DNA from: a virus
Length of the DNA stretch: 64,000 nucleotides
Virus record (IMG/VR): IMGVR_UViG_3300042922_000886
Location: 1 to 64,000 of that record
Strand: one strand, 5' to 3'
Position 1 is the first letter of the stretch. Each line of letters opens with the position of its first letter. Positions 1 to 64,000 of this stretch are shown piece by piece. The notes beneath the pieces were generated by a model. It saw only the letters and a program-made list of their open reading frames with translations. It made no database searches and had not been told where the DNA came from. A program made the position numbers and the translations under genes.

Positions 1-2222
1 TTAGTTGTCCATATAGAGATTTCACTGTTCAAAGTATTTAACGCGTTTTGATAGTTTGCCTTCTCCGTTGTAATGCCGAGCGAAGTCGCTACGTTGATTA
101 CATCTGTGGATTCTTTATCAACCTGTGCTTGCGACAACTTTAATGCATTGGCTTCGGCCAGCGTAATCATCCCGTCATCGGCATACTGATCCAACGCATC
201 TTCAAGGGAATCTAGAGAGCCATTCAACTCGATGACTTGAGTATCCACGTACTGTTGAGTATTTCCTTCTACACTATTCCAATAAGTTGCAGATGATATT
301 ACAGTATCGGGAATCTTTGCTCCCCCATCGCCAACGATGATTTGATTCGCTCGTAGTTGTACGAACTCACCGAGTACACCCATGATGTTTTCTGCAACGA
401 TTCGATCATGGCGAATTGCCGTTTTCCACGTATTTCCTCCGTCTCCCGACATCGCGAGAATACCGTGTTGGGCAATGAGCATTTTATTGGAGTCGGCTGG
501 ATCATAGATACGCAGTCCTTTACGACTTATTTCAACAGTCTCGTTTTGACTCGCTTTTATTTCTCGCGCTGCTGCGTCCCATGTGTTGTTGATCGTCTGG
601 AATATCTCTGAGTTAGTTGTTACGGTATCCTGCAAGGCGTATTTACTGCTGTCGTAGGATGCAGAAGAGGAAATTGTTCGATATAGATTCTTAATAAATC
701 TTTGCTCGTCAGTTAGTATATCTTTCACATTACTGATAGTGAGATTTATTTCTCCTGATTCATAATCAAAGTTTAACTCGATTATTTTCGCAGTAATGTT
801 AACATTTAGTTTATCATGTTCTATTTTTATAATGTCGCCTAAATTTAATTTATCCCAGTTGCCTTGCTCACTCATTATTTCGAATAAGTTCACAATTGAA
901 ATATTTACCGATATATGTGGTTCTCGACGTTTTTCAAACTCTTTTTTCGCAGCATCATACAATTCTTTAGCATCTGTATAATTCTCATTCGACCATTCTT
1001 GAACGACGACATGAGGATTCCATTCTTTCAATTGATCTTCTGTAAAATTATTTTCAAGAGTTAAAGAATTTCTAAGTGTAGTAATTTGACTATCCACACT
1101 CGCAATATTCGTAGTGATACCATTAATTACACTTTGTTGACCATTTATTTGACTTTGTTTGGCTGTTTTTTGTGCTATAATCCCAGAAGTACTTCCACCA
1201 GTTGCATTAGCAACACTTAGCTGATCTTCAATTATGGCAAGTTCGTTTTGCAGATTGTACAAAGAATTTTGATTCGTAACTAAATTACTCTGCAACGTCT
1301 CTTTTTGGGATAGTAACGAGCTGAATGCCGCCTTACTTCCTTCCACTAATTCTTGATAGTCTAAGATTGCATTGGCCAGATCATCACTTATATCCTGTGC
1401 ATGGGACAGTACATTGCCATGTATGTCTCGTTGAAACCCGTATAAAATACTCGAATAATCTTCTAGAAAGTTACTGCCTGTAGGATTAACTGATTGAATA
1501 CTTAGACCAGACCGACCGAATACTTTCAAACGAGTACAATAATCTGCACTGTCCGACTCATAAGTGATATTCTTGAGCAGCTTCCCATACTTAACTTTAA
1601 ATCCTCTATTTTGACCAATATTATCAATGTCGTAAAAAGAAATCCTACGATTGACCGTATCATAAACGATTACAGCGTTAAACGTTTCTGCAACCTGTTG
1701 AATAGCATCAAGGACGGAAGAGGAAATATCAAAAGATCGGTACTTTATATTAAAACTCGAATCAATATAATCAATCGACCAAATTGATTCAGAGAGTAAA
1801 TCGGCTAATACTTCTGTCGCATTCTTAGATGTAACACTGTAATCTTTTATTTTTTTATCGCGCAATTCATATCCGAGACTATAGCATTCTACTTTTTTAT
1901 AATCGGCATTATCATCCATTACATCCGCAACCTTATGTATGATGTAATACTCGATGTAATCTCCCTTATTAAACTTTACTATTCTTCTTTCTTTTATTTT
2001 TAAGATATTCTCATTTTGTATTAAGCCTTGTGTGCGCGCCAGTTCATATGGTATATGAAAAGATAACTCATTTATGTTTCCAATTGTAATTTTTTGGCTT
2101 ACATTATATGACTCACTGAGATTTCCAATGACAGTTCGATATAAATCGTTTTTGCACAATTGCAATCGTGGCTTTATTTTCTTTTTAGACCAATCGATTT
2201 GCGGAAACAATAGCCACACCAC
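1..2222 (-). CDS. Phage tail protein, prophage endopeptidase-tail type (3' end outside window)
   Basis: The frame is open from 2222 to the window edge, at least 740 codons. It follows the Dit-like gene directly and in frame: its candidate GTG codons at 2222 and 2219 touch the TAG of that gene. A TTG at 2210 preceded by GGTGGTG is an equally good start. The first part has the beta-rich character of tail-associated (Tal/prophage endopeptidase) baseplate proteins. The middle, about residues 300-450, is rich in Q, N, S and L and looks coiled. The C-terminal part seen here is again beta-rich with a shaft-like section. Position after tape measure and Dit is the classic siphophage tail-tip order, so I infer the baseplate/tail-spike hub, possibly with cell-wall hydrolase activity beyond the edge. 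No catalytic motif was identified. Confidence 0.8.
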   Translation of the reverse strand, partial: MVWLLFPQIDWSKKKIKPRLQLCKNDLYRTVIGNLSESYNVSQKITIGNINELSFHIPYELARTQGLIQNENILKIKERRIVKFNKGDYIEYYIIHKVADVMDDNADYKKVECYSLGYELRDKKIKDYSVTSKNATEVLADLLSESIWSIDYIDSSFNIKYRSFDISSSVLDAIQQVAETFNAVIVYDTVNRRISFYDIDNIGQNRGFKVKYGKLLKNITYESDSADYCTRLKVFGRSGLSIQSVNPTGSNFLEDYSSILYGFQRDIHGNVLSHAQDISDDLANAILDYQELVEGSKAAFSSLLSQKETLQSNLVTNQNSLYNLQNELAIIEDQLSVANATGGSTSGIIAQKTAKQSQINGQQSVINGITTNIASVDSQITTLRNSLTLENNFTEDQLKEWNPHVVVQEWSNENYTDAKELYDAAKKEFEKRREPHISVNISIVNLFEIMSEQGNWDKLNLGDIIKIEHDKLNVNITAKIIELNFDYESGEINLTISNVKDILTDEQRFIKNLYRTISSSASYDSSKYALQDTVTTNSEIFQTINNTWDAAAREIKASQNETVEISRKGLRIYDPADSNKMLIAQHGILAMSGDGGNTWKTAIRHDRIVAENIMGVLGEFVQLRANQIIVGDGGAKIPDTVISSATYWNSVEGNTQQYVDTQVIELNGSLDSLEDALDQYADDGMITLAEANALKLSQAQVDKESTDVINVATSLGITTEKANYQNALNTLNSEISIWTT

Positions 2223-3008
2223 CTATCCTTGCTTAGTTTTAAATTGATATGTAAATCTTAATTCTACGTTTCCAAACACTTTCAAATAGTTGTTCCCTCT
2301 TGTTAATTTGAGAAATAAACCATTATGGCTATCATATCTGTATGTCATCGGAATATCGCTTGTGATATCTTCACTTTCACAGTTGATTGTCAATTTTTCA
2401 TTAATACTCAAACCTGCGAAACTCATTGAATCCCCACTATCTGACATGTTCATTATCGAGAAAGACGATCCATTTACAATATAAACTTCTACAATTGGTA
2501 AGCAGTCAACGTCTCCAATATTTTGAATCAGCAGCTCCGTACCAGAAGCAGGGTTTATTGAAAAATCAAATATGGAAGTATATATAGGAGTATAGGTATA
2601 CGCATCAATATTTTCCATTGTGAGACTTATGTAGCCCTGTTTGAGAGTATTATGGATTAATTTTGTATCACCTGTATAAATACAATAGAACTTCCTGTTT
2701 ATGTTGTCGCTAAAATATAATTCTTTATAATAATTTTGAGATAGCCATCGAGCAACTTCTCGAATCTTTTCTTCATTCCAAGGTTCCAGAAAAGCAAAAT
2801 TCAAGGGTATTTGAAGAACACTCTCTCTAACCTCTTGAAAATAGGGCACTGTTCTTCCTCTAACCATGGTCTTAATTATTTCACGTTCAGATAGAAAAAT
2901 TTCTTCCTGCATTCCCGAAGATATATTTGCATTCACCAATCCCATGTCTGTACTTTTAATATTGTCGTACATAAAATAAAGACTTTCCGCGATAGTTATA
3001 AAATTCAC
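2223..3008 (-). CDS. Distal tail (Dit-like) protein
   Basis: A 261-residue beta-rich protein between the tape measure and the endopeptidase-tail gene. That position, the length, the N-terminal 'DMGLVN' strand typical of Sipho_tail/Dit proteins and the C-terminal jelly-roll-like pattern support a distal tail hub protein joining tail tube to baseplate. The annotated start is GTG at 3008 with a poor ribosome site. An ATG twelve codons later has a GGAAAG site but would cut into the first beta strand, so I keep the longer form. Confidence 0.75.
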   Translation of the reverse strand: MNFITIAESLYFMYDNIKSTDMGLVNANISSGMQEEIFLSEREIIKTMVRGRTVPYFQEVRESVLQIPLNFAFLEPWNEEKIREVARWLSQNYYKELYFSDNINRKFYCIYTGDTKLIHNTLKQGYISLTMENIDAYTYTPIYTSIFDFSINPASGTELLIQNIGDVDCLPIVEVYIVNGSSFSIMNMSDSGDSMSFAGLSINEKLTINCESEDITSDIPMTYRYDSHNGLFLKLTRGNNYLKVFGNVELRFTYQFKTKQG

Positions 3009-3023
3009 CCCACAATACTAAGA

Positions 3024-3045
3024 AGGAGTTGAGAGTCCAACTCCT
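3024..3045 (-). terminator. Hairpin between tape measure and Dit genes
   Basis: AGGAGTTG pairs perfectly with CAACTCCT around a 6-base loop. On the minus strand it is followed by only a short T-poor tail, so it may be a weak terminator or an mRNA stabiliser rather than a full stop. Confidence 0.5.
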
Positions 3046-3052
3046 CGCTACT

Positions 3053-6000
3053 TTAATTCCCCATCTTTTGAAAATTCTTAATAATTGTATTAAATACGGT
3101 TTCTCCACCATTTCTGTCGCCAGTTACTTGATCGATCCGTAGATTTAAGTTGTAGGTTGGACCATTTGCAACTGGTTCCGTTCGATTAAACCTAATATTA
3201 TCGAAATTTGGTCTGCGAATACTCTCAAAAATACTCCGAGTTACATCGACCACTTTGAGCAGTTTCGAAGTATCAAATTTGTCTAATATTAATTCTTTCT
3301 CATCCAAGAATGCTAGTTTTGGCTGATTACCGAATGCAGGAGTCATCCCCCCTGTATCGAACCGTGCTACATTACCTTTAATAATGTCCTGATAGTCGTA
3401 ATCTGCAAATCCGTACTTCTTTCTGAACGCTTCGTTTTCAATATTGAGTTGAGCCATACGTTCTAGATTTGGTTTAGCCGACTTGCTTAATGACTCCCAT
3501 TCAACTTTATTTTGAATGTACTTAGAATGGTCACTCCGCTTTTGCGCTAATGCGCTGTCTACTACAACATTGCTTATATTGCCAGTTGAAACAGCCTGAA
3601 GTAACCGGAGGGCATTTTCTAACTCTGCGACAAGATTATTACGGATACTTTTGCCCATCTCAGAAGTGTTGGATGAAATCTCATTCTTCAAACTGTTAAG
3701 CGAACTTTCGATAGTAGAAATATTTCCGGCAATAATTTCTGATTCAAGTTGCGCGAAATAAGCATCATTGTTTAAAACATTGTCCCAATATTGCTTTCGT
3801 GCATCTTCGACGTTTTTCAGACCACTCTTGATACCCTCATATTTCGCATCTTCGGCTTTCTTACTCGCATCAATCTCTTTTTCTTTTTGATTCAATTGTT
3901 CCTGTAGCGCATCTTTGCGTAACTTTCTCGAACGATCCTCCTTGAATTTCTCAATTTCTTCTAGTTTGTTTTGGAGTTCCTGTTCGAGTTGCTCACGCTT
4001 TGCTTTGGTTTCAATGGAATCGTCCAGTGCGAGAACGCTTATTTGACTCTGAATTTTTTGAGCATCAGATTGTTTTTTCGTTAAATCAGAATCAAAATCT
4101 TCTTTCTCGTTCAGTTTATCGAGTAAAGATAACTGCTCATCAATTGAGTTCTTATATTTTTGCAGTTCGTCATCCAACTGCTCCATTTTTTCGTTATGAT
4201 TTTTCTCTTGTTGTTCTGCAATCTTCTCAATATCTTTTAACTGTTCATCGCGTTGATATTCAAGAGATTTTCTATGTGCATCGACGACTTTTTTGGCAAT
4301 TTCTTCGAGTTTCTTATTCTTTTGTTCGGATAACTCGAGTAACTTCATCCGTGCATCATATACATTCTTATCTGCTGTCAACTGTTCTGACTCGGATAAT
4401 GCGATGATTCCACGTTCCTTCGTCCATCGCGAGTCGGCCATACGTAGACGAGCATCGAGAACCATTTGAGCGATTTCGATTTCCGTTTTACCGGCAAGAG
4501 TCAAACGAGTTGTCTCTTCGGAAATCCAATTTTCCGACAGTTTGAACTCATTCTCTCGATGCTCATTTGTTAATTGATCGATTTGTGTTAGCAGATTACC
4601 AACTGTATCTGTGACCTTTTGTACTTCTTCATCATTACTTTTCCATGCTTGTTTAATAGATTGAATTTGCCCGAAGATGCTCTCATAAAGGTTCATTTGG
4701 TTTTTGAGAGTCTTAATTTGATTCTCTTGTGCTGTAGTTAGGTTTTCTCCAGTGCCTTCAATCTGTTGAATTTGCTTTACAATATCCGTAATCGCCTTTG
4801 TGTAGGTCTTCGATGCCGTCGCGTCGTCATTAAACCAAGCATCAAAACCGACTAACGTACCTTCGCCATTATCCATTGCGAATAGTTCTGCAAGTTCAGT
4901 ATACGTTCCACGTATCTCATCAGCATAACCGGATAGATTTTTGTTTGCAGAATAAATATCCTCTATTTTAGACTGCTGTTCAGCAAGGAGTTTATTCGTT
5001 AATTCTAATGATTTATTATAATCATCCGTTTTCTTCTCTGTGTTAATCTGCCGTTCGAGTGACTTGATATTCTGGTCACGCTTTGAAATGATACTATTGA
5101 TATTGTCAATTTCTTCTCTGGTAAAGTCTGGGGGCGTAGTAAGAGTTGCTTGTGTGTCCTGCTTAGGTTCTTTATAACCCTTTGGATCGATACGATCTCC
5201 CTTTTGAAGACGGTAGATATCCTCATCAATGCCGTATAAATCTTCGGAATATAAGTCAGAAAAAGAATTTCGAATATTTTTCAGCTTCTCTAACTGTTGA
5301 GCAGCATTTTCATATCCAGTCGATTCCATGTTGACGAGATGACGGAATTGCTCCATCTCTGACTGGAATGCATCTTTTCGGACTTTATATTCTTCCTCGA
5401 TCTCTTCAGGTGATTTGACTTTTCCGAGTGTGCCTGACTTTTTTTCTGGGGGTGTTTCACCTTTATTTGTATTGTTTAAACTGTCAAGTAGTTCTTGTGA
5501 CTGCTTTATTTCTTGTTCAATTTTAGCTATTTCTTGACCATCTTTTAATATTTCACTCGCTATGTCTTCACGCTTATATTTGAAATCATTTGAGAGGATA
5601 CCTTTAGCACCTTGCAACACACGTCCAAAGTCAAACAAGCCGGATATTGGCTCTAAAAGTTCATTATTGGAAGCAATGCGTTTTTCGAGTTCCTGCTTTC
5701 TCTTATTACCTTGATCTATTTTAGTTTGTTCCGTAATACGAAGTACTTCGCCGTATTTCTTTTTATAATCATCCAACTTTGTGATATTGATATCAACAGC
5801 TTTACCATGCTCATTCCACTGAGTCACCAAGGACGGCATTTTATTCGCAAGAGTTTCAATGACCTTAGTAAGTTCTGTCTTAGCATTCTTTATCTCGATA
5901 TCAGACTTAGTATTTTCTTCGATTATTTTCTTTAGTTCGTGATATTTATCGGTAAGTTTAAATACTTCGTCTTGATTATCATTCAGAGCATTATCCAGAT

Positions 6001-8236
6001 CAGATAAATTTCTTGTTGCATCTGCGCTATTTTTAATAATTTTCTCAAATATGAATCCAAGTGCAACAAATGCCGCACCAACCAGCGTCGCGGATGCCAA
6101 AGTTCTTAAAGAAACAGTAAGTGCCCTTGTAGCAATAGTTGCTCTTGTCGTACCAGCTTCAACAACCAACAATGAAGCTACAAAGTTTCTAAAGTTTGAA
6201 TTTAATGCGAAGGTTGCCACTCCGACCGTTCCCATAACCGGACCCAGAATACCAAAGTTGCTTGTTAACTCTGATCCGATTTTGGCTAGATCTGTAGCAC
6301 CCTTTATTAACAGAATCAAAGAGTCAGTAAGGACAGCATCTCCAACTGTGAGTGCCAATTCACTAAAAGCATTTTTCATTTTATTGATTCTTGCTTCTAA
6401 ACCTTGTTGATACTTATCATTTTCTCGAGCAGCACTACCGAATGAATTCAATGCTGTCGTTGTAGCATCTACCGACAATTTACCACCCGACATCAAAGCG
6501 AAAAATCGGTTTAACTGGTATCTACCAGCTAATGCAACACCCAACGATTGCTGTGTCTCAGCATTCAAGTTGCTCCAAGAGGATTGCAATTCTGTAATGA
6601 TTTGAGTTGCCGTCTTCATTTCGCCGTTCGAATCACGAACATTAATTCCAATCGAAGCAAGCGAATCAATTGCCGGTTGCATGGTCGTAAGTCTGGAGTA
6701 GATGGTTTTCAAGGCATTTCCCACAACTGCTCCTGACTCTCGTGTCTGAACTCCGATTGCAGTTACATGTCCAATTTGCTCTTCCATAGTAACTCCAAAA
6801 GCGTCACCAGCGCTTCCAGCCTTTTGAAGTGCAAGCGCCAAATCTCTACTTGTAATTGCAAACTGATTGTCTACCTCGTTGATGGCGTTTATGATTCTGA
6901 TGGAATCTTCGGCTTTGATATTAAAGACTTCCATTGCAGAAACCATTGTAGACATGGATTCTTCAACGCTAAGTTCAGAAATATTTGCAGCCATAATCGC
7001 TGTTCGAGTCAATGCTTCAATTTGTTGTTCGGAAAAGTTTCCTTGTCGTGCGAAGCCAATCATGGACTGATTTACATTTTGGATAGACTGGCCGAGTTCA
7101 TTAGCAAGATTTATGCTGACACGCAACATATCATTTACATCAACTACGGGATCAACAACACGCCTTAACTCGGTTAATTGTTTATCAATCTGTATGATCG
7201 TGTCGACGGCAGAATTGAGTGCTCTAAGTGGTGCGTAGAAAGCTGTGGCTGCAACCATCCATATCGGAAAACGAGTTAGGGCTGTTTTTAGTGCCTCTCC
7301 CATGGTAAGGGTGTGAGCGCTTGCTATCTTAGCCTCTGCACCGATCTGTTTAATCTGATTCGGAATCTCCCGTAATCTCTTATCGAAATCCGGGTTTCCA
7401 ATATCCATATTTCCTAATTCAGTTTTTAACGATGACAGTGCGCCTGTATTTACTTTATTACCATACCGCCGTTCCAAATCAGTGATACTGGCTATATATT
7501 TAGCTCGATATGTCTCTAAATCGCGAAGCTTCTTCTCTGTTGCAGCGCGATCCATATCCATGTTTTTCTGAATCGCTCTTTGCTGTTCCTCATTCCACTT
7601 TCTTGACTCGTTTCGAACTCTTTCTTCAGATTTAATTCGACCAGCATACATTTGTTCAAGTAATTTCTGCTCATCTTCTCGATCTCTTTTGAAATTTGTC
7701 GTAGTCGATGATCCAATTAGAGTTTGTCCATCGGATTCTAATTTTCGTGTAGTTACTGTATTTCCTTCTGAAGATACAACTCTATATCCTTTTGTTGCAT
7801 TTGCTTTATTTTTTAATACAGTTATCGAGTCAAGTTCACTATTATTTAGTTTATCTACAGCTTTAGCAAGTTTGTCAGCAGCGAGGGTCTCATCTTGCAT
7901 TGCCTTCTTATTGGCATCGTGTATAGTCTTAGTTTTTTGAATTATTTCTCCGCTTTTAAGAACTTTTTGAGACACTTGAGTAACGGTTCCATCAAGCTTC
8001 TTATATATATCCTGAGTTTCCGAGATAACTTTATTTTGTTCGTCTGCGACACTCTTCAACTTCTCGGTTGCCTTAATAAACGATTGAATGTGTGTATTAA
8101 AATTCTCTGGCACTTCTATTTTAAGTTTTAATTTATTTATTTTTTTTTCTAAACCAGCAATTGCGGAATTAATTTCACCTATGCTACGACCAACATTTAA
8201 GCTTGATGTAATAAGGATTTTTAAATTGTTATTCAT
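3053..8236 (-). CDS. Tail tape measure protein
   Basis: A 1,727-residue protein, by far the longest in the window, as expected for the ruler that sets tail length. Residues 1-330 and about 900-1,560 are largely charged heptad-like coiled coil. Around residues 330-650 lies the conserved tape-measure core, with an alpha-helical 'FAR-QGNFSEQ' section and the 'TRESGAVVGNALKTIYSRL' type motif of TIGR01760 proteins. Residues about 660-750 are hydrophobic and may insert in the membrane during DNA ejection. ATG at 8236 has an AAAGGAGTGG site. The gene lies just upstream of Dit in transcription order. The assignment is secure; no lytic domain was seen. Confidence 0.93.
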   Translation of the reverse strand: MNNNLKILITSSLNVGRSIGEINSAIAGLEKKINKLKLKIEVPENFNTHIQSFIKATEKLKSVADEQNKVISETQDIYKKLDGTVTQVSQKVLKSGEIIQKTKTIHDANKKAMQDETLAADKLAKAVDKLNNSELDSITVLKNKANATKGYRVVSSEGNTVTTRKLESDGQTLIGSSTTTNFKRDREDEQKLLEQMYAGRIKSEERVRNESRKWNEEQQRAIQKNMDMDRAATEKKLRDLETYRAKYIASITDLERRYGNKVNTGALSSLKTELGNMDIGNPDFDKRLREIPNQIKQIGAEAKIASAHTLTMGEALKTALTRFPIWMVAATAFYAPLRALNSAVDTIIQIDKQLTELRRVVDPVVDVNDMLRVSINLANELGQSIQNVNQSMIGFARQGNFSEQQIEALTRTAIMAANISELSVEESMSTMVSAMEVFNIKAEDSIRIINAINEVDNQFAITSRDLALALQKAGSAGDAFGVTMEEQIGHVTAIGVQTRESGAVVGNALKTIYSRLTTMQPAIDSLASIGINVRDSNGEMKTATQIITELQSSWSNLNAETQQSLGVALAGRYQLNRFFALMSGGKLSVDATTTALNSFGSAARENDKYQQGLEARINKMKNAFSELALTVGDAVLTDSLILLIKGATDLAKIGSELTSNFGILGPVMGTVGVATFALNSNFRNFVASLLVVEAGTTRATIATRALTVSLRTLASATLVGAAFVALGFIFEKIIKNSADATRNLSDLDNALNDNQDEVFKLTDKYHELKKIIEENTKSDIEIKNAKTELTKVIETLANKMPSLVTQWNEHGKAVDINITKLDDYKKKYGEVLRITEQTKIDQGNKRKQELEKRIASNNELLEPISGLFDFGRVLQGAKGILSNDFKYKREDIASEILKDGQEIAKIEQEIKQSQELLDSLNNTNKGETPPEKKSGTLGKVKSPEEIEEEYKVRKDAFQSEMEQFRHLVNMESTGYENAAQQLEKLKNIRNSFSDLYSEDLYGIDEDIYRLQKGDRIDPKGYKEPKQDTQATLTTPPDFTREEIDNINSIISKRDQNIKSLERQINTEKKTDDYNKSLELTNKLLAEQQSKIEDIYSANKNLSGYADEIRGTYTELAELFAMDNGEGTLVGFDAWFNDDATASKTYTKAITDIVKQIQQIEGTGENLTTAQENQIKTLKNQMNLYESIFGQIQSIKQAWKSNDEEVQKVTDTVGNLLTQIDQLTNEHRENEFKLSENWISEETTRLTLAGKTEIEIAQMVLDARLRMADSRWTKERGIIALSESEQLTADKNVYDARMKLLELSEQKNKKLEEIAKKVVDAHRKSLEYQRDEQLKDIEKIAEQQEKNHNEKMEQLDDELQKYKNSIDEQLSLLDKLNEKEDFDSDLTKKQSDAQKIQSQISVLALDDSIETKAKREQLEQELQNKLEEIEKFKEDRSRKLRKDALQEQLNQKEKEIDASKKAEDAKYEGIKSGLKNVEDARKQYWDNVLNNDAYFAQLESEIIAGNISTIESSLNSLKNEISSNTSEMGKSIRNNLVAELENALRLLQAVSTGNISNVVVDSALAQKRSDHSKYIQNKVEWESLSKSAKPNLERMAQLNIENEAFRKKYGFADYDYQDIIKGNVARFDTGGMTPAFGNQPKLAFLDEKELILDKFDTSKLLKVVDVTRSIFESIRRPNFDNIRFNRTEPVANGPTYNLNLRIDQVTGDRNGGETVFNTIIKNFQKMGN

Positions 8237-8254
8237 TGAACCACTCCTTTTGAA

Positions 8255-8284
8255 AATAAAAAAAGAAGTGGTATATTTACCACT
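8255..8284 (-). terminator. Rho-independent terminator upstream of tape measure
   Basis: On the minus strand AGTGGT and ACCACT form a stem around six bases, followed by a CTTTTTTTATTT run. It separates the regulatory island (8.3-9.6 kb) from the tape measure gene, so the tape measure needs read-through or its own promoter. Confidence 0.75.
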
Positions 8285-8317
8285 CCTAGCATTTTAGTAT
8301 GTTTTTTATATTTGCCG

Positions 8318-9319
8318 TCATTTTGTCCGCTCTAAATTTCCGTTCTTATCCATTCTGAATGCCGTTTTTATTTCTGATGAAACTTTTATATCGATAGCGG
8401 AAGCGATGATTCCTTTAGTTTGAATCAGTTCATCTGATATTTTTTCTTTTTCACTTTTTAATTTTTTGAGTGCTGATTGTAGTGCAGCATTTTTTAATTG
8501 CAGAGTTTCAATTTTATCTTCCAATAGTGCAATTTTTTCATTTTGCAAACCTTCGATGCTCTTTTTCATCTCTTCAAACTCTACTAATACTGAATTCAAC
8601 ATCATTTCCTGCCAACTTGGTTTTTTGTATCCTTTAAAATCAGTAAGTTCTTCGCTGTTTTCACTGTTGTCGTGTATATTTCTTTTATTTCCTTCGATTT
8701 TTCTCTTAAGTTCTTCATTTTGAATTTTAGGTTTAATTGATGATGTATATCTGGAGCGACATGCATTTTGAGATTTTCCTAATTTTGCTGATGCAATTGC
8801 ACAAGCAGAATTTAATGTTCCACCACGATTTACTTCGTTAATAATGATGTCGTACAATATCAGATCTTTATTGTCCCAACTGCTACCAGTTACAGCTTTT
8901 GAGCGATGTTGTTGAGTTGAGTACTGTTCAACATTCAGGAGATATGTACGAACTTGTTTAGCAATTTCGCTCTTTTGAAGAAGCATTCCGATCCGTAGTA
9001 CACACCGGCGATTGAGTAAAGTTAATGACGGTATCTTTTTTAACTCAGTGACATTTTGTAACAAAGTCGACTTTATGTGTTTAAGCTCATTTCCTTTAAC
9101 TACCTTTAATCCATCTTGTACTAATTCGTCATTATTACGTACAATAATCTGCCTTATAGTGACGTCTTCGACAAGGTAGTATTCCGAAATCATCTTTGTG
9201 GTCAAATGTTCGTCATCAGGAAGCATTGTCAAAATTTTGACTCTATCTAAAGTCTCAACTCGATTAATATAAGCATTTCTCAACTGCACATCTTCAACGA
9301 AGTTTTCTTGTCTTAGCAT
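8318..9319 (-). CDS. RsfA/Myb-like regulator with antirepressor-like N-terminus
   Basis: A 333-residue protein in three parts. Residues 1-130 resemble the N-terminal region of phage antirepressor proteins with a helical 'VRTYLLNVEQ' segment. Residues about 145-200 contain a Myb/SANT-like helical unit ('WDNKDLILYDIIINEV...TLNSACAIASAKLGKSQNACRSRY') with the same layout as RsfA-family prespore regulators. Residues 240-310 are a leucine-rich coiled coil, probably for dimerisation. It overlaps the upstream small gene by a few bases, so the two are translationally coupled. It is probably a DNA-binding regulator of phage or host genes; the target is unknown. A second RsfA-type gene lies at 58,459-58,944. 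Confidence 0.65.
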   Translation of the reverse strand: MLRQENFVEDVQLRNAYINRVETLDRVKILTMLPDDEHLTTKMISEYYLVEDVTIRQIIVRNNDELVQDGLKVVKGNELKHIKSTLLQNVTELKKIPSLTLLNRRCVLRIGMLLQKSEIAKQVRTYLLNVEQYSTQQHRSKAVTGSSWDNKDLILYDIIINEVNRGGTLNSACAIASAKLGKSQNACRSRYTSSIKPKIQNEELKRKIEGNKRNIHDNSENSEELTDFKGYKKPSWQEMMLNSVLVEFEEMKKSIEGLQNEKIALLEDKIETLQLKNAALQSALKKLKSEKEKISDELIQTKGIIASAIDIKVSSEIKTAFRMDKNGNLERTK

Positions 9320-9570
9320 ACTCTCAACTCCTCTTCAATCTGATATTCGATGAATGACAATAAGTCATTCAATAAATCATCGGGATTATATGAGAAGAAC
9401 TTGTCTAGGAATTCGTTGAGATTGCTCGAGTTCAAGTAATACTGTGCAACTATGTATTCGTCAGATTCCTTCGTGTGAAAGTACTCTACGTAGTCTAGAA
9501 AGCCCTGTGTAGATAAGTGGTGATTTTCAATGATATGCTGCCACTTTAAGTATTCTTGATCTTTGGTCAT
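9313..9570 (-). CDS. Small acidic protein, unknown function
   Basis: 85 residues, rich in Glu, Asp and aromatic residues. The start at ATG 9570 is chosen over a longer frame because it has a perfect AGGAGG site seven bases upstream. It overlaps the RsfA-like gene by seven bases and is read from the divergent operator region at 9.63-9.70 kb. Confidence 0.7.
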   Translation of the reverse strand: MTKDQEYLKWQHIIENHHLSTQGFLDYVEYFHTKESDEYIVAQYYLNSSNLNEFLDKFFSYNPDDLLNDLLSFIEYQIEEELRVC

Positions 9571-9629
9571 TTGATATCCTCCTGTGAAATTGGAATATAT
9601 TTCATTCACAATTCACAGTATACAATCAA

Positions 9630-9695
9630 GTGCTAGCACCGTCAAGCAATATCAATCAAAATCCAGATGGATTTTTGCTTTTACTTGCTAGCACC
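9630..9695. promoter_or_regulatory. Two palindromic operators between divergent genes
   Basis: TGCTAGCA occurs at 9631-9638 and again at 9686-9693, both inside a longer shared context (AAGTGCTAGCACC and ACTTGCTAGCACC), 55 bp apart. They flank the start region between the minus gene at 9570 and the plus ribbon-helix-helix gene at 9744. About five helical turns between sites suits cooperative binding or looping, and the ribbon-helix-helix protein is the natural candidate ligand. Confidence 0.65.
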
Positions 9696-9702
9696 TTATA
9701 GT
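9675..9702 (+). promoter_or_regulatory. Promoter of the ribbon-helix-helix gene
   Basis: TTGCTT (9675-9680) and TATAGT (9697-9702) are 16 bp apart. The second TGCTAGCA palindrome lies in the spacer, so a bound repressor would block the polymerase; this suggests autoregulation. Confidence 0.55.
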
Positions 9703-9743
9703 ATTATATAGTGAGATATCCTTTAAGGAGGAGTTTTCATCTT

Positions 9744-10133
9744 ATGATTCCAGAGTCAAGTAAGCGAGTACGTTTTGCCAATTCACTAAATAAAGACTTG
9801 TACGAAAGACTTCAAGAACACTCGAAATCCACAAACATTCCTATATCTAAAATCCTTGATCAAGCAGTTGAAGAGTACTTCGTCAAAAGTAAAATTACAA
9901 TCAATGATGATCTATACAGTTACCTTTGCGTTTATTTTGGCACAAAGGGATTGGATATCGACGAAGAGATAGAGAACATTCTTGTTAAATTTGTTGATGG
10001 ACAGCAGAGACTAGTTGAAGATATTATCCATTCTGTGACCCGACAACAACGGGGGAAAAGGGTTAACATTGAGAAACGGGACGCTGTTGCCGAAGAATAT
10101 TCTAGTTATAATCCAAACGAGAAGTCAGATTAA
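9744..10133 (+). CDS. Ribbon-helix-helix (CopG/Arc-like) DNA-binding protein
   Basis: 129 residues from ATG 9744 (AAGGAGG site, spacing about 12). Residues 5-42 fit a ribbon-helix-helix fold: a short strand 'RVRFANSLN', then two helices with 'LYERLQEHSKSTNIPISKILDQAVEEYF'. The C-terminal 80 residues are helical and charged, of unknown role. It is the only plus-strand gene in the left 35 kb and reads away from the 8.3-9.6 kb genes across a pair of palindromes, so it is probably a repressor of that small island. Confidence 0.7.
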   Translation: MIPESSKRVRFANSLNKDLYERLQEHSKSTNIPISKILDQAVEEYFVKSKITINDDLYSYLCVYFGTKGLDIDEEIENILVKFVDGQQRLVEDIIHSVTRQQRGKRVNIEKRDAVAEEYSSYNPNEKSD

Positions 10134-10194
10134 CATTTGTTTGCAAAACTATCCGCACCTATAGCTAGATGCAGACCGTTTCGAAAACAAAATC

Positions 10195-10347
10195 TTAATT
10201 ACTTTCAGGCTTTCCTTCTTGAATTGGGTTAAGCAGGATGTACTTAATTTGAACTAGTGGTTCTGCTTCATTCCCTTTTAATTCAACTCTGTCTAGGAAG
10301 ATGAGGATATTGTCTCTAACTTGATCCGAAATTTCATATCTGGCCAT
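10195..10347 (-). CDS. Small conserved-type prophage protein
   Basis: A 50-residue protein starting ATG 10347 with a GGGAGGG site. Residues 1-25 form an amphipathic helix ('ISDQVRDNILIFLDRVELKG'). It ends the recombinase transcript. Function unknown. Confidence 0.65.
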   Translation of the reverse strand: MARYEISDQVRDNILIFLDRVELKGNEAEPLVQIKYILLNPIQEGKPESN

Positions 10348-10383
10348 TAAATGACCCTCCCTATAAAATGTTGTTTTTATTTA

Positions 10384-11367
10384 CTAAAATAAATCATCAA
10401 CATCATCTTCGCCCTCTTTAACAACGTATATCTTAGTTGTTTCTGACGATTGATGTCCAAGTAAGTTTTTAACCTTTTCAATGTCTTTACCTTCAACTGC
10501 GACAAGATTTGTTGCACGACTAGATCGAAGTTGGTGGGGATGTACACGTCTTCCAACAATCTCGGAAAAAATCTCAGAGCACCAGTCATTAAAGGTGGTT
10601 GGGTTAAGGCCTCTTGTTTCACCCTGCTTAGTTTTATAAACAAACAAATATGGACAATCATCTTGTCCACGAACCTGAACCCATTTACGTATAGCTTCCA
10701 TAGACATGTCGGAAAAGATCATTTTACGAACTTTTCCTTCTTTTCCTCGCCCTTTTGCACGAATATTATGTGTAAGGTAGTAGCTTTTCAAATCACCGGT
10801 TTTCATATCTTTAACATAACTATATTCGGCAACTTCTTTGAGTACTTGTAGGACTTCACCTCGACGACATCCTGAATCATAGCTAAAAAGAATATAGGCA
10901 ACCATTTGGAACTCTTTCCGTTCTTCAAGAATTTGAATAAGTCGATCAATTTCTTCTTGAGTCAAAGGCTTCTTTTCATGTCGTAAAGCTTTAGGAGGAT
11001 TTGGTATTTTCTTATTGTAAATATTGCGAAATAGTGGATACTCGTCTGAATAGTAGACTTCCATATAACCACACAAAGAGGATACTGCTGACCTTTTTAA
11101 TTTAACAGCACTCGAGGAAAGACCTCTTTTCATGAGGTAGTTTTGGTATTGTAGAGCATGTTTTGGCTTTAGTTCATATATAGGTACGTTGTTACATTTT
11201 TCCAGAATAAATCTAAAGAAAATCTTTAGTGCAGATTCGTACTGTTTTAGAGTCTGAGGTGAGAGATGTTGTTGTAGAAGGAATTCTTCTACTTTTTCTC
11301 TACTATATTCATTTACTTTGTTCCACTCTTCTTGTGTGACTTCGGAGATTTTCTCAACTTCACCCAT
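10384..11367 (-). CDS. Tyrosine recombinase (integrase family), catalytically complete
   Basis: 327 residues. The N-terminal core-binding domain spans about residues 20-115. The catalytic domain carries Arg in 'GCRRGEVLQ', the HxLR box 'HPHQLRSSRATNL', His in 'LGHQSSETT' and the nucleophile Tyr just after it ('KIYVV'), so all key residues are present. It sits among tail genes, between the gp10-like protein and the tape measure, with no attachment-site-like repeat noted beside it. SPbeta has a tyrosine recombinase (YomM) in the same kind of place, important for lytic growth rather than integration; I infer the same here. Confidence 0.88.
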   Translation of the reverse strand: MGEVEKISEVTQEEWNKVNEYSREKVEEFLLQQHLSPQTLKQYESALKIFFRFILEKCNNVPIYELKPKHALQYQNYLMKRGLSSSAVKLKRSAVSSLCGYMEVYYSDEYPLFRNIYNKKIPNPPKALRHEKKPLTQEEIDRLIQILEERKEFQMVAYILFSYDSGCRRGEVLQVLKEVAEYSYVKDMKTGDLKSYYLTHNIRAKGRGKEGKVRKMIFSDMSMEAIRKWVQVRGQDDCPYLFVYKTKQGETRGLNPTTFNDWCSEIFSEIVGRRVHPHQLRSSRATNLVAVEGKDIEKVKNLLGHQSSETTKIYVVKEGEDDVDDLF

Positions 11368-11379
11368 GTAATCACCTTT

Positions 11380-11811
11380 CTACTGTGAGTCAATACCACG
11401 TTTTTTTAATCCTTGTTTCATTGCTTGGTTCAATCTATCCGTACTTTGCAACTCTTCTCTAGTCTTCTCGGTAAACGGTCTAGGCGCCCCATTATAGGGG
11501 AAGTCGAACTGATAACCTTGTCCGCTCTCGACTATTTGTGCTACCTCACGGTCACCGTCAAATCGAATATTTTCAACTGCAATTGTATTATCGCTTTCTA
11601 CCGTTACTTCAATATTCTTTGGATCAACAAGTCCACCTTGATATCCTTGTCGTTCATACACTCGAGGCTCATACACACTGTAGACTTCATCCTCAATTTT
11701 TTCTTGCATAGTTCGAATGACTTCTTCTGCCACCTCGTTTTTCAGTACAGAATTCGCTTGTTTTTCTAAATGTTTAAATAAATCATTCAGATTATTGAAC
11801 GACTTCCCCAT
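11380..11811 (-). CDS. HK97 gp10-like minor structural protein
   Basis: 143 residues if started at ATG 11811, 149 from an upstream GTG at 11829. The helical N-terminus, the small beta core and a position in the head-tail-junction block fit HK97-gp10-like neck or tail completion proteins, though no diagnostic motif is visible. The start lies inside the end of the upstream gene, so translation is coupled. Confidence 0.5.
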   Translation of the reverse strand: MGKSFNNLNDLFKHLEKQANSVLKNEVAEEVIRTMQEKIEDEVYSVYEPRVYERQGYQGGLVDPKNIEVTVESDNTIAVENIRFDGDREVAQIVESGQGYQFDFPYNGAPRPFTEKTREELQSTDRLNQAMKQGLKKRGIDSQ

Positions 11812-12286
11812 TTTCCTCAACACCCTCACTCAAGACGCTTTGTAAAGATAACTCTCCAAGAATATTACCAATACCATTAGCTGCCTTATCAATCTCTTTT
11901 GTAAGTAATTCAACTTGATCTTTAGGAAACCCGTTCTCTCCAAATAACTCCTCCATAATGCCAAGATCAAGTAAGGAATTCGAAACTTGAATCAATTTCT
12001 CAACATCGTCAATATCGGGTAGTGGAATATCAGAGAAATAACGAATTATTAGAGCGTATAGGAGAGATGTTGTATGTACGATTGTTTCATCATTGATATT
12101 TTCGCGCTTTTTTAAATCTTGCAAAATTGTAAAGTAGTCCAGAATGACTTTTTGTATTTTAGTTCTCCTAAATTTAATATCAATCTGAACTTCATAATCT
12201 CCACAAACACGGATAACTTTTCGTTCATTTAACTCACTGTTAAGTTTGCTTATGTTGGACAGAGTAAGTTTCTTGGATTTTGACAC
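11792..12286 (-). CDS. Probable tail assembly chaperone
   Basis: 164 residues from GTG 12286 with a GGGAGG site. It is helical, follows the major tail protein gene and precedes the gp10-like gene. Its position, just downstream of the major tail gene, is where tail assembly chaperones are encoded. No slippery sequence for the classical G/GT frameshift was identified, so the role rests on position only. Confidence 0.45.
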   Translation of the reverse strand: MSKSKKLTLSNISKLNSELNERKVIRVCGDYEVQIDIKFRRTKIQKVILDYFTILQDLKKRENINDETIVHTTSLLYALIIRYFSDIPLPDIDDVEKLIQVSNSLLDLGIMEELFGENGFPKDQVELLTKEIDKAANGIGNILGELSLQSVLSEGVEENGEVVQ

Positions 12287-12330
12287 TTGTATTCCTCCCT
12301 AAAATATTTTGATGAATTACACATGTTCAA

Positions 12331-12353
12331 AAACCCTTATATATCAAGGGTTT
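12331..12353 (-). repeat. Hairpin repeat copy 1 (CCCTTGATAyATAAGGG)
   Basis: AAACCCTT pairs with AAGGGTTT around seven bases in the leader of the 12,286 gene. A near-identical hairpin (16 of 17 core bases) lies at 30,109-30,130 in the leader of the HU gene. It may be a terminator, operator or late regulatory signal. Confidence 0.6.
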
Positions 12354-12395
12354 CTCAAGATGAATAATCCAATAAAATGCTCATTTCATTTGTTT

Positions 12396-12438
12396 TAAAA
12401 AAAATAAGAAAGGCGATTTAGAACAGTCTTCGCCTTTC
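12396..12438 (-). terminator. Strong terminator after the major tail gene
   Basis: GAAAGGCGA pairs perfectly with TCGCCTTTC, and on the minus strand the stem is followed by TTATTTTTTTT. A strong terminator behind the abundantly made major tail protein limits read-through into the downstream genes. Confidence 0.88.
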
Positions 12439-12475
12439 CATTGTTATATTTAAAATATTGTATTAATTTATTTAA

Positions 12476-13276
12476 TTATGTAAGCAGATCGCCATCATAA
12501 AGAGTAATTGTATAGAGATCGTTTTTACCTTGCTGTTTCAGAATTTCAATTGGCATAGAGTGTTCACTTGGATCACCGTCAGCTGCCATCGAAATAGACC
12601 AATTGTCCTCCATCTTTGCTGCCCAAATATTAATCTGAGCTGCATAATCCTTTTGATCATAAGGCGATTTAACAATGGCATCCAATACGAGTCCGAATGA
12701 TCCAGCGAATTTGTCACTAGAAATTGTAATCGTCTGAGCTGTCGCGTCAGTATTGGTATTGTAATAGACGATTACATCACTTCCATTTGGTAAGTCACCC
12801 GCAAAGAAAGAAACCTCCTTAGCGGAAGTATGACCATATTGTCCTGTTGTGAGTGTGCCGGAGGCAAACACAATTTCATCTCCATGAGATCCGTCGTCAT
12901 TCTTTTCGAATACTGCAATTAGGGCGCCTGTTGTGCTCACTGGCGTAAAACTAAGTGAAACTTTGTTTGTGTTTACGGTAAGAATCTCTCGTTGCTGAAT
13001 TGCCTTTACTCCTTTAATAATCCCGTTACCCGTTGCCATAGCAAGTGCCGCATTATCGAAGACCGCATTAGAAGCTTCAATTCTTGCTTCACGATTTGAC
13101 GAAAAGCCAACAATTTTGGGGTTACCAGTACCTCCACGTGCATATACAGTTTCAGCAGAATTGTCTAACTGGCTAGTTTTCAAGTCCAATAAGTAAAATA
13201 AAGGCTTACGACTCGCTACATCCACGAAAGTCATTTTGGGTACATCACGAATAACCCATGTATTAGGTGTTGCCAT
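12476..13276 (-). CDS. Major tail protein
   Basis: 266 residues, start ATG with AAGGAGATG site. The sequence is almost entirely beta-strand and small polar residues, with the 'YARGGTGNPKIVGFSSNREARIEASNAVF' region typical of siphophage tube proteins that begin with a 'conserved ring' sheet. It is bracketed by connector genes upstream and a strong terminator downstream, as expected for the main tail tube subunit. Confidence 0.82.
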   Translation of the reverse strand: MATPNTWVIRDVPKMTFVDVASRKPLFYLLDLKTSQLDNSAETVYARGGTGNPKIVGFSSNREARIEASNAVFDNAALAMATGNGIIKGVKAIQQREILTVNTNKVSLSFTPVSTTGALIAVFEKNDDGSHGDEIVFASGTLTTGQYGHTSAKEVSFFAGDLPNGSDVIVYYNTNTDATAQTITISSDKFAGSFGLVLDAIVKSPYDQKDYAAQINIWAAKMEDNWSISMAADGDPSEHSMPIEILKQQGKNDLYTITLYDGDLLT

Positions 13277-13292
13277 TTAAATTCACATCTCC

Positions 13293-14024
13293 TTATTTTG
13301 CATCTAGTATTTTTGCAAAACTCAAATCTTTTATATTTATTTTTTTTGCATCCACATTGCCGGTATAGATTCCGTACAATGTATAATGAATAGAATCGAG
13401 ATTTTCAATGCGTTTGTAACCATCATAAAATTGATACATTGTTAAATTAAGAATATCGGAAATATGGGGGACACCAGATTTCCAAGCTAATCCTGAGATC
13501 ATACTGTGTAGGTTTATGGTAGGTCTAGGCTTCTTCTTTCTTTTCTTACGCTCTAACATTTCAGCAATTATTCTTGCCGTAACTTCATTAGCTGGATTAT
13601 ATGTATCTTCATCATTACTTACTCTGGCATGATTACCAATTCTAATAATTTCTTGTATTTGAGCGAAGTTATCTCCATGAATCCTTCCACCATTGTCAAA
13701 ATAAAAAAACGCCTTTGAGGATGTTATGACATCACACATAGTCGCTTTTTTTCTAAACGCCATCTCAATTGCATCTAAAAAATCCTGTTTAAACTCTTCA
13801 TTATGGAAACAATTTGCGAACAAGATATCGAAGGGATCGTATGTCACACCTGATTCGCCTTCTATATTTTTTTTATCTAACAACAAAATAGATAGTAGTT
13901 GGCTGTATTTACTTTCACCCATTCTCACAACTTCGCGTACAGTTGGTATATGTACCTTTCCACATTCCTCAATTTCAATGGGTTCGGCAGATAGCAATTT
14001 TAGTTCGACATCTTCAATATTCAC
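13293..14024 (-). CDS. Conserved phage morphogenesis protein, unknown role
   Basis: 243 residues, mixed helical, with a basic stretch 'ERKKRKKKPRP' near residue 160. It lies between the connector-like gene and the major tail gene in the late operon. It may be a chaperone or tail-completion factor, but no family motif is recognised. Confidence 0.5.
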   Translation of the reverse strand: MNIEDVELKLLSAEPIEIEECGKVHIPTVREVVRMGESKYSQLLSILLLDKKNIEGESGVTYDPFDILFANCFHNEEFKQDFLDAIEMAFRKKATMCDVITSSKAFFYFDNGGRIHGDNFAQIQEIIRIGNHARVSNDEDTYNPANEVTARIIAEMLERKKRKKKPRPTINLHSMISGLAWKSGVPHISDILNLTMYQFYDGYKRIENLDSIHYTLYGIYTGNVDAKKINIKDLSFAKILDAK

Positions 14025-14034
14025 TTTGGATCAC

Positions 14035-14532
14035 CTACGAAAAATCTGTTATTCGGTAGTGTAATGAATATCCACTGAACACGTTATTAACCCATAGAAA
14101 CCTGCTTTTGACAAATTGAGTTTTTCCAATACCAACAACCTTCTGATTATTGAACATTTCATCTATCTCGTTCATAATCGCATACGGTCTAAGTTTCCCT
14201 AAAAGCCTATGCTGATTGATATGGCTGACAATATTAAATGTGATAATCGAATCCTTAAAATAGATGCTTCCACCTTTTTCGATATTCTCAAAGTAAACGG
14301 TTAGATAGGTTCCTGCAGTCAATTCGTTTTCACTTGGTAATTTCGGAAAGGGAAAGACTTTTGTGTACATCAAATCTCTACGTTGTTGTAGAGTTAGATC
14401 AGGATTGTCGAGGGGGTCAGAAGGAACGTTTTGATTGGATTCATAGTAGATATATTTACATAGATTTTGAGACTGTATCAATTCTAATAATATTTGGTTA
14501 ATATATTCATTTAATTCTTGAAATTTTGAAAT
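14035..14532 (-). CDS. Head-tail connector/tail terminator-like protein, probable ATT start
   Basis: The obvious frame starts at TTG 14481 (148 residues) with no ribosome site. The same frame runs upstream to an ATT at 14532 that is preceded by GGGAGG eleven bases away, and the added 17 residues form a natural amphipathic helix ('SKFQELNEYINQILLEL'). I therefore take ATT as the likely start (165 residues). Location between the Ig-like head protein and the major tail gene, and the small alpha/beta composition, fit a tail terminator or stopper. The function is an inference. Confidence 0.5.
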   Translation of the reverse strand: MSKFQELNEYINQILLELIQSQNLCKYIYYESNQNVPSDPLDNPDLTLQQRRDLMYTKVFPFPKLPSENELTAGTYLTVYFENIEKGGSIYFKDSIITFNIVSHINQHRLLGKLRPYAIMNEIDEMFNNQKVVGIGKTQFVKSRFLWVNNVFSGYSLHYRITDFS

Positions 14533-14557
14533 ATTAAATCATTCCTCCCGTAAAATC

Positions 14558-15850
14558 TCAAATCAGCGACTCAACTTTTATTCTAAATGTTTGAGAAAGG
14601 ATAGGAGAACTTCCGATTAAGACTGCTTTTAATTTTACATATCCTGATTTATGACCTTTAATTGTACATTGTGTAGTTGAACTAAAAGTCATAGTAGCAA
14701 GAGTGGTTACTGATATTCCAGTATCATCAGTTAAGTACCACTGAACGAATTGCGTGGGATCGACTACTAAATTGTTCTTAATTATTGCTGTAAACGTCTT
14801 ACTTGTACCAACCAATAATTCTAACGAAGAATCCAACTCAATTGAGTAATTATTAGACGTGCTGAACTCAATGGTAACCACTGCCGTATCTGTCACACTA
14901 GTATGGTCCTGTAGCATGGCCGTCACAACAACCTGTCCATTTGCATTGGCAGATAAAATTCCGTCTTCATTGACTGTGGCAATGGTATCATCACTTACCG
15001 ACCACACAACATCCTTTTGTACAGTTACTCCGTTGTTGGTAACTGTTGCTTGTAGCTGCAGCGTGTTTCCAACTTGGACAGAAAAAGATTCTCCATTTAG
15101 AATTTGCAAGGCGTAATTGGAGACATTGCCGAAATAATCGGCAATACCTATCTCTAAATTATCAGTAGACTCATTAATCAGATCTTCCTTCAAACTCAGA
15201 TTTACTAAACCTTCATCACTAGTCCAGTCAAAATCAATTACTTTAAAGACCTGACTATCAAAGATGAACCTTTTATCCCGTTTCAAATTTCTTGTGTGAC
15301 TATTCGATTGTACAATTACTTGTCTTCGTCCATCAGGCATGGACATAACTCGATCTTCATCAAGGCCGAAGTTTGAACGAGTATTGTATTCAAATATACA
15401 AAATTGTTCCTGCAATTGACCATCTCTGTCAACCCATCTTAGAACAGAGTTGGTTGGCTGCATGATGCTGAGATCGTATCCATCTCTAGTTTCGATTGTT
15501 TTAAGAAACAAACACTTCTCAACTGCACCTGAATTCTTATTAATAAAGTCAACGATATTGCCCGGTCTTAGGTTATCACTATGCCTAGTCATAACCTCTC
15601 GACTGTATCTAAGTTGTATACCACCAAAACTATTCTTCTTAGGAAGTTTTCCATAGTCAACAATGCACTTATATGAAGTTCCATCTTTGTTTATTGTGTC
15701 GGCGCGATCAGATCCAATCAGAATATCAAAATGCGAAATCGACTCATTATATTGCTCCGAATATCTATCTGACAAAGAACTTAACATAACATCTTCATTT
15801 TTCCCAGATAAAACAAACTTTTTATATTTGAGTATTTCTGAAATATTCAT
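14558..15850 (-). CDS. Virion protein with bacterial Ig-like (BIG2) domains
   Basis: 430 residues from ATG 15850, which has a GGTGGTG site; an in-frame upstream ATG gives 441. The first 250 residues are a structural domain of unknown fold with an aromatic-rich core. About residues 250-340 form a BIG2-like immunoglobulin domain ('GNTLQLQATVTNNG...VWSVSDDTIATVNEDGILSANANGQVVVTAM'). A second Ig-like unit follows to the C-terminus. Such domains decorate phage heads and tails and bind carbohydrate weakly. It lies in the head-tail junction block. Confidence 0.7.
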   Translation of the reverse strand: MNISEILKYKKFVLSGKNEDVMLSSLSDRYSEQYNESISHFDILIGSDRADTINKDGTSYKCIVDYGKLPKKNSFGGIQLRYSREVMTRHSDNLRPGNIVDFINKNSGAVEKCLFLKTIETRDGYDLSIMQPTNSVLRWVDRDGQLQEQFCIFEYNTRSNFGLDEDRVMSMPDGRRQVIVQSNSHTRNLKRDKRFIFDSQVFKVIDFDWTSDEGLVNLSLKEDLINESTDNLEIGIADYFGNVSNYALQILNGESFSVQVGNTLQLQATVTNNGVTVQKDVVWSVSDDTIATVNEDGILSANANGQVVVTAMLQDHTSVTDTAVVTIEFSTSNNYSIELDSSLELLVGTSKTFTAIIKNNLVVDPTQFVQWYLTDDTGISVTTLATMTFSSTTQCTIKGHKSGYVKLKAVLIGSSPILSQTFRIKVESLI

Positions 15851-16326
15851 TGAGCACCACCATAGATGCTCTTTATCTGCCACGTCAACCGATCCCGACT
15901 ATAGTAATTAGTTATAGCATTAATGGTTTCAAATTGAATTTTTTCCAACATTCCAAGAAAAGTTTTTCTATCATTTGCTGGCGAGAAGACGTTAAGTTCC
16001 GATGAACGAAAAGTTATTCCGAATGCCTTTAATTTATTACGCTCTTCTTCAATATAAGATAAATACATTATTTGAGAGAGTAGTGATACTTCTTGAACAA
16101 CTAAAGGTGTATTAAAGGTTTCAAGTTCATCATCTTTATCATAAAAATTGATATCTGGATTACCGTAGTCATACAATTTATCAATTGCTCTATTTAGCAA
16201 TCCACTAAGGTGATCATTAATCATTTCTTCAATCTCTTCATCTTCCATATTGGAATATTTGAAGAAATCTCGATCATTCTTTATTAATTTAATAAATTTA
16301 TCATATATTAATTGATATGACGTCAA
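15847..16326 (-). CDS. Probable head-tail connector protein
   Basis: 159 residues, start TTG with a GGTGAT site. It is helical and acidic near the N-terminus. It overlaps the next gene start by a few bases. Position (after capsid and before tail genes) suggests an adaptor protein; no motif confirms this. Confidence 0.45.
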   Translation of the reverse strand: MTSYQLIYDKFIKLIKNDRDFFKYSNMEDEEIEEMINDHLSGLLNRAIDKLYDYGNPDINFYDKDDELETFNTPLVVQEVSLLSQIMYLSYIEEERNKLKAFGITFRSSELNVFSPANDRKTFLGMLEKIQFETINAITNYYSRDRLTWQIKSIYGGAQ

Positions 16327-16336
16327 TCTCTATCAC

Positions 16337-17062
16337 CTACTTTTTAGGCGGTCTTCCGGATGGCTTTTTGTCTTCTAGTTGAGAGTTGTTTTCTTGCAAG
16401 GGGGCAAGCGATTCTACTCTCTTCAACAAAGCTTCAATTGCTGATTGAGACTTTTCGATAATTTGGTCTTTGGACTTATTATCTTCTTCTAGTTTCCGAA
16501 TTTTTGAAGTTAAATCATCAAGAGTCTTTTTAAGTGCAATATCTTCTTTATTTTTTTGATCGTTGTTCAGAATTCTGCTGATTTCACTGTTTGGATTCCG
16601 TTTACCTCCATTTTTTAATTCATTACTTCGTTCTAGGACAGCTGCAACAATATTATGGGGAGGGGTTTTATTGGTCCGTTCTAAAACAAATAGTTTATGT
16701 TTCATTCGGTTTAGCAATGTTGACGATTTTAGAGAACTAATCTTTTTCACATTCTCAATTGAATCGGTAAGCAGAAATTCGAACATTTGTTTATCGCTCA
16801 TGATATTATCCAGATCTTCAATTCCTAGTTTTTTATAAACTTCATTTTCCTCTGCAGGGTGAAAACGTAATCTACCCACCTTAAATAGATCGGATTTCGA
16901 ATTCTCCGTTTCAATATCATCCAGTGCAACTCGCTCAACCACAAATTCCTCTTCTTCATCCCTGCCACGAATAAAAACACCTTGTTGAGAATGATTACTA
17001 GGAAATCCAGCAGGAGACATTTCATAATTGTATACTCGAATCTTGCCATTCATAATATCCAT
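16337..17062 (-). CDS. Structural-module protein with coiled-coil and basic tail
   Basis: 241 residues. The N-terminal half is beta-like with a tyrosine- and proline-rich start. Residues 160-215 form a coiled coil. The end is Lys/Pro-rich ('KKPSGRPPKK'), of the kind that contacts nucleic acid. It is the first gene after the capsid gene, separated by a long hairpin. Role unknown; possibly a head completion factor. Confidence 0.45.
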   Translation of the reverse strand: MDIMNGKIRVYNYEMSPAGFPSNHSQQGVFIRGRDEEEEFVVERVALDDIETENSKSDLFKVGRLRFHPAEENEVYKKLGIEDLDNIMSDKQMFEFLLTDSIENVKKISSLKSSTLLNRMKHKLFVLERTNKTPPHNIVAAVLERSNELKNGGKRNPNSEISRILNNDQKNKEDIALKKTLDDLTSKIRKLEEDNKSKDQIIEKSQSAIEALLKRVESLAPLQENNSQLEDKKPSGRPPKK

Positions 17063-17088
17063 ACCTTAATACACTCCCTTTAATGTTT

Positions 17089-17130
17089 CTTACGTGTGGA
17101 ACATAAAATAATGAAAGTTCCACACGTAAG
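17089..17130 (-). terminator. 14-bp hairpin directly after the capsid gene
   Basis: CTTACGTGTGGAAC and GTTCCACACGTAAG are perfect complements around a 14-base AT loop. On the minus strand there is no T-run after it, so I read it as an mRNA 3'-end stabiliser or processing site for the highly expressed capsid message rather than a simple terminator. Confidence 0.7.
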
Positions 17131-17149
17131 ATTTTCTGTAATTCAATTC

Positions 17150-18154
17150 TTAAGCAAAAGTGATACGTGCAATCTTATCAAGATGATAAATTACATAGTC
17201 GAACTCGTAACCAGTGAACTTAAGATCGACTTTTTCTGCATTGTTATCGTAGGTTTCGTAGTAACGAAGTTCACCACGCATATCAGCGTCACCAATGATT
17301 CCTGCAATGCCAAAGATACGCTTATCAGGCACGAGAGTAATCCCTTTAGTCGTTTTCTTAGCAGTAGGAATCGAGGAAAGTGCAACGCCGTCAAACATCG
17401 CCAGACGACCAACTCGATTCAACTCGTTCTTCAGTTCATCGCTCAAATATTTTTCATAACCACTCATTCGAGCGAAACCATCAATATACTTAGACAAACC
17501 AACCATAAACGGATTACCTTCAGACATATCACGAATGTATCGAGCCAAGGTTTCAGCGTTTGTCTGAGTCAATGCCGAACCGGAATCAATATCTTGATCA
17601 CCAGTAAGAGTATCGATAGCGGCATCGACACCTGTAAACAATCGACTAAACATTTCTTGCTCAAACGCCTCTCTTGTAAGTTCAGTCATTTTAGCAATGG
17701 ACTTCCAACCGTTCCTACGGAGATCAGAATAATTCAACTCAGTTTCAACCTGTAGAGATGTTTTAACAGGGGTGAATACGCCCGGATCTACATAACTCTT
17801 AGGAACATTACCACCACGAACAGCATCATATGTTTTAATGGTATTTTTAGGAAGCCCTGTGTAGATTTTTTCATCAAATTCACCAATAGACCCCATATTA
17901 AAAATATTTGAAAGAATGCTGTACTCGGGTTGGAATACGAGTGGTTCAACAGTTTTTTTAATGAGTTCAGAAATCAGGATATTATTATCAGAGGTTTTAC
18001 CAGAAATACCCACTTCTTTTGCAAAGGTATTCAATACTTCAATCATTTCTTTATCACTAGCATCGATAGTGTTGCTTTTAACTCGTTCAGATAATTCGAT
18101 AATATTTTTTTCTTGAATCATCGAAGCTACTTCAGTTGTAAATAGTTTACTCAT
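17150..18154 (-). CDS. Major capsid protein (HK97-fold type)
   Basis: 334 residues with the layout of phage major capsid proteins: a helical N-arm (residues 1-60), then a central spine helix near 'TELTREAFEQEMFSRLF', a beta-rich A-domain and a C-terminal sheet ('FTGYEFDYVIYHLDKIARITF'). It follows the protease/scaffold and decoration genes and precedes a strong hairpin. The gene has a good ribosome site. Capsid identity rests on gene order and fold-like pattern. Confidence 0.8.
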   Translation of the reverse strand: MSKLFTTEVASMIQEKNIIELSERVKSNTIDASDKEMIEVLNTFAKEVGISGKTSDNNILISELIKKTVEPLVFQPEYSILSNIFNMGSIGEFDEKIYTGLPKNTIKTYDAVRGGNVPKSYVDPGVFTPVKTSLQVETELNYSDLRRNGWKSIAKMTELTREAFEQEMFSRLFTGVDAAIDTLTGDQDIDSGSALTQTNAETLARYIRDMSEGNPFMVGLSKYIDGFARMSGYEKYLSDELKNELNRVGRLAMFDGVALSSIPTAKKTTKGITLVPDKRIFGIAGIIGDADMRGELRYYETYDNNAEKVDLKFTGYEFDYVIYHLDKIARITFA

Positions 18155-18184
18155 ATTATTATTAATCCTCCTATTATTTATTTA

Positions 18185-18649
18185 TTAAGATGGTACAGTG
18201 AATGGATGCACGACTTCGAAAATCTTTAATGCATGCCCAGCGTCGTCGTAAGTGCCAATATACTTTAGAGTAGAGACTTTAGTGGCAACAGCTTTGATCA
18301 ACTTGCCTACATTTGCAGTCGATCCTGCAATGGCATAATCACCGGCAGCAAAAGTACCTGATACTTGATCGGTTGCGATCTGTGCGCCAACAGAATACTT
18401 GACCAAGATTCCTAGAGAATCAGCCTTTACAATGTCCATAGAATCATCGTATTGACTAATTTCTACATCAGAAAGATGCCCCGTAGGTTGATTATCTTTA
18501 TCCAAAAAGTAAATCTGAACACCTTCACCATCTGCTGGATCGGCCTTGGTAGTAGACAGGTTTTTGGTTACAACGGAACCGCGCTTCAAAGCAGCGGAGA
18601 CTTTATAAATTTCAGTTACTCGGGGTGCTACAATTACATTTCTTAGCAT
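18185..18649 (-). CDS. Head decoration-like protein
   Basis: 154 residues, beta-rich and Ala/Val/Thr-rich, between protease/scaffold and capsid genes, where decoration (gpD-like) proteins are normally encoded. Ribosome site AAGGAGAG at the start. Confidence 0.6.
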   Translation of the reverse strand: MLRNVIVAPRVTEIYKVSAALKRGSVVTKNLSTTKADPADGEGVQIYFLDKDNQPTGHLSDVEISQYDDSMDIVKADSLGILVKYSVGAQIATDQVSGTFAAGDYAIAGSTANVGKLIKAVATKVSTLKYIGTYDDAGHALKIFEVVHPFTVPS

Positions 18650-18702
18650 TTATCAATCTCTCCTTATAATTATGATTTATTTAATTCAATATCAACATAA
18701 AA

Positions 18703-20217
18703 CTACTTTTTAGCAATCAAGCCTTTGATAATATCGGCGGCGCTGAACATAATCGAATCGCTGTCACTATTATTCAAATCAGTCTTTGGTTTCTTCTCAT
18801 TTTTTACTTCGCTAGTATCCAATTCATCTTTATTTTCACTCTTAGATGCTTTATACTTTTCAATCGCACGTTTACCTTTTATTACTTCAATTTTTTCTTG
18901 TGCAGATTCAAAGTTTTCAATTGTTAATTCCGCGAAGATTGAAACCAGTTTTTCATCAGATTCAAGTTCTTCCTCACTGATCAAACTATCTTCTAGCGTG
19001 AATGTTTTCAATTCTTCTTTCTTCTCAGTTAGAATTCGAACTTTTTCAGCTTGCTCCATTTCGTCAACTTTTTCTTTAAATGGAGTCAGTTTTTCAACTT
19101 CAGCTTCTAAGACTTCCTTCTCTTTTGTTGCCTCTATAAGCAACTTACCAGCTTCAGCAATCTCTTTATTAGCCTCAGCCAGTTTAGATTGTAATTCAGA
19201 TATTTGAGAATTGATTTCAGTCACAGGAATAAACTTCATTTTTACATCTGTTTGCGAAACGATACTTATAGTGTCATCGCTATTTACAGTATACGTAAAA
19301 GTAATAAAATCCTCTTCAGAGCTTCGCTCCCAAGTATACGCTACTACTTTAAACTCGTATGGATATAACATTGAGACATAGAAATATTTGTCCTCGTTTA
19401 AAGAATTTAACGCTTTCCTAACTTTACGGTACAAATCATTATCAGTTAGGGCAGATACTTCATTTTGATCTTCCTTTTTCAAATCCTTTCCTCCTTCGTT
19501 GCTATTTATATTATATTTATTTATATCAACTTTATCGTTTTCAGAGGTATCCGAATCAGGTAAAGTTGATATATTTTCTGATTTAACATCATTCAAAAAG
19601 GCATTCGATAATTCATAATTCATTTCATCGTTCTCAGCAACTTCCAGAACACCAGCGCCGTGGACGGCTCCGATCACGGAAGAACCCAATAATGCGTTAC
19701 CAATGAACTCAAATGCTTTTAGAATCTTGCCTCTGGCGGTCTTCTCTGCTTCGGAAGAACTAATTTCCCATGAACTTGATATGCGACCCTTATCCCAAAG
19801 TTTATCAAAAACTTTAAAATATTCAGGAAACCTGCTCTTCCATAGTTTTGTCTTTATCAGGATTGTTTTCTTTTTTCCTTCATAACCGTCAACTTCTCTT
19901 TCTTCTATCCATGACTCGATAACTGAACCAATAGGGTGAGTAGCAAAATAGTATTCTACTTTTTTAGTTTCAGTATTATATTTAGTCCGAAGTTCGTGTC
20001 CACCAAAATCATCGGGTTTCCCTTCTTTATCATATTTTAAATAAGCAAGGATCGGATATCCAACAATTGTACTATGATATTTTTCTCCTTCTTCTGCTTG
20101 GATTAATACATTGTTTGCGTTATATTCATCAAGAACTGAAATAAGGAAAGTTGCTTCTTTATGATTAGGAAAATCGCTAACTTCGATTGGTAAACTAGAG
20201 AGTACGAAATTTTCCAA
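18703..20217 (-). CDS. Prohead protease-scaffold fusion
   Basis: The frame opens at TTG 20265, but TTG 20217 has a good AAAGGTGGTGAG site eight bases away, giving 504 residues. Residues 1-200 resemble phage prohead serine proteases: 'GRISSSWEI' would carry the serine and 'AVHGAGVLE' a histidine, so those two catalytic residues are plausible. Residues 320-440 are a long Glu/Lys coiled coil of scaffold type. The end ('DSIMFSAADIIKGLIAKK') is a short helix that could bind capsid. It matches SPbeta YonD in size and place by memory. Confidence 0.65.
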   Translation of the reverse strand: MENFVLSSLPIEVSDFPNHKEATFLISVLDEYNANNVLIQAEEGEKYHSTIVGYPILAYLKYDKEGKPDDFGGHELRTKYNTETKKVEYYFATHPIGSVIESWIEEREVDGYEGKKKTILIKTKLWKSRFPEYFKVFDKLWDKGRISSSWEISSSEAEKTARGKILKAFEFIGNALLGSSVIGAVHGAGVLEVAENDEMNYELSNAFLNDVKSENISTLPDSDTSENDKVDINKYNINSNEGGKDLKKEDQNEVSALTDNDLYRKVRKALNSLNEDKYFYVSMLYPYEFKVVAYTWERSSEEDFITFTYTVNSDDTISIVSQTDVKMKFIPVTEINSQISELQSKLAEANKEIAEAGKLLIEATKEKEVLEAEVEKLTPFKEKVDEMEQAEKVRILTEKKEELKTFTLEDSLISEEELESDEKLVSIFAELTIENFESAQEKIEVIKGKRAIEKYKASKSENKDELDTSEVKNEKKPKTDLNNSDSDSIMFSAADIIKGLIAKK

Positions 20218-20251
20218 TATTTTTTTCTCACCACCTTTCATTGAATGCGAA

Positions 20252-20401
20252 TTAACCAAACTCAATTTTTATTTTTTCTAAAACCTTATTTAGTTCAGTA
20301 TCGGGAACGGTATCCAAATGTACTATTGCTACTGTATGCTCTCCATCAATATAAACAATCAGTTCTTTGTTACAGCATGGACAAGTAATCCTAGTTTCCA
20401 T
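20252..20401 (-). CDS. Small zinc-ribbon protein
   Basis: 49 residues starting ATG 20401, between portal and protease genes. 'TCPCCNKEL' is a CxxC knuckle, and a metal site with two Cys from it is possible, although only one CxxC pair is visible. Function unknown. Overlaps the long form of the protease frame. Confidence 0.55.
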   Translation of the reverse strand: METRITCPCCNKELIVYIDGEHTVAIVHLDTVPDTELNKVLEKIKIEFG

Positions 20402-20406
20402 ATCAA

Positions 20407-21990
20407 TTACCTTCCATTATCCTCGTTGTATGTTTTGTCGTAATCAACCTTATCAGTATTTTCTCCATCACTCGGTCTACCAACTTCATCATCTGAGTTG
20501 TTAGTGTAACTAGTCTTTCTAGGCTTGAATGTCTCATCGTAACCAAGCTCTTTTTCGCGTTTTCTGCGCAACTCCTCTGTACGCACATCCAGTCCAAGAA
20601 CTTGATAAACTGTCTCTAATGATGCATTAACCTCATTGTTAAGCATTTTTGCTAGAGCCATAGCAAGTTCCGTAGATAATTTTTCTGAATCTATAACTTT
20701 TATTTTCGGGCAATATTTTGGATCAATGTTGTTACGAATTAATAACCCTCGATACCACTTCATTAGAATTGCTTCTAACTGTTCGCTAATCTTATTAATC
20801 ATTTTCATGAGTTCCTGAATCGATAATTGAGCTGATCCGAAACCACCCTTATTTGAAATTAGATAAGCAATGCCTACACTTGTCATGATATCTTCGCGAT
20901 ATTTATTTTTCACTTGTACGTTTGTCTGTTCAAGTTTTGGTTCAATGAAACTAACGCTCTCTGTCCATGGGAGTCCAGTGTAGACTGACACACCATTTGA
21001 ACTTAAAGCCGCCATAAGATCGGTGTGAGCCTTGGCTTGAGCAGAACTCCATGTAATATTCGGCATATCTTTTGACTGTGTTACCAATTCCTTGGCCAAC
21101 TTTTGAAAAATTATCTTTTTACCACGAACAAGAGTATTCTTGTCATCTGAAAGTTCAATATTCTCAAGTCGGATAACTGACTTCAAAGCTTTAAAAATAG
21201 GATTGAGTCCATATCTTCTTTTTAAATTATTTATTCGAATTAGACCGGAGTTGTCAACACTCAACTTAGCAAACTGTTCTTTGTTCATATATGCCTGTAA
21301 CACTTCAGATGGATAAGTGTCTTTAATCTCTTGCTCCATATTTTCGTAAAATAATGCCTTATTTTTTCTATTCTTTGTATAAGTTTTCCGCAATCTAGAT
21401 TCTAATTCCCTGATGTTGATCAAAAGATAAGGTTCGCCACCAACCTCGTAATCAGATACCTCTACAACGCCCAATGGATAATAATCAACTTGATAATTGG
21501 TTCCTTTTTTCTCTTTTCTAAGATAGATCGCATAGTTTCCCTCTATGTAGGCCATTGGAATACTCTCGACAATCAAGCGACGAAGGTTGATTTTCTCATT
21601 AAAGTCCACGATTAATTCATCAATTTTGTCAAATAATTCTTTCTCGTTCTCATTGTATTTAGGATGAGTTAAAGTATAGTCAGAGTTAACATTAGTCTCG
21701 ATTGCTTCAAAAACTTTGCCGAGAATGTCGTTCTTATTCACAAAATATCGAACAATATTATTTATTTGTATAATATTATTAAGATTACTCTGAGCATTAA
21801 GTGCTAGTCGATCAATGTCTTCAATTTTAAAGTTTGCTACATTATTTGATCCCTCATTGAAGTAAGTAGATCGAAAATTTGATTTGTTTGTATAATCGTA
21901 CATTGCTTGTTCAAGTATCTTTTTTTCCTCTGCATACGATGTTACCAAGAATGTTTCGTCAGTTACTTGAGATATAATCTCTTTAGACAA
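20407..21990 (-). CDS. Portal protein
   Basis: 527 residues, start TTG with GAGGTGAT site. Size, the mainly helical pattern, the aromatic/charged 'YLISNKGGFGSAQLSIQELMKMI' wing-like segment and a disordered acidic tail fit phage portal proteins, the dodecameric ring through which DNA is packaged. It lies directly after the terminase gene. Confidence 0.78.
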   Translation of the reverse strand: MSKEIISQVTDETFLVTSYAEEKKILEQAMYDYTNKSNFRSTYFNEGSNNVANFKIEDIDRLALNAQSNLNNIIQINNIVRYFVNKNDILGKVFEAIETNVNSDYTLTHPKYNENEKELFDKIDELIVDFNEKINLRRLIVESIPMAYIEGNYAIYLRKEKKGTNYQVDYYPLGVVEVSDYEVGGEPYLLINIRELESRLRKTYTKNRKNKALFYENMEQEIKDTYPSEVLQAYMNKEQFAKLSVDNSGLIRINNLKRRYGLNPIFKALKSVIRLENIELSDDKNTLVRGKKIIFQKLAKELVTQSKDMPNITWSSAQAKAHTDLMAALSSNGVSVYTGLPWTESVSFIEPKLEQTNVQVKNKYREDIMTSVGIAYLISNKGGFGSAQLSIQELMKMINKISEQLEAILMKWYRGLLIRNNIDPKYCPKIKVIDSEKLSTELAMALAKMLNNEVNASLETVYQVLGLDVRTEELRRKREKELGYDETFKPRKTSYTNNSDDEVGRPSDGENTDKVDYDKTYNEDNGR

Positions 21991-22022
21991 GTAAAAATCA
22001 CCTCGCTTTCAATCTGTGTCAT

Positions 22023-23898
22023 CTACAATTGAATGTTCAACGTTGAAACTTGCGTAGGAATAGTACTTAAATCAACTTCATCTTTTTGTTTATTTATTAT
22101 ACTGTCTCTTCTCAATTGCTGTAGGTGCCATGCAAGCATTGCCAAGCAATAAGCTCGGTCGTCATTCATTTTGTTTTCTTTGTCAGGCGATAAAGCATAT
22201 CTGTAACCACCACTCGGATTGTCGAAACGATAAATATTTACAGTTTCTTCTTTCGCTAAGTCAATGTTCTTTAGTGCAAGTTCTTCATCAAATGAAAGTT
22301 TGTGTACTTTTTGACTTGCCTGTACAGATTTTTTTTTATTCTTTTTCTCGTCCTCATATTCGAATTCATGATTTTCGAATAAAGTTAGAAACCCCTTCAT
22401 ATCGTATTCTTCAGTAAAAGATATTAAATCTAGTCCAAGCATTTCAACAAGTGCATCGAACATTTCATTCTTGTATTTCTTAGGGTTCATTAGTCTTAAT
22501 TTATCCACTGCATTTGGAAATCTGTCGACATAATCAGAAGATTCCTTTTTATCTATCAATCCTTTATGTTGGACTCCTCTGGAGTCAGTCCAATCTTCCA
22601 TAAAATCATCTGCAATGATATGTCCGCCACCACCGGCTCCTGAATCAATTAATAGTGCAGAAATGTTTTCATAATCAGCAGCTTCTTTGCCATTGTAGTC
22701 TAATATCATTTGTTTAACGAATTTAATCTGCTCTGGGGTTCTCATAGGAGTTTTCTTTTTTTTTGCTACATCGACAAAGGATACTCCGTTACAAATTCTC
22801 ATTTTTAAGCCAACATTTTCATCATGATACAATTCACCAGTCATCGAAATTGCATTATCGTATGAACGGGCAGGATCATAGGCTATTGCAAACTTGTTTC
22901 CGGTATTATTAAATAAAACAGGAACTCTAACTTCACTATTTCTAATCAGAATAGCGCGCTTTATCGCCTGATTTTCTCCGCCTTCTGTCGAGAATTTATT
23001 ATAATATTCGCGCAAAGCCTTCTCTTTATTTTTCTTCATAGCGTCATCAATTACTTCTTGTCGTAAAAGTCCCGGATACTGTTTTCCGTTGAATGTTGCG
23101 TTAATGACTATTTCTGCATTTATATCTGCGACAAAATACTTCTTATCGCCTAGTAACATTTTTTTTGCATAGTCCTTATATAGCTTATAAAAGTATGTAT
23201 CTGTGCTGGAGGCTGATGATGCCGCGACCACCTGATTTGGAAACTCTTTAGGCAATGATGAGATATCTATGTTTCCACCAAGTTTAAAGTTGCTGTCCTG
23301 AGCTAGAAACGGCATTGATGTCTCAAACATTTCTTCAGGTGCGAAACCGGCTTCGTCATAAAAGTTTAGATTTGAACGCTTACTTCTATTATTGTCGAAG
23401 GCTCCGTTCAATGAATTCACTAATGATCCATTGTATAACCTGTACTGAAATGATGCAGGGTTATGAGTAAATCCGTCTGTATTTGCTGCACTCTTCACGG
23501 TCTCGTTGAAGAATACATCGGTCAAACCAGTAAAAGAGGCGATCTCTCTTTTTGCTATTTTTTCTATTTTTAAAAATGCTTCTTGTGCCTGAGATCCGAC
23601 TCCTGACATTATATAGGTCTGAAAATTTGGAATTAGATTGGTCTTAGCCATTATAAATGGTGCTGCAAGCGTTGTTTTACCGCTGTTCCGGGATTGGCAC
23701 CATACATTAAAAGGGGTGACCCAACTCATCATAAACACATATTTTTGATTATCGAGAAATTCAATTCCATAAAATCGTTCACAGTACTTTACTGGGACTT
23801 TTCTATCGTCCCCACTGGATTATCTTTGCCAGCTTCAAGAATCCTTCTAGTTTCCTTTGTGACATTTCTTTTTCACTTTGCTTTATAATAACGTTCAT
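22023..23898 (-). CDS. terL: Terminase large subunit, split by an apparent +1 frameshift
   Basis: The main frame (571 codons from a GTG at 23,735) holds a Walker A loop 'SRNSGKTTLAAPF', a Walker B-like 'LNFYDEAGF' and nuclease Asp residues in 'IAYDPARSYD' and 'LLIDSGAGGGG', so ATPase and nuclease are both present. Sequence upstream in the same frame still codes for the expected Q-motif region ('GIEFLDNQKYVF') but has no start codon. Instead a 31-codon frame begins at ATG 23,898 and ends 'IIQWGR' at a TAG (23,805-23,803). Skipping the T of that TAG after codon CGA joins the two frames into a normal-looking N-terminus. Either a programmed +1 frameshift or a disabling mutation. Confidence 0.75.
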
Positions 23899-23931
23899 GG
23901 AGTGGAATCACCCCCTTTACACAATAATTAA

Positions 23932-25029
23932 TTATTCATATTGTTTTATTTTTATTTTTAATAATCGGTTCTCTTCTTCAAGATGAGATACTTTTTCTTC
24001 AAACTTTAAGATCATATCCCTTTGTTCTTTAATCATTTCTGTATAATCATTTTCGTTAAGCATCAATTGATCCATAATACTTTTATTGCTTATATCTGCA
24101 ACCTGTCGCATTCCTTCACATGTTTCAATATCGTATATATTGATTTCTGCAGATTCAATACCCTTCTCATGCAATTGTTTGATAATACCAGATAACGTTC
24201 CTGCGCCTTTACTTTTGTTATTATTATGATTAACGGAAATTCCATTATCTTTAGCTAGAGCAAGCACAGATTTAAGCATCTTTTCTTTTGCATTAACTAA
24301 AGATGTTATGCCACCGACATTTTCTGTAACGGATTTTGTACTAGAAGTTATATGAGATAGGGCTGAATTAATTTTATCTATTTGACTGAAACTTTTTACA
24401 ATTTCAATTACTGCTGGAAGTTTAAAACTATCTTCTAATGTACTCTCATCAAGATAATCAACCAATTTATTAAATAGATGACGTCTGTCTCCTTGAGACT
24501 CGTATTCAAATGGATCATAGCCAAGCATACGCAAGACATCTTCTTCATTTTGTTTATCATTGGTAGCAACTTTAGGATGTTGCTGGTCTGAATCTTGTCT
24601 TTGTTCAGACATTTCTGTAGACTGGATTTTAACTTCAGAGAACACAATATCTTTTTCATTATTTAACTCTTTATCACTGTCTATCCATGTTAACTCCTTG
24701 TATGAAATTTGACAGTTCTTAACATAAAGTCCTATCGGATCTGACTTCTTATTTTCAGATTCCAGCAAAGTGGATTGCCATAGTGCGGAAATAAAAGGAC
24801 GATTTAACTCAAATAAAAATCTCTTAACGCTTTCCAAATCGTCAAGAGAAACATCTTCCCTTAAGCATGATTTACATACGCTGTGTCTCTGATCTGCCTG
24901 ATACCTAGAATTCGATATGTAATAATCATTTGTAGGATGCTTAAATGCTTTACAAGCGGTACATTGTTTTTTTTCTATCTCTTTCTTTTCTTGTGTTTTT
25001 AAATTTTTGCCACCCTTGAGACGTCCCAA
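23932..25029 (-). CDS. Zinc-finger/coiled-coil protein, possible small terminase
   Basis: 365 residues from TTG 25,029 (an upstream TTG at 25,056 is possible but has no ribosome site). Residues 15-60 carry a Cys4-type finger with two CxxC pairs ('CTACKAF' and 'CKSCLR'). A poorly conserved middle follows. The C-terminal 60 residues are a heptad-rich coiled coil. It is encoded just upstream of the large terminase, where DNA-recognition subunits lie, hence a possible small terminase or packaging partner. Sequence evidence for that is only positional. Confidence 0.5.
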   Translation of the reverse strand: MGRLKGGKNLKTQEKKEIEKKQCTACKAFKHPTNDYYISNSRYQADQRHSVCKSCLREDVSLDDLESVKRFLFELNRPFISALWQSTLLESENKKSDPIGLYVKNCQISYKELTWIDSDKELNNEKDIVFSEVKIQSTEMSEQRQDSDQQHPKVATNDKQNEEDVLRMLGYDPFEYESQGDRRHLFNKLVDYLDESTLEDSFKLPAVIEIVKSFSQIDKINSALSHITSSTKSVTENVGGITSLVNAKEKMLKSVLALAKDNGISVNHNNNKSKGAGTLSGIIKQLHEKGIESAEINIYDIETCEGMRQVADISNKSIMDQLMLNENDYTEMIKEQRDMILKFEEKVSHLEEENRLLKIKIKQYE

Positions 25030-25149
25030 TACTATTCCAACTCCCTTTGCTCCCAAAGATATTTAGATAATTCGTGGAATGCTGCCAGCGGTATAGGGAG
25101 TATCACGCACAGCATATTACACACCTTCAAGCAGGACGAAACCACGAAA

Positions 25150-25190
25150 AAATGAAAACAAAAAGACGTACCATAAAAAAATGATACGTC
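25150..25190 (-). terminator. Rho-independent terminator in the leader of the terminase operon
   Basis: On the minus strand GACGTATCAT pairs with ATGGTACGTC (10 bp, one G-U) around six T, followed by TTTTTGTTTT. It lies between the 25.3-25.6 kb gene and the packaging genes, so expression of those genes depends on read-through or a promoter after it. Confidence 0.85.
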
Positions 25191-25211
25191 CGATCTTTCC
25201 ACTTAAACATT

Positions 25212-25263
25212 ATTGCCGAAAAACTTAAACGAAGTGAGACCCCGTTATTACAAACTCGGCAAT
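25212..25263 (-). ncRNA. Structured RNA candidate upstream of the terminator
   Basis: ATTGCCGA at 25,212-25,219 pairs with TCGGCAAT at 25,256-25,263 (8 bp, GC-containing), enclosing an internal AACG/CGTT pairing. It lies 22 bases before the terminator on the transcribed minus strand. The arrangement, closed structure then terminator, resembles a leader attenuator or antiterminator, but no known riboswitch motif is recognised. Confidence 0.5.
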
Positions 25264-25299
25264 GCGTTTTTTCCTTGCAAAAACAATGAAATTAGAATT

Positions 25300-25623
25300 T
25301 TATTCACTTCCATGTTCTTGCTGAAACATTTTAATATTGAATTCCAATTCTTTCGCACGGTCTTGCAAGTACTGAATGTCATTTTGAAGTGATACGATAC
25401 TTGATATATGAGTATAAAATTTATAAAGAACAGATTTTAATTGTTCTATATTTTTACACCTTTTAATAGTCTTCGCGTACTCCTCTATGATTTCTTCAGA
25501 ATCGAAGTCTAGTTTTGGCATCATAATCATAGTCAAATCATCTGGTTCCTCGATCATGAAAACTCCCATAGATTCGTCGTCATCATTTTCCGGTTCAGAA
25601 GCCCAGTAATCATCTTCGGTCAT
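25300..25623 (-). CDS. Acidic coiled-coil protein, unknown
   Basis: 107 residues, start ATG with TAGGAGGGG site. The first 30 residues are very acidic, the rest an amphipathic helix with heptads. Last gene before the structured leader. Function unknown. Confidence 0.6.
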   Translation of the reverse strand: MTEDDYWASEPENDDDESMGVFMIEEPDDLTMIMMPKLDFDSEEIIEEYAKTIKRCKNIEQLKSVLYKFYTHISSIVSLQNDIQYLQDRAKELEFNIKMFQQEHGSE

Positions 25624-25654
25624 ATAATCCCCTCCTATTTAGAAGGGTAGAGGT

Positions 25655-26036
25655 CTACTGTTGTGCAGACTTACCGATTTCACAATCATCATTTTCATTA
25701 GTTTTATTTTTATATTTGTCAGATTCAACAGTCCGAATATATTTTGCTTCAGATTCTATACATTTCACCACGTTATCTCGTAGAATCCATAATCCCATTA
25801 AGCAATCAGTCCACTTCGTCAAAACCCTATCAATTTTATCAATATTATATTGTGCAAATCCTACTATGTTTTCGAGGGCTTCTCGACGACCCTCATCAAA
25901 AATATCGTCATAGACTTCATCAACGATTCAGCAAATTCTTCTGCTCGACGGCGCAGCAAGGACAGATATTCTCGTGTTCGCGTTCGCAATCCATTGCATT
26001 TTGAAATGCTTCATTGAAATCGATAACGTTAGCCAT
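25655..26036 (-). pseudogene. Small phage gene interrupted by a +1 frameshift
   Basis: ATG 26,036 begins a 38-codon frame that contains a CxxC-like 'CPCC' site and stops at TGA (25,922-25,920). In the +1 frame an 88-codon open stretch follows at once ('DEVYDDIFDEGRREALENIVGF...') and ends at TAG 25,657-25,655, with no start of its own. Joining them after codon CGT by skipping the T of TGA gives a smooth 127-residue helical protein. The context (CGT then TGA) is like that in terL. It could be recoding or decay. Confidence 0.6.
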
Positions 26037-26063
26037 TTTTATTATTCCTTTATATTTTTACTA

Positions 26064-26840
26064 TTAATCATCAATCTCTACTTCATATTTCATCATTGCA
26101 TTAAACAATTTTTCTGGAATTTGAGATCTATAGGTAATAGCGATTTCTTTTATTACTTTCTCTTTAGTTTCTTTGTATGCCAAAAACGCCTCGTATTGTG
26201 TATCAAACGTTCCCAGCACCTTGTGATAACCTAAACCATTACCACAGGACGCCTCGAATTTCTTCCTATCTTTGGTGAGACTAACACCTATAGGCAATGT
26301 TCCTCGATAGCTATCCCTTTTTGTGAAAAGTGTATTAATAAAGTGTGGAACAAAAACACAGCTTTCAGGAGAATATGTTTTATTGCCTTTCGTTAGTATA
26401 TCTTTGTCCAATGCCATTATTGTATCTTCAATTTCATAGTAATTAGCATCATACCACTCACCGAACGTTTGATAATTATGCCACTCTTCTGCCACAGTAC
26501 AATTTGAATAAGTAGGTATTTTTTTATGTAATTCTAAACTGTAGCACCTATTCAACATACTCTTCCAAGTAACATATTGTCGTGTATGGGCTCCATTATT
26601 ACTTACTTTATAGTTTCCCTCTCCTAAGTATCCATAAGTGTACACCGATGGCACATATGGATTCGAAAGAGTTCCTCTTTTAAATTGAACGTATTCAACA
26701 CCTTTAGCAAGATAACCATCTTCAAAGAGGATATCAACATCATCGAATTTCCTATAGTCAACTATTGTCATCTTCATTCCTTTAGAAGAGTACTTGGTTT
26801 CGCCAACTCTATTTTGTGCTACAATAGTTCCCAAGTTCAT
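26064..26840 (-). CDS. Homing-endonuclease-like protein (HNH/AP2 type)
   Basis: 258 residues with the array of motifs seen in free-standing phage endonucleases: an N-terminal beta unit 'SSKGMKMTIVDY', then 'WKSMLNRCYS', 'LDKDILTKGNKTYSPESCVFVP' and a C-terminal AP2-like DNA-binding part around 'GTFDTQYEAFLAYKETKE'. A canonical H-N-H triad is not clear. It sits alone in the late operon, as mobile endonucleases do, and may be an insertion relative to relatives. Confidence 0.7.
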   Translation of the reverse strand: MNLGTIVAQNRVGETKYSSKGMKMTIVDYRKFDDVDILFEDGYLAKGVEYVQFKRGTLSNPYVPSVYTYGYLGEGNYKVSNNGAHTRQYVTWKSMLNRCYSLELHKKIPTYSNCTVAEEWHNYQTFGEWYDANYYEIEDTIMALDKDILTKGNKTYSPESCVFVPHFINTLFTKRDSYRGTLPIGVSLTKDRKKFEASCGNGLGYHKVLGTFDTQYEAFLAYKETKEKVIKEIAITYRSQIPEKLFNAMMKYEVEIDD

Positions 26841-26916
26841 GTCTCCTTTTTATATTATTAAGGAGTGGTGGGAGCCTACCTCACCATGAGTTGCTCCTTG
26901 AGAACATTTTTTAGTT

Positions 26917-28194
26917 TTAATAAACTGTGTGTAAGATATCTAATAAACCCCGTTCTTTGTCGTAAACGAAAGATTGTGCCTTTTTTTGACTCCCAATAAA
27001 CCCTTGACTATAGTGCCAGGCATCGGTTCCAGTTACACTGCTTATATGACGCACAATAATTCCATTCTGCTCTTGCACCATTTGTTCGCTGTGCAAATGT
27101 CCGAGATGGAACTCTCTATAGGAGGTTCTTCCCCAAGCCTCTTTCGCGTCAACCGGCATCGCGTGAGCAATACGCTTCTTTTCGTTGTGCCCATGTGCGA
27201 ATCCTATCAGATTCTGTCCAAACTCAACATATTTCCTTGAGAGTGGACTGTTATCGATAGTTACGTTTGGGTTGCTTCTGTACCAAGCGTATAGATACTC
27301 AAGTGCATAGTAACTTATTTGTCTATCATGATTGCTCTCAATATATAAGGTATAAACTGGAGCAAATTGAGTAAGCATATCAATGCCTTCGACCAATAGT
27401 TGAACTCCGGTTTTAAACAGATCATGCCAACGCAAATCGGTTTCCATTTTTGTACCCGAGGTTGTTGATGTGGAAAGTCCTTCATGATGAAAGAAATCCT
27501 GAGAAAAAACAAAAAGTATTTTTTCAAATTTGTAATGTTTTGTTCTATTAATAACATCATTTATTACGCCCAAGAAACGCTCTTTGGCAATTCCTTGATT
27601 ATATATGTCATTCGAAGTAAATGAGTCAGCAACTTTGCCTAAATGAAGGTCAGAAATATTTATTTCTAACATTCTTCCGTCATTTGAATATATTGTTGGA
27701 ATATGCACCGGACTTTTGTAAAATTTACTCATTTCTTCAAATATTTCTTTTATATTATTGATTCCAAACTCATCTTTTCGAGGTTTGACAGTAATCTTAC
27801 TAGAATACAATTGGAGGATTCCGTCCTTTTTTGAGTAGGCATTCCAAATGTTATTCCTTGCAGAAATTAATTCCCATGCTTTTGAATCGAATCCATGTGC
27901 TAACAATAAGTAACTTGGATCTTTAGTTTGTTCTAAAGACATTTTGACTAATTTATTGCTACTCTGTGTACCATCTTTATGTATCTCATGAGATTCATTA
28001 AAGTTCTGCTCTTTGCTAATATCTTGATTATCTTTTGGCTGGTCGGTACGAATGCGATTTTTGACCCAACAGCGATAAGATTCACCATCAGGAAAGAATC
28101 CATCGCTATATTTTTGAGCGAGGTCTTGCCAACTATCGGGGATTTCTCCGTTACGTTTCTTTAGACCAATATTAAACAACTTGGAATGATTCAA
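26917..28194 (-). CDS. Calcineurin-like metallophosphoesterase
   Basis: 425 residues. The N-terminal 45 residues look like a helix-turn-helix ('SWQDLAQKYSDGFFPDGESYRCWVKNRI'). The catalytic domain has the metal ligands in order: DLHLGK (DxH), a 'FSQDFFHHEG' loop (GDxxx-like), 'ESNHDRQ' (NHD), 'GHN' and 'HLGHLHS' (GHxH). This is the layout of Mre11/SbcD-type nucleases and related phosphodiesterases. In SPbeta the YonJ gene is in the same position. Likely a DNA or nucleotide phosphoesterase acting during packaging or replication. Confidence 0.83.
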   Translation of the reverse strand: MNHSKLFNIGLKKRNGEIPDSWQDLAQKYSDGFFPDGESYRCWVKNRIRTDQPKDNQDISKEQNFNESHEIHKDGTQSSNKLVKMSLEQTKDPSYLLLAHGFDSKAWELISARNNIWNAYSKKDGILQLYSSKITVKPRKDEFGINNIKEIFEEMSKFYKSPVHIPTIYSNDGRMLEINISDLHLGKVADSFTSNDIYNQGIAKERFLGVINDVINRTKHYKFEKILFVFSQDFFHHEGLSTSTTSGTKMETDLRWHDLFKTGVQLLVEGIDMLTQFAPVYTLYIESNHDRQISYYALEYLYAWYRSNPNVTIDNSPLSRKYVEFGQNLIGFAHGHNEKKRIAHAMPVDAKEAWGRTSYREFHLGHLHSEQMVQEQNGIIVRHISSVTGTDAWHYSQGFIGSQKKAQSFVYDKERGLLDILHTVY

Positions 28195-28200
28195 TTTTAA

Positions 28201-28395
28201 TCACTCCTCAGAAGGATCAGCAGGTATTTCGGTGGTTCCGCTGAATGATATCTCCAACCCATCTAACTTCTCAAGTTCTGCTCTTAAATCGAAGACTTGC
28301 TTCCCATTTTTGTCTTCAAATGTTACAGTCATATTTTCAAAGTCAAATTTCCCAGTGCGATTAAATGATCTTGAATCATGATTTTTCTTGGCCAC
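28201..28395 (-). CDS. YonK-like small protein
   Basis: 64 residues. Its length, the 'KKnn' start, the two-strand pattern and the position next to the phosphoesterase fit SPbeta YonK, for which a structure of a helical-strand oligomer exists. I compare from memory only. Function unknown. Confidence 0.5.
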   Translation of the reverse strand: MAKKNHDSRSFNRTGKFDFENMTVTFEDKNGKQVFDLRAELEKLDGLEISFSGTTEIPADPSEE

Positions 28396-28439
28396 TTTTC
28401 ACAACTCCCATATATCATCATTTTATTTAATTAAAATTA

Positions 28440-29618
28440 TTACATCCTATCAGCAATAGTCGCGATTTTGCTTCGATAAATAGTGTTAAATGTCATTTCT
28501 CCGTAGATATCGGTTCCTCGAAAAATGCTGCTCATGCGTCTTATTCCGTTATTAAATCCAGCAAAAGCATCTGAGTCTACTTGAGTCTTGTCGTCTCCAT
28601 CAACTATAATTTTGGAGCCATTTGCAACTCTTTGAAGTGTGAGCTTTAATAGGTCGACGGAGGCGTTCTGCGCTTCCGTAATCCACAAAACAGAATCGTC
28701 TCCGCTGTCATACCCCCGAATATCAACCATTGGTATTATAACGATTTTGCCAGTTGCAATCATTGCTTCAACTGTCGGTCTGTCACCAAATTTACTGATG
28801 AGAATATTGCCAATGCTGGATTGTAAAAGTTTTTCGTTCTTGTCACCTTTATAGAAACCTATGGGTTGTGCATGTTTTACAGGTACAGGATTTACTAAGC
28901 AAACTAACTTTGAGTATTTTGTACTGTCGATTAGGCTCATTGCGTAATTTAAGGCAACTAGACTCTTTCCCGATCCTGCTTTGCCTCTTAAAAGGGTCAC
29001 GTCATTTGAATGTAGGCTATCTGTAGCACACTTCTGATATATATCAAGAGGCTTGAATTTTCCAAAATGAGCTGAAGAAATTGTTTTATTAGTTACTTGA
29101 ATGTATTTACTACCATTCCACTTATAAGCGTCCACAACTTCGCCACTTCGCCGAATAATCAGGTACTGATTAAGAAGAAGATCATATCTATTAATGGTTA
29201 AATCCTCATAAAACTGAGCTAATTCTGTGTCATTCATGTTTAATTCGACATACCCACTGTAATCGTCTTCGTTATTATCAAGATCAAAACATTCGATATC
29301 TTTTGCTTTTGCTTTCAGTTGAACATTGAAATCTTCACTAATAAGAACAGCGTTGTATTTCTGAGCACAAGCAATAATTACATCGTCGTTGTTCCCATTA
29401 TGAAGGATTGAATGTTTATTATCGAATTCAAAATCGTATACAACATTGGATGTTTTTAATTTTCTAATTGCTTGTCTTGCTCGATAAGCTGTCTCAGTAA
29501 GCCCCATCTTCAATTTATCCAATTCGATCAATACGATGAACGGCAATATTTTATCACCTTCCATATCAAGAAGGTCAGATCGAAGTAATAGAGCGTTAGT
29601 GTCGAACACAAACTTCAT
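28440..29618 (-). CDS. PIN-PhoH fusion (PhoH2-type RNA helicase/nuclease)
   Basis: 392 residues. Residues 1-125 are a PIN nuclease domain with acidic residues in 'FDTNALL', 'ELDKLK' and 'EDFNVQ'. Residues about 170-390 are a PhoH ATPase with Walker A 'GKAGSGKSLVAL', an 'ITEAQNA' Walker B-like site and 'VDGDDKTQVD'. PhoH2 proteins are known as RNA-unwinding and -cleaving enzymes. It is encoded in the late operon between HU and YonK-like genes. Confidence 0.82.
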   Translation of the reverse strand: MKFVFDTNALLLRSDLLDMEGDKILPFIVLIELDKLKMGLTETAYRARQAIRKLKTSNVVYDFEFDNKHSILHNGNNDDVIIACAQKYNAVLISEDFNVQLKAKAKDIECFDLDNNEDDYSGYVELNMNDTELAQFYEDLTINRYDLLLNQYLIIRRSGEVVDAYKWNGSKYIQVTNKTISSAHFGKFKPLDIYQKCATDSLHSNDVTLLRGKAGSGKSLVALNYAMSLIDSTKYSKLVCLVNPVPVKHAQPIGFYKGDKNEKLLQSSIGNILISKFGDRPTVEAMIATGKIVIIPMVDIRGYDSGDDSVLWITEAQNASVDLLKLTLQRVANGSKIIVDGDDKTQVDSDAFAGFNNGIRRMSSIFRGTDIYGEMTFNTIYRSKIATIADRM

Positions 29619-29657
29619 AATGTTACCCCGTTTCTAGTGTTGGGTAGAATATATAAA

Positions 29658-29677
29658 GGAGCGATAACAATCGCTCC
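29658..29677 (-). terminator. Terminator after the HU gene
   Basis: GGAGCGAT pairs with ATCGCTCC around AACA; on the minus strand the stem is followed by CTTTATATATTC. It isolates the HU transcript from the PhoH gene. Confidence 0.75.
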
Positions 29678-29744
29678 TTGTGTTTCGGCTCCTTACCGGA
29701 GACGTATTAAATATATTATTGCACCTCTTAGCGAATGTATCGTT

Positions 29745-30017
29745 TTATTTTATCGCTTCCTTCAGTTTATTACCGGCTTTGAAAGCAGGTACAGTTGTTT
29801 CTGGGATTTCAATTTCTTCGCCTGTCTGGGGATTACGTCCTTTACGAGCAGCACGCTTACGCGGTTCGAACGATCCGAAGCCGATTAGCTGCACCTTCTC
29901 TCCATTTTGAAGTGCTTCTGTAATCTCGACTTGAAATGATTCAATTACTGTTCCAATATCTTTTTTAGCCAATTCTGTTTTTCCTGCAATATTTTTAATC
30001 AATGTTTCTTTGTTCAT
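29745..30017 (-). CDS. HU-like DNA-binding protein
   Basis: 90 residues from ATG 30,017, chosen over a longer frame for its AAGGGAG site and the standard 'MNKETLIKNIAGK' start. All HU landmarks are present: the helical body, 'GFGSFEPRKRAARKGRNPQTGEEIEIPE' arm, and 'FKAGNKLKEAIK' end. It packages DNA, and SPbeta carries a homologue (YonN) at the same position relative to the polymerase gene. Confidence 0.93.
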   Translation of the reverse strand: MNKETLIKNIAGKTELAKKDIGTVIESFQVEITEALQNGEKVQLIGFGSFEPRKRAARKGRNPQTGEEIEIPETTVPAFKAGNKLKEAIK

Positions 30018-30108
30018 ATTTTTAAATCTCCCTTTTATTTTTAGTTTTTTTGGTAAGAAAAGAGCAATCCTCTTCTTCCATATAAGCAATATTTTCATTA
30101 TTCTCGAA

Positions 30109-30130
30109 ATCCCTTATGTATCAAGGGTTT
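30109..30130 (-). repeat. Hairpin repeat copy 2 (CCCTTGATAyATAAGGG)
   Basis: A second copy of the hairpin at 12,331-12,353. It is 92 bases upstream of the HU start on the transcribed strand. Sharing a 17-bp core over 18 kb is unlikely by chance. Confidence 0.6.
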
Positions 30131-30140
30131 TCAGCACTTT

Positions 30141-30890
30141 TCATTTTCCTAAATTATAATATCTTTTATTTTGTTCGTTCTTTATTATTTTAGCACATGC
30201 ATTACAGTACTTATGTACGTTCTTATTTTTTCGAAACATCCTACTACACTTCAAACACTCACCAATATTGTGACCTTTCCATCTAAGGTAATAATAAACA
30301 ATATCTCGAAAGTCAGTTATTGTGATTGCAGATTCATCTTTGTTATCGGAATAATTAACTCTAATATTTGTGCAATCAACTTTTCTTGATGTATCAACCA
30401 AGCCTAAGTTAAGCAATTCGTGAATCATTAGTTCTTGTTTATGTTTAGTTAATGCTACTTTACAATCACTAAAAACGTCTTTTACATCGCTATTTACCCA
30501 ATATGTATTGTTTTTGTTTTTAACATTATATATCTTGCTATAGACTAACAAAACGAATGCTAGTCTTTCCAATTTGTTATTATTTAGAGAGGAAATGACT
30601 TGCAATTCTCCTCTAGTTACGTGTAACTCATTTATAATTAACATATCCACTTTGTTTCTTTTTTCTTGAATTATTAATTCATCAAATTTTGGCTGCCAAT
30701 AAGTTGTATTGTAATCTTTATAACTTGTTTTCATAAACTCGCTTAAAGTCTGCTTTATCTGATCTGCATTCATCCCTTTATCTAATAGATATCTAATTAT
30801 TATTCTCAATGTACCAGATGGATACTTATCTTTTTTTCCTTTTTTTAATGCATCTTCGGCATACTTCTTTTCATTTACTACTATTTTCAG
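30141..30890 (-). CDS. Zinc-finger protein after the RNA polymerase gene, probable CTG start
   Basis: The only strong candidate start is CTG 30,890, 12 bases after a GGAGG site and seven bases after the polymerase stop. It gives 249 residues and a natural 'MKIVVNEKKYAEDALKKGKK' N-terminus; the alternative TTG at 30,809 has no site. The C-terminus has two Cys pairs ('CLKCSRM' and 'CNACAKI'), a probable zinc ribbon. Encoded with the polymerase, it may be a transcription accessory protein, which is inference. Confidence 0.65.
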   Translation of the reverse strand: MKIVVNEKKYAEDALKKGKKDKYPSGTLRIIIRYLLDKGMNADQIKQTLSEFMKTSYKDYNTTYWQPKFDELIIQEKRNKVDMLIINELHVTRGELQVISSLNNNKLERLAFVLLVYSKIYNVKNKNNTYWVNSDVKDVFSDCKVALTKHKQELMIHELLNLGLVDTSRKVDCTNIRVNYSDNKDESAITITDFRDIVYYYLRWKGHNIGECLKCSRMFRKNKNVHKYCNACAKIIKNEQNKRYYNLGK

Positions 30891-30897
30891 ATTTGAT

Positions 30898-33648
30898 CTA
30901 CCTCCAATTTTTTGTGGTCATTGACAGATATTGTCCATTAAATTCAATATCGCCTTTTTCATTAAGTATAGGAAAGTTATATTTATTACCATTTTTACTT
31001 AATAAGTTTTTGATCATTTGCTCTCCGCATATATCCCATGCGAATTGTTTTGATTTATTGCCATTTTTATAACACAAATCTACTACGATATTACACAATT
31101 CTTCTTCATTATTGCACAGTTCTAATGCTTTCTGTTTAAAGTGCTGTACAAATACTTCTCGATGATTATAAACATTTGAATCATGCATCCGTATATTCTT
31201 TAATTCTTTAGCGTGATCCTGCATTTTTACATTATGTTCACTATATAATTCTTTAATTTTATTATATCTGCCAATAGAATAGTTTGAGTTTGATTTTAAA
31301 ATAGCATAATCGAAACTCGCTTCTTTAAACTTGTCACTAACTCGATCAAATTCGCTCTCAATTTTCCTACATATCTTATTCATTACAGATGAGGATAATG
31401 AAACTGGCATTCTTTTTTGGTAAGTATTAATAAATTCAATTTCTTGAATAGTCTTATCTTGTTTTGACAGAAGTTCAGAGAGTGATAATCCAAATAATCT
31501 AATGCAATTTCTCTCGCAATTGTTTATGTATTGCTTATACTCCTTCATTAGTTCAGGATAAATATAAATAAAGAAATATGGTTTCTTGTCTGCAAGTATC
31601 CTTAAATTTAACTCTTTCCTTTTCTTGACTTCCGTAGAGTCACCTTCTCTTATTATATTTGATTTATAGTCACACCATTCTTTTGGCATAGGTTTACTAA
31701 CAATACCTTTGGTTTTATCGATAGCGTTCTGTTGATAGTTTTGACCACACTGGATTCTATACTCAAGTTCTTTATATTCTTCGCAACGTGGTTCAAAATT
31801 TGCTAATACATCAAACATTGAGGTTATCCTATTGGTTGTTGTTCCTATTGCATCGCCAAAACTGTCCTTATTAGCCTTTATCAAGTCGCCTTCCTCAACA
31901 ATCTTCTTCGTAGCTGTTTTCTGAACACACACAATCGCATCGAGTTCTTTTATTGATTTCATAATAATCGGATTATCTGTCAACAAAACCGTATCACCGT
32001 CTTTATCGGCCCCGTTTAAAGCATGAGTAGTTGTTCCCCATGAATTAAATATGGTGACAGTATTCATGTATGTATACCACTTTCGGGTTTTTTCATTGTC
32101 AACCAACCGCAATATTCTTATGTTGTTGTGGCAAGTCATTGGAGCACGAAAACACGACACTTTATCAATTTTTCGGTCAGTCCAATATTTATTATAAAAT
32201 TCGCCGGTCTTGAGCAATCCAGTTACTTTTAATCCAAACATACTTTGACAAAGACTATATGGATCACCAGAGATAGTACTGTAATTACCATGCACCTTTA
32301 ATACTCCAACTTTAGCATCCTTAATTCGTTTTTTAATCATATTATGTATTTTATTTCTTACAAAAGGATCATCAATCATTCTCGCATCAACCATTAATGC
32401 CTTCGTGAAGTCATTGCTTCCGTATATAAAATCTTCTTCTGCTATATGTGTTCCTTTCAAAAAAAGCAACGACTTCCTATAATCTCCACCTAATACCTCA
32501 TGAATTTCTTTTACAGTCGGATTGGTCAGTTCATCAATATCTTGATCAGATAAATCTAATGATTGTATAAACTGATAATTCAGATTTCGTTGATTTTCTA
32601 GTTCTTTAGGCGTTATCTTTGTCACACTAAATGTATATCCGTTCTTTTCGCAGCACTCTAAGTAATGCTCAATACTTTTATAAGAATCCCATAGTTTAAG
32701 CATAGATGTTGTTAGAACTACTTCAACATTGCGTATATCTTTTTTATGCCCCCATGCATCTATGACGAAATACTGCTCCGCAACTTCAGATGCAAACTGA
32801 TGAAGGTCGAATGTGAAAAGCATACCTTTTGCATAACTATTTCTTACACAAAATCCGCTAGGAATATAATCTTCTCCTAATTCGCTTCCCCAAACCTCAC
32901 TTAAATAAGGAGATATTAGTCCATACCCATCGCTTTCTTCTAGCAAAATTTCGAAATCTTGCTCGTTAGTAATAATAGGGTATTCCGAATCAGTGTCATC
33001 AATTTTGATTACATTTGTTTTAAATGTAGTGACACAATCTTTAACGACAAGTACTCCTCTTGGATTCGAAACCGGGGTGCTTCCACTGCATACCAACGAT
33101 TTATAAGCTTCAAGCTTTGCTGGAACAAATTGTTTATTATTAATTCTATCGTTCTCAATTTTATTATTTAGTTCATCGAAAACAACATCACTTACATAAA
33201 CTACGGTACTATTTTTTGCTCCACCAGTTGTAGCCAAAAGTCGTTTGAATTTTGTCCCATTGATAAAGAACCCTTTAGTACTATTTAATCGATCAAAATC
33301 TTTATTTTTATCGATTACAATACAAACAAAATGCTTTATAAACAGAAGATCATATAATTTATCATATAATAGCTTAATTTTTTTACGGTTTTGAATATCT
33401 GTTGGAAGTTTCTTTGTTTTTTTGATCTCTAATTTTACATTGTTAACTTGTTCTTGAAAAAATGTATATTCAAATGATTTATTTTCAATTTGTCTTATAA
33501 ATCGTAATGCAGCGCTATCACCAATAGAAATCAATTCTTTATTTTTTATTGCCTCATCAAGACCGAGATTTAAATTCCAATTAGAATTCCTAAGCCGAGA
33601 AGAGTGAATTTTAAATATGTATGACAAACTGGATTGTTGCTTACTCAA
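30898..33648 (-). CDS. yonO: YonO-like single-subunit DNA-dependent RNA polymerase
   Basis: 916 residues, close to the 905 of SPbeta YonO. The signature is 'NGADKDGDTVLLT' at about residues 535-547, which matches the metal-binding DxDxD motif of the beta' subunit (NADFDGD) and of QDE-1/YonO relatives. The gene is flanked by HU and XRE genes exactly as in SPbeta. Such enzymes transcribe phage late genes without host sigma factor. No double-psi beta-barrel partner lysine could be placed with certainty by eye, so the family is assigned from the DxDGD site, length and synteny. Expected job: transcribe the minus-strand virion genes. Confidence 0.8.
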   Translation of the reverse strand: MSKQQSSLSYIFKIHSSRLRNSNWNLNLGLDEAIKNKELISIGDSAALRFIRQIENKSFEYTFFQEQVNNVKLEIKKTKKLPTDIQNRKKIKLLYDKLYDLLFIKHFVCIVIDKNKDFDRLNSTKGFFINGTKFKRLLATTGGAKNSTVVYVSDVVFDELNNKIENDRINNKQFVPAKLEAYKSLVCSGSTPVSNPRGVLVVKDCVTTFKTNVIKIDDTDSEYPIITNEQDFEILLEESDGYGLISPYLSEVWGSELGEDYIPSGFCVRNSYAKGMLFTFDLHQFASEVAEQYFVIDAWGHKKDIRNVEVVLTTSMLKLWDSYKSIEHYLECCEKNGYTFSVTKITPKELENQRNLNYQFIQSLDLSDQDIDELTNPTVKEIHEVLGGDYRKSLLFLKGTHIAEEDFIYGSNDFTKALMVDARMIDDPFVRNKIHNMIKKRIKDAKVGVLKVHGNYSTISGDPYSLCQSMFGLKVTGLLKTGEFYNKYWTDRKIDKVSCFRAPMTCHNNIRILRLVDNEKTRKWYTYMNTVTIFNSWGTTTHALNGADKDGDTVLLTDNPIIMKSIKELDAIVCVQKTATKKIVEEGDLIKANKDSFGDAIGTTTNRITSMFDVLANFEPRCEEYKELEYRIQCGQNYQQNAIDKTKGIVSKPMPKEWCDYKSNIIREGDSTEVKKRKELNLRILADKKPYFFIYIYPELMKEYKQYINNCERNCIRLFGLSLSELLSKQDKTIQEIEFINTYQKRMPVSLSSSVMNKICRKIESEFDRVSDKFKEASFDYAILKSNSNYSIGRYNKIKELYSEHNVKMQDHAKELKNIRMHDSNVYNHREVFVQHFKQKALELCNNEEELCNIVVDLCYKNGNKSKQFAWDICGEQMIKNLLSKNGNKYNFPILNEKGDIEFNGQYLSMTTKNWR

Positions 33649-33669
33649 TATAGTTTTATCCCTCCTTTT

Positions 33670-34410
33670 TTATCGATTTTTGCGTATGTGCATATCTGTG
33701 TCTATATTAATAAAATACTGAATATTGTTAACAGTTGGACAAATTGAATATTCCTCTAGATTTAATACCATCTCCTTAAGAGGGAAAATGTAATATTCTT
33801 TAAGTGAATAATCGTTATAAGGCAATTTGTTTTTAATTACATCGCTACCAATAGCCACTCGACTCTTTCGCACATCAAGATAAACCTTAATGTACTTCTC
33901 AATGTTTTTAAATCTTGACGCATGATCTGCTGTGTAGGTATAAAATTCAATATTGTATTTGTCTTGTCCAAGAATCCAAATATCTTTTATATCGGCTAAT
34001 CTGTATAGTTCGCGTCTATTTAAAAATTCTGTTGCTATAGGAGTACATTGAAATTCAATTACAAACTTATTACCATCAAGTTCAAAATATATATCTGGTC
34101 TTTGCTTCGTCTCTGGAATCCATGCTTCAAGTTTGCAATTTTTAATGCCATCTAGTTCCCTAATCCATTCATACAATAATTGTTTTCCACACCTATGTTC
34201 TTCAGTTTCAGGTTCAGTATAATACCCTTCACATTCTTTAATTTTATGTCTAAAGTAAGGTGGTGAAATATCGCCATGACAGTATTCACAGCAATCTCCG
34301 CAAACAGGGCATTTTAAAGTGTTTTTATCAGACCAATTTTTTAAAGTGTATTTATCATATCTACCGTCAAAGCAATTTATTAAGGTTTTTCCAACTCTAC
34401 AAGTCAGCAA
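33670..34410 (-). CDS. CoiA-like protein
   Basis: 246 residues, start TTG with GGTGAT site. Cys-rich N-terminus ('CPVCGDCCEYCHGD', 'HRCGKQLLYEWI') is a zinc-binding region. Then a PD-(D/E)XK-like core: 'RPDIYFELDGNKFVIEFQCTPI' contains the D and E/Q residues of CoiA competence proteins. CoiA-family proteins are linked to processing or recombination of incoming DNA. It lies directly upstream of the phage polymerase gene. Confidence 0.7.
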   Translation of the reverse strand: MLTCRVGKTLINCFDGRYDKYTLKNWSDKNTLKCPVCGDCCEYCHGDISPPYFRHKIKECEGYYTEPETEEHRCGKQLLYEWIRELDGIKNCKLEAWIPETKQRPDIYFELDGNKFVIEFQCTPIATEFLNRRELYRLADIKDIWILGQDKYNIEFYTYTADHASRFKNIEKYIKVYLDVRKSRVAIGSDVIKNKLPYNDYSLKEYYIFPLKEMVLNLEEYSICPTVNNIQYFINIDTDMHIRKNR

Positions 34411-34439
34411 TTATATAATCACCCATCTCGCTGTTTAAT

Positions 34440-34634
34440 TTATTTATTTTTATTCAATAATTTCAATTCAAAATCATCGTCACAATCATACATAAATTCT
34501 TTATATGTAGAAGCCTCAGATAGTGAATTCCATCCTTGGTCATTATAATTTTTTATGTATCTCATGGTTTTATTATCATAATGTTCAATGCCATCATAAT
34601 AATCATCTTGCCAAGTTCGACGTGAAAAATTCAT
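34440..34634 (-). CDS. Small acidic protein, unknown
   Basis: 64 residues with GGGGGAG site. Contains many Asp and Tyr residues. First gene of the transcript driven by the 34.7 kb promoter. Confidence 0.6.
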   Translation of the reverse strand: MNFSRRTWQDDYYDGIEHYDNKTMRYIKNYNDQGWNSLSEASTYKEFMYDCDDDFELKLLNKNK

Positions 34635-34699
34635 TTATTATTTTCTCCCCCTTTCGTATGTGTTAGAAAGTTTGTACTTCAAAAACTTCCCTTGCAATA

Positions 34700-34728
34700 A
34701 ATCTATCATAAATAAATAATATTGTAAA
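34700..34728 (-). promoter_or_regulatory. Promoter for the 34.6 kb late-side operon
   Basis: On the minus strand TTTACA (34,728-34,723) and TAGATT (34,705-34,700) are 17 bases apart. Upstream lies the A-rich TGAATAAATC block found in the repeated plus-strand promoters. This is the only convincing promoter I see for the CoiA-polymerase-HU genes. Confidence 0.55.
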
Positions 34729-34748
34729 GATTTATTCATAAAATAAAA

Positions 34749-34781
34749 GGAGTCACGAATAGTGTATACCTCCGTAACTCC
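34749..34781 (-). terminator. Terminator after the DUF7667-type gene
   Basis: On the minus strand GGAGTTACG pairs with CGTGACTCC (one G-U), followed by CTTTTATTTT. It closes the short 34.8-35.5 kb operon. Confidence 0.78.
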
Positions 34782-34800
34782 GACATATAATATATCGCCA

Positions 34801-35067
34801 CTACCTATTGTCGTCGGTGTTCCTCCATGAACCCGGCGATTTTGTTTTGTCCTCTAATTTATCAATGTCAATGCATATTTCTTTTTGCCAATCAACATTG
34901 TTGGCCATTGATGCCAGCAAGGACATATTCTCGAGATAGGACATTTCCCACCAATAGTTCAAATTTGCATTCAAACAATGAGTAAAATCCATTGCTTCTT
35001 GATCTGTCAGATCTCCGCACTTCTGTTTTTGCCATAACTCAGCTAATCGCCTGAAAATAGGCTCCAT
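34801..35067 (-). CDS. DUF7667-like prophage protein
   Basis: 88 residues from ATG 35,067 (GGAGG site). 'PIFRRLAELWQKQKCGDLTDQEAMDFTHCL' and 'LSLLASMANNVDWQKEIC' are the conserved parts of a prophage family I know from Paenibacillus and relatives. Function unknown. It helps place the host among Bacillales. Confidence 0.65.
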   Translation of the reverse strand: MEPIFRRLAELWQKQKCGDLTDQEAMDFTHCLNANLNYWWEMSYLENMSLLASMANNVDWQKEICIDIDKLEDKTKSPGSWRNTDDNR

Positions 35068-35069
35068 GG

Positions 35070-35237
35070 TTACCATAGCCTCCACCATCCTACAGCAGCC
35101 AGTATGCCTAGTATGAGGACAAACCATGCGGATAGGTTATTCGATTGATCATCCTTTGGCTCTTCCTGTGAGGTGTATACGGCTTTGACACGATTATCTG
35201 CGGTATACCGAATGTGGTAAACTGTTTGCTTCTCCAT
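35070..35237 (-). CDS. Small C-tail-anchored membrane protein
   Basis: 55 residues from ATG 35,237. The last 20 residues ('AWFVLILGILAAVGWWRLW') form a transmembrane helix; the first 35 are cytosolic. No known family. Confidence 0.6.
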   Translation of the reverse strand: MEKQTVYHIRYTADNRVKAVYTSQEEPKDDQSNNLSAWFVLILGILAAVGWWRLW

Positions 35238-35305
35238 TGTACCATCGCTCCTTATCGGTTGATGATACATTATATGCAAGTTCGCTTAAATGATTACCAG
35301 TTTGC

Positions 35306-35509
35306 TTAAACTTTTTCAAGCGACCAAATACTCTCTACGGGTACACCCAAAGTTTGAGCAATATCCAAAGCAATTTCAATGCGAGTCGATCCACCATTGG
35401 CAATTTGGCTCATAGTCGTTTTACTAACCGGTTGGTTCATTCTTTGTATTAGATCCTGTTGTGTGACATTCTGTTCGGCCAAAATTACTTTTAATCGGCT
35501 CTTTAGCAT
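35306..35509 (-). CDS. XRE-family regulator
   Basis: 67 residues from ATG 35,509 with a GAGGTGAT site. The whole protein is one helix-turn-helix domain of Cro/C1 type ('LAEQNVTQQDLIQRM' then 'SKTTMSQIANGG'). It is divergent from the recombinase-fold repressor. In SPbeta YonR holds this place. Probable control of the lysis-lysogeny switch. Confidence 0.88.
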   Translation of the reverse strand: MLKSRLKVILAEQNVTQQDLIQRMNQPVSKTTMSQIANGGSTRIEIALDIAQTLGVPVESIWSLEKV

Positions 35510-35611
35510 ATCGATCACCTCGTTTATTACATTCAACAGAGGGGCTTGTCGAATCCTTTGTTGATGAATAAGAAGTTTTGACGAATCTAATAAATAAAAT
35601 AATACAATACA

Positions 35612-35639
35612 TTGACAATCATCATTTTTTACATATAAT
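35612..35639 (+). promoter_or_regulatory. Promoter of the recombinase-fold repressor gene
   Basis: TTGACA (35,612-35,617) and TATAAT (35,634-35,639), 16 bp apart, a near-consensus sigma-A promoter. The divergent XRE gene starts about 100 bp upstream. Confidence 0.78.
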
Positions 35640-35673
35640 TTGGATATACGCAATTAATGAGGAGGATTATGAA

Positions 35674-36714
35674 ATGAGTAAGTCATCAGTGATCAATGTT
35701 AGTAAGCTTAACCAACAGGAATCAGTATTTAAATACATTCAATCTTTTCTGAGAAATAAAGGAGTAAAATCACAAAACACTGAAAAGGCTTATGAGAATG
35801 ATATACGCCAGTTTTTTCTGTACATGAGAAATAAAGAAATTGAAAGGCTGCTCGAAGTAGATATTCAGTTTAAAAATGCAGACATGATGGATTACCAGAC
35901 ATACCTTTACAGTGAGTTTGTTCAAACTAATGGTGAAAAATATTCGAATATTACAATAAACCGTAAAATGAATACAATAGTGGCACTCTATGCATCTCTA
36001 AAGCGAAATGGCTTTAGTGTTGACCCGGATATTATGAAGATTGAGGACTTACCCGATGATAGTAAACAGATTGGTTTTCTGACCGTCGATGAAATCGACC
36101 ATATGCTGATAGTAACAAATGATTTGGAATTAAAATATTTCATCATGCTTGCATTGAGAACGAGTTTAAGAAAGGATGCTCTGCTCTCTCTAAGGTGGGA
36201 TCAAATTCAACCATGTCATAATAATCCCGAATGTTATATTATTACGACAATAGATAAAGGGAAGAGAGTGGAAAAGGAGATCCATAAGACAATGTATGAA
36301 CTATTGTTAAAACTAAAAAAGGAAAACGATCCAAGTGTATTCCACACACCTATCAGGACACTTGATTATCGGTTTAAATCATTATGTAAAAAAATTGGCA
36401 TAGATGAAAAAAGAAAGGTATCAATCCATTCTTTAAAAAAGGCTGGGGTTAGTTATGTAAAAGAATTAACAGGTGACATTCATGCAGCACAAATGCAAGC
36501 TGGACATAGTTCTCCAGTAACGACATCTAAATATTATCTGGAGCGCAAAACAAACCTTGCGGGCATGATGTTGGACATTAAGGTAGAGGATAATATCTTT
36601 GAACAATTGACACATCAAGAATTGATAAACCTATTCCGAAGTTTTGGCAATGGAATTGGGCATCAACTTAAACTTAGAGCCAAGAAAATTATTGATGAGC
36701 GTTCGGATAAGTAA
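35674..36714 (+). CDS. Recombinase-fold regulator, possible MrpR/YopR-like master repressor
   Basis: 346 residues from ATG 35,674, with a GAGGAGG site. The core-binding domain spans about 10-120. The catalytic domain keeps Arg I in 'SLRKDALLSLRW', His in 'HSLKKAG', His in 'AGHSSPVTT' and Tyr in 'SKYYLER', but the second Arg (HxLR) is Lys. SPbeta uses a tyrosine-recombinase-fold protein (MrpR/YopR) as its prophage repressor, encoded beside the control region. Position here, downstream of an XRE gene and with a strong promoter, suits that role. It may also be an integrase with lowered activity. Confidence 0.72.
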   Translation: MSKSSVINVSKLNQQESVFKYIQSFLRNKGVKSQNTEKAYENDIRQFFLYMRNKEIERLLEVDIQFKNADMMDYQTYLYSEFVQTNGEKYSNITINRKMNTIVALYASLKRNGFSVDPDIMKIEDLPDDSKQIGFLTVDEIDHMLIVTNDLELKYFIMLALRTSLRKDALLSLRWDQIQPCHNNPECYIITTIDKGKRVEKEIHKTMYELLLKLKKENDPSVFHTPIRTLDYRFKSLCKKIGIDEKRKVSIHSLKKAGVSYVKELTGDIHAAQMQAGHSSPVTTSKYYLERKTNLAGMMLDIKVEDNIFEQLTHQELINLFRSFGNGIGHQLKLRAKKIIDERSDK

Positions 36715-36765
36715 AATAAATAAATATTTAAAAATATATTAGTACAAGGAAATGGCGTGGTAACA

Positions 36766-37539
36766 ATGAATTCAAGTTTATATGATGCCTTACTGATCAG
36801 AAATCATGAAAAAGTCTATATACAAAATAAAATATTTTTTGATTTAGCAAGGAATACACTGTTCTCCACTAAAAATATAGTTTTTATATACGCTTATTAC
36901 TGTTTAATCTGCTACTTGTTTAGATATTGCAAGTATGGTCAAGGTAGGTTTCTAACCAATGAAGACATAAAGGAGATATTGGGTTATCAAAGAAAATATG
37001 CTGGAGTTGATTATCTCATAAAGAGGGGAGGCGTTTTGGACCATATTGGGTATACAGAATGTATTAGAGATTTTCCCTTACAGTATAAACTTGAATCACA
37101 GTATGTTGAATTTAAAATGTATTCTGAGCTAGAACAGGAAACAAAGAAAGTGTTAGATATGCCGAGGAACTTTTATATTAAGAAGCCAATAATGGCGTTT
37201 TATAAAGACGAGAGCAGCTCACAGAATAAAATTTATGATGGGACATTTTATGAAATAGAAAATACTCATCTGTTTGATATATCCATCTTGGTGGAAATGA
37301 TGGTGTCTGGATTGAGCTTAAATGAATTTTATATTTATCAATTTTTCAGGCATAAAACGGATTTATTCAAAAGCGGGTATAGTGCAAGTTATGAACGGAT
37401 AGAGAAAGAAGTTAGAATTCCAGTTAGATCCTTGAAAAGAATAATCTTAAAACTGGAGGAGTTTGACTATTTGAATATTTCAAGGGATAGTGCAAAGGGA
37501 AAGGAGACAAGACCGAATATATACGAGATAAATAGATGA
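36766..37539 (+). CDS. Winged-helix protein beside the repressor
   Basis: 257 residues from ATG 36,766. The N-terminal half is hydrophobic and aromatic. The C-terminal 60 residues have a winged-helix pattern ('SYERIEKEVRIPVRSLKRIILKLEEFDYLNIS') like replication initiators and phage regulators. It is probably in one transcript with the repressor, and it lies just before a large inverted repeat. SPbeta YopQ is in the comparable place. The DNA target is not known. Confidence 0.55.
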   Translation: MNSSLYDALLIRNHEKVYIQNKIFFDLARNTLFSTKNIVFIYAYYCLICYLFRYCKYGQGRFLTNEDIKEILGYQRKYAGVDYLIKRGGVLDHIGYTECIRDFPLQYKLESQYVEFKMYSELEQETKKVLDMPRNFYIKKPIMAFYKDESSSQNKIYDGTFYEIENTHLFDISILVEMMVSGLSLNEFYIYQFFRHKTDLFKSGYSASYERIEKEVRIPVRSLKRIILKLEEFDYLNISRDSAKGKETRPNIYEINR

Positions 37540-37553
37540 CACTTTAGCGCACT

Positions 37554-37663
37554 AAAACCCTAGGTTTTGGCACACATTATAATAGATATATTATATATAA
37601 TAATAAATAATAATATAAATAATAATATAATCTATTATAAGGGGTGCCAAAATCTAGGGTTTT
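37554..37663. repeat. 110-bp inverted-repeat element with AT-rich core
   Basis: Left arm AAAACCCTAGGTTTTGGCAC (37,554-37,573) and right arm (37,644-37,663) match as an inverted repeat at 19 of 20 bases. Inner arms TTATAATAGAT (37,577-37,587) and ATCTATTATAA (37,630-37,640) are perfect. Three unpaired bases separate inner and outer arms on each side. The 42-bp core is only A and T. It may be a replication origin, a looped operator or a cruciform; no gene lies in it. Confidence 0.8.
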
Positions 37664-37701
37664 AAATTTTCTAATATTTGATGAGTGAGTGTGAGATACA
37701 G

Positions 37702-37725
37702 TGACCAGTTATGGTCATTTTTTTA
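37702..37725 (+). terminator. Rho-independent terminator
   Basis: TGACCA-GTTA-TGGTCA followed by seven T. It follows the inverted-repeat element and ends the repressor transcript. Confidence 0.75.
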
Positions 37726-37941
37726 TTCGATAAATGGTTATCGAGTAGATTTGGTATTTATATTGATGGGACAAGGGATCGAGCGTAAAATTGTGATGAA
37801 ATATAGGAGAGAATATAGGCTGCATCGTGTAAATGTAGATGGGAGTAAGGAGGATGAGGGAATTATAGTGTAGTTGGTAGTAATTTTAGGGAAATTTATT
37901 GAAATTGAGGAGAAGGGAAAGCGTTGGGGGAGTAGGGATGG

Positions 37942-37971
37942 ATCGATGCGGTATCGATGTGATTATCGATG
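37942..37971. repeat. Three ATCGATG iterons
   Basis: ATCGATG occurs at 37,942, 37,953 and 37,965 (spacing 11 and 12 bp, about one helical turn), all in the same orientation. Such phasing is typical of a protein-binding array. Confidence 0.6.
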
Positions 37972-38100
37972 GGGATTGGAGTGAAAATTGGATATTGGGG
38001 AGGGAGGGATAAAAATAGGTATAGTGTGTGGATAGACCTGCTGCGGCCCCAAAGTCCGATATAAATGGGCTGGGAAATGTAAATATACCCCCTACCTATG

Positions 38101-38147
38101 CTGAAATGTTGCGTATATGAATGGTTATACGCAATATGATGTTTCAG
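38101..38147. ncRNA. Long stem-loop in the gene-free region
   Basis: CTGAAA/TTTCAG forms an outer stem and TTGCGTATA/TATACGCAA a perfect inner stem of 9 bp around an 8-base loop. It could be a transcript hairpin or a DNA cruciform; the flanking strand is not clear. Confidence 0.5.
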
Positions 38148-38424
38148 ACATACCGAACCAATCAATGCTTTCCGATCCAATGAATGAGCAGACGATGAGC
38201 AATAAAAAAAAGATAGATACCACTAATAAAAATTTTGAAAATGTCATATTGAAAATATCGAATAGTAACATGCCGCCGATTTTCTAAGTCTTATCATCAA
38301 CTATAACTATTAACTATCACATACACTAATCCAATAACTTTCACCTATCACCTTTACATTATAATCATTCCCTATCACTATTGTGCATATTATAAACTAT
38401 TCCTATCATCACTCACCCCAATCT

Positions 38425-38467
38425 AATAAAATAAACATTTGCAATAACCTTATCATTATGGTATAAT
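38425..38467 (+). promoter_or_regulatory. Repeated A-rich promoter 1
   Basis: AATAAAATAAAC then TTGCAA (38,439-38,444), 17 bp, TATAAT (38,462-38,467). One of several promoters with the same A-rich block before the -35. Confidence 0.8.
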
Positions 38468-38497
38468 TTTCTTTGTAGGGGAAAGGAGGTGATTCCC

Positions 38498-38650
38498 TTG
38501 CGGTTCCTTGAATTAATCCCGTTGCTCGTACTTATTCGCCTAATCTTCTTAGACGCTATTGCATTCATCAAATGGTTGTACGAGAAACGGAAGAAAAGGA
38601 AAAAGCGCCGAAAAGGTTCGCACAAACCTAACCGACGCAAGCGCAAGTAA
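38498..38650 (+). CDS. Small membrane protein with basic tail
   Basis: 50 residues from TTG 38,498. The ribosome site AAAGGAGGTGAT is complementary to the 16S end over its whole length, which overrides the weak start codon. Residues 5-27 form a transmembrane helix; the last 20 are Lys/Arg-rich. Such proteins often act at the membrane as small toxins or channels; this one is unassigned. Confidence 0.65.
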   Translation: MRFLELIPLLVLIRLIFLDAIAFIKWLYEKRKKRKKRRKGSHKPNRRKRK

Positions 38651-38746
38651 AGCCTTATACCTGATACATAAGCAATATGAGAGACAAGGGAAGCCGATTC
38701 CCTTGCTTTCCCTTACATCTTATCATACTAATAAAGGGGTGACAAT

Positions 38747-38887
38747 ATGAACAAAACGCGCCTTGTCTACGCCTTGCTATTCACTTTCTGTGCCATTATC
38801 TTTGACAATCCATTCATTCGGTACACTATGTTTGTAGCGGTTCTGTATTGCATTGTTACGGCTTATATAAAGCGTAATAAACACTAA
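38747..38887 (+). CDS. Small two-helix membrane protein
   Basis: About 46 residues from ATG 38,747, with an AAGGGGTG site. Two hydrophobic segments ('LVYALLFTFCAIIF' and 'MFVAVLYCIVTAYI') and a basic end. The exact stop should be confirmed. Unknown function. Confidence 0.55.
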   Translation: MNKTRLVYALLFTFCAIIFDNPFIRYTMFVAVLYCIVTAYIKRNKH

Positions 38888-39028
38888 TCGGACCATCACT
38901 TGTTGCATCATTCTAATGCAAGCAATATCATACGTTGTTGTATCCATCATTTGCAGCTAAATACATTGAAGAACAGCGGAATATAAATATCGAATAGTCC
39001 AATGAGTATATCGGCTTTTCTTTTCGTT

Positions 39029-39071
39029 AATAAAATAAATATTTGAAATATAACATTAATCGTGATACAAT
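39029..39071 (+). promoter_or_regulatory. Repeated A-rich promoter 2
   Basis: AATAAAATAAAT, TTGAAA (39,043-39,048), 17 bp, TACAAT (39,066-39,071). Confidence 0.75.
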
Positions 39072-39105
39072 GTATTTAAGAAATTAAACCATGGGAGGAA
39101 TTACA

Positions 39106-39342
39106 GTGGAAAAGGTTGTTGTAATGGTAGATTTTAAAAAAGGATACTTTAATGCATCTGCCCAAGCTAACATACCGGGAAGATTTACTGCAGAAATTGT
39201 TACTGGTCCAGACGATATTTTTGAAGGTGGTCATCAATTTTATGGAGACGGTAGAACAGTGGAGGAAGCATTTTCTACAATTTCGAATCAGTTAAAGAAA
39301 TTCGGGAATTATGAAGTTGTTAAAAGTAAAAGGAGCCTATAA
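39106..39342 (+). CDS. Unknown small alpha/beta protein
   Basis: 78 residues from GTG 39,106, which has a GGGAGG site; an in-frame ATG 15 bases upstream overlaps that site. The stop codon lies inside the following terminator stem, so the gene ends in its own hairpin. Confidence 0.55.
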   Translation: MEKVVVMVDFKKGYFNASAQANIPGRFTAEIVTGPDDIFEGGHQFYGDGRTVEEAFSTISNQLKKFGNYEVVKSKRSL

Positions 39343-39355
39343 AGGCTCTTTTTTT
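39333..39355 (+). terminator. Terminator overlapping the 39.1 kb stop codon
   Basis: GAGCCT/AGGCTC around TATA, then seven T. The TAA stop is in the loop. Confidence 0.85.
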
Positions 39356-39357
39356 AT

Positions 39358-39400
39358 ATAAAATAAATATTTGCAATATAACTTAAAACTATGATATAAT
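39358..39400 (+). promoter_or_regulatory. Repeated A-rich promoter 3
   Basis: ATAAAATAAATA then TTGCAA (39,371-39,376), 18 bp, TATAAT (39,395-39,400). It starts three bases after the preceding terminator. Confidence 0.8.
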
Positions 39401-39440
39401 GAACTTAGTTAAATAAATCGTTTTATAAGGAGTGGTTACC

Positions 39441-39779
39441 ATGAAATTCACTTTCAAACCGGATATCACAATCACAACTATCATTATCAAGCCTCATGAC
39501 ACGCTCAGAAACACCATTGATTTTTACGCACAAGGTAATATCGTTGATTGCATTGATGACGAAAGAACCGTCACGGATATCATCGACGATGCGCAAAAAG
39601 CATTCCCGAATGCATCAATCAAAATTGAAAGTGAAGATGATGGTATTTTAACTTTCATTGGTGTCAACTTCAGCAAAAACTTTAATATGGGTAACGGTGC
39701 AAATGTTTACAGATTCACCTATGAAGATGGTAACCATACGGAAATGGTATCTGAATATGTAAACGAGCTATTAAAATAA
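39441..39779 (+). CDS. Unknown early protein
   Basis: 112 residues from ATG 39,441 (AAGGAGTGGTTACC leader). Strand-rich with an acidic end. This leader is nearly identical to the one before the ATT-start gene at 42,475. Confidence 0.6.
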   Translation: MKFTFKPDITITTIIIKPHDTLRNTIDFYAQGNIVDCIDDERTVTDIIDDAQKAFPNASIKIESEDDGILTFIGVNFSKNFNMGNGANVYRFTYEDGNHTEMVSEYVNELLK

Positions 39780-39812
39780 AAAAATACAATAAACTAAATA
39801 TAAGGAGTGCGA

Positions 39813-41198
39813 ATGATGAAAAATACTGAATTAAAACCGTTCATTATCAATTTTGCTGAAGGTTATCAAAACGTAATGGGAAATCGCGTATCATCCATCC
39901 ATTCTGAAGGCAATACAATCTATATTCGCTTTTTAATCAATGCAAACAAAGCAGAATACTCACTCGATATGATTCGTGTATTTTGCAATGTCGCCTATAA
40001 CATCGAAACGGCTAAAGTTTCCATTGTAACCGAAAATGGTAAAGGTTCGCGCAAGTTTAATTCCTACGTTAAACACGAATGCGAACTACTAACAAAATTG
40101 TTTGTCGAAGAGGCAACAAAGAAACTGAACCTTGAAATCAAACAACAAAATAGTGACTATTACGATTCTTGTCATGTTGAATTGTTATCTTTAATCAATA
40201 ATGATTCATCAAAAAAGAATGTATGTTTCGAGTACATTAACAAAGTCCAAGAACTATACGTGAGCGGTGCAAATGTCGACGAAATGTCTGCATTGTTCGA
40301 AATGGTTAAAATCGAAATGTTAAATGATACTCGCCTTTTCCCTGTTGTTCTTGAATCTCCAACTAGAACCATAACAGAAACGGTACAGGATACCGGGCAA
40401 ACTTTTACCGCTTTTAATCGTTCCTTCCCTTCTTACAATCAAGCGTATAACTTTTGTATCTCTTCGGACTTCGATCCAGCATACATAATTCCATCTGCTG
40501 TTGACTCAATAACAGAAACCGCCATAACAGACGGTCAAATATCGAACGGACTAAAACTCGACTTACAACTATTCGGCAATGCTCCTACCTCTGTATACAT
40601 TCCTGAAGGCGTTCATAAATGGGGAATAGGTAAATATCTTCACCTACTTTACATTGTCGAGACTACGAAAACAAATAAAGAAGTCGAATCAATGAATTAT
40701 TCAAATGCGCATCAATACGAGCATAGAAGCATTCAGTCAGCTATGAATCATATGCTCACTATGCAGCGGAATGGATGGCATAACATCAATTTGAATGTGC
40801 AGGTATACAACAGAGAACAAATTATAGTTGAGGATATTGCATACGATACCCAATTTGTAAGCACGACAGAACAGGATACTAAACAGGAAAATAGACAACT
40901 AATGGAACAAATCAGGTGTATGACAATCGAAAATGAAACATATAAAGGATTCATTTCTAAGTACAATGCGAAAAAGACGTTTGAAGCATATACAAATGAA
41001 CAGCAGAGCATAAACAAAGATGATAACGGCTTGTACTGGTACGAAATGTTATACTGTCCATTGTCTCCATTTTGCCAACCAAAAGGACATATTGCCTATG
41101 ACGACACAATAGGAAAACACGGCATAATTGCATATAACAGACCGTTAACAGATAGCGAATTAATTGAATATGAATTAATTAAATGGAAAATTGTATGA
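39813..41198 (+). CDS. Large early protein, unknown
   Basis: 461 to 462 residues. First third mixed alpha/beta, middle with a Thr/Ser-rich section, last third with a coiled segment around residue 370. No motif is recognised. It is the first large gene of the early plus-strand region. Confidence 0.55.
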   Translation: MMKNTELKPFIINFAEGYQNVMGNRVSSIHSEGNTIYIRFLINANKAEYSLDMIRVFCNVAYNIETAKVSIVTENGKGSRKFNSYVKHECELLTKLFVEEATKKLNLEIKQQNSDYYDSCHVELLSLINNDSSKKNVCFEYINKVQELYVSGANVDEMSALFEMVKIEMLNDTRLFPVVLESPTRTITETVQDTGQTFTAFNRSFPSYNQAYNFCISSDFDPAYIIPSAVDSITETAITDGQISNGLKLDLQLFGNAPTSVYIPEGVHKWGIGKYLHLLYIVETTKTNKEVESMNYSNAHQYEHRSIQSAMNHMLTMQRNGWHNINLNVQVYNREQIIVEDIAYDTQFVSTTEQDTKQENRQLMEQIRCMTIENETYKGFISKYNAKKTFEAYTNEQQSINKDDNGLYWYEMLYCPLSPFCQPKGHIAYDDTIGKHGIIAYNRPLTDSELIEYELIKWKIV

Positions 41199-41354
41199 TA
41201 CGTTCTTTATATGTCCATATTCAAAAATTAATCAAGTGGTACATTGCCCTAGAGGAAACCGAAACTGTCTAATAAGCCTATAACAGCACTCGATTTTTAT
41301 TACCAGCATTTTATATAATAACGCTCATGAAATGGATCTGAAAGGATCAATCTT

Positions 41355-41519
41355 ATGTACCTACAAATTCATTACGGATGGTATTATAAAATAACTTCGA
41401 CTTGGTGCTACTGGGTAGAATCAAAAGAAAAGGCTACAAAGTTTGATACAGCTGAAGCAGCCGATAAAGCACATAATTTTCATTTTAACTTTAATAAAGC
41501 AATTAAGGTTACCGAATAA
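41355..41519 (+). CDS. Small aromatic-rich protein
   Basis: 54 residues from ATG 41,355 with a GAAAGGATC site. Rich in Tyr, Trp and Phe. Unknown. Confidence 0.55.
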   Translation: MYLQIHYGWYYKITSTWCYWVESKEKATKFDTAEAADKAHNFHFNFNKAIKVTE

Positions 41520-41546
41520 ACCTTTTTATTAAATGGGGGATTACAT

Positions 41547-41981
41547 ATGCTTTATATCGAAACGAAATATAAAACGATTCATGGGAAGCCGGTTTACGCT
41601 CACATGCAACATGAGGATGATTCGAATTATCGTTTTGTCACTCTGAAAACGAAACGTCAACTTGTGAAGGAACAAAAAGAATTAACATTAAGCGTTCGCC
41701 TTATTCCTCATAACTACATTGATCCAATTGAATGCCCTAAGCTGTTCGAAGAGTCACCATTACATTTTAGCTCCTTCATTTCCTCTATGCTTCGTATTTG
41801 CAAATGGTTAATGCCTTATTATGTCGGTTACATCAAAGACGGCCATGACAGCCGTAGAGCCTTTGATAAAGCGGTTATAAATTATGAGGAATGCCACAAC
41901 GTAACATTAGACGGTTTATGGTATCATCATGCATTCGATATTGTTTCAGCAGCAGCGAAAGGATTGGAGGGAATCGCATGA
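41547..41981 (+). CDS. Unknown early protein
   Basis: 144 residues with GGGGGA site. Ends in an ATGA overlap with the zinc-ribbon gene, so the two are translationally coupled. Confidence 0.6.
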   Translation: MLYIETKYKTIHGKPVYAHMQHEDDSNYRFVTLKTKRQLVKEQKELTLSVRLIPHNYIDPIECPKLFEESPLHFSSFISSMLRICKWLMPYYVGYIKDGHDSRRAFDKAVINYEECHNVTLDGLWYHHAFDIVSAAAKGLEGIA

Positions 41982-42142
41982 TTTGTCCAAAGTGCAATAT
42001 AAAAATGAAACCTAAAACTGATAAAGAATTAAATGAAAAATATTATGATTGTGAGCAATGCGGATTTAATATTTTAAGATCCATTGCAAAAATGAAAATT
42101 CACAAGGAGACTGAAAGAATAATTAAATACAGTATTCAATAA
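41978..42142 (+). CDS. Zinc-ribbon protein
   Basis: 54 residues. Two CxxC knuckles ('CPKCNI' and 'CEQCGF') separated by about 20 residues, then a helical tail. Start ATG overlaps the preceding TGA by one base pair unit. Confidence 0.65.
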   Translation: MICPKCNIKMKPKTDKELNEKYYDCEQCGFNILRSIAKMKIHKETERIIKYSIQ

Positions 42143-42175
42143 AATGAAAGTTTGAATTCATAGGAGGGAAAATAA

Positions 42176-42436
42176 ATGACTTATGAAGAAGCCAAAGCAC
42201 ACAAACTAATATTAGAGAAAAAGAATAATACTGATTCTAGCGCGCTGCAATTCTTCGAAAGAAACGCTATGGGATTAATACCGGATCATGTTAGAGAAAC
42301 GCCAGAATGGAAAAGTGCTAAAAAGGCTTTTGATAGTTCTTTTGCCGAACTAAGAAACTTTAACGGATGGTTTGTTAAAATGTTTAAAAAAGAAATTTCT
42401 GCCGATAGAAATTATAAACGATACGTGAGCAAATAA
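42176..42436 (+). CDS. Unknown helical early protein
   Basis: 86 residues with GGAGGGA site. Basic and mostly helical. Its stop codon starts the junction hairpin at 42,433. Confidence 0.55.
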   Translation: MTYEEAKAHKLILEKKNNTDSSALQFFERNAMGLIPDHVRETPEWKSAKKAFDSSFAELRNFNGWFVKMFKKEISADRNYKRYVSK

Positions 42437-42450
42437 AATTTTAATTTTAT
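42433..42450 (+). repeat. Junction hairpin 1 (stop-AAA stem, 6-nt loop)
   Basis: ATAAAA-TTTTAA-TTTTAT. TAA stop is in the left arm. Confidence 0.7.
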
Positions 42451-42474
42451 CATCCAAAATAAAGGAGTGTTTAC

Positions 42475-42721
42475 CATTTCGCTATCATACAAAATCAAAT
42501 TGTTGTCACAAGAAGAAAAAAGTAAATTTATTAGCATGTTAGATAAATGTTTAAAACTCCAATCTTTTTGGGTTAAATGTTTACTTGATACTAATAAAAC
42601 AAATGAACAATGTGACTTTGCATTAAATAAATTATATTCAATAGAGCAAGAGTTCAGAAACCGATTTAATTATTTGGGTTTGGATAGTTTCAGATTAAAC
42701 GATAATAAACTGTGCCTATAA
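42475..42721 (+). CDS. Unknown helical protein, probable ATT start
   Basis: About 81 residues. The leader AAAGGAGTGTTTACC ends at ATT exactly where the near-identical leader of the 39,441 gene has ATG. The GTG in the frame at 42,467 falls inside the ribosome site and is unlikely to be used. Cys- and Leu-containing helices; function unknown. Confidence 0.55.
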
Positions 42722-42735
42722 AATGTTACTTTTAT
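42718..42735 (+). repeat. Junction hairpin 2
   Basis: ATAAAA-TGTTAC-TTTTAT, stop TAA in the left arm. A terminator follows. Confidence 0.75.
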
Positions 42736-42746
42736 TCCTTAAAGGA

Positions 42747-42770
42747 TCGGCAGCCATGCCGGTTTTTGTT
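42747..42770 (+). terminator. Terminator before the HNH gene
   Basis: CGGCA-GCCA-TGCCG then GTTTTTGTTT. Confidence 0.8.
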
Positions 42771-42915
42771 TGTGTCTAAGCGTCTATATTCGCTTTATCA
42801 TTGCTTATCCAGAATTTAAGTATATCCCTATGATTGAACCTAGAAACGTCTTACATTGGGTTTGTGGCGTTCTCAGCTCATATAAAATAAACATAAACAA
42901 TAGTAAATAAAACAT

Positions 42916-42944
42916 TTGTTTATCTATTCTTAGTATGATAATAT
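42916..42944 (+). promoter_or_regulatory. Promoter of the HNH gene
   Basis: TTGTTT (42,916-42,921), 17 bp, TAATAT (42,939-42,944). An A-rich AATAAAACA block precedes the -35. Confidence 0.5.
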
Positions 42945-42996
42945 TAATTTTAGGGATTCTATTCGCCCTAACATTAAATAAAATGGAGTGGTTTTT

Positions 42997-43638
42997 ATTA
43001 AAAAGTGTTCTGATTGTAATAAAGAAAAACCTTTAAATGAGTATTATTTCAACTTTATTAAAAAGAAAAATGGGGAAGTTAAAATTTCGTATCATCCCAG
43101 ATGTAGAGCGTGTTCGGTAATTCGTAATTCTGAATACCGAATAAAAAATGACAACAGAGAGAAAAGATTGGTGACACAAAAGCAATATAATAAACGTGAA
43201 GAAACTAAAGAATATCAAAATAAAATGAGGAGAGATGGATATAGAAAAGAATATTTAAGCGAGTATAGGAAAAGTAATCCTAATAAAATTAAAGAATATA
43301 ATAAGAAGTACTCAAACAAAAAGCATAAAATCACTATGAAAGAATGGGATGCCTGTCGTTTATATTTTGACTATAGGTGTGCATATTGCGGCAAAACTTG
43401 GGAGCAGAATAAAAAAGAAACAAGAAAAGATTTACATCAAGAACATGCATATGATGACGGTGCGAATGATCTAAGTAATTGTATTCCATCATGTCAAAGT
43501 TGCAACAGTTCAAAACGTGAAAATGATTATATAGAGTGGTATTCGATTAATAACCCTTTGTTTAAGCAGGAAAGAATAGAGAAAATAGATAAATGGTTAA
43601 TTGAGGAATATAAGAGATATATTGAATTCATCCAATAA
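42997..43638 (+). CDS. HNH endonuclease 1, probable ATT start
   Basis: 213 residues if started at ATT 42,997; the in-frame GTG at 42,988 overlaps the GGAGTGG site. Residues 2-35 form a CxxC finger ('CSDCNKE' and 'CRACSV'). The HNH core has 'CAYCGKTW', the His of 'HQEHAYDDG', 'NCIPSCQSCNSSK'. It matches the HNH at 62,400 in domain order, so the two are paralogues. Likely a mobile endonuclease, or a packaging-linked nuclease. Confidence 0.82.
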   Translation: MKKCSDCNKEKPLNEYYFNFIKKKNGEVKISYHPRCRACSVIRNSEYRIKNDNREKRLVTQKQYNKREETKEYQNKMRRDGYRKEYLSEYRKSNPNKIKEYNKKYSNKKHKITMKEWDACRLYFDYRCAYCGKTWEQNKKETRKDLHQEHAYDDGANDLSNCIPSCQSCNSSKRENDYIEWYSINNPLFKQERIEKIDKWLIEEYKRYIEFIQ

Positions 43639-43695
43639 ATTACTGTTTTCATTCACCTATTTAAACTATAATCACAGTAAAGGAGTGAGTACATT

Positions 43696-43914
43696 ATGAA
43701 TCAAATCACGAGTTTTTTAATCTATACGCAATACGGATTAGTTAATATCGTACATTCTCTAGAGGAATTGCAGCAGATTGAAAAAATAAATTGGATAAAG
43801 GTCGAGATATGGAAATTTGGAACACGTCAAAATGTTATCGAAAAATGGAACGGCTACGATAAACTAATGGAATATGCAATCTTTTATTTCAAATTGATTC
43901 AGCCTAACAAATGA
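43696..43914 (+). CDS. Unknown small protein
   Basis: 72 residues with AAGGAGTGAG site. Rich in Ile, Leu and Trp. Its TGA begins a junction hairpin. Confidence 0.55.
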   Translation: MNQITSFLIYTQYGLVNIVHSLEELQQIEKINWIKVEIWKFGTRQNVIEKWNGYDKLMEYAIFYFKLIQPNK

Positions 43915-43928
43915 AAACTGGATTTTAT
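43911..43928 (+). repeat. Junction hairpin 3
   Basis: ATGAAA-ACTGGA-TTTTAT. TGA stop in the left arm; one G-U pair. Confidence 0.7.
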
Positions 43929-43935
43929 CAATATG

Positions 43936-43977
43936 AATAAAATAAATGTTTGTAATAAAATAAATGTATGATATAAT
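43936..43977 (+). promoter_or_regulatory. Repeated A-rich promoter 4
   Basis: AATAAAATAAATG then TTGTAA (43,950-43,955), 16 bp, TATAAT (43,972-43,977). Confidence 0.75.
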
Positions 43978-44010
43978 GTATTTAGACGAAAGAAGAAAGG
44001 GGCGATGTAA

Positions 44011-44205
44011 ATGATTATCATACAAGGTGCATACACCATTATGGCAGCAAACATAGCAACGGGAGAAACTGTACAGCATGACATGATTCTTCCTCTAGAC
44101 GTAACCACTATTCAACTTAAAAGGTTTTGTCGTCAAAAGTTTACCCGATTTATTGAGATAACAGATTTTGAACCAATACAAATGGAATTGAGCGGTGATA
44201 GATGA
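44011..44205 (+). CDS. Unknown small protein
   Basis: 64 residues with an AAAGGGGCG site. Strand-rich first half, acidic end. Overlaps the next small gene by ATGA. Confidence 0.55.
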   Translation: MIIIQGAYTIMAANIATGETVQHDMILPLDVTTIQLKRFCRQKFTRFIEITDFEPIQMELSGDR

Positions 44206-44288
44206 TAAGTAGATTAACTCGTTCGAGCGAGTATAAAAAGGCCACTAGGCTCGAAGCGTTCCCCTGTAATGGGGAGGAGGCAAGATAA
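44202..44288 (+). CDS. Translationally coupled 28-residue peptide
   Basis: ATG 44,202 overlaps the preceding TGA (ATGA). The peptide is basic with a Cys and an acidic end. It may be a leader peptide for the large gene that follows. Too short for any family. Confidence 0.4.
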   Translation: MISRLTRSSEYKKATRLEAFPCNGEEAR

Positions 44289-44315
44289 ATAATACATAGT
44301 ATGGAGGCGTTCCAA

Positions 44316-47102
44316 ATGCACTATATTTACAAACGGGAAGCAAAGGTAATGATTGCTCATGCACTCGAAAAAAACGGATGGAAAGTTTACGGCTATCACG
44401 AAGACCAATCCGACAGCATGACCGACTATTATCACCCGGCCTCGTGGGATGGAATCGCTACAAAGAACGGTCATACACTCGTTATTGATAATTCCAATAC
44501 ATACTATTCCGGTTATGAAGTAAAGAAATATAACTATTCTGCACGTAAAGCTGTTGTAAATAACAATAACAAGATTGAAAAACTTCGTGCACTCGCTAAT
44601 GATGAAGGAGCGACAGAAGGAGAAAAGGCGGCAGCACGTGAAGGAATCGAGCGCCTAACAGGTAAAGAAGCAAATGACGAACCTACATGGACAGTCATCG
44701 GCACTTACCCAACGTTTGCCCACGGTAATCCGGGTAAATGTTCATGGCACATAGAAAAAGACGGTCAAATATTGGCTAAAGGAACCGGCGTGTTTGCTTG
44801 CAATGAGTATGATTGGGAGGACAAGACAAAAACAGCAGCAGAACAGAAACAGGAAAAAGTTACAGATATTATTGCTCGATTTGAAAAGGTATTAGGGGAT
44901 TCTGATGCACTGCAAGCCGAAGTAATTAAAGTTGAAAAGAAAATTATTAAACATGTAGAAATTGAAAAGACAAGTGTAACAGAAAGTGAAATTACCGAAT
45001 GTTTTACTTTTATTATGAAGATTGATTACACGGGAGGTAATTGGAAGGGCAATAAATGGCAGATGGTTAGAAGATATGACAGCGAGAAAAGCGGAGCGAA
45101 CTTTATATTTCAGCGCTTAGGTAAGCGCGGCAAGCCTGTTAATGGTGATTGGTGGTTAAGTGTTGAAAAACTTAATAAGATTCTTTCCAAAGGACACATT
45201 GCAATTGTAGAAATGCAAGAGGTTACAGAATACGAAGAAAAGACCGTATTTAAGAAAACTGGACGCAAGCAGCCTCAAGCAAACTTTGACAATGACGCTT
45301 TACCGGGAGATGTTGAGGAGGAAACAACAGAAGAAACTACACAGGAGTCCGCACAAGCAAAGAAACAAACTGTAAAGCATGAAACAGTATCCGACAACGA
45401 TCAAGCGACTAAAAAGCAACTATGGGCGCTACACTGTGCAACAAAGTTAAACACGACTAACCTTTTTATTACAAAAACTAAAGCGTCCGAGTTAATCAGC
45501 AAATCGAAAGCCGGTACAGATATAACGGACGAAGTGAAAGCATTATTAGGTATTGTAGACGCTCCAGAAGTGAAAGAGGAGTCGATAAAAGTAAATGCAC
45601 AAGAGAGTCAACAGAACGACGAAGATCCTGCAGATTGGATCTTAGACTATGCCACAAGTATTATAATGGATGATAATACGGATTCGGTTAAGAAACCGGA
45701 AACGGAGGAAGAAAAAGCAGATTTTAGAAACAAAATAATTGAGTATGTGAAGTACAAAGGAGATTCTGTTACCCAATCTCTTATCAATCATTTTATCTCA
45801 TTAGGTTCTGGCGTAACCATCTTGTTAATTGTAGAGGCTTTGCAATCATTGAACGGTTCCCATAACAGCATAGACGAATTAAAGCAGGATGATTATACAT
45901 TCAATATCGATTCGTCATATCTGTACCACGATATACATTTCAAAGCATGGAACATGGAAATAGAACAAATTGAGCCGTATTTGAATGTTCGGGAAATACC
46001 ATTTTACATTGCTGGTGATAAGTTTATATGTAAAGGTTTGACTATTGAACAAGTACAATTTATCGAAGGTTTGAACGCATCCAATCAGGCGATATTGTTT
46101 TATGATGATAAATACAACGAAAAGCCCAATAACAGCACCAGAACAGAAGAGCTTGAGAATCAGAATGAAAACACAATTTTATCATCCGATAACATTATAT
46201 ATCATAACTTTACCAGCAACCAAACCAATAAAGAGGAGACTGAAAACGAATATATGATTGACGATGACTTTTTAAGCAAATTTGATAATGTCGAAGTAAC
46301 AAATGAGTCAAAGATTGCCGCTGATGACTTGGAATTCTGTAAGGAACAAGAAGACATTTATAAAAAACTTATTTCAACGTATAACAGTTTTAGTAGTCAA
46401 TTGCAGGACATTTCAAAATTAACTAAATCCATTAGTGAAAATTATACTTATACTAATAATGGATATACGCATAGACACGATACAGCATACTCTAGCAGCT
46501 TTTCACAAAGCGATATTAATGAAAAAATTAATAAAATGAAAGATCGCTTTATTAGCACAATCTGCTATTACTTTGAAAGAAAATACAATATAACAATTCA
46601 AGAAGAGAAAATACAGAAAAAATATAAAGAATCCGTAACACTAGAAAACATTTTAGATGAAATACATATACAGTTAGAAGGATTCAATTTCACTGAGAAA
46701 GCAGAAAAAGAAATCAAGGACAAATCAAAAGAAATTGTAAGAAATAGTGATAAAATTACAATTAAAAACAACAAATTAATAATTGATGCTTGGTTTTCTC
46801 GCCTTGATTCAATTTGGAAAGAGTATAGAACTAACGGAGAAAGACTTACCAATATTTTTAATGCTCTCCAGCACTTCGAAAATGGGCAAATAAAAGGCAA
46901 TGAGGAACTAACTAAGAAATATATTGGCTATGATAACGAACGCAGCCAGTCAAACTATGAACGTTATGAACCGACAACATTAAGTAAAGTTGCTTCGATC
47001 AAAATTTTGAAAAATGGAAAACTTGAAATTGAATTTAAATCAAATCAACAGGCTACACAATTTGCAAAGGTTTATTGCGGATACAATCAAAAATCAGCAT
47101 AA
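44316..47102 (+). CDS. Large polyvalent-like protein
   Basis: 928 residues from ATG 44,316, with a TGGAGGCG site. Residues 1-120 look like a large-polyvalent-protein domain ('KREAKVMIAHALEKNGWKV...YYHPASWDGIA'). About 350-400 there is a helical motif ('ATKKQLWALHCATKLNT...FITKTKASELI') known from phage and conjugative-element proteins. The C-terminal 250 residues are Lys/Glu coiled coil. Polyvalent proteins are often encoded beside methyltransferase-helicases and travel with transferred DNA to protect it. The next gene is exactly such a fusion, which supports the idea. Function is inferred, not shown. Confidence 0.6.
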   Translation: MHYIYKREAKVMIAHALEKNGWKVYGYHEDQSDSMTDYYHPASWDGIATKNGHTLVIDNSNTYYSGYEVKKYNYSARKAVVNNNNKIEKLRALANDEGATEGEKAAAREGIERLTGKEANDEPTWTVIGTYPTFAHGNPGKCSWHIEKDGQILAKGTGVFACNEYDWEDKTKTAAEQKQEKVTDIIARFEKVLGDSDALQAEVIKVEKKIIKHVEIEKTSVTESEITECFTFIMKIDYTGGNWKGNKWQMVRRYDSEKSGANFIFQRLGKRGKPVNGDWWLSVEKLNKILSKGHIAIVEMQEVTEYEEKTVFKKTGRKQPQANFDNDALPGDVEEETTEETTQESAQAKKQTVKHETVSDNDQATKKQLWALHCATKLNTTNLFITKTKASELISKSKAGTDITDEVKALLGIVDAPEVKEESIKVNAQESQQNDEDPADWILDYATSIIMDDNTDSVKKPETEEEKADFRNKIIEYVKYKGDSVTQSLINHFISLGSGVTILLIVEALQSLNGSHNSIDELKQDDYTFNIDSSYLYHDIHFKAWNMEIEQIEPYLNVREIPFYIAGDKFICKGLTIEQVQFIEGLNASNQAILFYDDKYNEKPNNSTRTEELENQNENTILSSDNIIYHNFTSNQTNKEETENEYMIDDDFLSKFDNVEVTNESKIAADDLEFCKEQEDIYKKLISTYNSFSSQLQDISKLTKSISENYTYTNNGYTHRHDTAYSSSFSQSDINEKINKMKDRFISTICYYFERKYNITIQEEKIQKKYKESVTLENILDEIHIQLEGFNFTEKAEKEIKDKSKEIVRNSDKITIKNNKLIIDAWFSRLDSIWKEYRTNGERLTNIFNALQHFENGQIKGNEELTKKYIGYDNERSQSNYERYEPTTLSKVASIKILKNGKLEIEFKSNQQATQFAKVYCGYNQKSA

Positions 47103-47116
47103 CAGGAGCATAAAAA

Positions 47117-47146
47117 AGGAGCCAGCGTTTTTATAAGTTGGCTCCT
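47117..47146 (+). terminator. Intercistronic hairpin before the methyltransferase-helicase
   Basis: AGGAGCCA/TGGCTCCT, 8 bp. No T-run follows, so processing, pausing or translational tuning is more likely than termination. Confidence 0.55.
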
Positions 47147-47162
47147 AGAAAGAAGGTTAATC

Positions 47163-50100
47163 ATGTATCAGATATCTAATACGGTCATACCACAAAATAA
47201 ACGCGAGACGCTAAACAACAAAATTTTGCATCTGATCGAGAATAACCTAACTCAAAAATATAACGTGACTCCCAGTGATGTCTACAACGGCTATACGGGT
47301 TTCGGTGGTTTGCATGGTCTGAACTACAACGATTTCAATTCATATCATGCATTCAGTGAAGCGAAAAAACAAATCGAACTAGGGGCATTCTATACGCCTC
47401 ATCATGTCTGCAAATTTCTTATAGAATGCTTGAAACCTTCTAGCCACGATCTAATAACAGACATGACATGTGGAATCGGAAACTTTTTTAACTGGCTTCC
47501 GAATCATTCTAATGTATATGGAAATGAAATTGACATTCGCGCTTACAAGGTGGCAAAATATCTTTACCCAAATATCAACATAACAGCGGATGACATTCGA
47601 AGCTGGTCACCTAGCGTTTCGCTCGATTTGGTTATCGGTAATCCCCCATATAATCTAAAATTTAAAGTAGGCAAAGACGAATACCTTTCACAACTATACT
47701 ACTGTCTAAAGTCTTATGACGTTCTCAAGCCTTCTGGACTTCTCGCTTTAATCCTTCCAGCATCATTCCTAGCAGATGATTTTAGCGACTCAGGCATGAT
47801 CAAAACAATCAACGATAAATTTAACTTTATATATCAGGCCGAATTACCTTCTAATGTGTTCAAGTCTGTATCTGTAGAAAATTATCGTACCAAAATTATG
47901 TTCTTTCAAAAGAAAAGCGAACAAATAGCAGCCGATAAACCATATTCCACAACTTTACCTATAACAGCCATTGATCAAAATAGCAGCGATTTTATTTATA
48001 ATACATATATCAAGCCAGTTATCGAACAAAAAGAAAAAGTTAAGCATAAATTGTTTTTTGAGCAATTACATAGTAACAGTGGTGACGTAGAATTTCAGGA
48101 GAAAGTAAAAAAGTATCTCTTTGATATCAAGCGCAATAAATATGTTAAAAATTACTATGCCAAAGCTACTGAGTACGTGAATAGATATCACACGCAGAAA
48201 CAACCTGAAGGAATGAAGTGGGATGAGTGGGAAAAGATCAGAATCAAAAAAGGAATGGTATTGTCATATCTTAAGAGAATCATCAAGAATCAACATAACA
48301 ATGAACGAGATGAGATACGGCTAATTAAAACAAATTTTTCAATCAAACTCAAGGGATACTCTCAGAAAAATAAAATATATCTATCCAAGTTTACCGGAAC
48401 AAAAGAAATATCATTCAATGATATGATCCTTAATGGCTCCTATCCATTTGAAGATGAAACATATAAATTTTTATATAACAGCAAACGTAAAAAGTTTCTA
48501 GTGCAATCAAAACCATTTAAGCAGATTAATGAAAATTCTAATATCAAATCATGGTTAGACAATTTCAGCCTGTACAATCAGGAAAAGAAAGAAACAATTC
48601 ACCTAAAGGATTTTCAAAAAGAGGATTTACAGAAGATCCTCCAGAAAGACAAAGCACTATTGGCTTGGAATGTCGGCCTCGGTAAAACAGAAGCGGGAAT
48701 CACATGGATGTCATACATCAACCAGCATAAACATGTTAAGAATACATTCATTGTTTCATCTAGTATTTCAATTAAAATGACATGGACTCAACGGCTATCG
48801 AACTATGGCATTAACTTTAAAAAAATAGAGTCACTAAAGGATATTAAAACTTTAACAAAAGGCGAGATTGTGCTAATCTCCTTTAGTATGCTTGTTAAGT
48901 ACCAGAAGCACTTAAAACATTACATCAAGAAGCAAGGAAGAAAACTAGCATTGATTCTCGATGAAAGTCACCGCTGTATCTATCCAAACACAAAGACAAC
49001 GAAAGCAGCCTTATCTGTATTTCAACGTGTACCGTATAAATTATTAGCTTCTGGAACGCCAACGAAAAACAATGCTAACGAATTGTATTTACAATTCATG
49101 ATCTTGTATGGAAGTAGCATCAATTTCTTATGTGAGTGTGAATATATATCTGTAGAAGACAAGAAAACCGGAGAATGGAAAGAGGTTCAGAATAAGTACT
49201 ACATGAAGCCATTCCCACAATATAATCAATCATTGTTTTCTGCTTGCTTCTCGCCAAAAAAAGCATCAGTTTTTGGAATTGAAAAAGGCAACCAAAATAT
49301 TTTAAACTCGGATAAGCTGATTAAACTAATTGAAAAAACAATTATAGTGCGTAGTATGTTCGAAGTGTTAAACAGAGATATGGTCGAGTTTAAGACTCAT
49401 CGTATAGAACAGAACGTGAACGAAAAAGAAGTGTATCGGCTAATCATGGAGGAGTTTCATTCTATGGTTAGGAATTACTATGGATCGACTGGAAACCACA
49501 GAAAAGATACTATGTTGCGGATCATCCAGCAAATTATGCTTCTTCAAAAAGCCGTAAGTATCCCACATAAACTAAAAGAGTACAACGGATACAAAGAGCC
49601 GAATAAATACAAGAAAATTGTAAATATAGTAAACACTGCTAAGAACGAAAAAGTAGCATTAGGTGTAACGTTTATTGATTCGGCTACTTACTACTATCAC
49701 AAGTTAAGAAGCGAGTTTCCAGATAGAAGGCTGTTCCAAATCCTTGGTGAAACACCATTCAAAAAACGCCAAGAGACTATTCAAGAGTTCGAGTCAACTA
49801 CAAATGGCATCCTTGTTTCGTCCCAACAATCACTCTCCGAGAGCGTCAATATCCCATCCTGTGACGTAGTAATATGCGAAGGTCTTCAATATAACATAGC
49901 CAACATTATGCAGTATGTGGGACGATTTACGCGCTTAAACAGCGAGAATAAGACGGTTATTCACTTTGTAACATATATAAACTCATTAGAACAGAATATT
50001 CTAGCTCTATTAATGGCAAAGCAACGCATAAATGAATTTATAAAACAATGTGAGTACAAAGAAGATGCTGTGATATTTGATGAATTTGGAATCAGTTTGG

Positions 50101-50183
50101 ATATTTTCAACAACATCATCACAAAAGAAAAAGACGAAAACGGTCTGACAAAATTGAAATGGGGAGAGCAGTCAATTGTCTAA
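47163..50183 (+). CDS. N6-adenine DNA methyltransferase - SF2 helicase fusion
   Basis: 1,006 residues. N-terminal methyltransferase: 'YTGFGGLHG', 'YTPHHVCKFLIECL', SAM site 'MTCGIGNFFNW' and catalytic 'GNPPYNLKF' at residues about 15-170. C-terminal helicase of SNF2/SF2 type: Walker A 'WNVGLGKTEAGITWM' (about 500), 'LDESHRC' box, motif III 'LASGTPTKNN' and the late motif 'YVGRFTRLNSENK'. Such fusions occur in anti-restriction proteins (DarB-like) and polyvalent proteins of phages and ICEs. A role in DNA protection by methylation is the favoured inference; a role in replication start or phage-host conflict is possible. Confidence 0.85.
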   Translation: MYQISNTVIPQNKRETLNNKILHLIENNLTQKYNVTPSDVYNGYTGFGGLHGLNYNDFNSYHAFSEAKKQIELGAFYTPHHVCKFLIECLKPSSHDLITDMTCGIGNFFNWLPNHSNVYGNEIDIRAYKVAKYLYPNINITADDIRSWSPSVSLDLVIGNPPYNLKFKVGKDEYLSQLYYCLKSYDVLKPSGLLALILPASFLADDFSDSGMIKTINDKFNFIYQAELPSNVFKSVSVENYRTKIMFFQKKSEQIAADKPYSTTLPITAIDQNSSDFIYNTYIKPVIEQKEKVKHKLFFEQLHSNSGDVEFQEKVKKYLFDIKRNKYVKNYYAKATEYVNRYHTQKQPEGMKWDEWEKIRIKKGMVLSYLKRIIKNQHNNERDEIRLIKTNFSIKLKGYSQKNKIYLSKFTGTKEISFNDMILNGSYPFEDETYKFLYNSKRKKFLVQSKPFKQINENSNIKSWLDNFSLYNQEKKETIHLKDFQKEDLQKILQKDKALLAWNVGLGKTEAGITWMSYINQHKHVKNTFIVSSSISIKMTWTQRLSNYGINFKKIESLKDIKTLTKGEIVLISFSMLVKYQKHLKHYIKKQGRKLALILDESHRCIYPNTKTTKAALSVFQRVPYKLLASGTPTKNNANELYLQFMILYGSSINFLCECEYISVEDKKTGEWKEVQNKYYMKPFPQYNQSLFSACFSPKKASVFGIEKGNQNILNSDKLIKLIEKTIIVRSMFEVLNRDMVEFKTHRIEQNVNEKEVYRLIMEEFHSMVRNYYGSTGNHRKDTMLRIIQQIMLLQKAVSIPHKLKEYNGYKEPNKYKKIVNIVNTAKNEKVALGVTFIDSATYYYHKLRSEFPDRRLFQILGETPFKKRQETIQEFESTTNGILVSSQQSLSESVNIPSCDVVICEGLQYNIANIMQYVGRFTRLNSENKTVIHFVTYINSLEQNILALLMAKQRINEFIKQCEYKEDAVIFDEFGISLDIFNNIITKEKDENGLTKLKWGEQSIV

Positions 50184-50205
50184 GGGAGAATCGAATATTC
50201 TCCCT
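50183..50205 (+). terminator. Hairpin at the end of the helicase gene
   Basis: AGGGAGAAT-CGAAT-ATTCTCCCT is a perfect 9-bp stem. It is followed by A-rich DNA, not T, so it may protect the 3' end of the mRNA or end transcription on the other strand. Confidence 0.6.
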
Positions 50206-50215
50206 AAAATAAAAC

Positions 50216-50244
50216 TTGATTTTTATAAAGTAAAAGTATATAAA
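50216..50244 (+). promoter_or_regulatory. Promoter 5, same type as 59.65 kb
   Basis: TTGATT (50,216-50,221), 17 bp, TATAAA (50,239-50,244), with the block AAAGTAAAAGTATATAAAT shared with the 59.65 kb promoter. Confidence 0.65.
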
Positions 50245-50295
50245 TAAAATTAACAAGTAAACCAATTGCAGAAATTTTAAGGGAGGAATACAAAA

Positions 50296-50385
50296 ATGTT
50301 CAAAAGCGGAAAAAGGATTAACGGCAAGTTGTATGTGCGAACCCATAAGGGAAATCTAATTGAATTATCGCTGCTAATTATATAA
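50296..50385 (+). CDS. Small basic peptide
   Basis: 29 residues with GGGAGGAAT site. Basic. Unknown. Confidence 0.45.
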   Translation: MFKSGKRINGKLYVRTHKGNLIELSLLII

Positions 50386-50419
50386 GTAAAAACATAATAT
50401 AAAAGGGGTTTTGTTTATA

Positions 50420-50809
50420 ATGACTGAACAATTGGTAATGGACATAACAAATGATCTGAAAGCAACTGGCAACTTTAAACAGTACAACATTTCCGACATA
50501 AACAAGCACTATCTTGATTCGTTTCAAAAAGGAAAATACCCGGATCTTTTGACTGATAAAAAGCAACGAATGAGTTTTAACCAATACCGATGCACCGTGA
50601 ACAATTTTCTCGAATCGCTTTCTAAAGACGTTGCAATGGTTAAACGTGAGGATATTGATAACTTTCTTGCCCTGATCCCGAATGAGACGACAAGAGGCAA
50701 CAAAGCAGCTCACATAAAAAGCTTCCTTGTATATCTCATATCTAACAATGTTAAGAATTGCACGAGCAAGATAAGTCGGGACTTGTTGATAAAACTTTTG
50801 GAGATGTAG
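50420..50809 (+). CDS. Orphan tyrosine-recombinase core-binding domain
   Basis: 129 residues from ATG 50,420. The whole chain matches the SAM-like core-binding half of a tyrosine recombinase ('FNQYRCTVNNFLESLSKDVAMVKREDIDNFL' and 'NKAAHIKSFLVYLISNN'), but no catalytic domain follows; the next gene starts elsewhere. A lone DNA-binding half could bind the same site as the 35.7 kb repressor or the 10.4 kb recombinase and act as competitor or partner. Confidence 0.6.
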   Translation: MTEQLVMDITNDLKATGNFKQYNISDINKHYLDSFQKGKYPDLLTDKKQRMSFNQYRCTVNNFLESLSKDVAMVKREDIDNFLALIPNETTRGNKAAHIKSFLVYLISNNVKNCTSKISRDLLIKLLEM

Positions 50810-50877
50810 TAACTAAACATGATCCAATGAAATCAGAATTTTATTTGGAGTAAAAAATAAAAAATGGAGTGATAACA

Positions 50878-51024
50878 ATGAAAACAAAAGAAGAATTATT
50901 AAAGTATTATGAAAAGCAACTAGAAAAGGTAACTAACACCTACAAAGATGATCATAGAAAAGAAGAATACATCAAACAAGCAGAGGAAAATTTAGAGGCA
51001 GTAAAGAACGGGAGAGAGTGGTAA
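50878..51024 (+). CDS. Small helical protein
   Basis: 48 residues with ATGGAGTGAT site. Charged amphipathic helix, Lys/Glu-rich. Unknown. Confidence 0.55.
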   Translation: MKTKEELLKYYEKQLEKVTNTYKDDHRKEEYIKQAEENLEAVKNGREW

Positions 51025-51030
51025 TTAATT

Positions 51031-51264
51031 ATGAAACTATACAAAGTTTACGAAGGTAGCATTGAAGCAATGAAAAATACGCCTTGCAAAGTTGTTATAT
51101 TTGCAGATGGGAATAACATTAAAATTTTTCAAAAAGCTTTTTATAGAAATAAATTAAGCAGACCAAACTCGATAAGAAATATAATTTTAGAAAAAACAAA
51201 AAATATCAATTCAATTGAAAGTGTTCTATATTCTTCGGGCTTCGTACCAAAGGAAGTACATTAA
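51031..51264 (+). CDS. Unknown small protein
   Basis: 77 residues, Lys- and Ile-rich. Its stop is followed at once by the ATG of the next gene. Confidence 0.55.
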   Translation: MKLYKVYEGSIEAMKNTPCKVVIFADGNNIKIFQKAFYRNKLSRPNSIRNIILEKTKNINSIESVLYSSGFVPKEVH

Positions 51265-51471
51265 ATGTTAATACAATACGAAAAAATTAAAGTCGGCGAT
51301 ACATTGATTTGTAATGTATTAAGTAATAATGGAATTACACAAATCGAACATATTGTAACTAGAATAGAATTTTTGGATATGTATGGAATCAGATCAGATA
51401 TTAATAAAGAAGTTGCTATTCTAGGCGCAAGTATCTTAGAACATAAAACGTCTAATAACACAACAAAATAA
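51265..51471 (+). CDS. Unknown beta-rich small protein
   Basis: 68 residues, strand-rich ('GDTLICNVLSNNGITQIEHIVTRIEFL'). Start follows the previous stop with no gap, so translation is coupled. Confidence 0.5.
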   Translation: MLIQYEKIKVGDTLICNVLSNNGITQIEHIVTRIEFLDMYGIRSDINKEVAILGASILEHKTSNNTTK

Positions 51472-51502
51472 TGCTTTCATCGTCACTTAGGAGCGAACCA
51501 CT

Positions 51503-51748
51503 ATGCTAGACTCAAAAATTATTATGTTAATCCATAACAGAAAAGCAGAAATAAAGCAGGGGCAGAGACAACAATTAATTAAGCATGGGTTCGGAAAAAA
51601 TTCAAGGGATATTGATAAACAAGCAACGGATGCGTTTTTCAAAATGGCCGAAGAAAGCAAAGAAGACCTAAATGCTTATATTGAATTTGAAAAAGATTAT
51701 GTCGAGTGTAATCAAAGACTTATTCAGTTAAGACTTAGCAGCCAATGA
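51503..51748 (+). CDS. Unknown helical small protein
   Basis: 81 residues with TAGGAGCG site, mostly helical. Its end resembles a short junction hairpin (TGAAAGAAGTTTTCG). Confidence 0.5.
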   Translation: MLDSKIIMLIHNRKAEIKQGQRQQLIKHGFGKNSRDIDKQATDAFFKMAEESKEDLNAYIEFEKDYVECNQRLIQLRLSSQ

Positions 51749-51868
51749 AAGAAGTTTTCGCAGCCCAATGGGACATGTTATAATTGTCATAATATACATA
51801 GGCTAACACTTAACAGTCAAGGGGAATGAAACCAGTCTTTCATAGGATAACAGAGAGGATTGATAAAA

Positions 51869-52117
51869 ATGGAAGAGGTAAAAGTAGGTTTCCAGCATCC
51901 TGATTATGGTATTCCATGTATCGCAATATGGGATGAGGATGGGGAAACATTGATGTTTGATATTGAAGATTACGAAGAAGCAGAGAAATGGAATCCCGCC
52001 GAAGACGTTGAAGCGGTTCGTCAATGGTGCATGAGGAACGCAATTAACTGTGACAGTGCAAATCGAGCAAATAATCACTTGGCATTCCTAGGAATTAAAG
52101 AGTGCATAGCCGATTAA
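51869..52117 (+). CDS. Unknown acidic small protein
   Basis: 82 residues with GAGAGGATTG site. Acidic; contains one Cys pair not in finger spacing. Confidence 0.5.
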   Translation: MEEVKVGFQHPDYGIPCIAIWDEDGETLMFDIEDYEEAEKWNPAEDVEAVRQWCMRNAINCDSANRANNHLAFLGIKECIAD

Positions 52118-52173
52118 TCACCCTAAATAGGTTATAAAACAAGTATTTTATCTCATGAACAGGGGGATTGCCT

Positions 52174-52440
52174 GTGCGCTGCAAAGTGTCAAATGGGTAT
52201 GCAGAAATCGGAGATATTATTTCTGTTAGTGAGTATGGTAATGCGCAATATAAAGTCACTGAGTTTGGGGACTATGAAGGCGCGCCGCAAATTAGATATC
52301 GAAGGATTTTTCCTGAGACTGGTGAATTCTATCCAGATACAATTGGATCATGGATGAGCTTAGAAGATGCTTCAACGGAGTTAAGATTGGTTAGCCAAAA
52401 GAAAAAGTTTAGTCTTCGTAATTGGATTAGTGGCAGATGA
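52174..52440 (+). CDS. Unknown small beta protein
   Basis: 88 residues from GTG 52,174 with AGGGGGA site seven bases away (upstream TTG at 52,168 is less good). Strand-rich with basic end. Its stop starts a junction hairpin. Confidence 0.5.
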   Translation: MRCKVSNGYAEIGDIISVSEYGNAQYKVTEFGDYEGAPQIRYRRIFPETGEFYPDTIGSWMSLEDASTELRLVSQKKKFSLRNWISGR

Positions 52441-52454
52441 AAACGGCATTTTAT
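52437..52454 (+). repeat. Junction hairpin 4
   Basis: ATGAAA-ACGGCA-TTTTAT, with a G-U pair. TGA stop in the left arm. The next gene is on the other strand, so this hairpin ends a transcript. Confidence 0.65.
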
Positions 52455-52542
52455 TTAGGATTTTTCTCTAATGAATTCTACATACACATTGTGGACTAGA
52501 TTAAGATGCCAAAGGATATAAAATAAAACCAATGATGTAACT

Positions 52543-52854
52543 TCAAATAAATAATGGTTTTGGTCGAACTAAAAGTATAACATTTGTGGGTTTATGTTTA
52601 TTCAATAATTCATACATTCTAAACCTTCCAAATGGGTTAGCAGAATGAATAACAATCTTTTTTGGATATGTTCTGTTCTGCACCATGTATCTAACGACTT
52701 CATAACCAGATGGTTTGCCAAAGCCTAGATCATGGTCTAATGACAATGTGTTTACCTTATACTTGGTTATAATCTTAATACATTCATCTACTGTCTGAAC
52801 ATATTTATATCCTTTTGGGCATGGACGAAGATCGTCCAAAAACACATTAATCAT
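52543..52854 (-). CDS. Cyclic-phosphate receiver (cREC) protein 1
   Basis: 103 residues. 'FLDDLRPCPKGYKYVQTVDECIKII' and 'LSLDHDLGFGKPSGYEVVRYM' are the hallmark of the cREC domain: a receiver-like fold in which 'DD' and 'DHDLG' replace phosphorelay residues. The family is predicted to process 2',3'-cyclic phosphate ends in RNA-repair settings. It is the only minus gene in a long plus stretch, with its own weak promoter, and has a paralogue at 53,740. Confidence 0.68.
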   Translation of the reverse strand: MINVFLDDLRPCPKGYKYVQTVDECIKIITKYKVNTLSLDHDLGFGKPSGYEVVRYMVQNRTYPKKIVIHSANPFGRFRMYELLNKHKPTNVILLVRPKPLFI

Positions 52855-53002
52855 AAGTTAATCACCTACAATGGAAGGTAAGATATCCTGTTATTTTATG
52901 AAGTGAGCATAATGATTGATTGGACACATCGACAAAAAAGTAATTAAATAAAAAGTATAAATAAAAAGTGTATTTCATGTGGTGAACTAGGAGTTGAAAT
53001 TG

Positions 53003-53131
53003 ATGAATAATTTGTTATGTAAATTGTCTGGACATTCACTTGATTTCTCAAAAGTTGTTGGACGACTATCAAAAACAAATTTAGTGAAATACAGATGTGT
53101 GCGATGCAACAAAATAGTTGTGTGTAGATGA
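53003..53131 (+). CDS. DUF1660-like small zinc protein
   Basis: 42 residues. 'LLCKLSGHS' and 'YRCVRCNK' give a possible four-ligand zinc site of the type seen in tiny prophage proteins. Its TGA starts a junction hairpin. Confidence 0.5.
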   Translation: MNNLLCKLSGHSLDFSKVVGRLSKTNLVKYRCVRCNKIVVCR

Positions 53132-53145
53132 AACGTATCTTTCAT
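53128..53145 (+). repeat. Junction hairpin 5
   Basis: ATGAAA-CGTATC-TTTCAT. Perfect TGA form: the right arm has C opposite the G. Confidence 0.8.
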
Positions 53146-53164
53146 TATGGAGGAGTGATGAAAA

Positions 53165-53452
53165 ATGAATCATTATAAATGGTTAGAGGAAAATCTTCCG
53201 ACATTTTTTGAAAAGATGGGAATAAATCCTGAATACTCTCACGGCGTCATAGCGGCTCATGGTGATAAATGTGAAATGGCAAGAACATTGTTTAAAAGAA
53301 ATGGATTAAAATACTGTCATGGGGTAGCCATCTATCTTTTACTAAGTTTTGAGCCATATGCTAATCAAGTACGACAAACAGTAAATGGTTGGATTGATCC
53401 ATTTGAGTGGATTGTTAATAACAAAGATAAATTCGAGCCTTACTTGTCTTAA
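53165..53452 (+). CDS. Unknown helical protein
   Basis: 95 residues with GGAGGAGTG site. Aromatic- and His-containing. Unknown. Confidence 0.5.
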   Translation: MNHYKWLEENLPTFFEKMGINPEYSHGVIAAHGDKCEMARTLFKRNGLKYCHGVAIYLLLSFEPYANQVRQTVNGWIDPFEWIVNNKDKFEPYLS

Positions 53453-53517
53453 CCCAAATAACATTAATAAATAAAAAAATCTACATTTTATTCGATAACA
53501 GAGGAGGAGCAAACAAC

Positions 53518-53706
53518 ATGAAATCTTTGGTTGGGTATAATGTTAAAGTTGAAACATCCAGACAGAATTATAGCGGAGTTGTAGTTGGTCATTTATTCCA
53601 GTCCAGTAAAGTAGATGTGAAGATTACAGAAGTAATCAAAGGAAATAAGAAAGTAGGAAAAGTCGCTCGGTTCTCAATGGATCAAATTACAACGGTTTCG
53701 GCATAA
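53518..53706 (+). CDS. SH3/Sm-like small beta protein
   Basis: 62 residues with GAGGAGG site. Five short strands and a Gly-rich turn give an SH3-barrel look, but identity is uncertain. Confidence 0.45.
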   Translation: MKSLVGYNVKVETSRQNYSGVVVGHLFQSSKVDVKITEVIKGNKKVGKVARFSMDQITTVSA

Positions 53707-53719
53707 AATTTGCATTTTA
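53704..53719 (+). repeat. Junction hairpin 6
   Basis: TAAAA-TTTGCA-TTTTA. TAA stop in the left arm; GGGAGGG begins two bases later. Confidence 0.75.
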
Positions 53720-53739
53720 ACGGGAGGGAAGGGGTTAAA

Positions 53740-54093
53740 ATGATTAATCTGTATGTTGACGATCTTCGTGATTGTCCTGAAGGCTTCGTTGTTGCTCGTA
53801 CATATGAAGAAGCAATTAACCTTGTGGAAAATAACGAAATTGAAATCCTTACACTTGATCATGACCTTGGAGAAGACGCCAATGGCAAGGAACTTCCCAA
53901 TGGATATGACTTCGTTAAATGGTTCTGTGAAAACGGTAAACGAGCAAACAAAATTTATCTTCATACCGACAACCCTGTGGGTCGCAATAATATGTATGAA
54001 ACGCTTCTCGCTGCTCAAAGAAGAGGTTTTATTGATGAAGATATTGAAATTTATCATTATCCGATTACGGCAAACAAATATTCTGGGCAATGA
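53740..54093 (+). CDS. Cyclic-phosphate receiver (cREC) protein 2
   Basis: 117 residues from ATG 53,740 (AAGGGGT site). 'YVDDLRDCPEGFVVARTYEEAINLV' and 'LTLDHDLGEDANGKELPNGYDFVKWF' repeat the key DD and DHDLG sites of the 52,543 protein. A C-terminal extension follows. Same predicted RNA-end role. Confidence 0.7.
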   Translation: MINLYVDDLRDCPEGFVVARTYEEAINLVENNEIEILTLDHDLGEDANGKELPNGYDFVKWFCENGKRANKIYLHTDNPVGRNNMYETLLAAQRRGFIDEDIEIYHYPITANKYSGQ

Positions 54094-54107
54094 AATATCT
54101 ATTTCAT
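54090..54107 (+). repeat. Junction hairpin 7
   Basis: ATGAAA-TATCTA-TTTCAT (inner T-A extends it to 7 bp). TGA form with matching C. Confidence 0.8.
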
Positions 54108-54122
54108 TAGGAGGACTAACGA

Positions 54123-54284
54123 ATGGTTGAAAAGAAAGATTTCGAATTATTCACTAAAACATATCTTGCAGCAGGAGAAATGTTTGATTATGACGGGGAT
54201 TCTTATGTTACGATTTCTATTCTGGAAGTAAGAAGCAATTGGGAAGGAAAATGCATCATCACAGCACTTGTTGTTAAGCAATAA
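54123..54284 (+). CDS. Unknown small protein
   Basis: 53 residues, ribosome site GGAGGACT. Strand-rich. Unknown. Confidence 0.5.
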   Translation: MVEKKDFELFTKTYLAAGEMFDYDGDSYVTISILEVRSNWEGKCIITALVVKQ

Positions 54285-54297
54285 AATGTCCATTTTA
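54282..54297 (+). repeat. Junction hairpin 8
   Basis: TAAAA-TGTCCA-TTTTA; inner T-A makes it 6 bp. Stop TAA in the left arm. Confidence 0.75.
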
Positions 54298-54316
54298 ATT
54301 GGAGGAGTAAACGAAG

Positions 54317-54496
54317 ATGAGATATCCTACTTTATACGATAAGGATCAGATTGAATCAATTGTGTATCGACTTGTGGGCTACTGGAACAACGATAACTAT
54401 GTACAATTTGTTAAACAATCAAATGAACTTTATGAGAAATACGGAGAGTTTCAAGCAGATGAGTTGATGAAAAAGATTAAGCAACAAATAAAATAA
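54317..54496 (+). CDS. Unknown small helical protein
   Basis: 59 residues with GGAGGAGT site. Aromatic helices. Unknown. Confidence 0.5.
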   Translation: MRYPTLYDKDQIESIVYRLVGYWNNDNYVQFVKQSNELYEKYGEFQADELMKKIKQQIK

Positions 54497-54505
54497 TTGT
54501 TTTAT
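54488..54505 (+). repeat. Junction hairpin 9
   Basis: ATAAAA-TAATTG-TTTTAT. Here the stop TAA is in the loop. Confidence 0.7.
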
Positions 54506-54527
54506 TAACTAAAAGGAGTGAAAATAA

Positions 54528-54746
54528 ATGAATATATGTAATGTGTATATAAATGTGTCTACTTCATTGATTGGAACATGTGATGTGGAAGTATTTTATC
54601 ATGATCCAGTATGTGATGAATGGGATATAGATGAGGATTTAACAAAGAAAAATTTGAATTCGAGAACTGAAGCTGATTTATACATCAATGAACTTTGGCA
54701 GCAAGACGACATAACTATCCGAATTCAGGATGTTAGATATTTTTAA
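54528..54746 (+). CDS. Unknown acidic small protein
   Basis: 72 residues with AAAGGAGTG site. Contains one Cys pair. Unknown. Confidence 0.5.
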   Translation: MNICNVYINVSTSLIGTCDVEVFYHDPVCDEWDIDEDLTKKNLNSRTEADLYINELWQQDDITIRIQDVRYF

Positions 54747-54761
54747 AAGGAGGAGCAAGAA

Positions 54762-55013
54762 ATGAGCCAACTTTACCTATCTAAACCAAGAGGCGATAAC
54801 AAACATCGTCTGTGGTTCAAATCCGAAGATCCTAAGAAGGTGAGCGAGTTTAAAGTGGCATGCTTCATGAAAATGGATATTGTTAAAGTCCAACCAATTC
54901 ACCATACGGATTCGAAGGATTTTCAAGTATTCGAATTTTGGAATGGAACATTCGATGAAATCGTTACAGAGTGTCAGAAGGTTGCTCGTATTCTAAATAT
55001 AGAATTAATATAG
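54762..55013 (+). CDS. Unknown small alpha/beta protein
   Basis: 83 residues with AAAGGAGG site. Unknown. Confidence 0.5.
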   Translation: MSQLYLSKPRGDNKHRLWFKSEDPKKVSEFKVACFMKMDIVKVQPIHHTDSKDFQVFEFWNGTFDEIVTECQKVARILNIELI

Positions 55014-55137
55014 GTATATCTTTGACCTTTAATTATGCTTATGCTGATTTTAATATAAATGCATCGGAAGTATCTGAGTCATAAAAGGAGAAGTTACTTT
55101 CTGGGCGGATAAAATCCAAACAGGAGGCTTGGTTTGT

Positions 55138-55317
55138 ATGTGGTTCAAGAAGAAAGAGGAGAGTTATCTTATTGATTTAGTCAAAGAACGAGATGGGTAT
55201 GTTGTGCGTAATCCATCGAACGGAGTAACAGTAAGATGCACAGAGAAATTTCTAGAATCATGGAAAGCAAGAGGTTTTGAAGTGATTTACGCAGGGAAAA
55301 TAAAGCTTATAGAATGA
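55138..55317 (+). CDS. Unknown small basic protein
   Basis: 59 residues with CAGGAGG site. Lys-rich with a beta core. A terminator follows five bases later. Confidence 0.5.
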   Translation: MWFKKKEESYLIDLVKERDGYVVRNPSNGVTVRCTEKFLESWKARGFEVIYAGKIKLIE

Positions 55318-55322
55318 CGGTG

Positions 55323-55343
55323 GAGGCGAAAGCCTCTTTTTTG
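55323..55343 (+). terminator. Terminator of the 53-55 kb plus operon
   Basis: GAGGC-GAAA-GCCTC then six T. Confidence 0.85.
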
Positions 55344-55370
55344 TTGTAATATTCTCAATGTGCGATTTTA

Positions 55371-55402
55371 AGAAATAAAAGAGCCGTTTTATTTACCGGC
55401 TC
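55371..55402 (-). terminator. Terminator of the SOS-type minus gene
   Basis: On the minus strand GAGCCG...CGGCTC is followed by TTTTATTTC. Faces the plus terminator just to its left. Confidence 0.78.
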
Positions 55403-55422
55403 CTAGAAGTGTGTCCATATAT

Positions 55423-55677
55423 TTATACCGCTCTCTTGACGTCATTGTTAACAATCTCTTCAATATTGAAAATCAAAACTTTACTATACTCTTTTTGATA
55501 ATACTCGAGTTGCTTCATCATTTTTTCTTCTGAGGTGTGTACTTCTCCAAACACGTATCCAATTGTATTACCGGCTCTAGCAATTAACCAGTTTTCTACT
55601 TGAACATGATCCCCGTATACTATTCCCCATAGATCTAAAATTCTTTCGAAACCAATTGCAAACTTTTTACTTGTCAC
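55423..55677 (-). CDS. Unknown protein under a LexA-type box
   Basis: 84 residues from GTG 55,677, which has a GGAGG site eight bases away; a longer frame to 55,794 runs through the LexA box. No family is recognised. The box lies about 46 bases upstream of the start. A -10-like TATACT is nearby. SOS control is the main clue to its role. Confidence 0.6.
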   Translation of the reverse strand: MTSKKFAIGFERILDLWGIVYGDHVQVENWLIARAGNTIGYVFGEVHTSEEKMMKQLEYYQKEYSKVLIFNIEEIVNNDVKRAV

Positions 55678-55722
55678 TATCTTTGCCTCCAATTTGTATT
55701 GCATATTGTTAGTATACATTAA

Positions 55723-55734
55723 GAACAAGTGTTC
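55723..55734. promoter_or_regulatory. LexA (SOS) box 1
   Basis: GAACAAGTGTTC matches the B. subtilis GAACRNRYGTTC core at every position. It lies upstream of the start of the 55,423 gene. Confidence 0.75.
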
Positions 55735-55831
55735 TGGTTGAATGTAAATAATGTCCGAAATGTCGTATGTGTACGATGAAAAATGTGGTTTCATAAATCA
55801 ATTTAATAAATAAATATACATAATAATAATG

Positions 55832-55860
55832 TTGTTATTGCGGTGTAATAGGTGTATAAT
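55832..55860 (+). promoter_or_regulatory. Promoter of the 55.9 kb operon
   Basis: TTGTTA (55,832-55,837), 17 bp, TATAAT (55,855-55,860). Confidence 0.7.
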
Positions 55861-55893
55861 ATTAGTAAGTGGAAATAAGGAGGATTGAACAGA

Positions 55894-56082
55894 ATGGCTT
55901 GGGAGTTTGTGAAAACAAACATTGTAGGGTATGGTCGGCTGCTTGATCCAAAGGGAAAGGAATATAATGTTCAATACAATAATGAAGGAAATATAGAAGT
56001 TACAACGATTAAGCGTAATACAATAGTAAAAATTCCTCAGAAGGTACATAGAATGATTACCGAAAAAGTCTATAATACATGA
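55894..56082 (+). CDS. Unknown small beta protein
   Basis: 62 residues with TAAGGAGGA site. AbrB-like strand pattern is possible but not convincing. Confidence 0.5.
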   Translation: MAWEFVKTNIVGYGRLLDPKGKEYNVQYNNEGNIEVTTIKRNTIVKIPQKVHRMITEKVYNT

Positions 56083-56154
56083 GTGGATAAAAGGGTTATT
56101 TCAATTGGTTAATAAAGTTGGTTTGAATAAATTATTGGAGGCGTTTATTGTAAT

Positions 56155-56460
56155 ATGATAACTAACAATCGTAACGAGATAGTGCAAAAATCCTTTCAAT
56201 TGCAAGTTAGACTTTCTAAAATGGCTAAAGAGGATAATCAGAATGAATTATTAAAAGCTTTACATAGCAATCATAACCAATTAAGACTTGATTATCGAAT
56301 GAAAAGAATTTCATTTGAACAATTTCACGATGGATTTTTGTTAGTTAGCAATACTCTTGGTGAGATAGACAGGATTAGCACGGAGATACTAATGGATGCA
56401 GTTGAAAAGTTAGGACAGATGTCTTTATTGCATGGACGTCAAAATGTGGGGATAAAATGA
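56155..56460 (+). CDS. Unknown helical protein
   Basis: 101 residues with TTGGAGGCG site. All helical, charged. Unknown. Confidence 0.5.
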   Translation: MITNNRNEIVQKSFQLQVRLSKMAKEDNQNELLKALHSNHNQLRLDYRMKRISFEQFHDGFLLVSNTLGEIDRISTEILMDAVEKLGQMSLLHGRQNVGIK

Positions 56461-56497
56461 CTGTTTCATCATCTTCAATGCTTCAGGAGGATTACAT

Positions 56498-56749
56498 ATG
56501 GCAAAAGCAAAAATACCAAAGCGGACAACTCGAGATGAATTTGTAATGGAAGAATTAGGGGACCAAATATCTGAAGCATTTAACGAAAAATCGGAAGTTC
56601 TTTTGACCATATGGGGATGGGAGCAACAATTGCGCGGAACGATAGTGCATTTAGATTCTCGAACAGGTAAGGTTCACGTTCAGAAACAGAATGAAACTGT
56701 TAAAGTTCCTTTCATGGATATTATGCAATTGGATTATCCGAGAGATTAG
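56498..56749 (+). CDS. YolD-like protein
   Basis: 83 residues with CAGGAGG site. The 'IWGWEQQLRGTIVHLDSRTGKVHVQKQN...VPFMDIMQLD' stretch is the YolD-like domain. YolD genes occur next to UV-damage polymerases (UvrX) in SPbeta; none is seen beside this one. Confidence 0.7.
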   Translation: MAKAKIPKRTTRDEFVMEELGDQISEAFNEKSEVLLTIWGWEQQLRGTIVHLDSRTGKVHVQKQNETVKVPFMDIMQLDYPRD

Positions 56750-56788
56750 AATCGAACAGTTTTTTCGGGATCAATGAGGGGAGTTACA

Positions 56789-57022
56789 ATGAAATACATA
56801 ATGCCAACATCCGACTGGATAAACTCGCTTAATATTGGTGATACAGTACTTGAAGTAACGACACCAAGAATCGGAGAAGATGCGTTAATAAAAGAAGTTA
56901 GAGTTAAATCTATATCGAAAACCGGAATAATTTCAGTTGAAGGAAGCAGCAACACTTTCAAAGATGGATATCGGAGAGGGTTTCAACACTCTGGAAACTG
57001 TTGGCTTCAACCGATATCATAA
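56789..57022 (+). CDS. Unknown small beta protein
   Basis: 77 residues from ATG 56,789 with GGGGAGT site. Strand-rich. Unknown. Confidence 0.5.
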   Translation: MKYIMPTSDWINSLNIGDTVLEVTTPRIGEDALIKEVRVKSISKTGIISVEGSSNTFKDGYRRGFQHSGNCWLQPIS

Positions 57023-57035
57023 AGGAGAAGAAGAA

Positions 57036-57278
57036 ATGAAAGTTCCAGCACATATTAAGGAATGTATAAGAAAAAATGCAAAAGCCAATGATATTGCGAG
57101 AAAAACAGATGATGTGATACGTGATTGGTGACTGAAGAAGAATATTTGCAATGACTCAATCATAGACCAACTAATCGATTGTTGTGACAATACAAATAAT
57201 CCTGAAAGTTTCATATTGTTTTTAGAGAATGAAGCTTCTTTTTTTGAAGGAAACGATGATGAGTATTTAGAGAATTGA
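57036..57278 (+). pseudogene. Small phage protein gene with in-frame TGA
   Basis: ATG 57,036 opens 31 codons ('MKVPAHIKECIRKNAKAN...DDVIRDW'), then TGA at 57,129-57,131, and the same frame continues for 48 codons ('LKKNICNDSIIDQLIDCCDNTNNPESFI...') to TGA 57,276. Both halves look like one family of phage proteins (N-terminal 'PxxIKxxIRK', C-terminal 'IDxLIDxxDxTNNPE'), so the TGA breaks or reads through one gene. Confidence 0.6.
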
Positions 57279-57363
57279 AATTAATTGATTTCTTAACGAA
57301 ATAGAGAAGGAGAGTATTATGAAAGAGTTTTTGATTTGATTCAAAAGGCAAAAGGGGATTAGT

Positions 57364-57855
57364 ATGAACTTTCTTGAACAGTTGGCGAATGAGTGGTACT
57401 CGTATACGGATCATTTTGTTCGCAATAATATTAAGTTTGATAAGCGTCCAAATGGAGGCTACAATGGAGAAATTGATGTAATAGCATTTAATTATAAGGA
57501 AAATCAACTAATTCACATTGAAGCTTCTATGGATGCTAATCAAAATGAAAAACGAGTTATTGGCTTCAATAAGAAATTCCGTTTAACACTAGGGGAATAC
57601 AACGAACTGTTGAAAACCGAGGCTACGAATATAAAGAAAATTGCAATAGTAGGCATATCGAAAACAGCAATTGATTTTGGAAACGGAATTCAGCATATTA
57701 CTGTACCTGATTTTGTAAACAATATAACGAATAGAATTAAGAACATTGATCCAATGAAAGCAGCAATTCCAGAAGGCTTCCCGTTGATGAGAGCAATCCA
57801 ATTTTCAAATTATTATATAAATAAAACAAAGGATGAAATTATCGTTAGGCAATGA
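57364..57855 (+). CDS. PD-(D/E)XK-like protein, possible nuclease
   Basis: 163 residues with AAAGGGGATT site. 'GEIDVIAFNYKENQLIHIEAS' has the spacing of an E..D...ExS active site in restriction-like nucleases. The C-terminal half is helical. Substrate unknown. Confidence 0.55.
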   Translation: MNFLEQLANEWYSYTDHFVRNNIKFDKRPNGGYNGEIDVIAFNYKENQLIHIEASMDANQNEKRVIGFNKKFRLTLGEYNELLKTEATNIKKIAIVGISKTAIDFGNGIQHITVPDFVNNITNRIKNIDPMKAAIPEGFPLMRAIQFSNYYINKTKDEIIVRQ

Positions 57856-57868
57856 AATGGTTCTTTTA
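57853..57868 (+). repeat. Junction hairpin 10
   Basis: TGAAA-TGGTTC-TTTTA with one G-U pair. Next site GGGAGG is two bases away. Confidence 0.7.
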
Positions 57869-57888
57869 ATGGGAGGTTGAATTGAATA

Positions 57889-58173
57889 ATGATGAAACAA
57901 GATTTCATTAAGCAAGTTTTCACTAAGATCGAATCCAAAGGATTTACGGTATTTGAAGGGGAACAAAAATCTGAGGCAGTGCATGTAAAGGTTCTACATA
58001 ATCAAACGGCTCACTCGTATGATTTAAAACTCCAATTTAAGAATGATAACTACGATGGTTTTGAATTGGGTGGAGATCAGGAGGTTGAGCATGTAACTCG
58101 AAAAAATTACGAAACCTTTGATATAATGAATCAGATCGAATCGTCTATAAGGGAAGTTTTGTTTCGACGATAA
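57889..58173 (+). CDS. Unknown small alpha/beta protein
   Basis: 94 residues (an ATG three bases later is also possible) with GGGAGGTTG site. Unknown. Confidence 0.5.
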   Translation: MMKQDFIKQVFTKIESKGFTVFEGEQKSEAVHVKVLHNQTAHSYDLKLQFKNDNYDGFELGGDQEVEHVTRKNYETFDIMNQIESSIREVLFRR

Positions 58174-58210
58174 TAGGCATGTTATTTCTTAAAAATTTGG
58201 ACGTGATTCA

Positions 58211-58441
58211 GTGAGTAAATGCAATTATATATCTTTAAAAGATTTAATTAAAAAACTCATTCTCGATTCTCACGATGATGGTTATGTGCTTCTGTACGAT
58301 GGTGTTGAATGTATTGTACGTAGTTTTGATCGATTTATTTTAGATTATTGTGTAGACAAAGACTATTTCGCTCCATACTTCAGTTATTATATTGCCGAAG
58401 ACACAAAATACTTTGATGATTTTAAATGGAGATATGTATAA
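58211..58441 (+). CDS. Unknown acidic small protein
   Basis: 76 residues from GTG 58,211; ribosome site is weak. Ends at a bidirectional terminator. Confidence 0.45.
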   Translation: MSKCNYISLKDLIKKLILDSHDDGYVLLYDGVECIVRSFDRFILDYCVDKDYFAPYFSYYIAEDTKYFDDFKWRYV

Positions 58442-58446
58442 ATAAA

Positions 58447-58474
58447 AAACCATGCTGCTTAAACGGCATGGTTT
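58447..58474. terminator. Bidirectional terminator
   Basis: AAACCATGC/GCATGGTTT with A-run on one side and T-run on the other, between converging genes. Confidence 0.82.
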
Positions 58475-58944
58475 TGGTTTGTTCCATCGAGAATCCCAAG
58501 TTTACGGGCATTTTCAATTATTTTGAGCATGTTTTTAAAATCTTCATTTATCTTGATTTCCGGCTTATTTTCTAATTTTATCGTTAGTTCTTCATTTTCT
58601 TTTCTCAATTTATCGATTACATGCTCCATCAATTGTAAGGCTTCAAGAATGTCTGAGATGGGGATGAAATTGTTTTCAGTTACTGTTGGAATAGGATCTG
58701 CTTTAATTTTCGGTTTAACCGCAACAGTATTTTTTCGTTCCATTTTTGCCTCTTTAATCTCTTTCTCATAACGTTTTCTTACTTCGCTATTCCATCTGAA
58801 CCCAGCTGCTGCCGAAGTCCTTTCGAGGCGTTCTGCGACCTCCAAAAATGCCTTTAATTGTGTACTGCCATCTCTTATATGTTGAAGTACAGTTTCAGCT
58901 AAAAGTAAGTCGTCCTCTAAAGTCCATTGATCTTTTCTTTCCAA
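58459..58944 (-). CDS. RsfA-family sporulation-type regulator
   Basis: 161 residues from TTG 58,944 with a GAGGTGG site; the longer form to ATG 58,989 has no site. Residues 5-60 give a clear RsfA/YlbO Myb-like unit: '[46 protein letters not shown]'. RsfA tunes sigma-F genes in the prespore of Bacillus. The C-terminal half has a coiled coil. It is divergent from mazF across an intergenic region holding a LexA box. Confidence 0.85.
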
Positions 58945-59041
58945 TTGTTCCACCTCAACTTTTAAGTTATTGTTATCCAGTATATTCATTTATGTGAACT
59001 ATATTCATTGGGACAAAATGTAGTTGACAAAATTTAAAATA

Positions 59042-59067
59042 GAACAAATGTTCTATTGTGTTATAAT
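59042..59067 (+). promoter_or_regulatory. LexA (SOS) box 2 and mazF promoter
   Basis: GAACAAATGTTC (59,042-59,053) is a full LexA core. It is nine bases upstream of an extended -10, TGTTATAAT (59,059-59,067), so LexA would block polymerase. A TTGACA at 59,024 is too far from this -10 to be its -35. Confidence 0.75.
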
Positions 59068-59139
59068 CATTTACACTATATAATAGGTACATGGATATAA
59101 ATAAATGATAATAATACTATTATACAAGGAGTCGATATT

Positions 59140-59553
59140 ATGGCGGTTGCAATGATGGAAAGAGCATCAATTAATATTCATCAAACTAACTTTACTGCAC
59201 CAAAAACAATCCATAGAGGCGATATCTATTTTGCGGATTTAGGCGATGGAAGAGGATCAATTCAAGGAGGAGTTCGGCCAGTACTTATTATTCAAAATGA
59301 TATTGGAAATCGATTCAGCCCTACCGTTATCATCGCGCCTATTACAGCTCAAATTCAAAAAGCGAAGCTGCCGACTCATGTAGTGCTATCGGCAATAAAG
59401 TATGGACTCGAAAGAGATTCTGTTGTACTGTTTGAGCAAATACAGACAATAAATAAGTCCGAACTTGGTGATAAGATTGCGCATATCAGTAGCCGAGACA
59501 TGAAGGAGATCATTCAAAGTGCAATGCAGATTAGTATTGGTTTGGTCCACTAA
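59140..59553 (+). CDS. mazF: MazF/PemK-type RNase toxin, no antitoxin
   Basis: 137 residues with AAGGAGTCG site. From residue 27 it follows B. subtilis EndoA/MazF closely: 'RGDIYFADLGD', 'GVRPVLIIQNDIGNRFSP' with the key Arg, 'APITAQIQKAKLPTH' with the key Thr, 'ERDSVVLFEQIQTI'. A 25-residue N-terminal extension is unusual. No MazE-like gene lies next to it on either side. MazF cuts single-stranded mRNA at short motifs. Confidence 0.92.
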   Translation: MAVAMMERASINIHQTNFTAPKTIHRGDIYFADLGDGRGSIQGGVRPVLIIQNDIGNRFSPTVIIAPITAQIQKAKLPTHVVLSAIKYGLERDSVVLFEQIQTINKSELGDKIAHISSRDMKEIIQSAMQISIGLVH

Positions 59554-59587
59554 TAAAAAGGGATTGATCTGATATGTCGAGGATAAC

Positions 59588-59622
59588 TTAGCCTGATTGG
59601 TGTATGACACTGGTCAGGCTAA
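59588..59622 (+). terminator. Hairpin after mazF
   Basis: TTAGCCTGA/TCAGGCTAA, 9 bp perfect, followed by AAATTATAAAA. Weak as a terminator; may stabilise the mRNA. Confidence 0.6.
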
Positions 59623-59646
59623 AATTATAAAACAGGAAATTTATAG

Positions 59647-59675
59647 TTGACTTAAATAAAATAAAAGTATATAAT
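59647..59675 (+). promoter_or_regulatory. Promoter 6
   Basis: TTGACT (59,647-59,652), 17 bp, TATAAT (59,670-59,675) with the AAATAAAATAAAAGTATATAA block. Confidence 0.8.
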
Positions 59676-59742
59676 AAAATTAATCAAAATCATATTACAT
59701 AAGATCAAATGAAACTATTATTTTTATTGGGTGGTGAAGAAG

Positions 59743-59958
59743 ATGAACACAATAATTGAACTTAAGAATGTGTGGATCAATAAGTCATCAACTAAAGAAG
59801 ATTTTTATTTCTGGAGTGCTCGGTATTTAAGTGGAAAGTACGGTGAGGATTATCAGAAAGCAGCGAGAGAAATTGGTGAAATGATTGTAGAACTTCAACT
59901 TACTCGAATCCAATCAAACAAGATTTGGGCAAAAGCGAAGGCGATGCATTCAAGATGA
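59743..59958 (+). CDS. Unknown helical protein
   Basis: 71 residues with GGGTGGTG site. A related hairpin of 7-nt loop precedes the site at 59,709. Its TGA starts junction hairpin 11. Confidence 0.5.
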   Translation: MNTIIELKNVWINKSSTKEDFYFWSARYLSGKYGEDYQKAAREIGEMIVELQLTRIQSNKIWAKAKAMHSR

Positions 59959-59971
59959 AATAATCCTTTCA
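59956..59971 (+). repeat. Junction hairpin 11
   Basis: TGAAA-TAATCC-TTTCA; TGA form with matching C. Confidence 0.78.
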
Positions 59972-59989
59972 ATTGGGAGATGATGAAAC

Positions 59990-60181
59990 ATGGCAAAGAA
60001 ACCGAAATGCAAAGTGTGTGATCGTGAAATTGACACTAGAAAATACTCGCATTATAAATTCGGCCATGACTTCGTGTGTTATGTTGAAGCCACAGAGGAT
60101 TGCGTTGTTCAATACACTGGACAACATTTCAGAGAAAAGGGCGATGGATCTGGTCGTTTGAGTGGTGATGATTATGAGTAG
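59990..60181 (+). CDS. Small zinc-finger protein
   Basis: 63 residues with GGGAGATG site. One CxxC ('CKVCDRE') and one separated Cys/His set. Overlaps the next gene by eight bases. Confidence 0.55.
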   Translation: MAKKPKCKVCDREIDTRKYSHYKFGHDFVCYVEATEDCVVQYTGQHFREKGDGSGRLSGDDYE

Positions 60182-60503
60182 GATAACAATCAAGGAATAT
60201 AGAGCGTCCAAAGGCGGAGATTACGATTGTTATAAGTTATCTAACGGTCAAAAGTATTGGTTATGGCTAAAGGCTCCCTTTAGAGGTGGGGATGCGGCAC
60301 TTGTACATATAGTTACGGACGACGACAAAGAGGTTGGGACTGTGTTCCTAGAGAAAAACATCAGCAGCGTGAGGATGGGCTTTGAGGGAACAGGTAAATT
60401 AATTGAGGTTCCGATAACAGTAATGCAAGATGTTAGGCCGAATAAGAAGTATTACTTTGATAAGATTGTAAGAAACCTATTAATAAAGGAGATGAATCAT
60501 TGA
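60174..60503 (+). CDS. Unknown small protein
   Basis: 109 residues from ATG 60,174. Strand-rich. Its TGA overlaps the next TTG start (TTGA), so translation is coupled. Confidence 0.5.
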   Translation: MSRITIKEYRASKGGDYDCYKLSNGQKYWLWLKAPFRGGDAALVHIVTDDDKEVGTVFLEKNISSVRMGFEGTGKLIEVPITVMQDVRPNKKYYFDKIVRNLLIKEMNH

Positions 60504-60925
60504 GCACACTTGAACAAGCAATAATCGTCGCTGCCGATGGGCATCAAGGTCAATATGATAAAGCCGGACTACCGTACATATTCCATCCATTACGAGTAAT
60601 GATGGCTTTAACCACCGAAGAAGAACAGATCGTTGGGGTATTGCACGATGTTCTAGAAGATACGGTTATTACAGAAGATAGGTTAAGGTACTTCGGATTT
60701 TCTGAATTGATTATCGAGGCTGTGAAAAGCGTGACAAGACGTGAAGGAGAAAGTTATTCAGTATTTATTCGTCGGTGTAAGGAAAATGAAATCGGTGTAA
60801 AAGTTAAGATCGTGGATCTGAAGGATAATATGAACATCTCTAGGATTCCCAATCCGTCTCAAGAAGACTTCAGACGGATTGAAAAATACAAAAAGGCACT
60901 AGCAATATTGCTTGACGAAGAATGA
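60500..60925 (+). CDS. RelA/SpoT-type HD hydrolase (small alarmone hydrolase-like)
   Basis: 141 residues from TTG 60,500. It has all signature parts of the SpoT/Mesh1 hydrolase domain: 'AADGHQGQYDKAGLPYIFHPLRV', the HD pair 'VLHDVLEDT' and 'VKIVDLKDNM'. No synthetase domain is present. Likely role: removal of (p)ppGpp or a related nucleotide, which would blunt the host stringent response. Confidence 0.85.
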   Translation: MSTLEQAIIVAADGHQGQYDKAGLPYIFHPLRVMMALTTEEEQIVGVLHDVLEDTVITEDRLRYFGFSELIIEAVKSVTRREGESYSVFIRRCKENEIGVKVKIVDLKDNMNISRIPNPSQEDFRRIEKYKKALAILLDEE

Positions 60926-60939
60926 AACGAATCTTTTAT
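60922..60939 (+). repeat. Junction hairpin 12
   Basis: ATGAAA-CGAATC-TTTTAT with one G-U pair; A-T flank makes it 7 bp. Confidence 0.75.
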
Positions 60940-60962
60940 TGAGAGAGGATGAATAAAAAAAA

Positions 60963-61205
60963 ATGAAACTGAAATTCGTGCAAACTCCACATAATTCCAT
61001 TCGGGTATGGATGCTATTCGATGAGGATCATAAAGATGTAATGATAAAATCGAGAGAATTTAACTTTTTCCAATTCATCTGAATATGGGGTGGATTTGAC
61101 AAAGTGGAAAGAGACATGTTTTCGTGGGAATTACCATTGTCGATAAAAGATTATATCAAGAAAAAATTCGCCCATTACCCAGATTGCCAAATCAATATAT
61201 TGTGA
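60963..61205 (+). pseudogene. Small phage protein gene with in-frame TGA (2)
   Basis: ATG 60,963 opens 39 codons to TGA at 61,080-61,082; the same frame goes on for 40 codons ('IWGGFDKVERDMF...IKDYIKKKFAHYPDCQI') to TGA 61,203. Both halves have natural composition and the second has no ribosome site and start that fit. Read-through or decay. Confidence 0.55.
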
Positions 61206-61251
61206 TTAATATAAAAATGTGAGTTCAATTGAGAATGGGTGAGCTGGACGA

Positions 61252-61665
61252 ATGAACGCTAAGGGGTATCGTCATACGTTGGATGATTTAATTAAGGCAG
61301 AAGTTAAAAAAAGAAAACAAAACAACGTTAGCAATGCTTCTGTGCAAGGAGTTATGCAGGATTTGGCTGATTACTGCAAAATAACAACTGATGCAATTTA
61401 TAATTATAGAAAATATAAAGCCATTCCTCTATTAGCTATAGCTTACAGAATGGCTGAGTATTTAGGAGTAACTGTTTTGGAATTGTACCAAATCGAAAAT
61501 TACGAATCAGCTTTAGGTAAAAGAAATGAACATGGAATAGGTAGAGGGAGGAAAAAAGAAGATTATAATAAGAATTGCAAAGAATGTGGTGAAATTGGTT
61601 ATGCGAAAGGTTTTTGTTTGAAGCACTATCAACAGCACAGGAGATTCAAATTAAATAAATTATGA
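61252..61665 (+). CDS. XRE-like regulator with zinc finger
   Basis: 137 residues. Residues 1-80 are a helix-turn-helix of XRE-type ('MQDLADYCKITTDAIYNYRK' then 'YRMAEYLGVTVLELYQIENY'). Residues 105-130 have 'CKECGE' and 'FCLKHYQQH', a zinc knuckle. Early phage regulator of unknown target. Confidence 0.65.
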   Translation: MNAKGYRHTLDDLIKAEVKKRKQNNVSNASVQGVMQDLADYCKITTDAIYNYRKYKAIPLLAIAYRMAEYLGVTVLELYQIENYESALGKRNEHGIGRGRKKEDYNKNCKECGEIGYAKGFCLKHYQQHRRFKLNKL

Positions 61666-61714
61666 TTCAAGTTGCGTCTATTATCAAAATATTTTATGGG
61701 GAGATGGGCTTACA

Positions 61715-61909
61715 ATGACAACACTAAAATCGAGCCGTGGAAAAGCAACTTTGAACAACGAAGAAATGGAAGAAGTATAGGAACAGATTAATGGTGAAGT
61801 CTGGAAGTTGATTTCCGCCACTAACCTCAAAGATATTGGAAGGCTGACAGACAATAATGGTTTCTACAAGTATGTCGAACAATTTAAAAATACACAAAAA
61901 CAATTCTAA
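61715..61909 (+). pseudogene. Small phage protein gene with in-frame TAG
   Basis: ATG 61,715 (GGGGAGATGG site) opens 21 codons to TAG at 61,778-61,780, then the same frame codes 42 more codons to TAA 61,907. The joined product would be 64 residues. As in the other two genes, the second part has no obvious start. Confidence 0.55.
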
Positions 61910-61936
61910 TAGAAAAAATAGAAAGGTGTGGTTATT

Positions 61937-62212
61937 TTGCTTCTAAAAACCTATGTGAAAGTAAATGATAAATACTATGCAGGAGAATTATCAGATACAT
62001 ATAAATCAAGTTTTTCAGGAGTTGGTTTTCACGACTATAAAAACTGCGAATTGTCTGTTTTGAAATTTGTTGACAATGAAAACAATGCTTACGTTTGTGA
62101 AGGTTTACGTAATCTAAATAGTATTATTGAAAGAATTATGCAAAGAGTGAAAGACAATGCGATACAGTTACAAAGAATCGAAATCATCAATGTCGGAAGT
62201 AATGTGTCATGA
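61937..62212 (+). CDS. Unknown beta-rich protein
   Basis: 91 residues from TTG 61,937, spaced eight bases after AAAGGTG. An in-frame GTG at 61,928 lies in the ribosome site. Overlaps the next gene by ATG-TGA. Confidence 0.5.
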   Translation: MLLKTYVKVNDKYYAGELSDTYKSSFSGVGFHDYKNCELSVLKFVDNENNAYVCEGLRNLNSIIERIMQRVKDNAIQLQRIEIINVGSNVS

Positions 62213-62349
62213 TGGATAATAAATTTAAAATTGTCTGTTGTAAATGTGGAAGTGAAAGTCGTTGGTGGTATATCGAAAATGACTACACTTTGAGTCTTAA
62301 ATGTAATAATGAAGATTGTGGAAACCAGAAAAATTATGAGGAAGATTAA
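62212..62349 (+). CDS. Small zinc-ribbon protein
   Basis: 45 residues. 'CCKCGSE' and 'CNNEDCGN' provide four Cys. Coupled to the preceding gene. Confidence 0.6.
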   Translation: MDNKFKIVCCKCGSESRWWYIENDYTLSLKCNNEDCGNQKNYEED

Positions 62350-62399
62350 AAGCAAATGAAAGGATTCTTGTATTGGATAAAATAAGAAAGGGCGGTTAA

Positions 62400-63101
62400 A
62401 TGACAATAAGTTCTAAGCCTGTAAGTGCAAATATTTTATATAAAGTGGTTGATGAAAAAATATATAAGTTATGCTCAATATGTGAAGAATATAAGCCAAT
62501 GAATGAGGAGAATTATAGTAAAAATAAAACCAATAAACGTGATGGCTTTCATCCTTACTGTAAACCTTGCAACAGTAGAAAATCTAGGCAATGGGAAATT
62601 GATAATCCTGAAAAATATAAAGCGTTAAATAAAACAAAATTGCCTAGTAAGAATCCAGTTAGATTGGAACGCTTACGAACATATAGAAAGACTGAAAAAT
62701 CTAAAGATTATATGACTGATTGGCGCAATAACAATAAAGATAAAATAAAAACATACAATGCATATAGATTGCAACACAAGACTCATGAGATAAGTCATAA
62801 AGAGTGGGAATATTGCAAAACTTATTTCAATAACAGATGTGCTTATTGTGGTCTACACTACAATGATCATTACCGAATGTACGCAGGTGAACCCCAAAAA
62901 ATTGATTTACACAAAGAACACGTTGACCACTTTGGTAGTAATAAAATTGATAATTGCGTCCCATCTTGTTTGTCTTGTAATTCAAAGAAACACAATAAAG
63001 AATTAGTTAGTTGGTATAATGAAAAAAATGTAAATTTTACGCAATATCGAATCCAAAGAATATATTTATGGCTTGCGGAAGACTATAAGAAAATCCAATA
63101 A
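62400..63101 (+). CDS. HNH endonuclease 2
   Basis: 233 residues with AAAGGGCGG site. N-terminal finger 'CSICEEYKP' with 'CKPCNSR', then HNH core 'CAYCGLHY', 'HKEHVDHFG', 'NCVPSCLSCNSKK'. Paralogue of the 42,997 gene by domain order and motif spacing. Confidence 0.85.
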   Translation: MTISSKPVSANILYKVVDEKIYKLCSICEEYKPMNEENYSKNKTNKRDGFHPYCKPCNSRKSRQWEIDNPEKYKALNKTKLPSKNPVRLERLRTYRKTEKSKDYMTDWRNNNKDKIKTYNAYRLQHKTHEISHKEWEYCKTYFNNRCAYCGLHYNDHYRMYAGEPQKIDLHKEHVDHFGSNKIDNCVPSCLSCNSKKHNKELVSWYNEKNVNFTQYRIQRIYLWLAEDYKKIQ

Positions 63102-63114
63102 AAGAAGTATTTTA
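63099..63114 (+). repeat. Junction hairpin 13
   Basis: TAAAA-GAAGTA-TTTTA. TAA stop is the left arm; GGGGTG follows. Confidence 0.75.
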
Positions 63115-63133
63115 AGGGGTGATGAAACGAAAA

Positions 63134-63286
63134 ATGAAAAACGCAAAAGAAATGAATCCCGCTGAACTTATTGATGAATTAGAGACACTTACATTGAAAC
63201 GATGGAATGCAAACTACACAGAAGGCTATAGACTTGATAATCGGTTAAGAGAACTTCGAATTGAAATGATGGAGAGAATGAAATAA
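63134..63286 (+). CDS. Small helical protein
   Basis: 50 residues with AGGGGTGATG site. Charged helix. Its TAA lies at a related AAATAA/TTATTT hairpin. Confidence 0.5.
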   Translation: MKNAKEMNPAELIDELETLTLKRWNANYTEGYRLDNRLRELRIEMMERMK

Positions 63287-63316
63287 GTCATTTATTTGGA
63301 AAGGTGAGTTATAAAT

Positions 63317-63709
63317 ATGAATGTTTACAAAAGCCTTGGAGAAATTGTGAGTGATTATAATGCGGGTGTCTACAAGAGTACGCTGCCTTATCCTACCGGC
63401 AGATTTAGAGAGGATCATGTCTTTGATGAAGACCAATCAATAAAATGGAATAAAGATGAGGTTGTAAGAAGAAATAGCGAATACGACCAGAAAAGAAATG
63501 AGTACCGTGCTGATAACAATAGATTAGATAAGTTACTCAAAGATGATGTAACTTACAACTTGATTTATGATTTTGACTTGAATCAAGAACAGGCCGAATA
63601 TACTTATGACATTGCATATACTGAAAAGCATTCTAGTATGACTGACGTATTCTATTATGCGGTTGAATTAGCAGAGTATTTTGTGAAAATGAAAGTACTT
63701 GAAAGATGA
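63317..63709 (+). CDS. Unknown helical protein
   Basis: 130 residues with GGAAAGGTG site. Tyr-rich with acidic helices. Followed by junction hairpin 14. Confidence 0.5.
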   Translation: MNVYKSLGEIVSDYNAGVYKSTLPYPTGRFREDHVFDEDQSIKWNKDEVVRRNSEYDQKRNEYRADNNRLDKLLKDDVTYNLIYDFDLNQEQAEYTYDIAYTEKHSSMTDVFYYAVELAEYFVKMKVLER

Positions 63710-63725
63710 TAAAAGAGCGATTTTA
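63710..63725 (+). repeat. Junction hairpin 14
   Basis: TAAAA-GAGCGA-TTTTA, just after the TGA; GGGAGG two bases on. Confidence 0.75.
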
Positions 63726-63746
63726 ATGGGAGGTGTGTTAGAGGAT

Positions 63747-64000
63747 ATGGATTGCCCGATTGATTTTGATTATAACAGATGCTCTTCAAAGGACTTCGGT
63801 TTGCAGTGTGATACATGTGTTCATGCTCCAGAGTTTCAAATTTATCAGCACGGTCTAATGTGGGTTGTATCAGACGATAAATACATTGCAACCGGCAAGA
63901 CAAGAGATGGAGCAATTGACAACTTCATTGAACTATTAAATAAAGAGTATGCTCGGTTGAAGCAAAAGGTCGATCAGGATATTCAAGAATCAAGAACGAA
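63747..64000 (+). CDS. Unknown Cys-containing protein, partial
   Basis: At least 84 residues from ATG 63,747 (GGGAGG site); the 3' end is outside the window. Contains 'CPIDFDYNRC' and 'CDTCVH', a possible metal site, then a coiled C-terminal part. Confidence 0.55.
   Translation, partial: MDCPIDFDYNRCSSKDFGLQCDTCVHAPEFQIYQHGLMWVVSDDKYIATGKTRDGAIDNFIELLNKEYARLKQKVDQDIQESRT

What the first reader, a model, noticed from the sequence alone, without database searches (positions are those of the whole stretch)
42433..63725. A repeated mini-hairpin built on the stop codon joins at least fourteen early gene pairs
Seen: at 42433, 42718, 43911, 52437, 53128, 53704, 54090, 54282, 54488, 57853, 59956, 60922, 63099 and 63710 the same pattern occurs: W-T-R-A-A-A, six free bases, T-T-T-Y-A-W. 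The TGA or TAA stop is normally part of the left arm, and the next GGAGG starts a few bases later. Arms covary: TGAAA faces TTTCA (53128, 54090, 59956), TAAAA faces TTTTA (seven sites) and four sites keep a G-U pair. Loops differ. Related forms lie at 41515, 59709 and 63281. This is like the start-associated repeats of some mycobacteriophages in position but differs in sequence. It may set ribosome recycling, reinitiation, mRNA cutting or gene-shuffling by homology. I know no description of it.
Basis: partly seen in the sequence, partly recalled or inferred. Interest (0 to 1): 0.78.

Follow-up and report, generated by a model that had tools for sequence, protein, structure and literature searches.

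The report
Address-coded gene-swap sites in phages
The repeated palindromes between this phage's genes look like a set of individually addressed DNA-swap sites, each with its own six-letter code, at which related phages have exchanged single genes; this would be a built-in gene-trading system in the SPbeta family of bacterial viruses, although the swapping enzyme has not been tested.

Summary
The pattern is real: WTRAAA-N6-TTTYAW occurs 65 times in the 121,816-bp phage record versus 2 for the reversed pattern. The RNA-hairpin reading fails: arm positions 3 and 16 vary independently (odds ratio 1.02 over 213 sites).

It is a DNA dyad with a 6-bp spacer, found in many SPbeta-like phages, SPbeta and phi3T included. 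Four results point to a crossover site. (1) Homology between this phage and its relative G002 starts or stops at the element at 19 of 32 block ends (null 1.2). (2) At one-sided sites the spacer is identical in 74 of 99 comparisons, while the swapped-side arm differs. (3) Five genome pairs share 7-12 spacers in the same order with almost no flanking homology. (4) Within genomes, spacers avoid repetition (1 versus 7.9 expected) and self-complementarity (0 versus 9.3).

Best explanation: a tyrosine recombinase, probably the phage's YopP homologue, exchanges small gene cassettes between sites with matching spacers. Enzyme activity is inferred, and several YopP-bearing phages lack the element. Nearest analogue: Acinetobacter dif modules, but arms and carriers do not match.

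The parts
10363..10380 (.). element ATAAAA-TGTTGT-TTTTAT (late region)
   Evidence: exact; same spacer in G002
12372..12389 (.). element, spacer TGCTCA
   Evidence: exact
15808..15825 (.). element, spacer CAAACT, near the start of the 14558-15883 frame
   Evidence: exact
18939..18956 (.). possible element, spacer CCAGTT, inside the 18703-20265 frame
   Evidence: 1 mismatch; may be chance
25286..25303 (.). element, spacer TTAGAA
   Evidence: exact
42144..42161 (.). element, spacer GTTTGA
   Evidence: 1 mismatch
42433..42450 (.). element, spacer TTTTAA
   Evidence: exact
42718..42735 (.). element, spacer TGTTAC
   Evidence: exact
43635..43652 (.). element, spacer TACTGT
   Evidence: 1 mismatch
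43911..43928 (.). element, spacer ACTGGA
   Evidence: exact
46165..46182 (.). possible element, spacer ACACAA, inside the 44301-47102 reading frame
   Evidence: exact; may be chance
50209..50226 (.). element, spacer CTTGAT
   Evidence: exact
50827..50844 (.). element, spacer TCAGAA
   Evidence: exact
51463..51480 (.). element, spacer TAATGC
   Evidence: 1 mismatch
51826..51843 (.). element, spacer CCAGTC
   Evidence: exact; same address in G016 without flank homology
52134..52151 (.). element, spacer CAAGTA
   Evidence: exact; same address in G016 without flank homology
52437..52454 (.). element, spacer ACGGCA
   Evidence: exact
52961..52978 (.). element, spacer AGTGTA
   Evidence: exact
53128..53145 (.). 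element, spacer CGTATC (TGTATC in G002)
   Evidence: exact
53474..53491 (.). element, spacer TCTACA
   Evidence: 1 mismatch
53703..53720 (.). element, spacer TTTGCA
   Evidence: 1 mismatch
54090..54107 (.). element, spacer TATCTA
   Evidence: exact
54281..54298 (.). element, spacer TGTCCA
   Evidence: 1 mismatch
54488..54505 (.). element, spacer TAATTG
   Evidence: exact
55375..55392 (.). element, spacer GAGCCG
   Evidence: exact
56087..56104 (.). element, spacer GGGTTA
   Evidence: 1 mismatch
56452..56469 (.). element, spacer TGACTG
   Evidence: exact
57852..57869 (.). element, spacer TGGTTC; G002 has extra DNA here between a TGGTTA and a TGGTTC element
   Evidence: 1 mismatch; homology blocks end at 57868 and restart at 57851
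59627..59644 (.). element, spacer CAGGAA
   Evidence: 1 mismatch
59955..59972 (.). element, spacer TAATCC
   Evidence: 1 mismatch
60922..60939 (.). element, spacer CGAATC
   Evidence: exact
62356..62373 (.). element, spacer GGATTC; same spacer in G002 although neither flank scored as homologous
   Evidence: 1 mismatch
63098..63115 (.). element, spacer GAAGTA; homology to G002 resumes here, left arm differs
   Evidence: 1 mismatch
63278..63295 (.). element, spacer TAAGTC
   Evidence: 1 mismatch
63709..63726 (.). element, spacer GAGCGA
   Evidence: 1 mismatch. Of the 37 window sites two are left out of this list (14953 and 46360, one mismatch each, inside reading frames)
35674..36714 (+). YopP-like tyrosine recombinase, candidate enzyme (frame open from 35578)
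   Evidence: PF00589, PF02899; nearest solved chains XerD, XerC-like, XerA, IntI4, XerH; catalytic residues
10384..11367 (-). YomM-like tyrosine recombinase, second candidate
   Evidence: PF00589

Best explanation
Each element is a crossover site for site-specific recombination: two near-identical inverted arms (ATRAAA, with weaker preferences reaching outward to about 11 bp) around a 6-bp overlap. The arms are nearly the same at all sites; the 6-bp spacer differs from site to site and acts as an address. When two related phages share a cell, a phage-encoded tyrosine recombinase (most likely the YopP homologue, otherwise YomM) pairs sites with the same spacer, and two such exchanges swap the gene or genes between them. 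The upstream gene's stop codon often lies in the left arm and the next gene's ribosome-binding site follows the right arm, so each cassette stays translatable wherever its ends match. Shown here: the dyad, its positions, homology switches at it, spacer conservation across swaps and in some distant genome pairs, avoidance of repeated and self-complementary spacers, and presence of recombinase genes. Inferred: that YopP or YomM binds and cuts the site, that exchange is between co-resident phages, and that the spacer is the strand-exchange overlap.
For: Homology block ends at elements: G000/G002 19 of 32 in 56-88 kb (circular-shift null mean 1.2, max 6 of 2000), SPbeta/phi3Ts 7 of 51 (null 0.70, max 5). 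In one search, 11 of 40 genome pairs exceed all 200 shifts, among them 10 of the 10 pairs with more than 40 kb of homologous DNA. Cassettes bounded on both sides: 73349-73595, 73884-74663, 82965-83796, 85137-85384. Gene junctions 57-88 kb: homology break at 16 of 35 with an element versus 6 of 42 without (p=0.0047). 99 distinct one-sided comparisons: spacer identical 74, one mismatch 14, two 5, three or more 6; arm differences at the two most variable positions 45 on the swapped side versus 9 on the homologous side. Spacer-only conservation: G000/G017 8 of 8 shared spacers in the same order, G001/G015 12 of 12, G000/G016 7 of 8 (column-shuffle null about 0.8 in order, 0 of 500 reach it), without protein-level match in 500-bp flanks except at 2 of the 12 G001/G015 sites, one side each. 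439 sites in 15 genomes: repeated spacers 1 versus 7.9 expected (p 0.004), self-complementary 0 versus 9.3, one-mismatch pairs 84 versus 124.5 (both 0 of 1000). YopP in 33 of 39 records at E<1e-30 (records not an unbiased sample), R-K-H-(R/K)-(H/W)-Y kept in 23 of 23 rows. G003 has YomM but no YopP and no clear excess (12 versus 7 control). Integration is probably not YopP's task: G002 has a 539-aa serine recombinase (no match in G000).
Against: No binding or recombination was measured. Seven of the 33 records with strong YopP show little or no element excess: four lactococcal records (three phages, 949 twice), Sundance, G011, and G018, whose YopP is split by a stop; a lactococcal pair showed no obvious motif at homology ends. 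Six records lack a strong YopP match; of these G017 (32 versus control 0), G032 (26/2), G019 (9/0) and G020 (11/0) hold elements; all four are 62-100 kb and may be incomplete. Most of the 39 records were found by YopP or YopR searches, so co-occurrence is biased. Arg-II of YopP is Lys in 13 of 23 rows, this phage included. Only G003 separates YopP from YomM well; G015's lack of YomM is void because its record ends before that gene. Five crossovers in three SPbeta-phi3T hybrids fall in long near-identical stretches that contain elements, so homologous recombination is enough. Collinear sharing of four or more spacers was seen in 8 of 153 pairs only, three of them close relatives. Outside 6-mers are also shared: right side (RBS region) 3-9, with 3-6 in order; left side 1-6, 1-3 in order. 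13 of 32 block ends and 6 of 42 element-free junctions break without an element. In one search, 10 of 125 G000 sites (one mismatch allowed) have neither flank nor spacer partner in G002. G016 has one repeated spacer.
Confidence: 0.8

Rival explanations
1. RNA mini-hairpin at the stop codon that sets reinitiation, ribosome recycling or mRNA cutting.
For: Position between stop and next gene; dyad symmetry; at least two SPbeta elements overlap stem_loops annotated in that record (2622-2651 and 116406-116431). E3 alone shows an arm association (24 sites, p=0.035).
Against: No covariation: pooled odds ratio 1.02, p=1.0 over 213 R/Y sites of six genomes. 29 of 54 18-mers have no stable fold. The loop (spacer) is the address-like part, kept between phages with different genes.
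Confidence: 0.03
2. Operator array for a dimeric repressor or roadblock protein (like stoperators; comparison recalled), for example YopP or another regulator acting as DNA-binding protein only, as MrpR does.
For: MrpR, a protein of related fold, lost recombinase activity and binds a repeated element in SPbeta (PMC10516654, passages and section 31). Palindromic DNA site; YopP Arg-II is Lys in 13 of 23 rows.
Against: A repressor does not explain spacer identity across swaps, collinear spacers without flank homology, or avoidance of repeated and self-complementary spacers. Most elements sit between closely spaced genes; promoters were not mapped. YopP keeps Tyr, Arg-I, Lys and both His/Trp positions.
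Confidence: 0.07
3. Short boundary sequences used by homologous or annealing recombination (phage Sak4-like annealase plus host RecA), with no site-specific enzyme.
For: SPbeta and this phage encode a Sak4-like protein (yorG; 59% identical). Hybrid crossovers lie in long near-identical stretches.
Against: Constant palindromic arms at every site would favour ectopic exchange and are not needed for annealing (inference). Sites that share the spacer while both flanks differ offer only six matching variable bases.
Confidence: 0.08

Closest known systems
dif modules and pdif sites of Acinetobacter Rep_3 plasmids (PMC13141974: abstract, outline and passages seen)
   Same: Many sites with two recombinase arms around a 6-bp spacer; modules between them; [quoted passage not shown] single modules replaced with matching or near-matching spacers left and right.
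   Different: There: XerC and XerD with two different arms, plasmids, inversions and deletions of modules. Here: phage genomes, inverted copies of one arm, phage-encoded YopP/YomM candidates, spacers almost never repeated within a genome and in fixed order between some genomes.
SPBRE, the MrpR-bound repeat of SPbeta (PMC10516654: passages and section 31 seen)
   Same: Repeated intergenic element of SPbeta linked to a tyrosine-recombinase-fold protein.
   Different: The regions upstream of nine of ten reported MrpR targets share AATATGTAT; the present element is ATAAAA-N6-TTTTAT and mostly lies between neighbouring genes.
Cre/lox or Flp cassette exchange with heterospecific sites; integrons (recalled)
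   Same: Spacer-matched sites exchange cassettes; tyrosine recombinases (fold matches include Cre and an integron integrase).
   Different: Laboratory design, or attI/attC logic without per-site addresses.
Start-associated sequences and stoperators of mycobacteriophages (recalled)
   Same: Repeats in short gaps between phage genes.
   Different: Not compared by sequence here; no spacer addresses known to me.

Membership tests
dif modules / pdif sites | 6-bp spacer between two recombinase arms, spacers matched in exchanging sites | tested here: met
   spacer length 6 is the enriched one; 74 of 99 identical at one-sided sites; that the arms bind a recombinase is not shown
dif modules / pdif sites | distinct XerC and XerD arms giving the site an orientation | tested here: not met
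   arms are inverted copies of ATRAAA
dif modules / pdif sites | carried by Acinetobacter Rep_3 plasmids | tested here: not met
   carrier is an SPbeta-like phage
dif modules / pdif sites | recombined by host XerCD | not testable with these tools
   needs bench assay
Tyrosine recombinases (YopP homologue) | Phage_integrase domain with R, K, H, R, H/W, Y | tested here: inconclusive
   domain found; all positions kept in 23 of 23 rows except Arg-II, which is R in 10 and K in 13
Tyrosine recombinases (YopP homologue) | fold of Xer/Cre/Int enzymes | tested here: met
   model pLDDT 80.1, pTM 0.57; Foldseek E 3.6e-9 to XerA, 1.3e-8 to XerH, TM-scores about 0.4-0.6
SPBRE / MrpR operator | sequence shared upstream of MrpR targets | tested here: not met
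   different sequence
Conserved RNA hairpin | compensatory changes between arms | tested here: not met
   odds ratio 1.02 over 213 sites
Site-specific recombination site | recombination of matched sites in the presence of the enzyme | not testable with these tools
   needs bench assay

The most novel reading that the evidence does not exclude
SPbeta-like phages carry a genome-wide addressed gene-exchange system: dozens of heterospecific recombination sites per genome, each with its own 6-bp code, kept in the same order even between phages that share almost nothing else around those sites, so that a phage-encoded recombinase can trade single genes, counter-defence genes included, without scrambling the genome. 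It would be a natural counterpart of engineered cassette exchange and an enzyme-driven cause of phage mosaicism.
Probability: 0.6. Interest if true: 0.95.

Novelty: new variant of a known kind. Interest (0 to 1): 0.88.

Why it matters
Phage mosaicism is usually ascribed to illegitimate or homologous recombination followed by selection (general knowledge). A dedicated site system with addresses would make gene trading in a phage family an encoded function, predict which genes can move where, and give a library of mutually orthogonal recombination sites. It is directly testable in B. subtilis 168 with SPbeta and phi3T. The known counter-defence gene nip of phi3T (PMC11984713) lies between two elements, GATAGT and TATTTA, that SPbeta carries around the matching gene yoqT.

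Tried and rejected
RNA hairpin: rejected on covariation and folding. SPBRE/MrpR site: my first idea; rejected when the sequence upstream of MrpR targets proved different. YonO late promoter: considered because of late-region sites; not pursued, since most sites are in the early region and the YonO promoter sequence was left open in PMC5467207 (passages). YomM as enzyme: not excluded; G015 looked like evidence against it until its record proved to end before the gene. Hybrid phages as a decisive test: five crossovers in Hyb1, Hyb2 and PP526179, none diagnostic; Hyb3 was not fetched beyond 3 kb. Lactococcal 949/L47 comparison: no obvious motif at homology ends in about 21 kb. Outside 6-mers as control: not clean on the right side because of the ribosome-binding site. 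Wrong-spacer control for self-complementary spacers: 2 of 125 pseudo-sites (spacers 4, 8, 10; outer three bases on each side), too few to tell. Genome-collection scan for YopP: 9 loci, mostly weak. In one search, 10 one-sided rows with differing spacers are listed; I read most as false flank matches because their partners are far out of order. That is a judgement; one search repeats the count by block coordinates. Parts leaves out two of 37 window sites (14953, 46360). Several records were used in part only: SPbeta 129,999 of 134,416 bases, G012 160,000 of 164,521, G024 100,000 of 127,460, G020 80,000 of 100,409, G011 80,000 of 158,514, E3 140,000 of 141,298, Perkons 120,000 of 136,811, BcoS-136 160,000 of 160,590, Alicyclobacillus KKP_3916 80,000 of 120,131. 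Lazarevic et al. 1999 (SPbeta genome) was not read, so a description of this repeat there cannot be excluded. Paper searches made; I saw no description of this element in their listings or in the passages read, in an open-licence library only.

Full report
What the record is. The window is bases 1-64000 of a 121,816-bp IMG/VR virus record, here G000. It is a distant SPbeta-like phage: 25 of its reading frames (one a shadow frame) match SPbeta frames at E<=1e-4, among them homologues of the tape-measure, YonO RNA polymerase, YomM, YopP, YopQ, YopR/MrpR and YorG proteins. Its closest relative found is G002, a 183,208-bp record. The host is not known.

Observation. The pattern occurs 65 times in the record against 2 for the reversed pattern, 30 times in the window against 1. 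A search over 5-bp arms and spacers of 3 to 12 finds TAAAA-N6-TTTTA as the strongest gapped palindrome in this record (22 versus 1.7 expected) and in SPbeta, G002, phi3Ts, two hybrids, Geobacillus E3, B. cohnii 136, Mammaliicoccus phi127, a Staphylococcus SPbeta-like phage and Psychrobacillus Perkons; in G001 and Alicyclobacillus KKP_3916 the top palindrome is the same site in another register. Not so in G003, G004, G015, lactococcal 949 or Sundance. With the third arm base free (ATNAAA-N6-TTTNAT), G015 (34 versus a mean of 4.8 at twelve other spacers) and G004 (8 versus 1.9) also show it; G003 (12 versus 5.3, maximum 11), 949 (3 versus 2.4) and Sundance (5 versus 2.6) do not.

Not an RNA hairpin. 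Arm bases 3 and 16 vary as R and Y independently: in G000 16/17/10/10, pooled over six other genomes 64/53/52/44 (213 sites with R and Y at these positions), Fisher p=1.0, odds ratio 1.02 (E3 alone gives p=0.035 on 24 sites). 29 of 54 18-mers do not fold. The symmetry belongs to DNA. Weak preferences extend about five bases beyond each arm, partly confounded by the ribosome-binding site.

Not SPBRE. I took regions upstream of the ten MrpR targets named in PMC10516654; nine share AATATGTAT, unlike the present element.

Homology switches at the element. G000 and G002 are nearly identical over long stretches and different in a mosaic region at about 57-86 kb. Blocks of homology begin and end at elements: 73349-73595 with elements at 73350 and 73578, 73884-74663 with 73884 and 74646, 85137-85384 with 85138 and 85363. 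In 56-88 kb 19 of 32 block ends fall on elements (null mean 1.2, maximum 6 in 2000 circular shifts), 13 do not; SPbeta versus phi3Ts 7 of 51 (0.70; 5). BLAST can extend through the similar arms, so the fair control is gene junctions: 16 of 35 with an element show a break, 6 of 42 without (p=0.0047). In a larger comparison 11 of 40 pairs exceed all 200 shifts, for example SPbeta/G023 14 of 98 (null 1.66) and G013/G027 10 of 86 (1.34); these include all ten pairs with over 40 kb of homologous DNA, while pairs with little homology mostly show 0. At 57852 G002 carries extra DNA between two elements, TGGTTA and TGGTTC, where G000 has one, TGGTTC.

The spacer is conserved across swaps. In 99 distinct comparisons where only one flank is homologous, the spacer is identical in 74, differs at one base in 14, at two in 5, at three or more in 6. 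Differences per position are 3,3,6,2,3,2 in the arm on the homologous side, 8,9,9,6,11,8 in the spacer (27 of these 51 from the six poorest comparisons), and 4,3,3,21,3,24 in the arm on the swapped side. Clean cases in G000/G002 are 63098, 67041, 82960 and 85363, where only the swapped-side arm changed; at 72442 and 73884 both arms changed. Five G000 sites (62356, 69846, 74995, 76622, 84820) share the spacer with G002 though neither flank scored as homologous; ten sites have no partner. This places the switch at or inside the spacer. The pairs are not all independent.

The spacer alone is conserved in some distant pairs. Among 153 genome pairs, 8 share four or more spacers in order: three close pairs with flank homology, and five (G000 or G002 with G016 and G017, and G001 with G015) almost without. 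G000 and G017 share 8 spacers, all in the same order; G001 and G015 share 12, all in order; G000 and G016 share 8, 7 in order (null mean about 0.8 in order, 0 of 500 column shuffles reach the observed value). If k shared unique spacers were placed at random, perfect order has probability 1/k!, 2.5e-5 for 8 and 2.1e-9 for 12. In 500-bp flanks no protein-level match was found for G000/G016 and G000/G017, and a one-sided match at 2 of 12 sites for G001/G015; those two phages are otherwise related (YopR 78% identical, about 13 kb alignable). G001/E3 and G015/E3 share no more than chance. Words just outside the arms are shared too, right side 3-9 (3-6 in order), left side 1-6 (1-3 in order).

Spacers avoid what a recombinase would not tolerate. 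In 439 exact sites of 15 genomes, repeated spacers number 1 against 7.9 expected by column shuffling (p=0.004), self-complementary spacers 0 against 9.3 (0 of 1000), and pairs one mismatch apart 84 against 124.5 (0 of 1000); pseudo-sites with wrong spacer lengths gave 2 self-complementary of 125, too few to compare. Repeats would allow deletion or inversion; self-complementary overlaps would lose direction. That reading rests on general knowledge of tyrosine recombinases.

Candidate enzyme. G000 and G002 each have two Phage_integrase-domain matches, YopP-like and YomM-like; G002 also has a 539-aa serine recombinase, G000 none; SPbeta integrates by the serine recombinase SprA (PMC8270828, passages), so integration is probably not their task. 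YopP is found at E<1e-30 in 33 of 39 records, most of which were found by YopP or YopR searches. Its Arg-I, Lys, His-II, His/Trp-III and Tyr are kept in 23 of 23 aligned rows, some redundant; Arg-II is Arg in 10 and Lys in 13, this phage included. The model of the window protein (pLDDT 80.1, pTM 0.57) matches XerA, XerH, an integron integrase and Cre. For YopP over YomM: G003, a 138-kb record, has YomM, lacks YopP and shows no clear excess (12 versus control 7); Alicyclobacillus KKP_3916 has YopP, only a weak YomM-like match (1.4e-14) and 12 elements versus 0. Against: lactococcal phages, Sundance and G011 have YopP with little or no excess, and four shorter records hold elements without a strong YopP match. 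I put YopP at about 0.6.

What is exchanged. Between most neighbouring elements examined lie one to three small frames; the region also has a MazF/PemK-like toxin frame, an HD phosphohydrolase-like frame and HNH endonuclease-like frames. In phi3T the counter-defence gene nip (phi3T_120; PMC11984713, passages and section 9) sits between elements GATAGT and TATTTA at 83281 and 84633; SPbeta has the same two spacers at 92393 and 92752 around yoqT. In that paper ten hybrids selected for resistance all held phi3T_120 and phi3T_121; I did not see their junctions.

Results that do not help. Crossovers in Hyb1, Hyb2 and PP526179 lie in near-identical stretches of 1.4 to 18 kb that include elements, which homologous recombination explains equally. 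The edges of some of these stretches sit at elements (31973, 104631, 106011-106028, 119044-119061), as expected of older exchanges there.

Comparison and verdict. [quoted passage not shown] I saw no description in ten searches of an open-licence library; the 1999 SPbeta genome paper was not read. I rate it a new variant of a known kind, with a fair chance that it deserves a category of its own once the enzyme is tested.

Noticed in passing
window 30898-33648 (-): Distant homologue (24% identity) of YonO, the single-chain RNA polymerase of SPbeta; no Pfam match at E 0.001.
   Followed up: no
window 44301-50183: Two large adjacent frames: a 933-aa protein of unknown function (phrog_27491) and a 1006-aa N6-methylase/helicase fusion; could be a defence or anti-restriction pair.
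   Followed up: no
window 59140-59553: MazF/PemK-like toxin frame within the cassette region (PF02452, E 5.7e-30).
   Followed up: no
window 42988-43638 and 62400-63101: Two HNH endonuclease-like paralogues, both matching SPbeta YoqL.
   Followed up: no
L006 2454-4760: YopQ (DndB-like domain) and YopR/MrpR homologues side by side, far from YopP in this phage but next to it in SPbeta, phi3T, E3 and Perkons.
   Followed up: partly
L280 (phi3T 83281-84650) and SPbeta 92393-92769: The counter-defence gene nip is an element-bounded cassette with the same two addresses in SPbeta.
   Followed up: partly
G018 73526-74499: YopP homologue split by an in-frame stop in this 83-kb record.
   Followed up: no
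SPbeta upstream regions (L008, L009): Nine of ten MrpR-target upstream regions share AATATGTAT, a handy SPBRE core.
   Followed up: no
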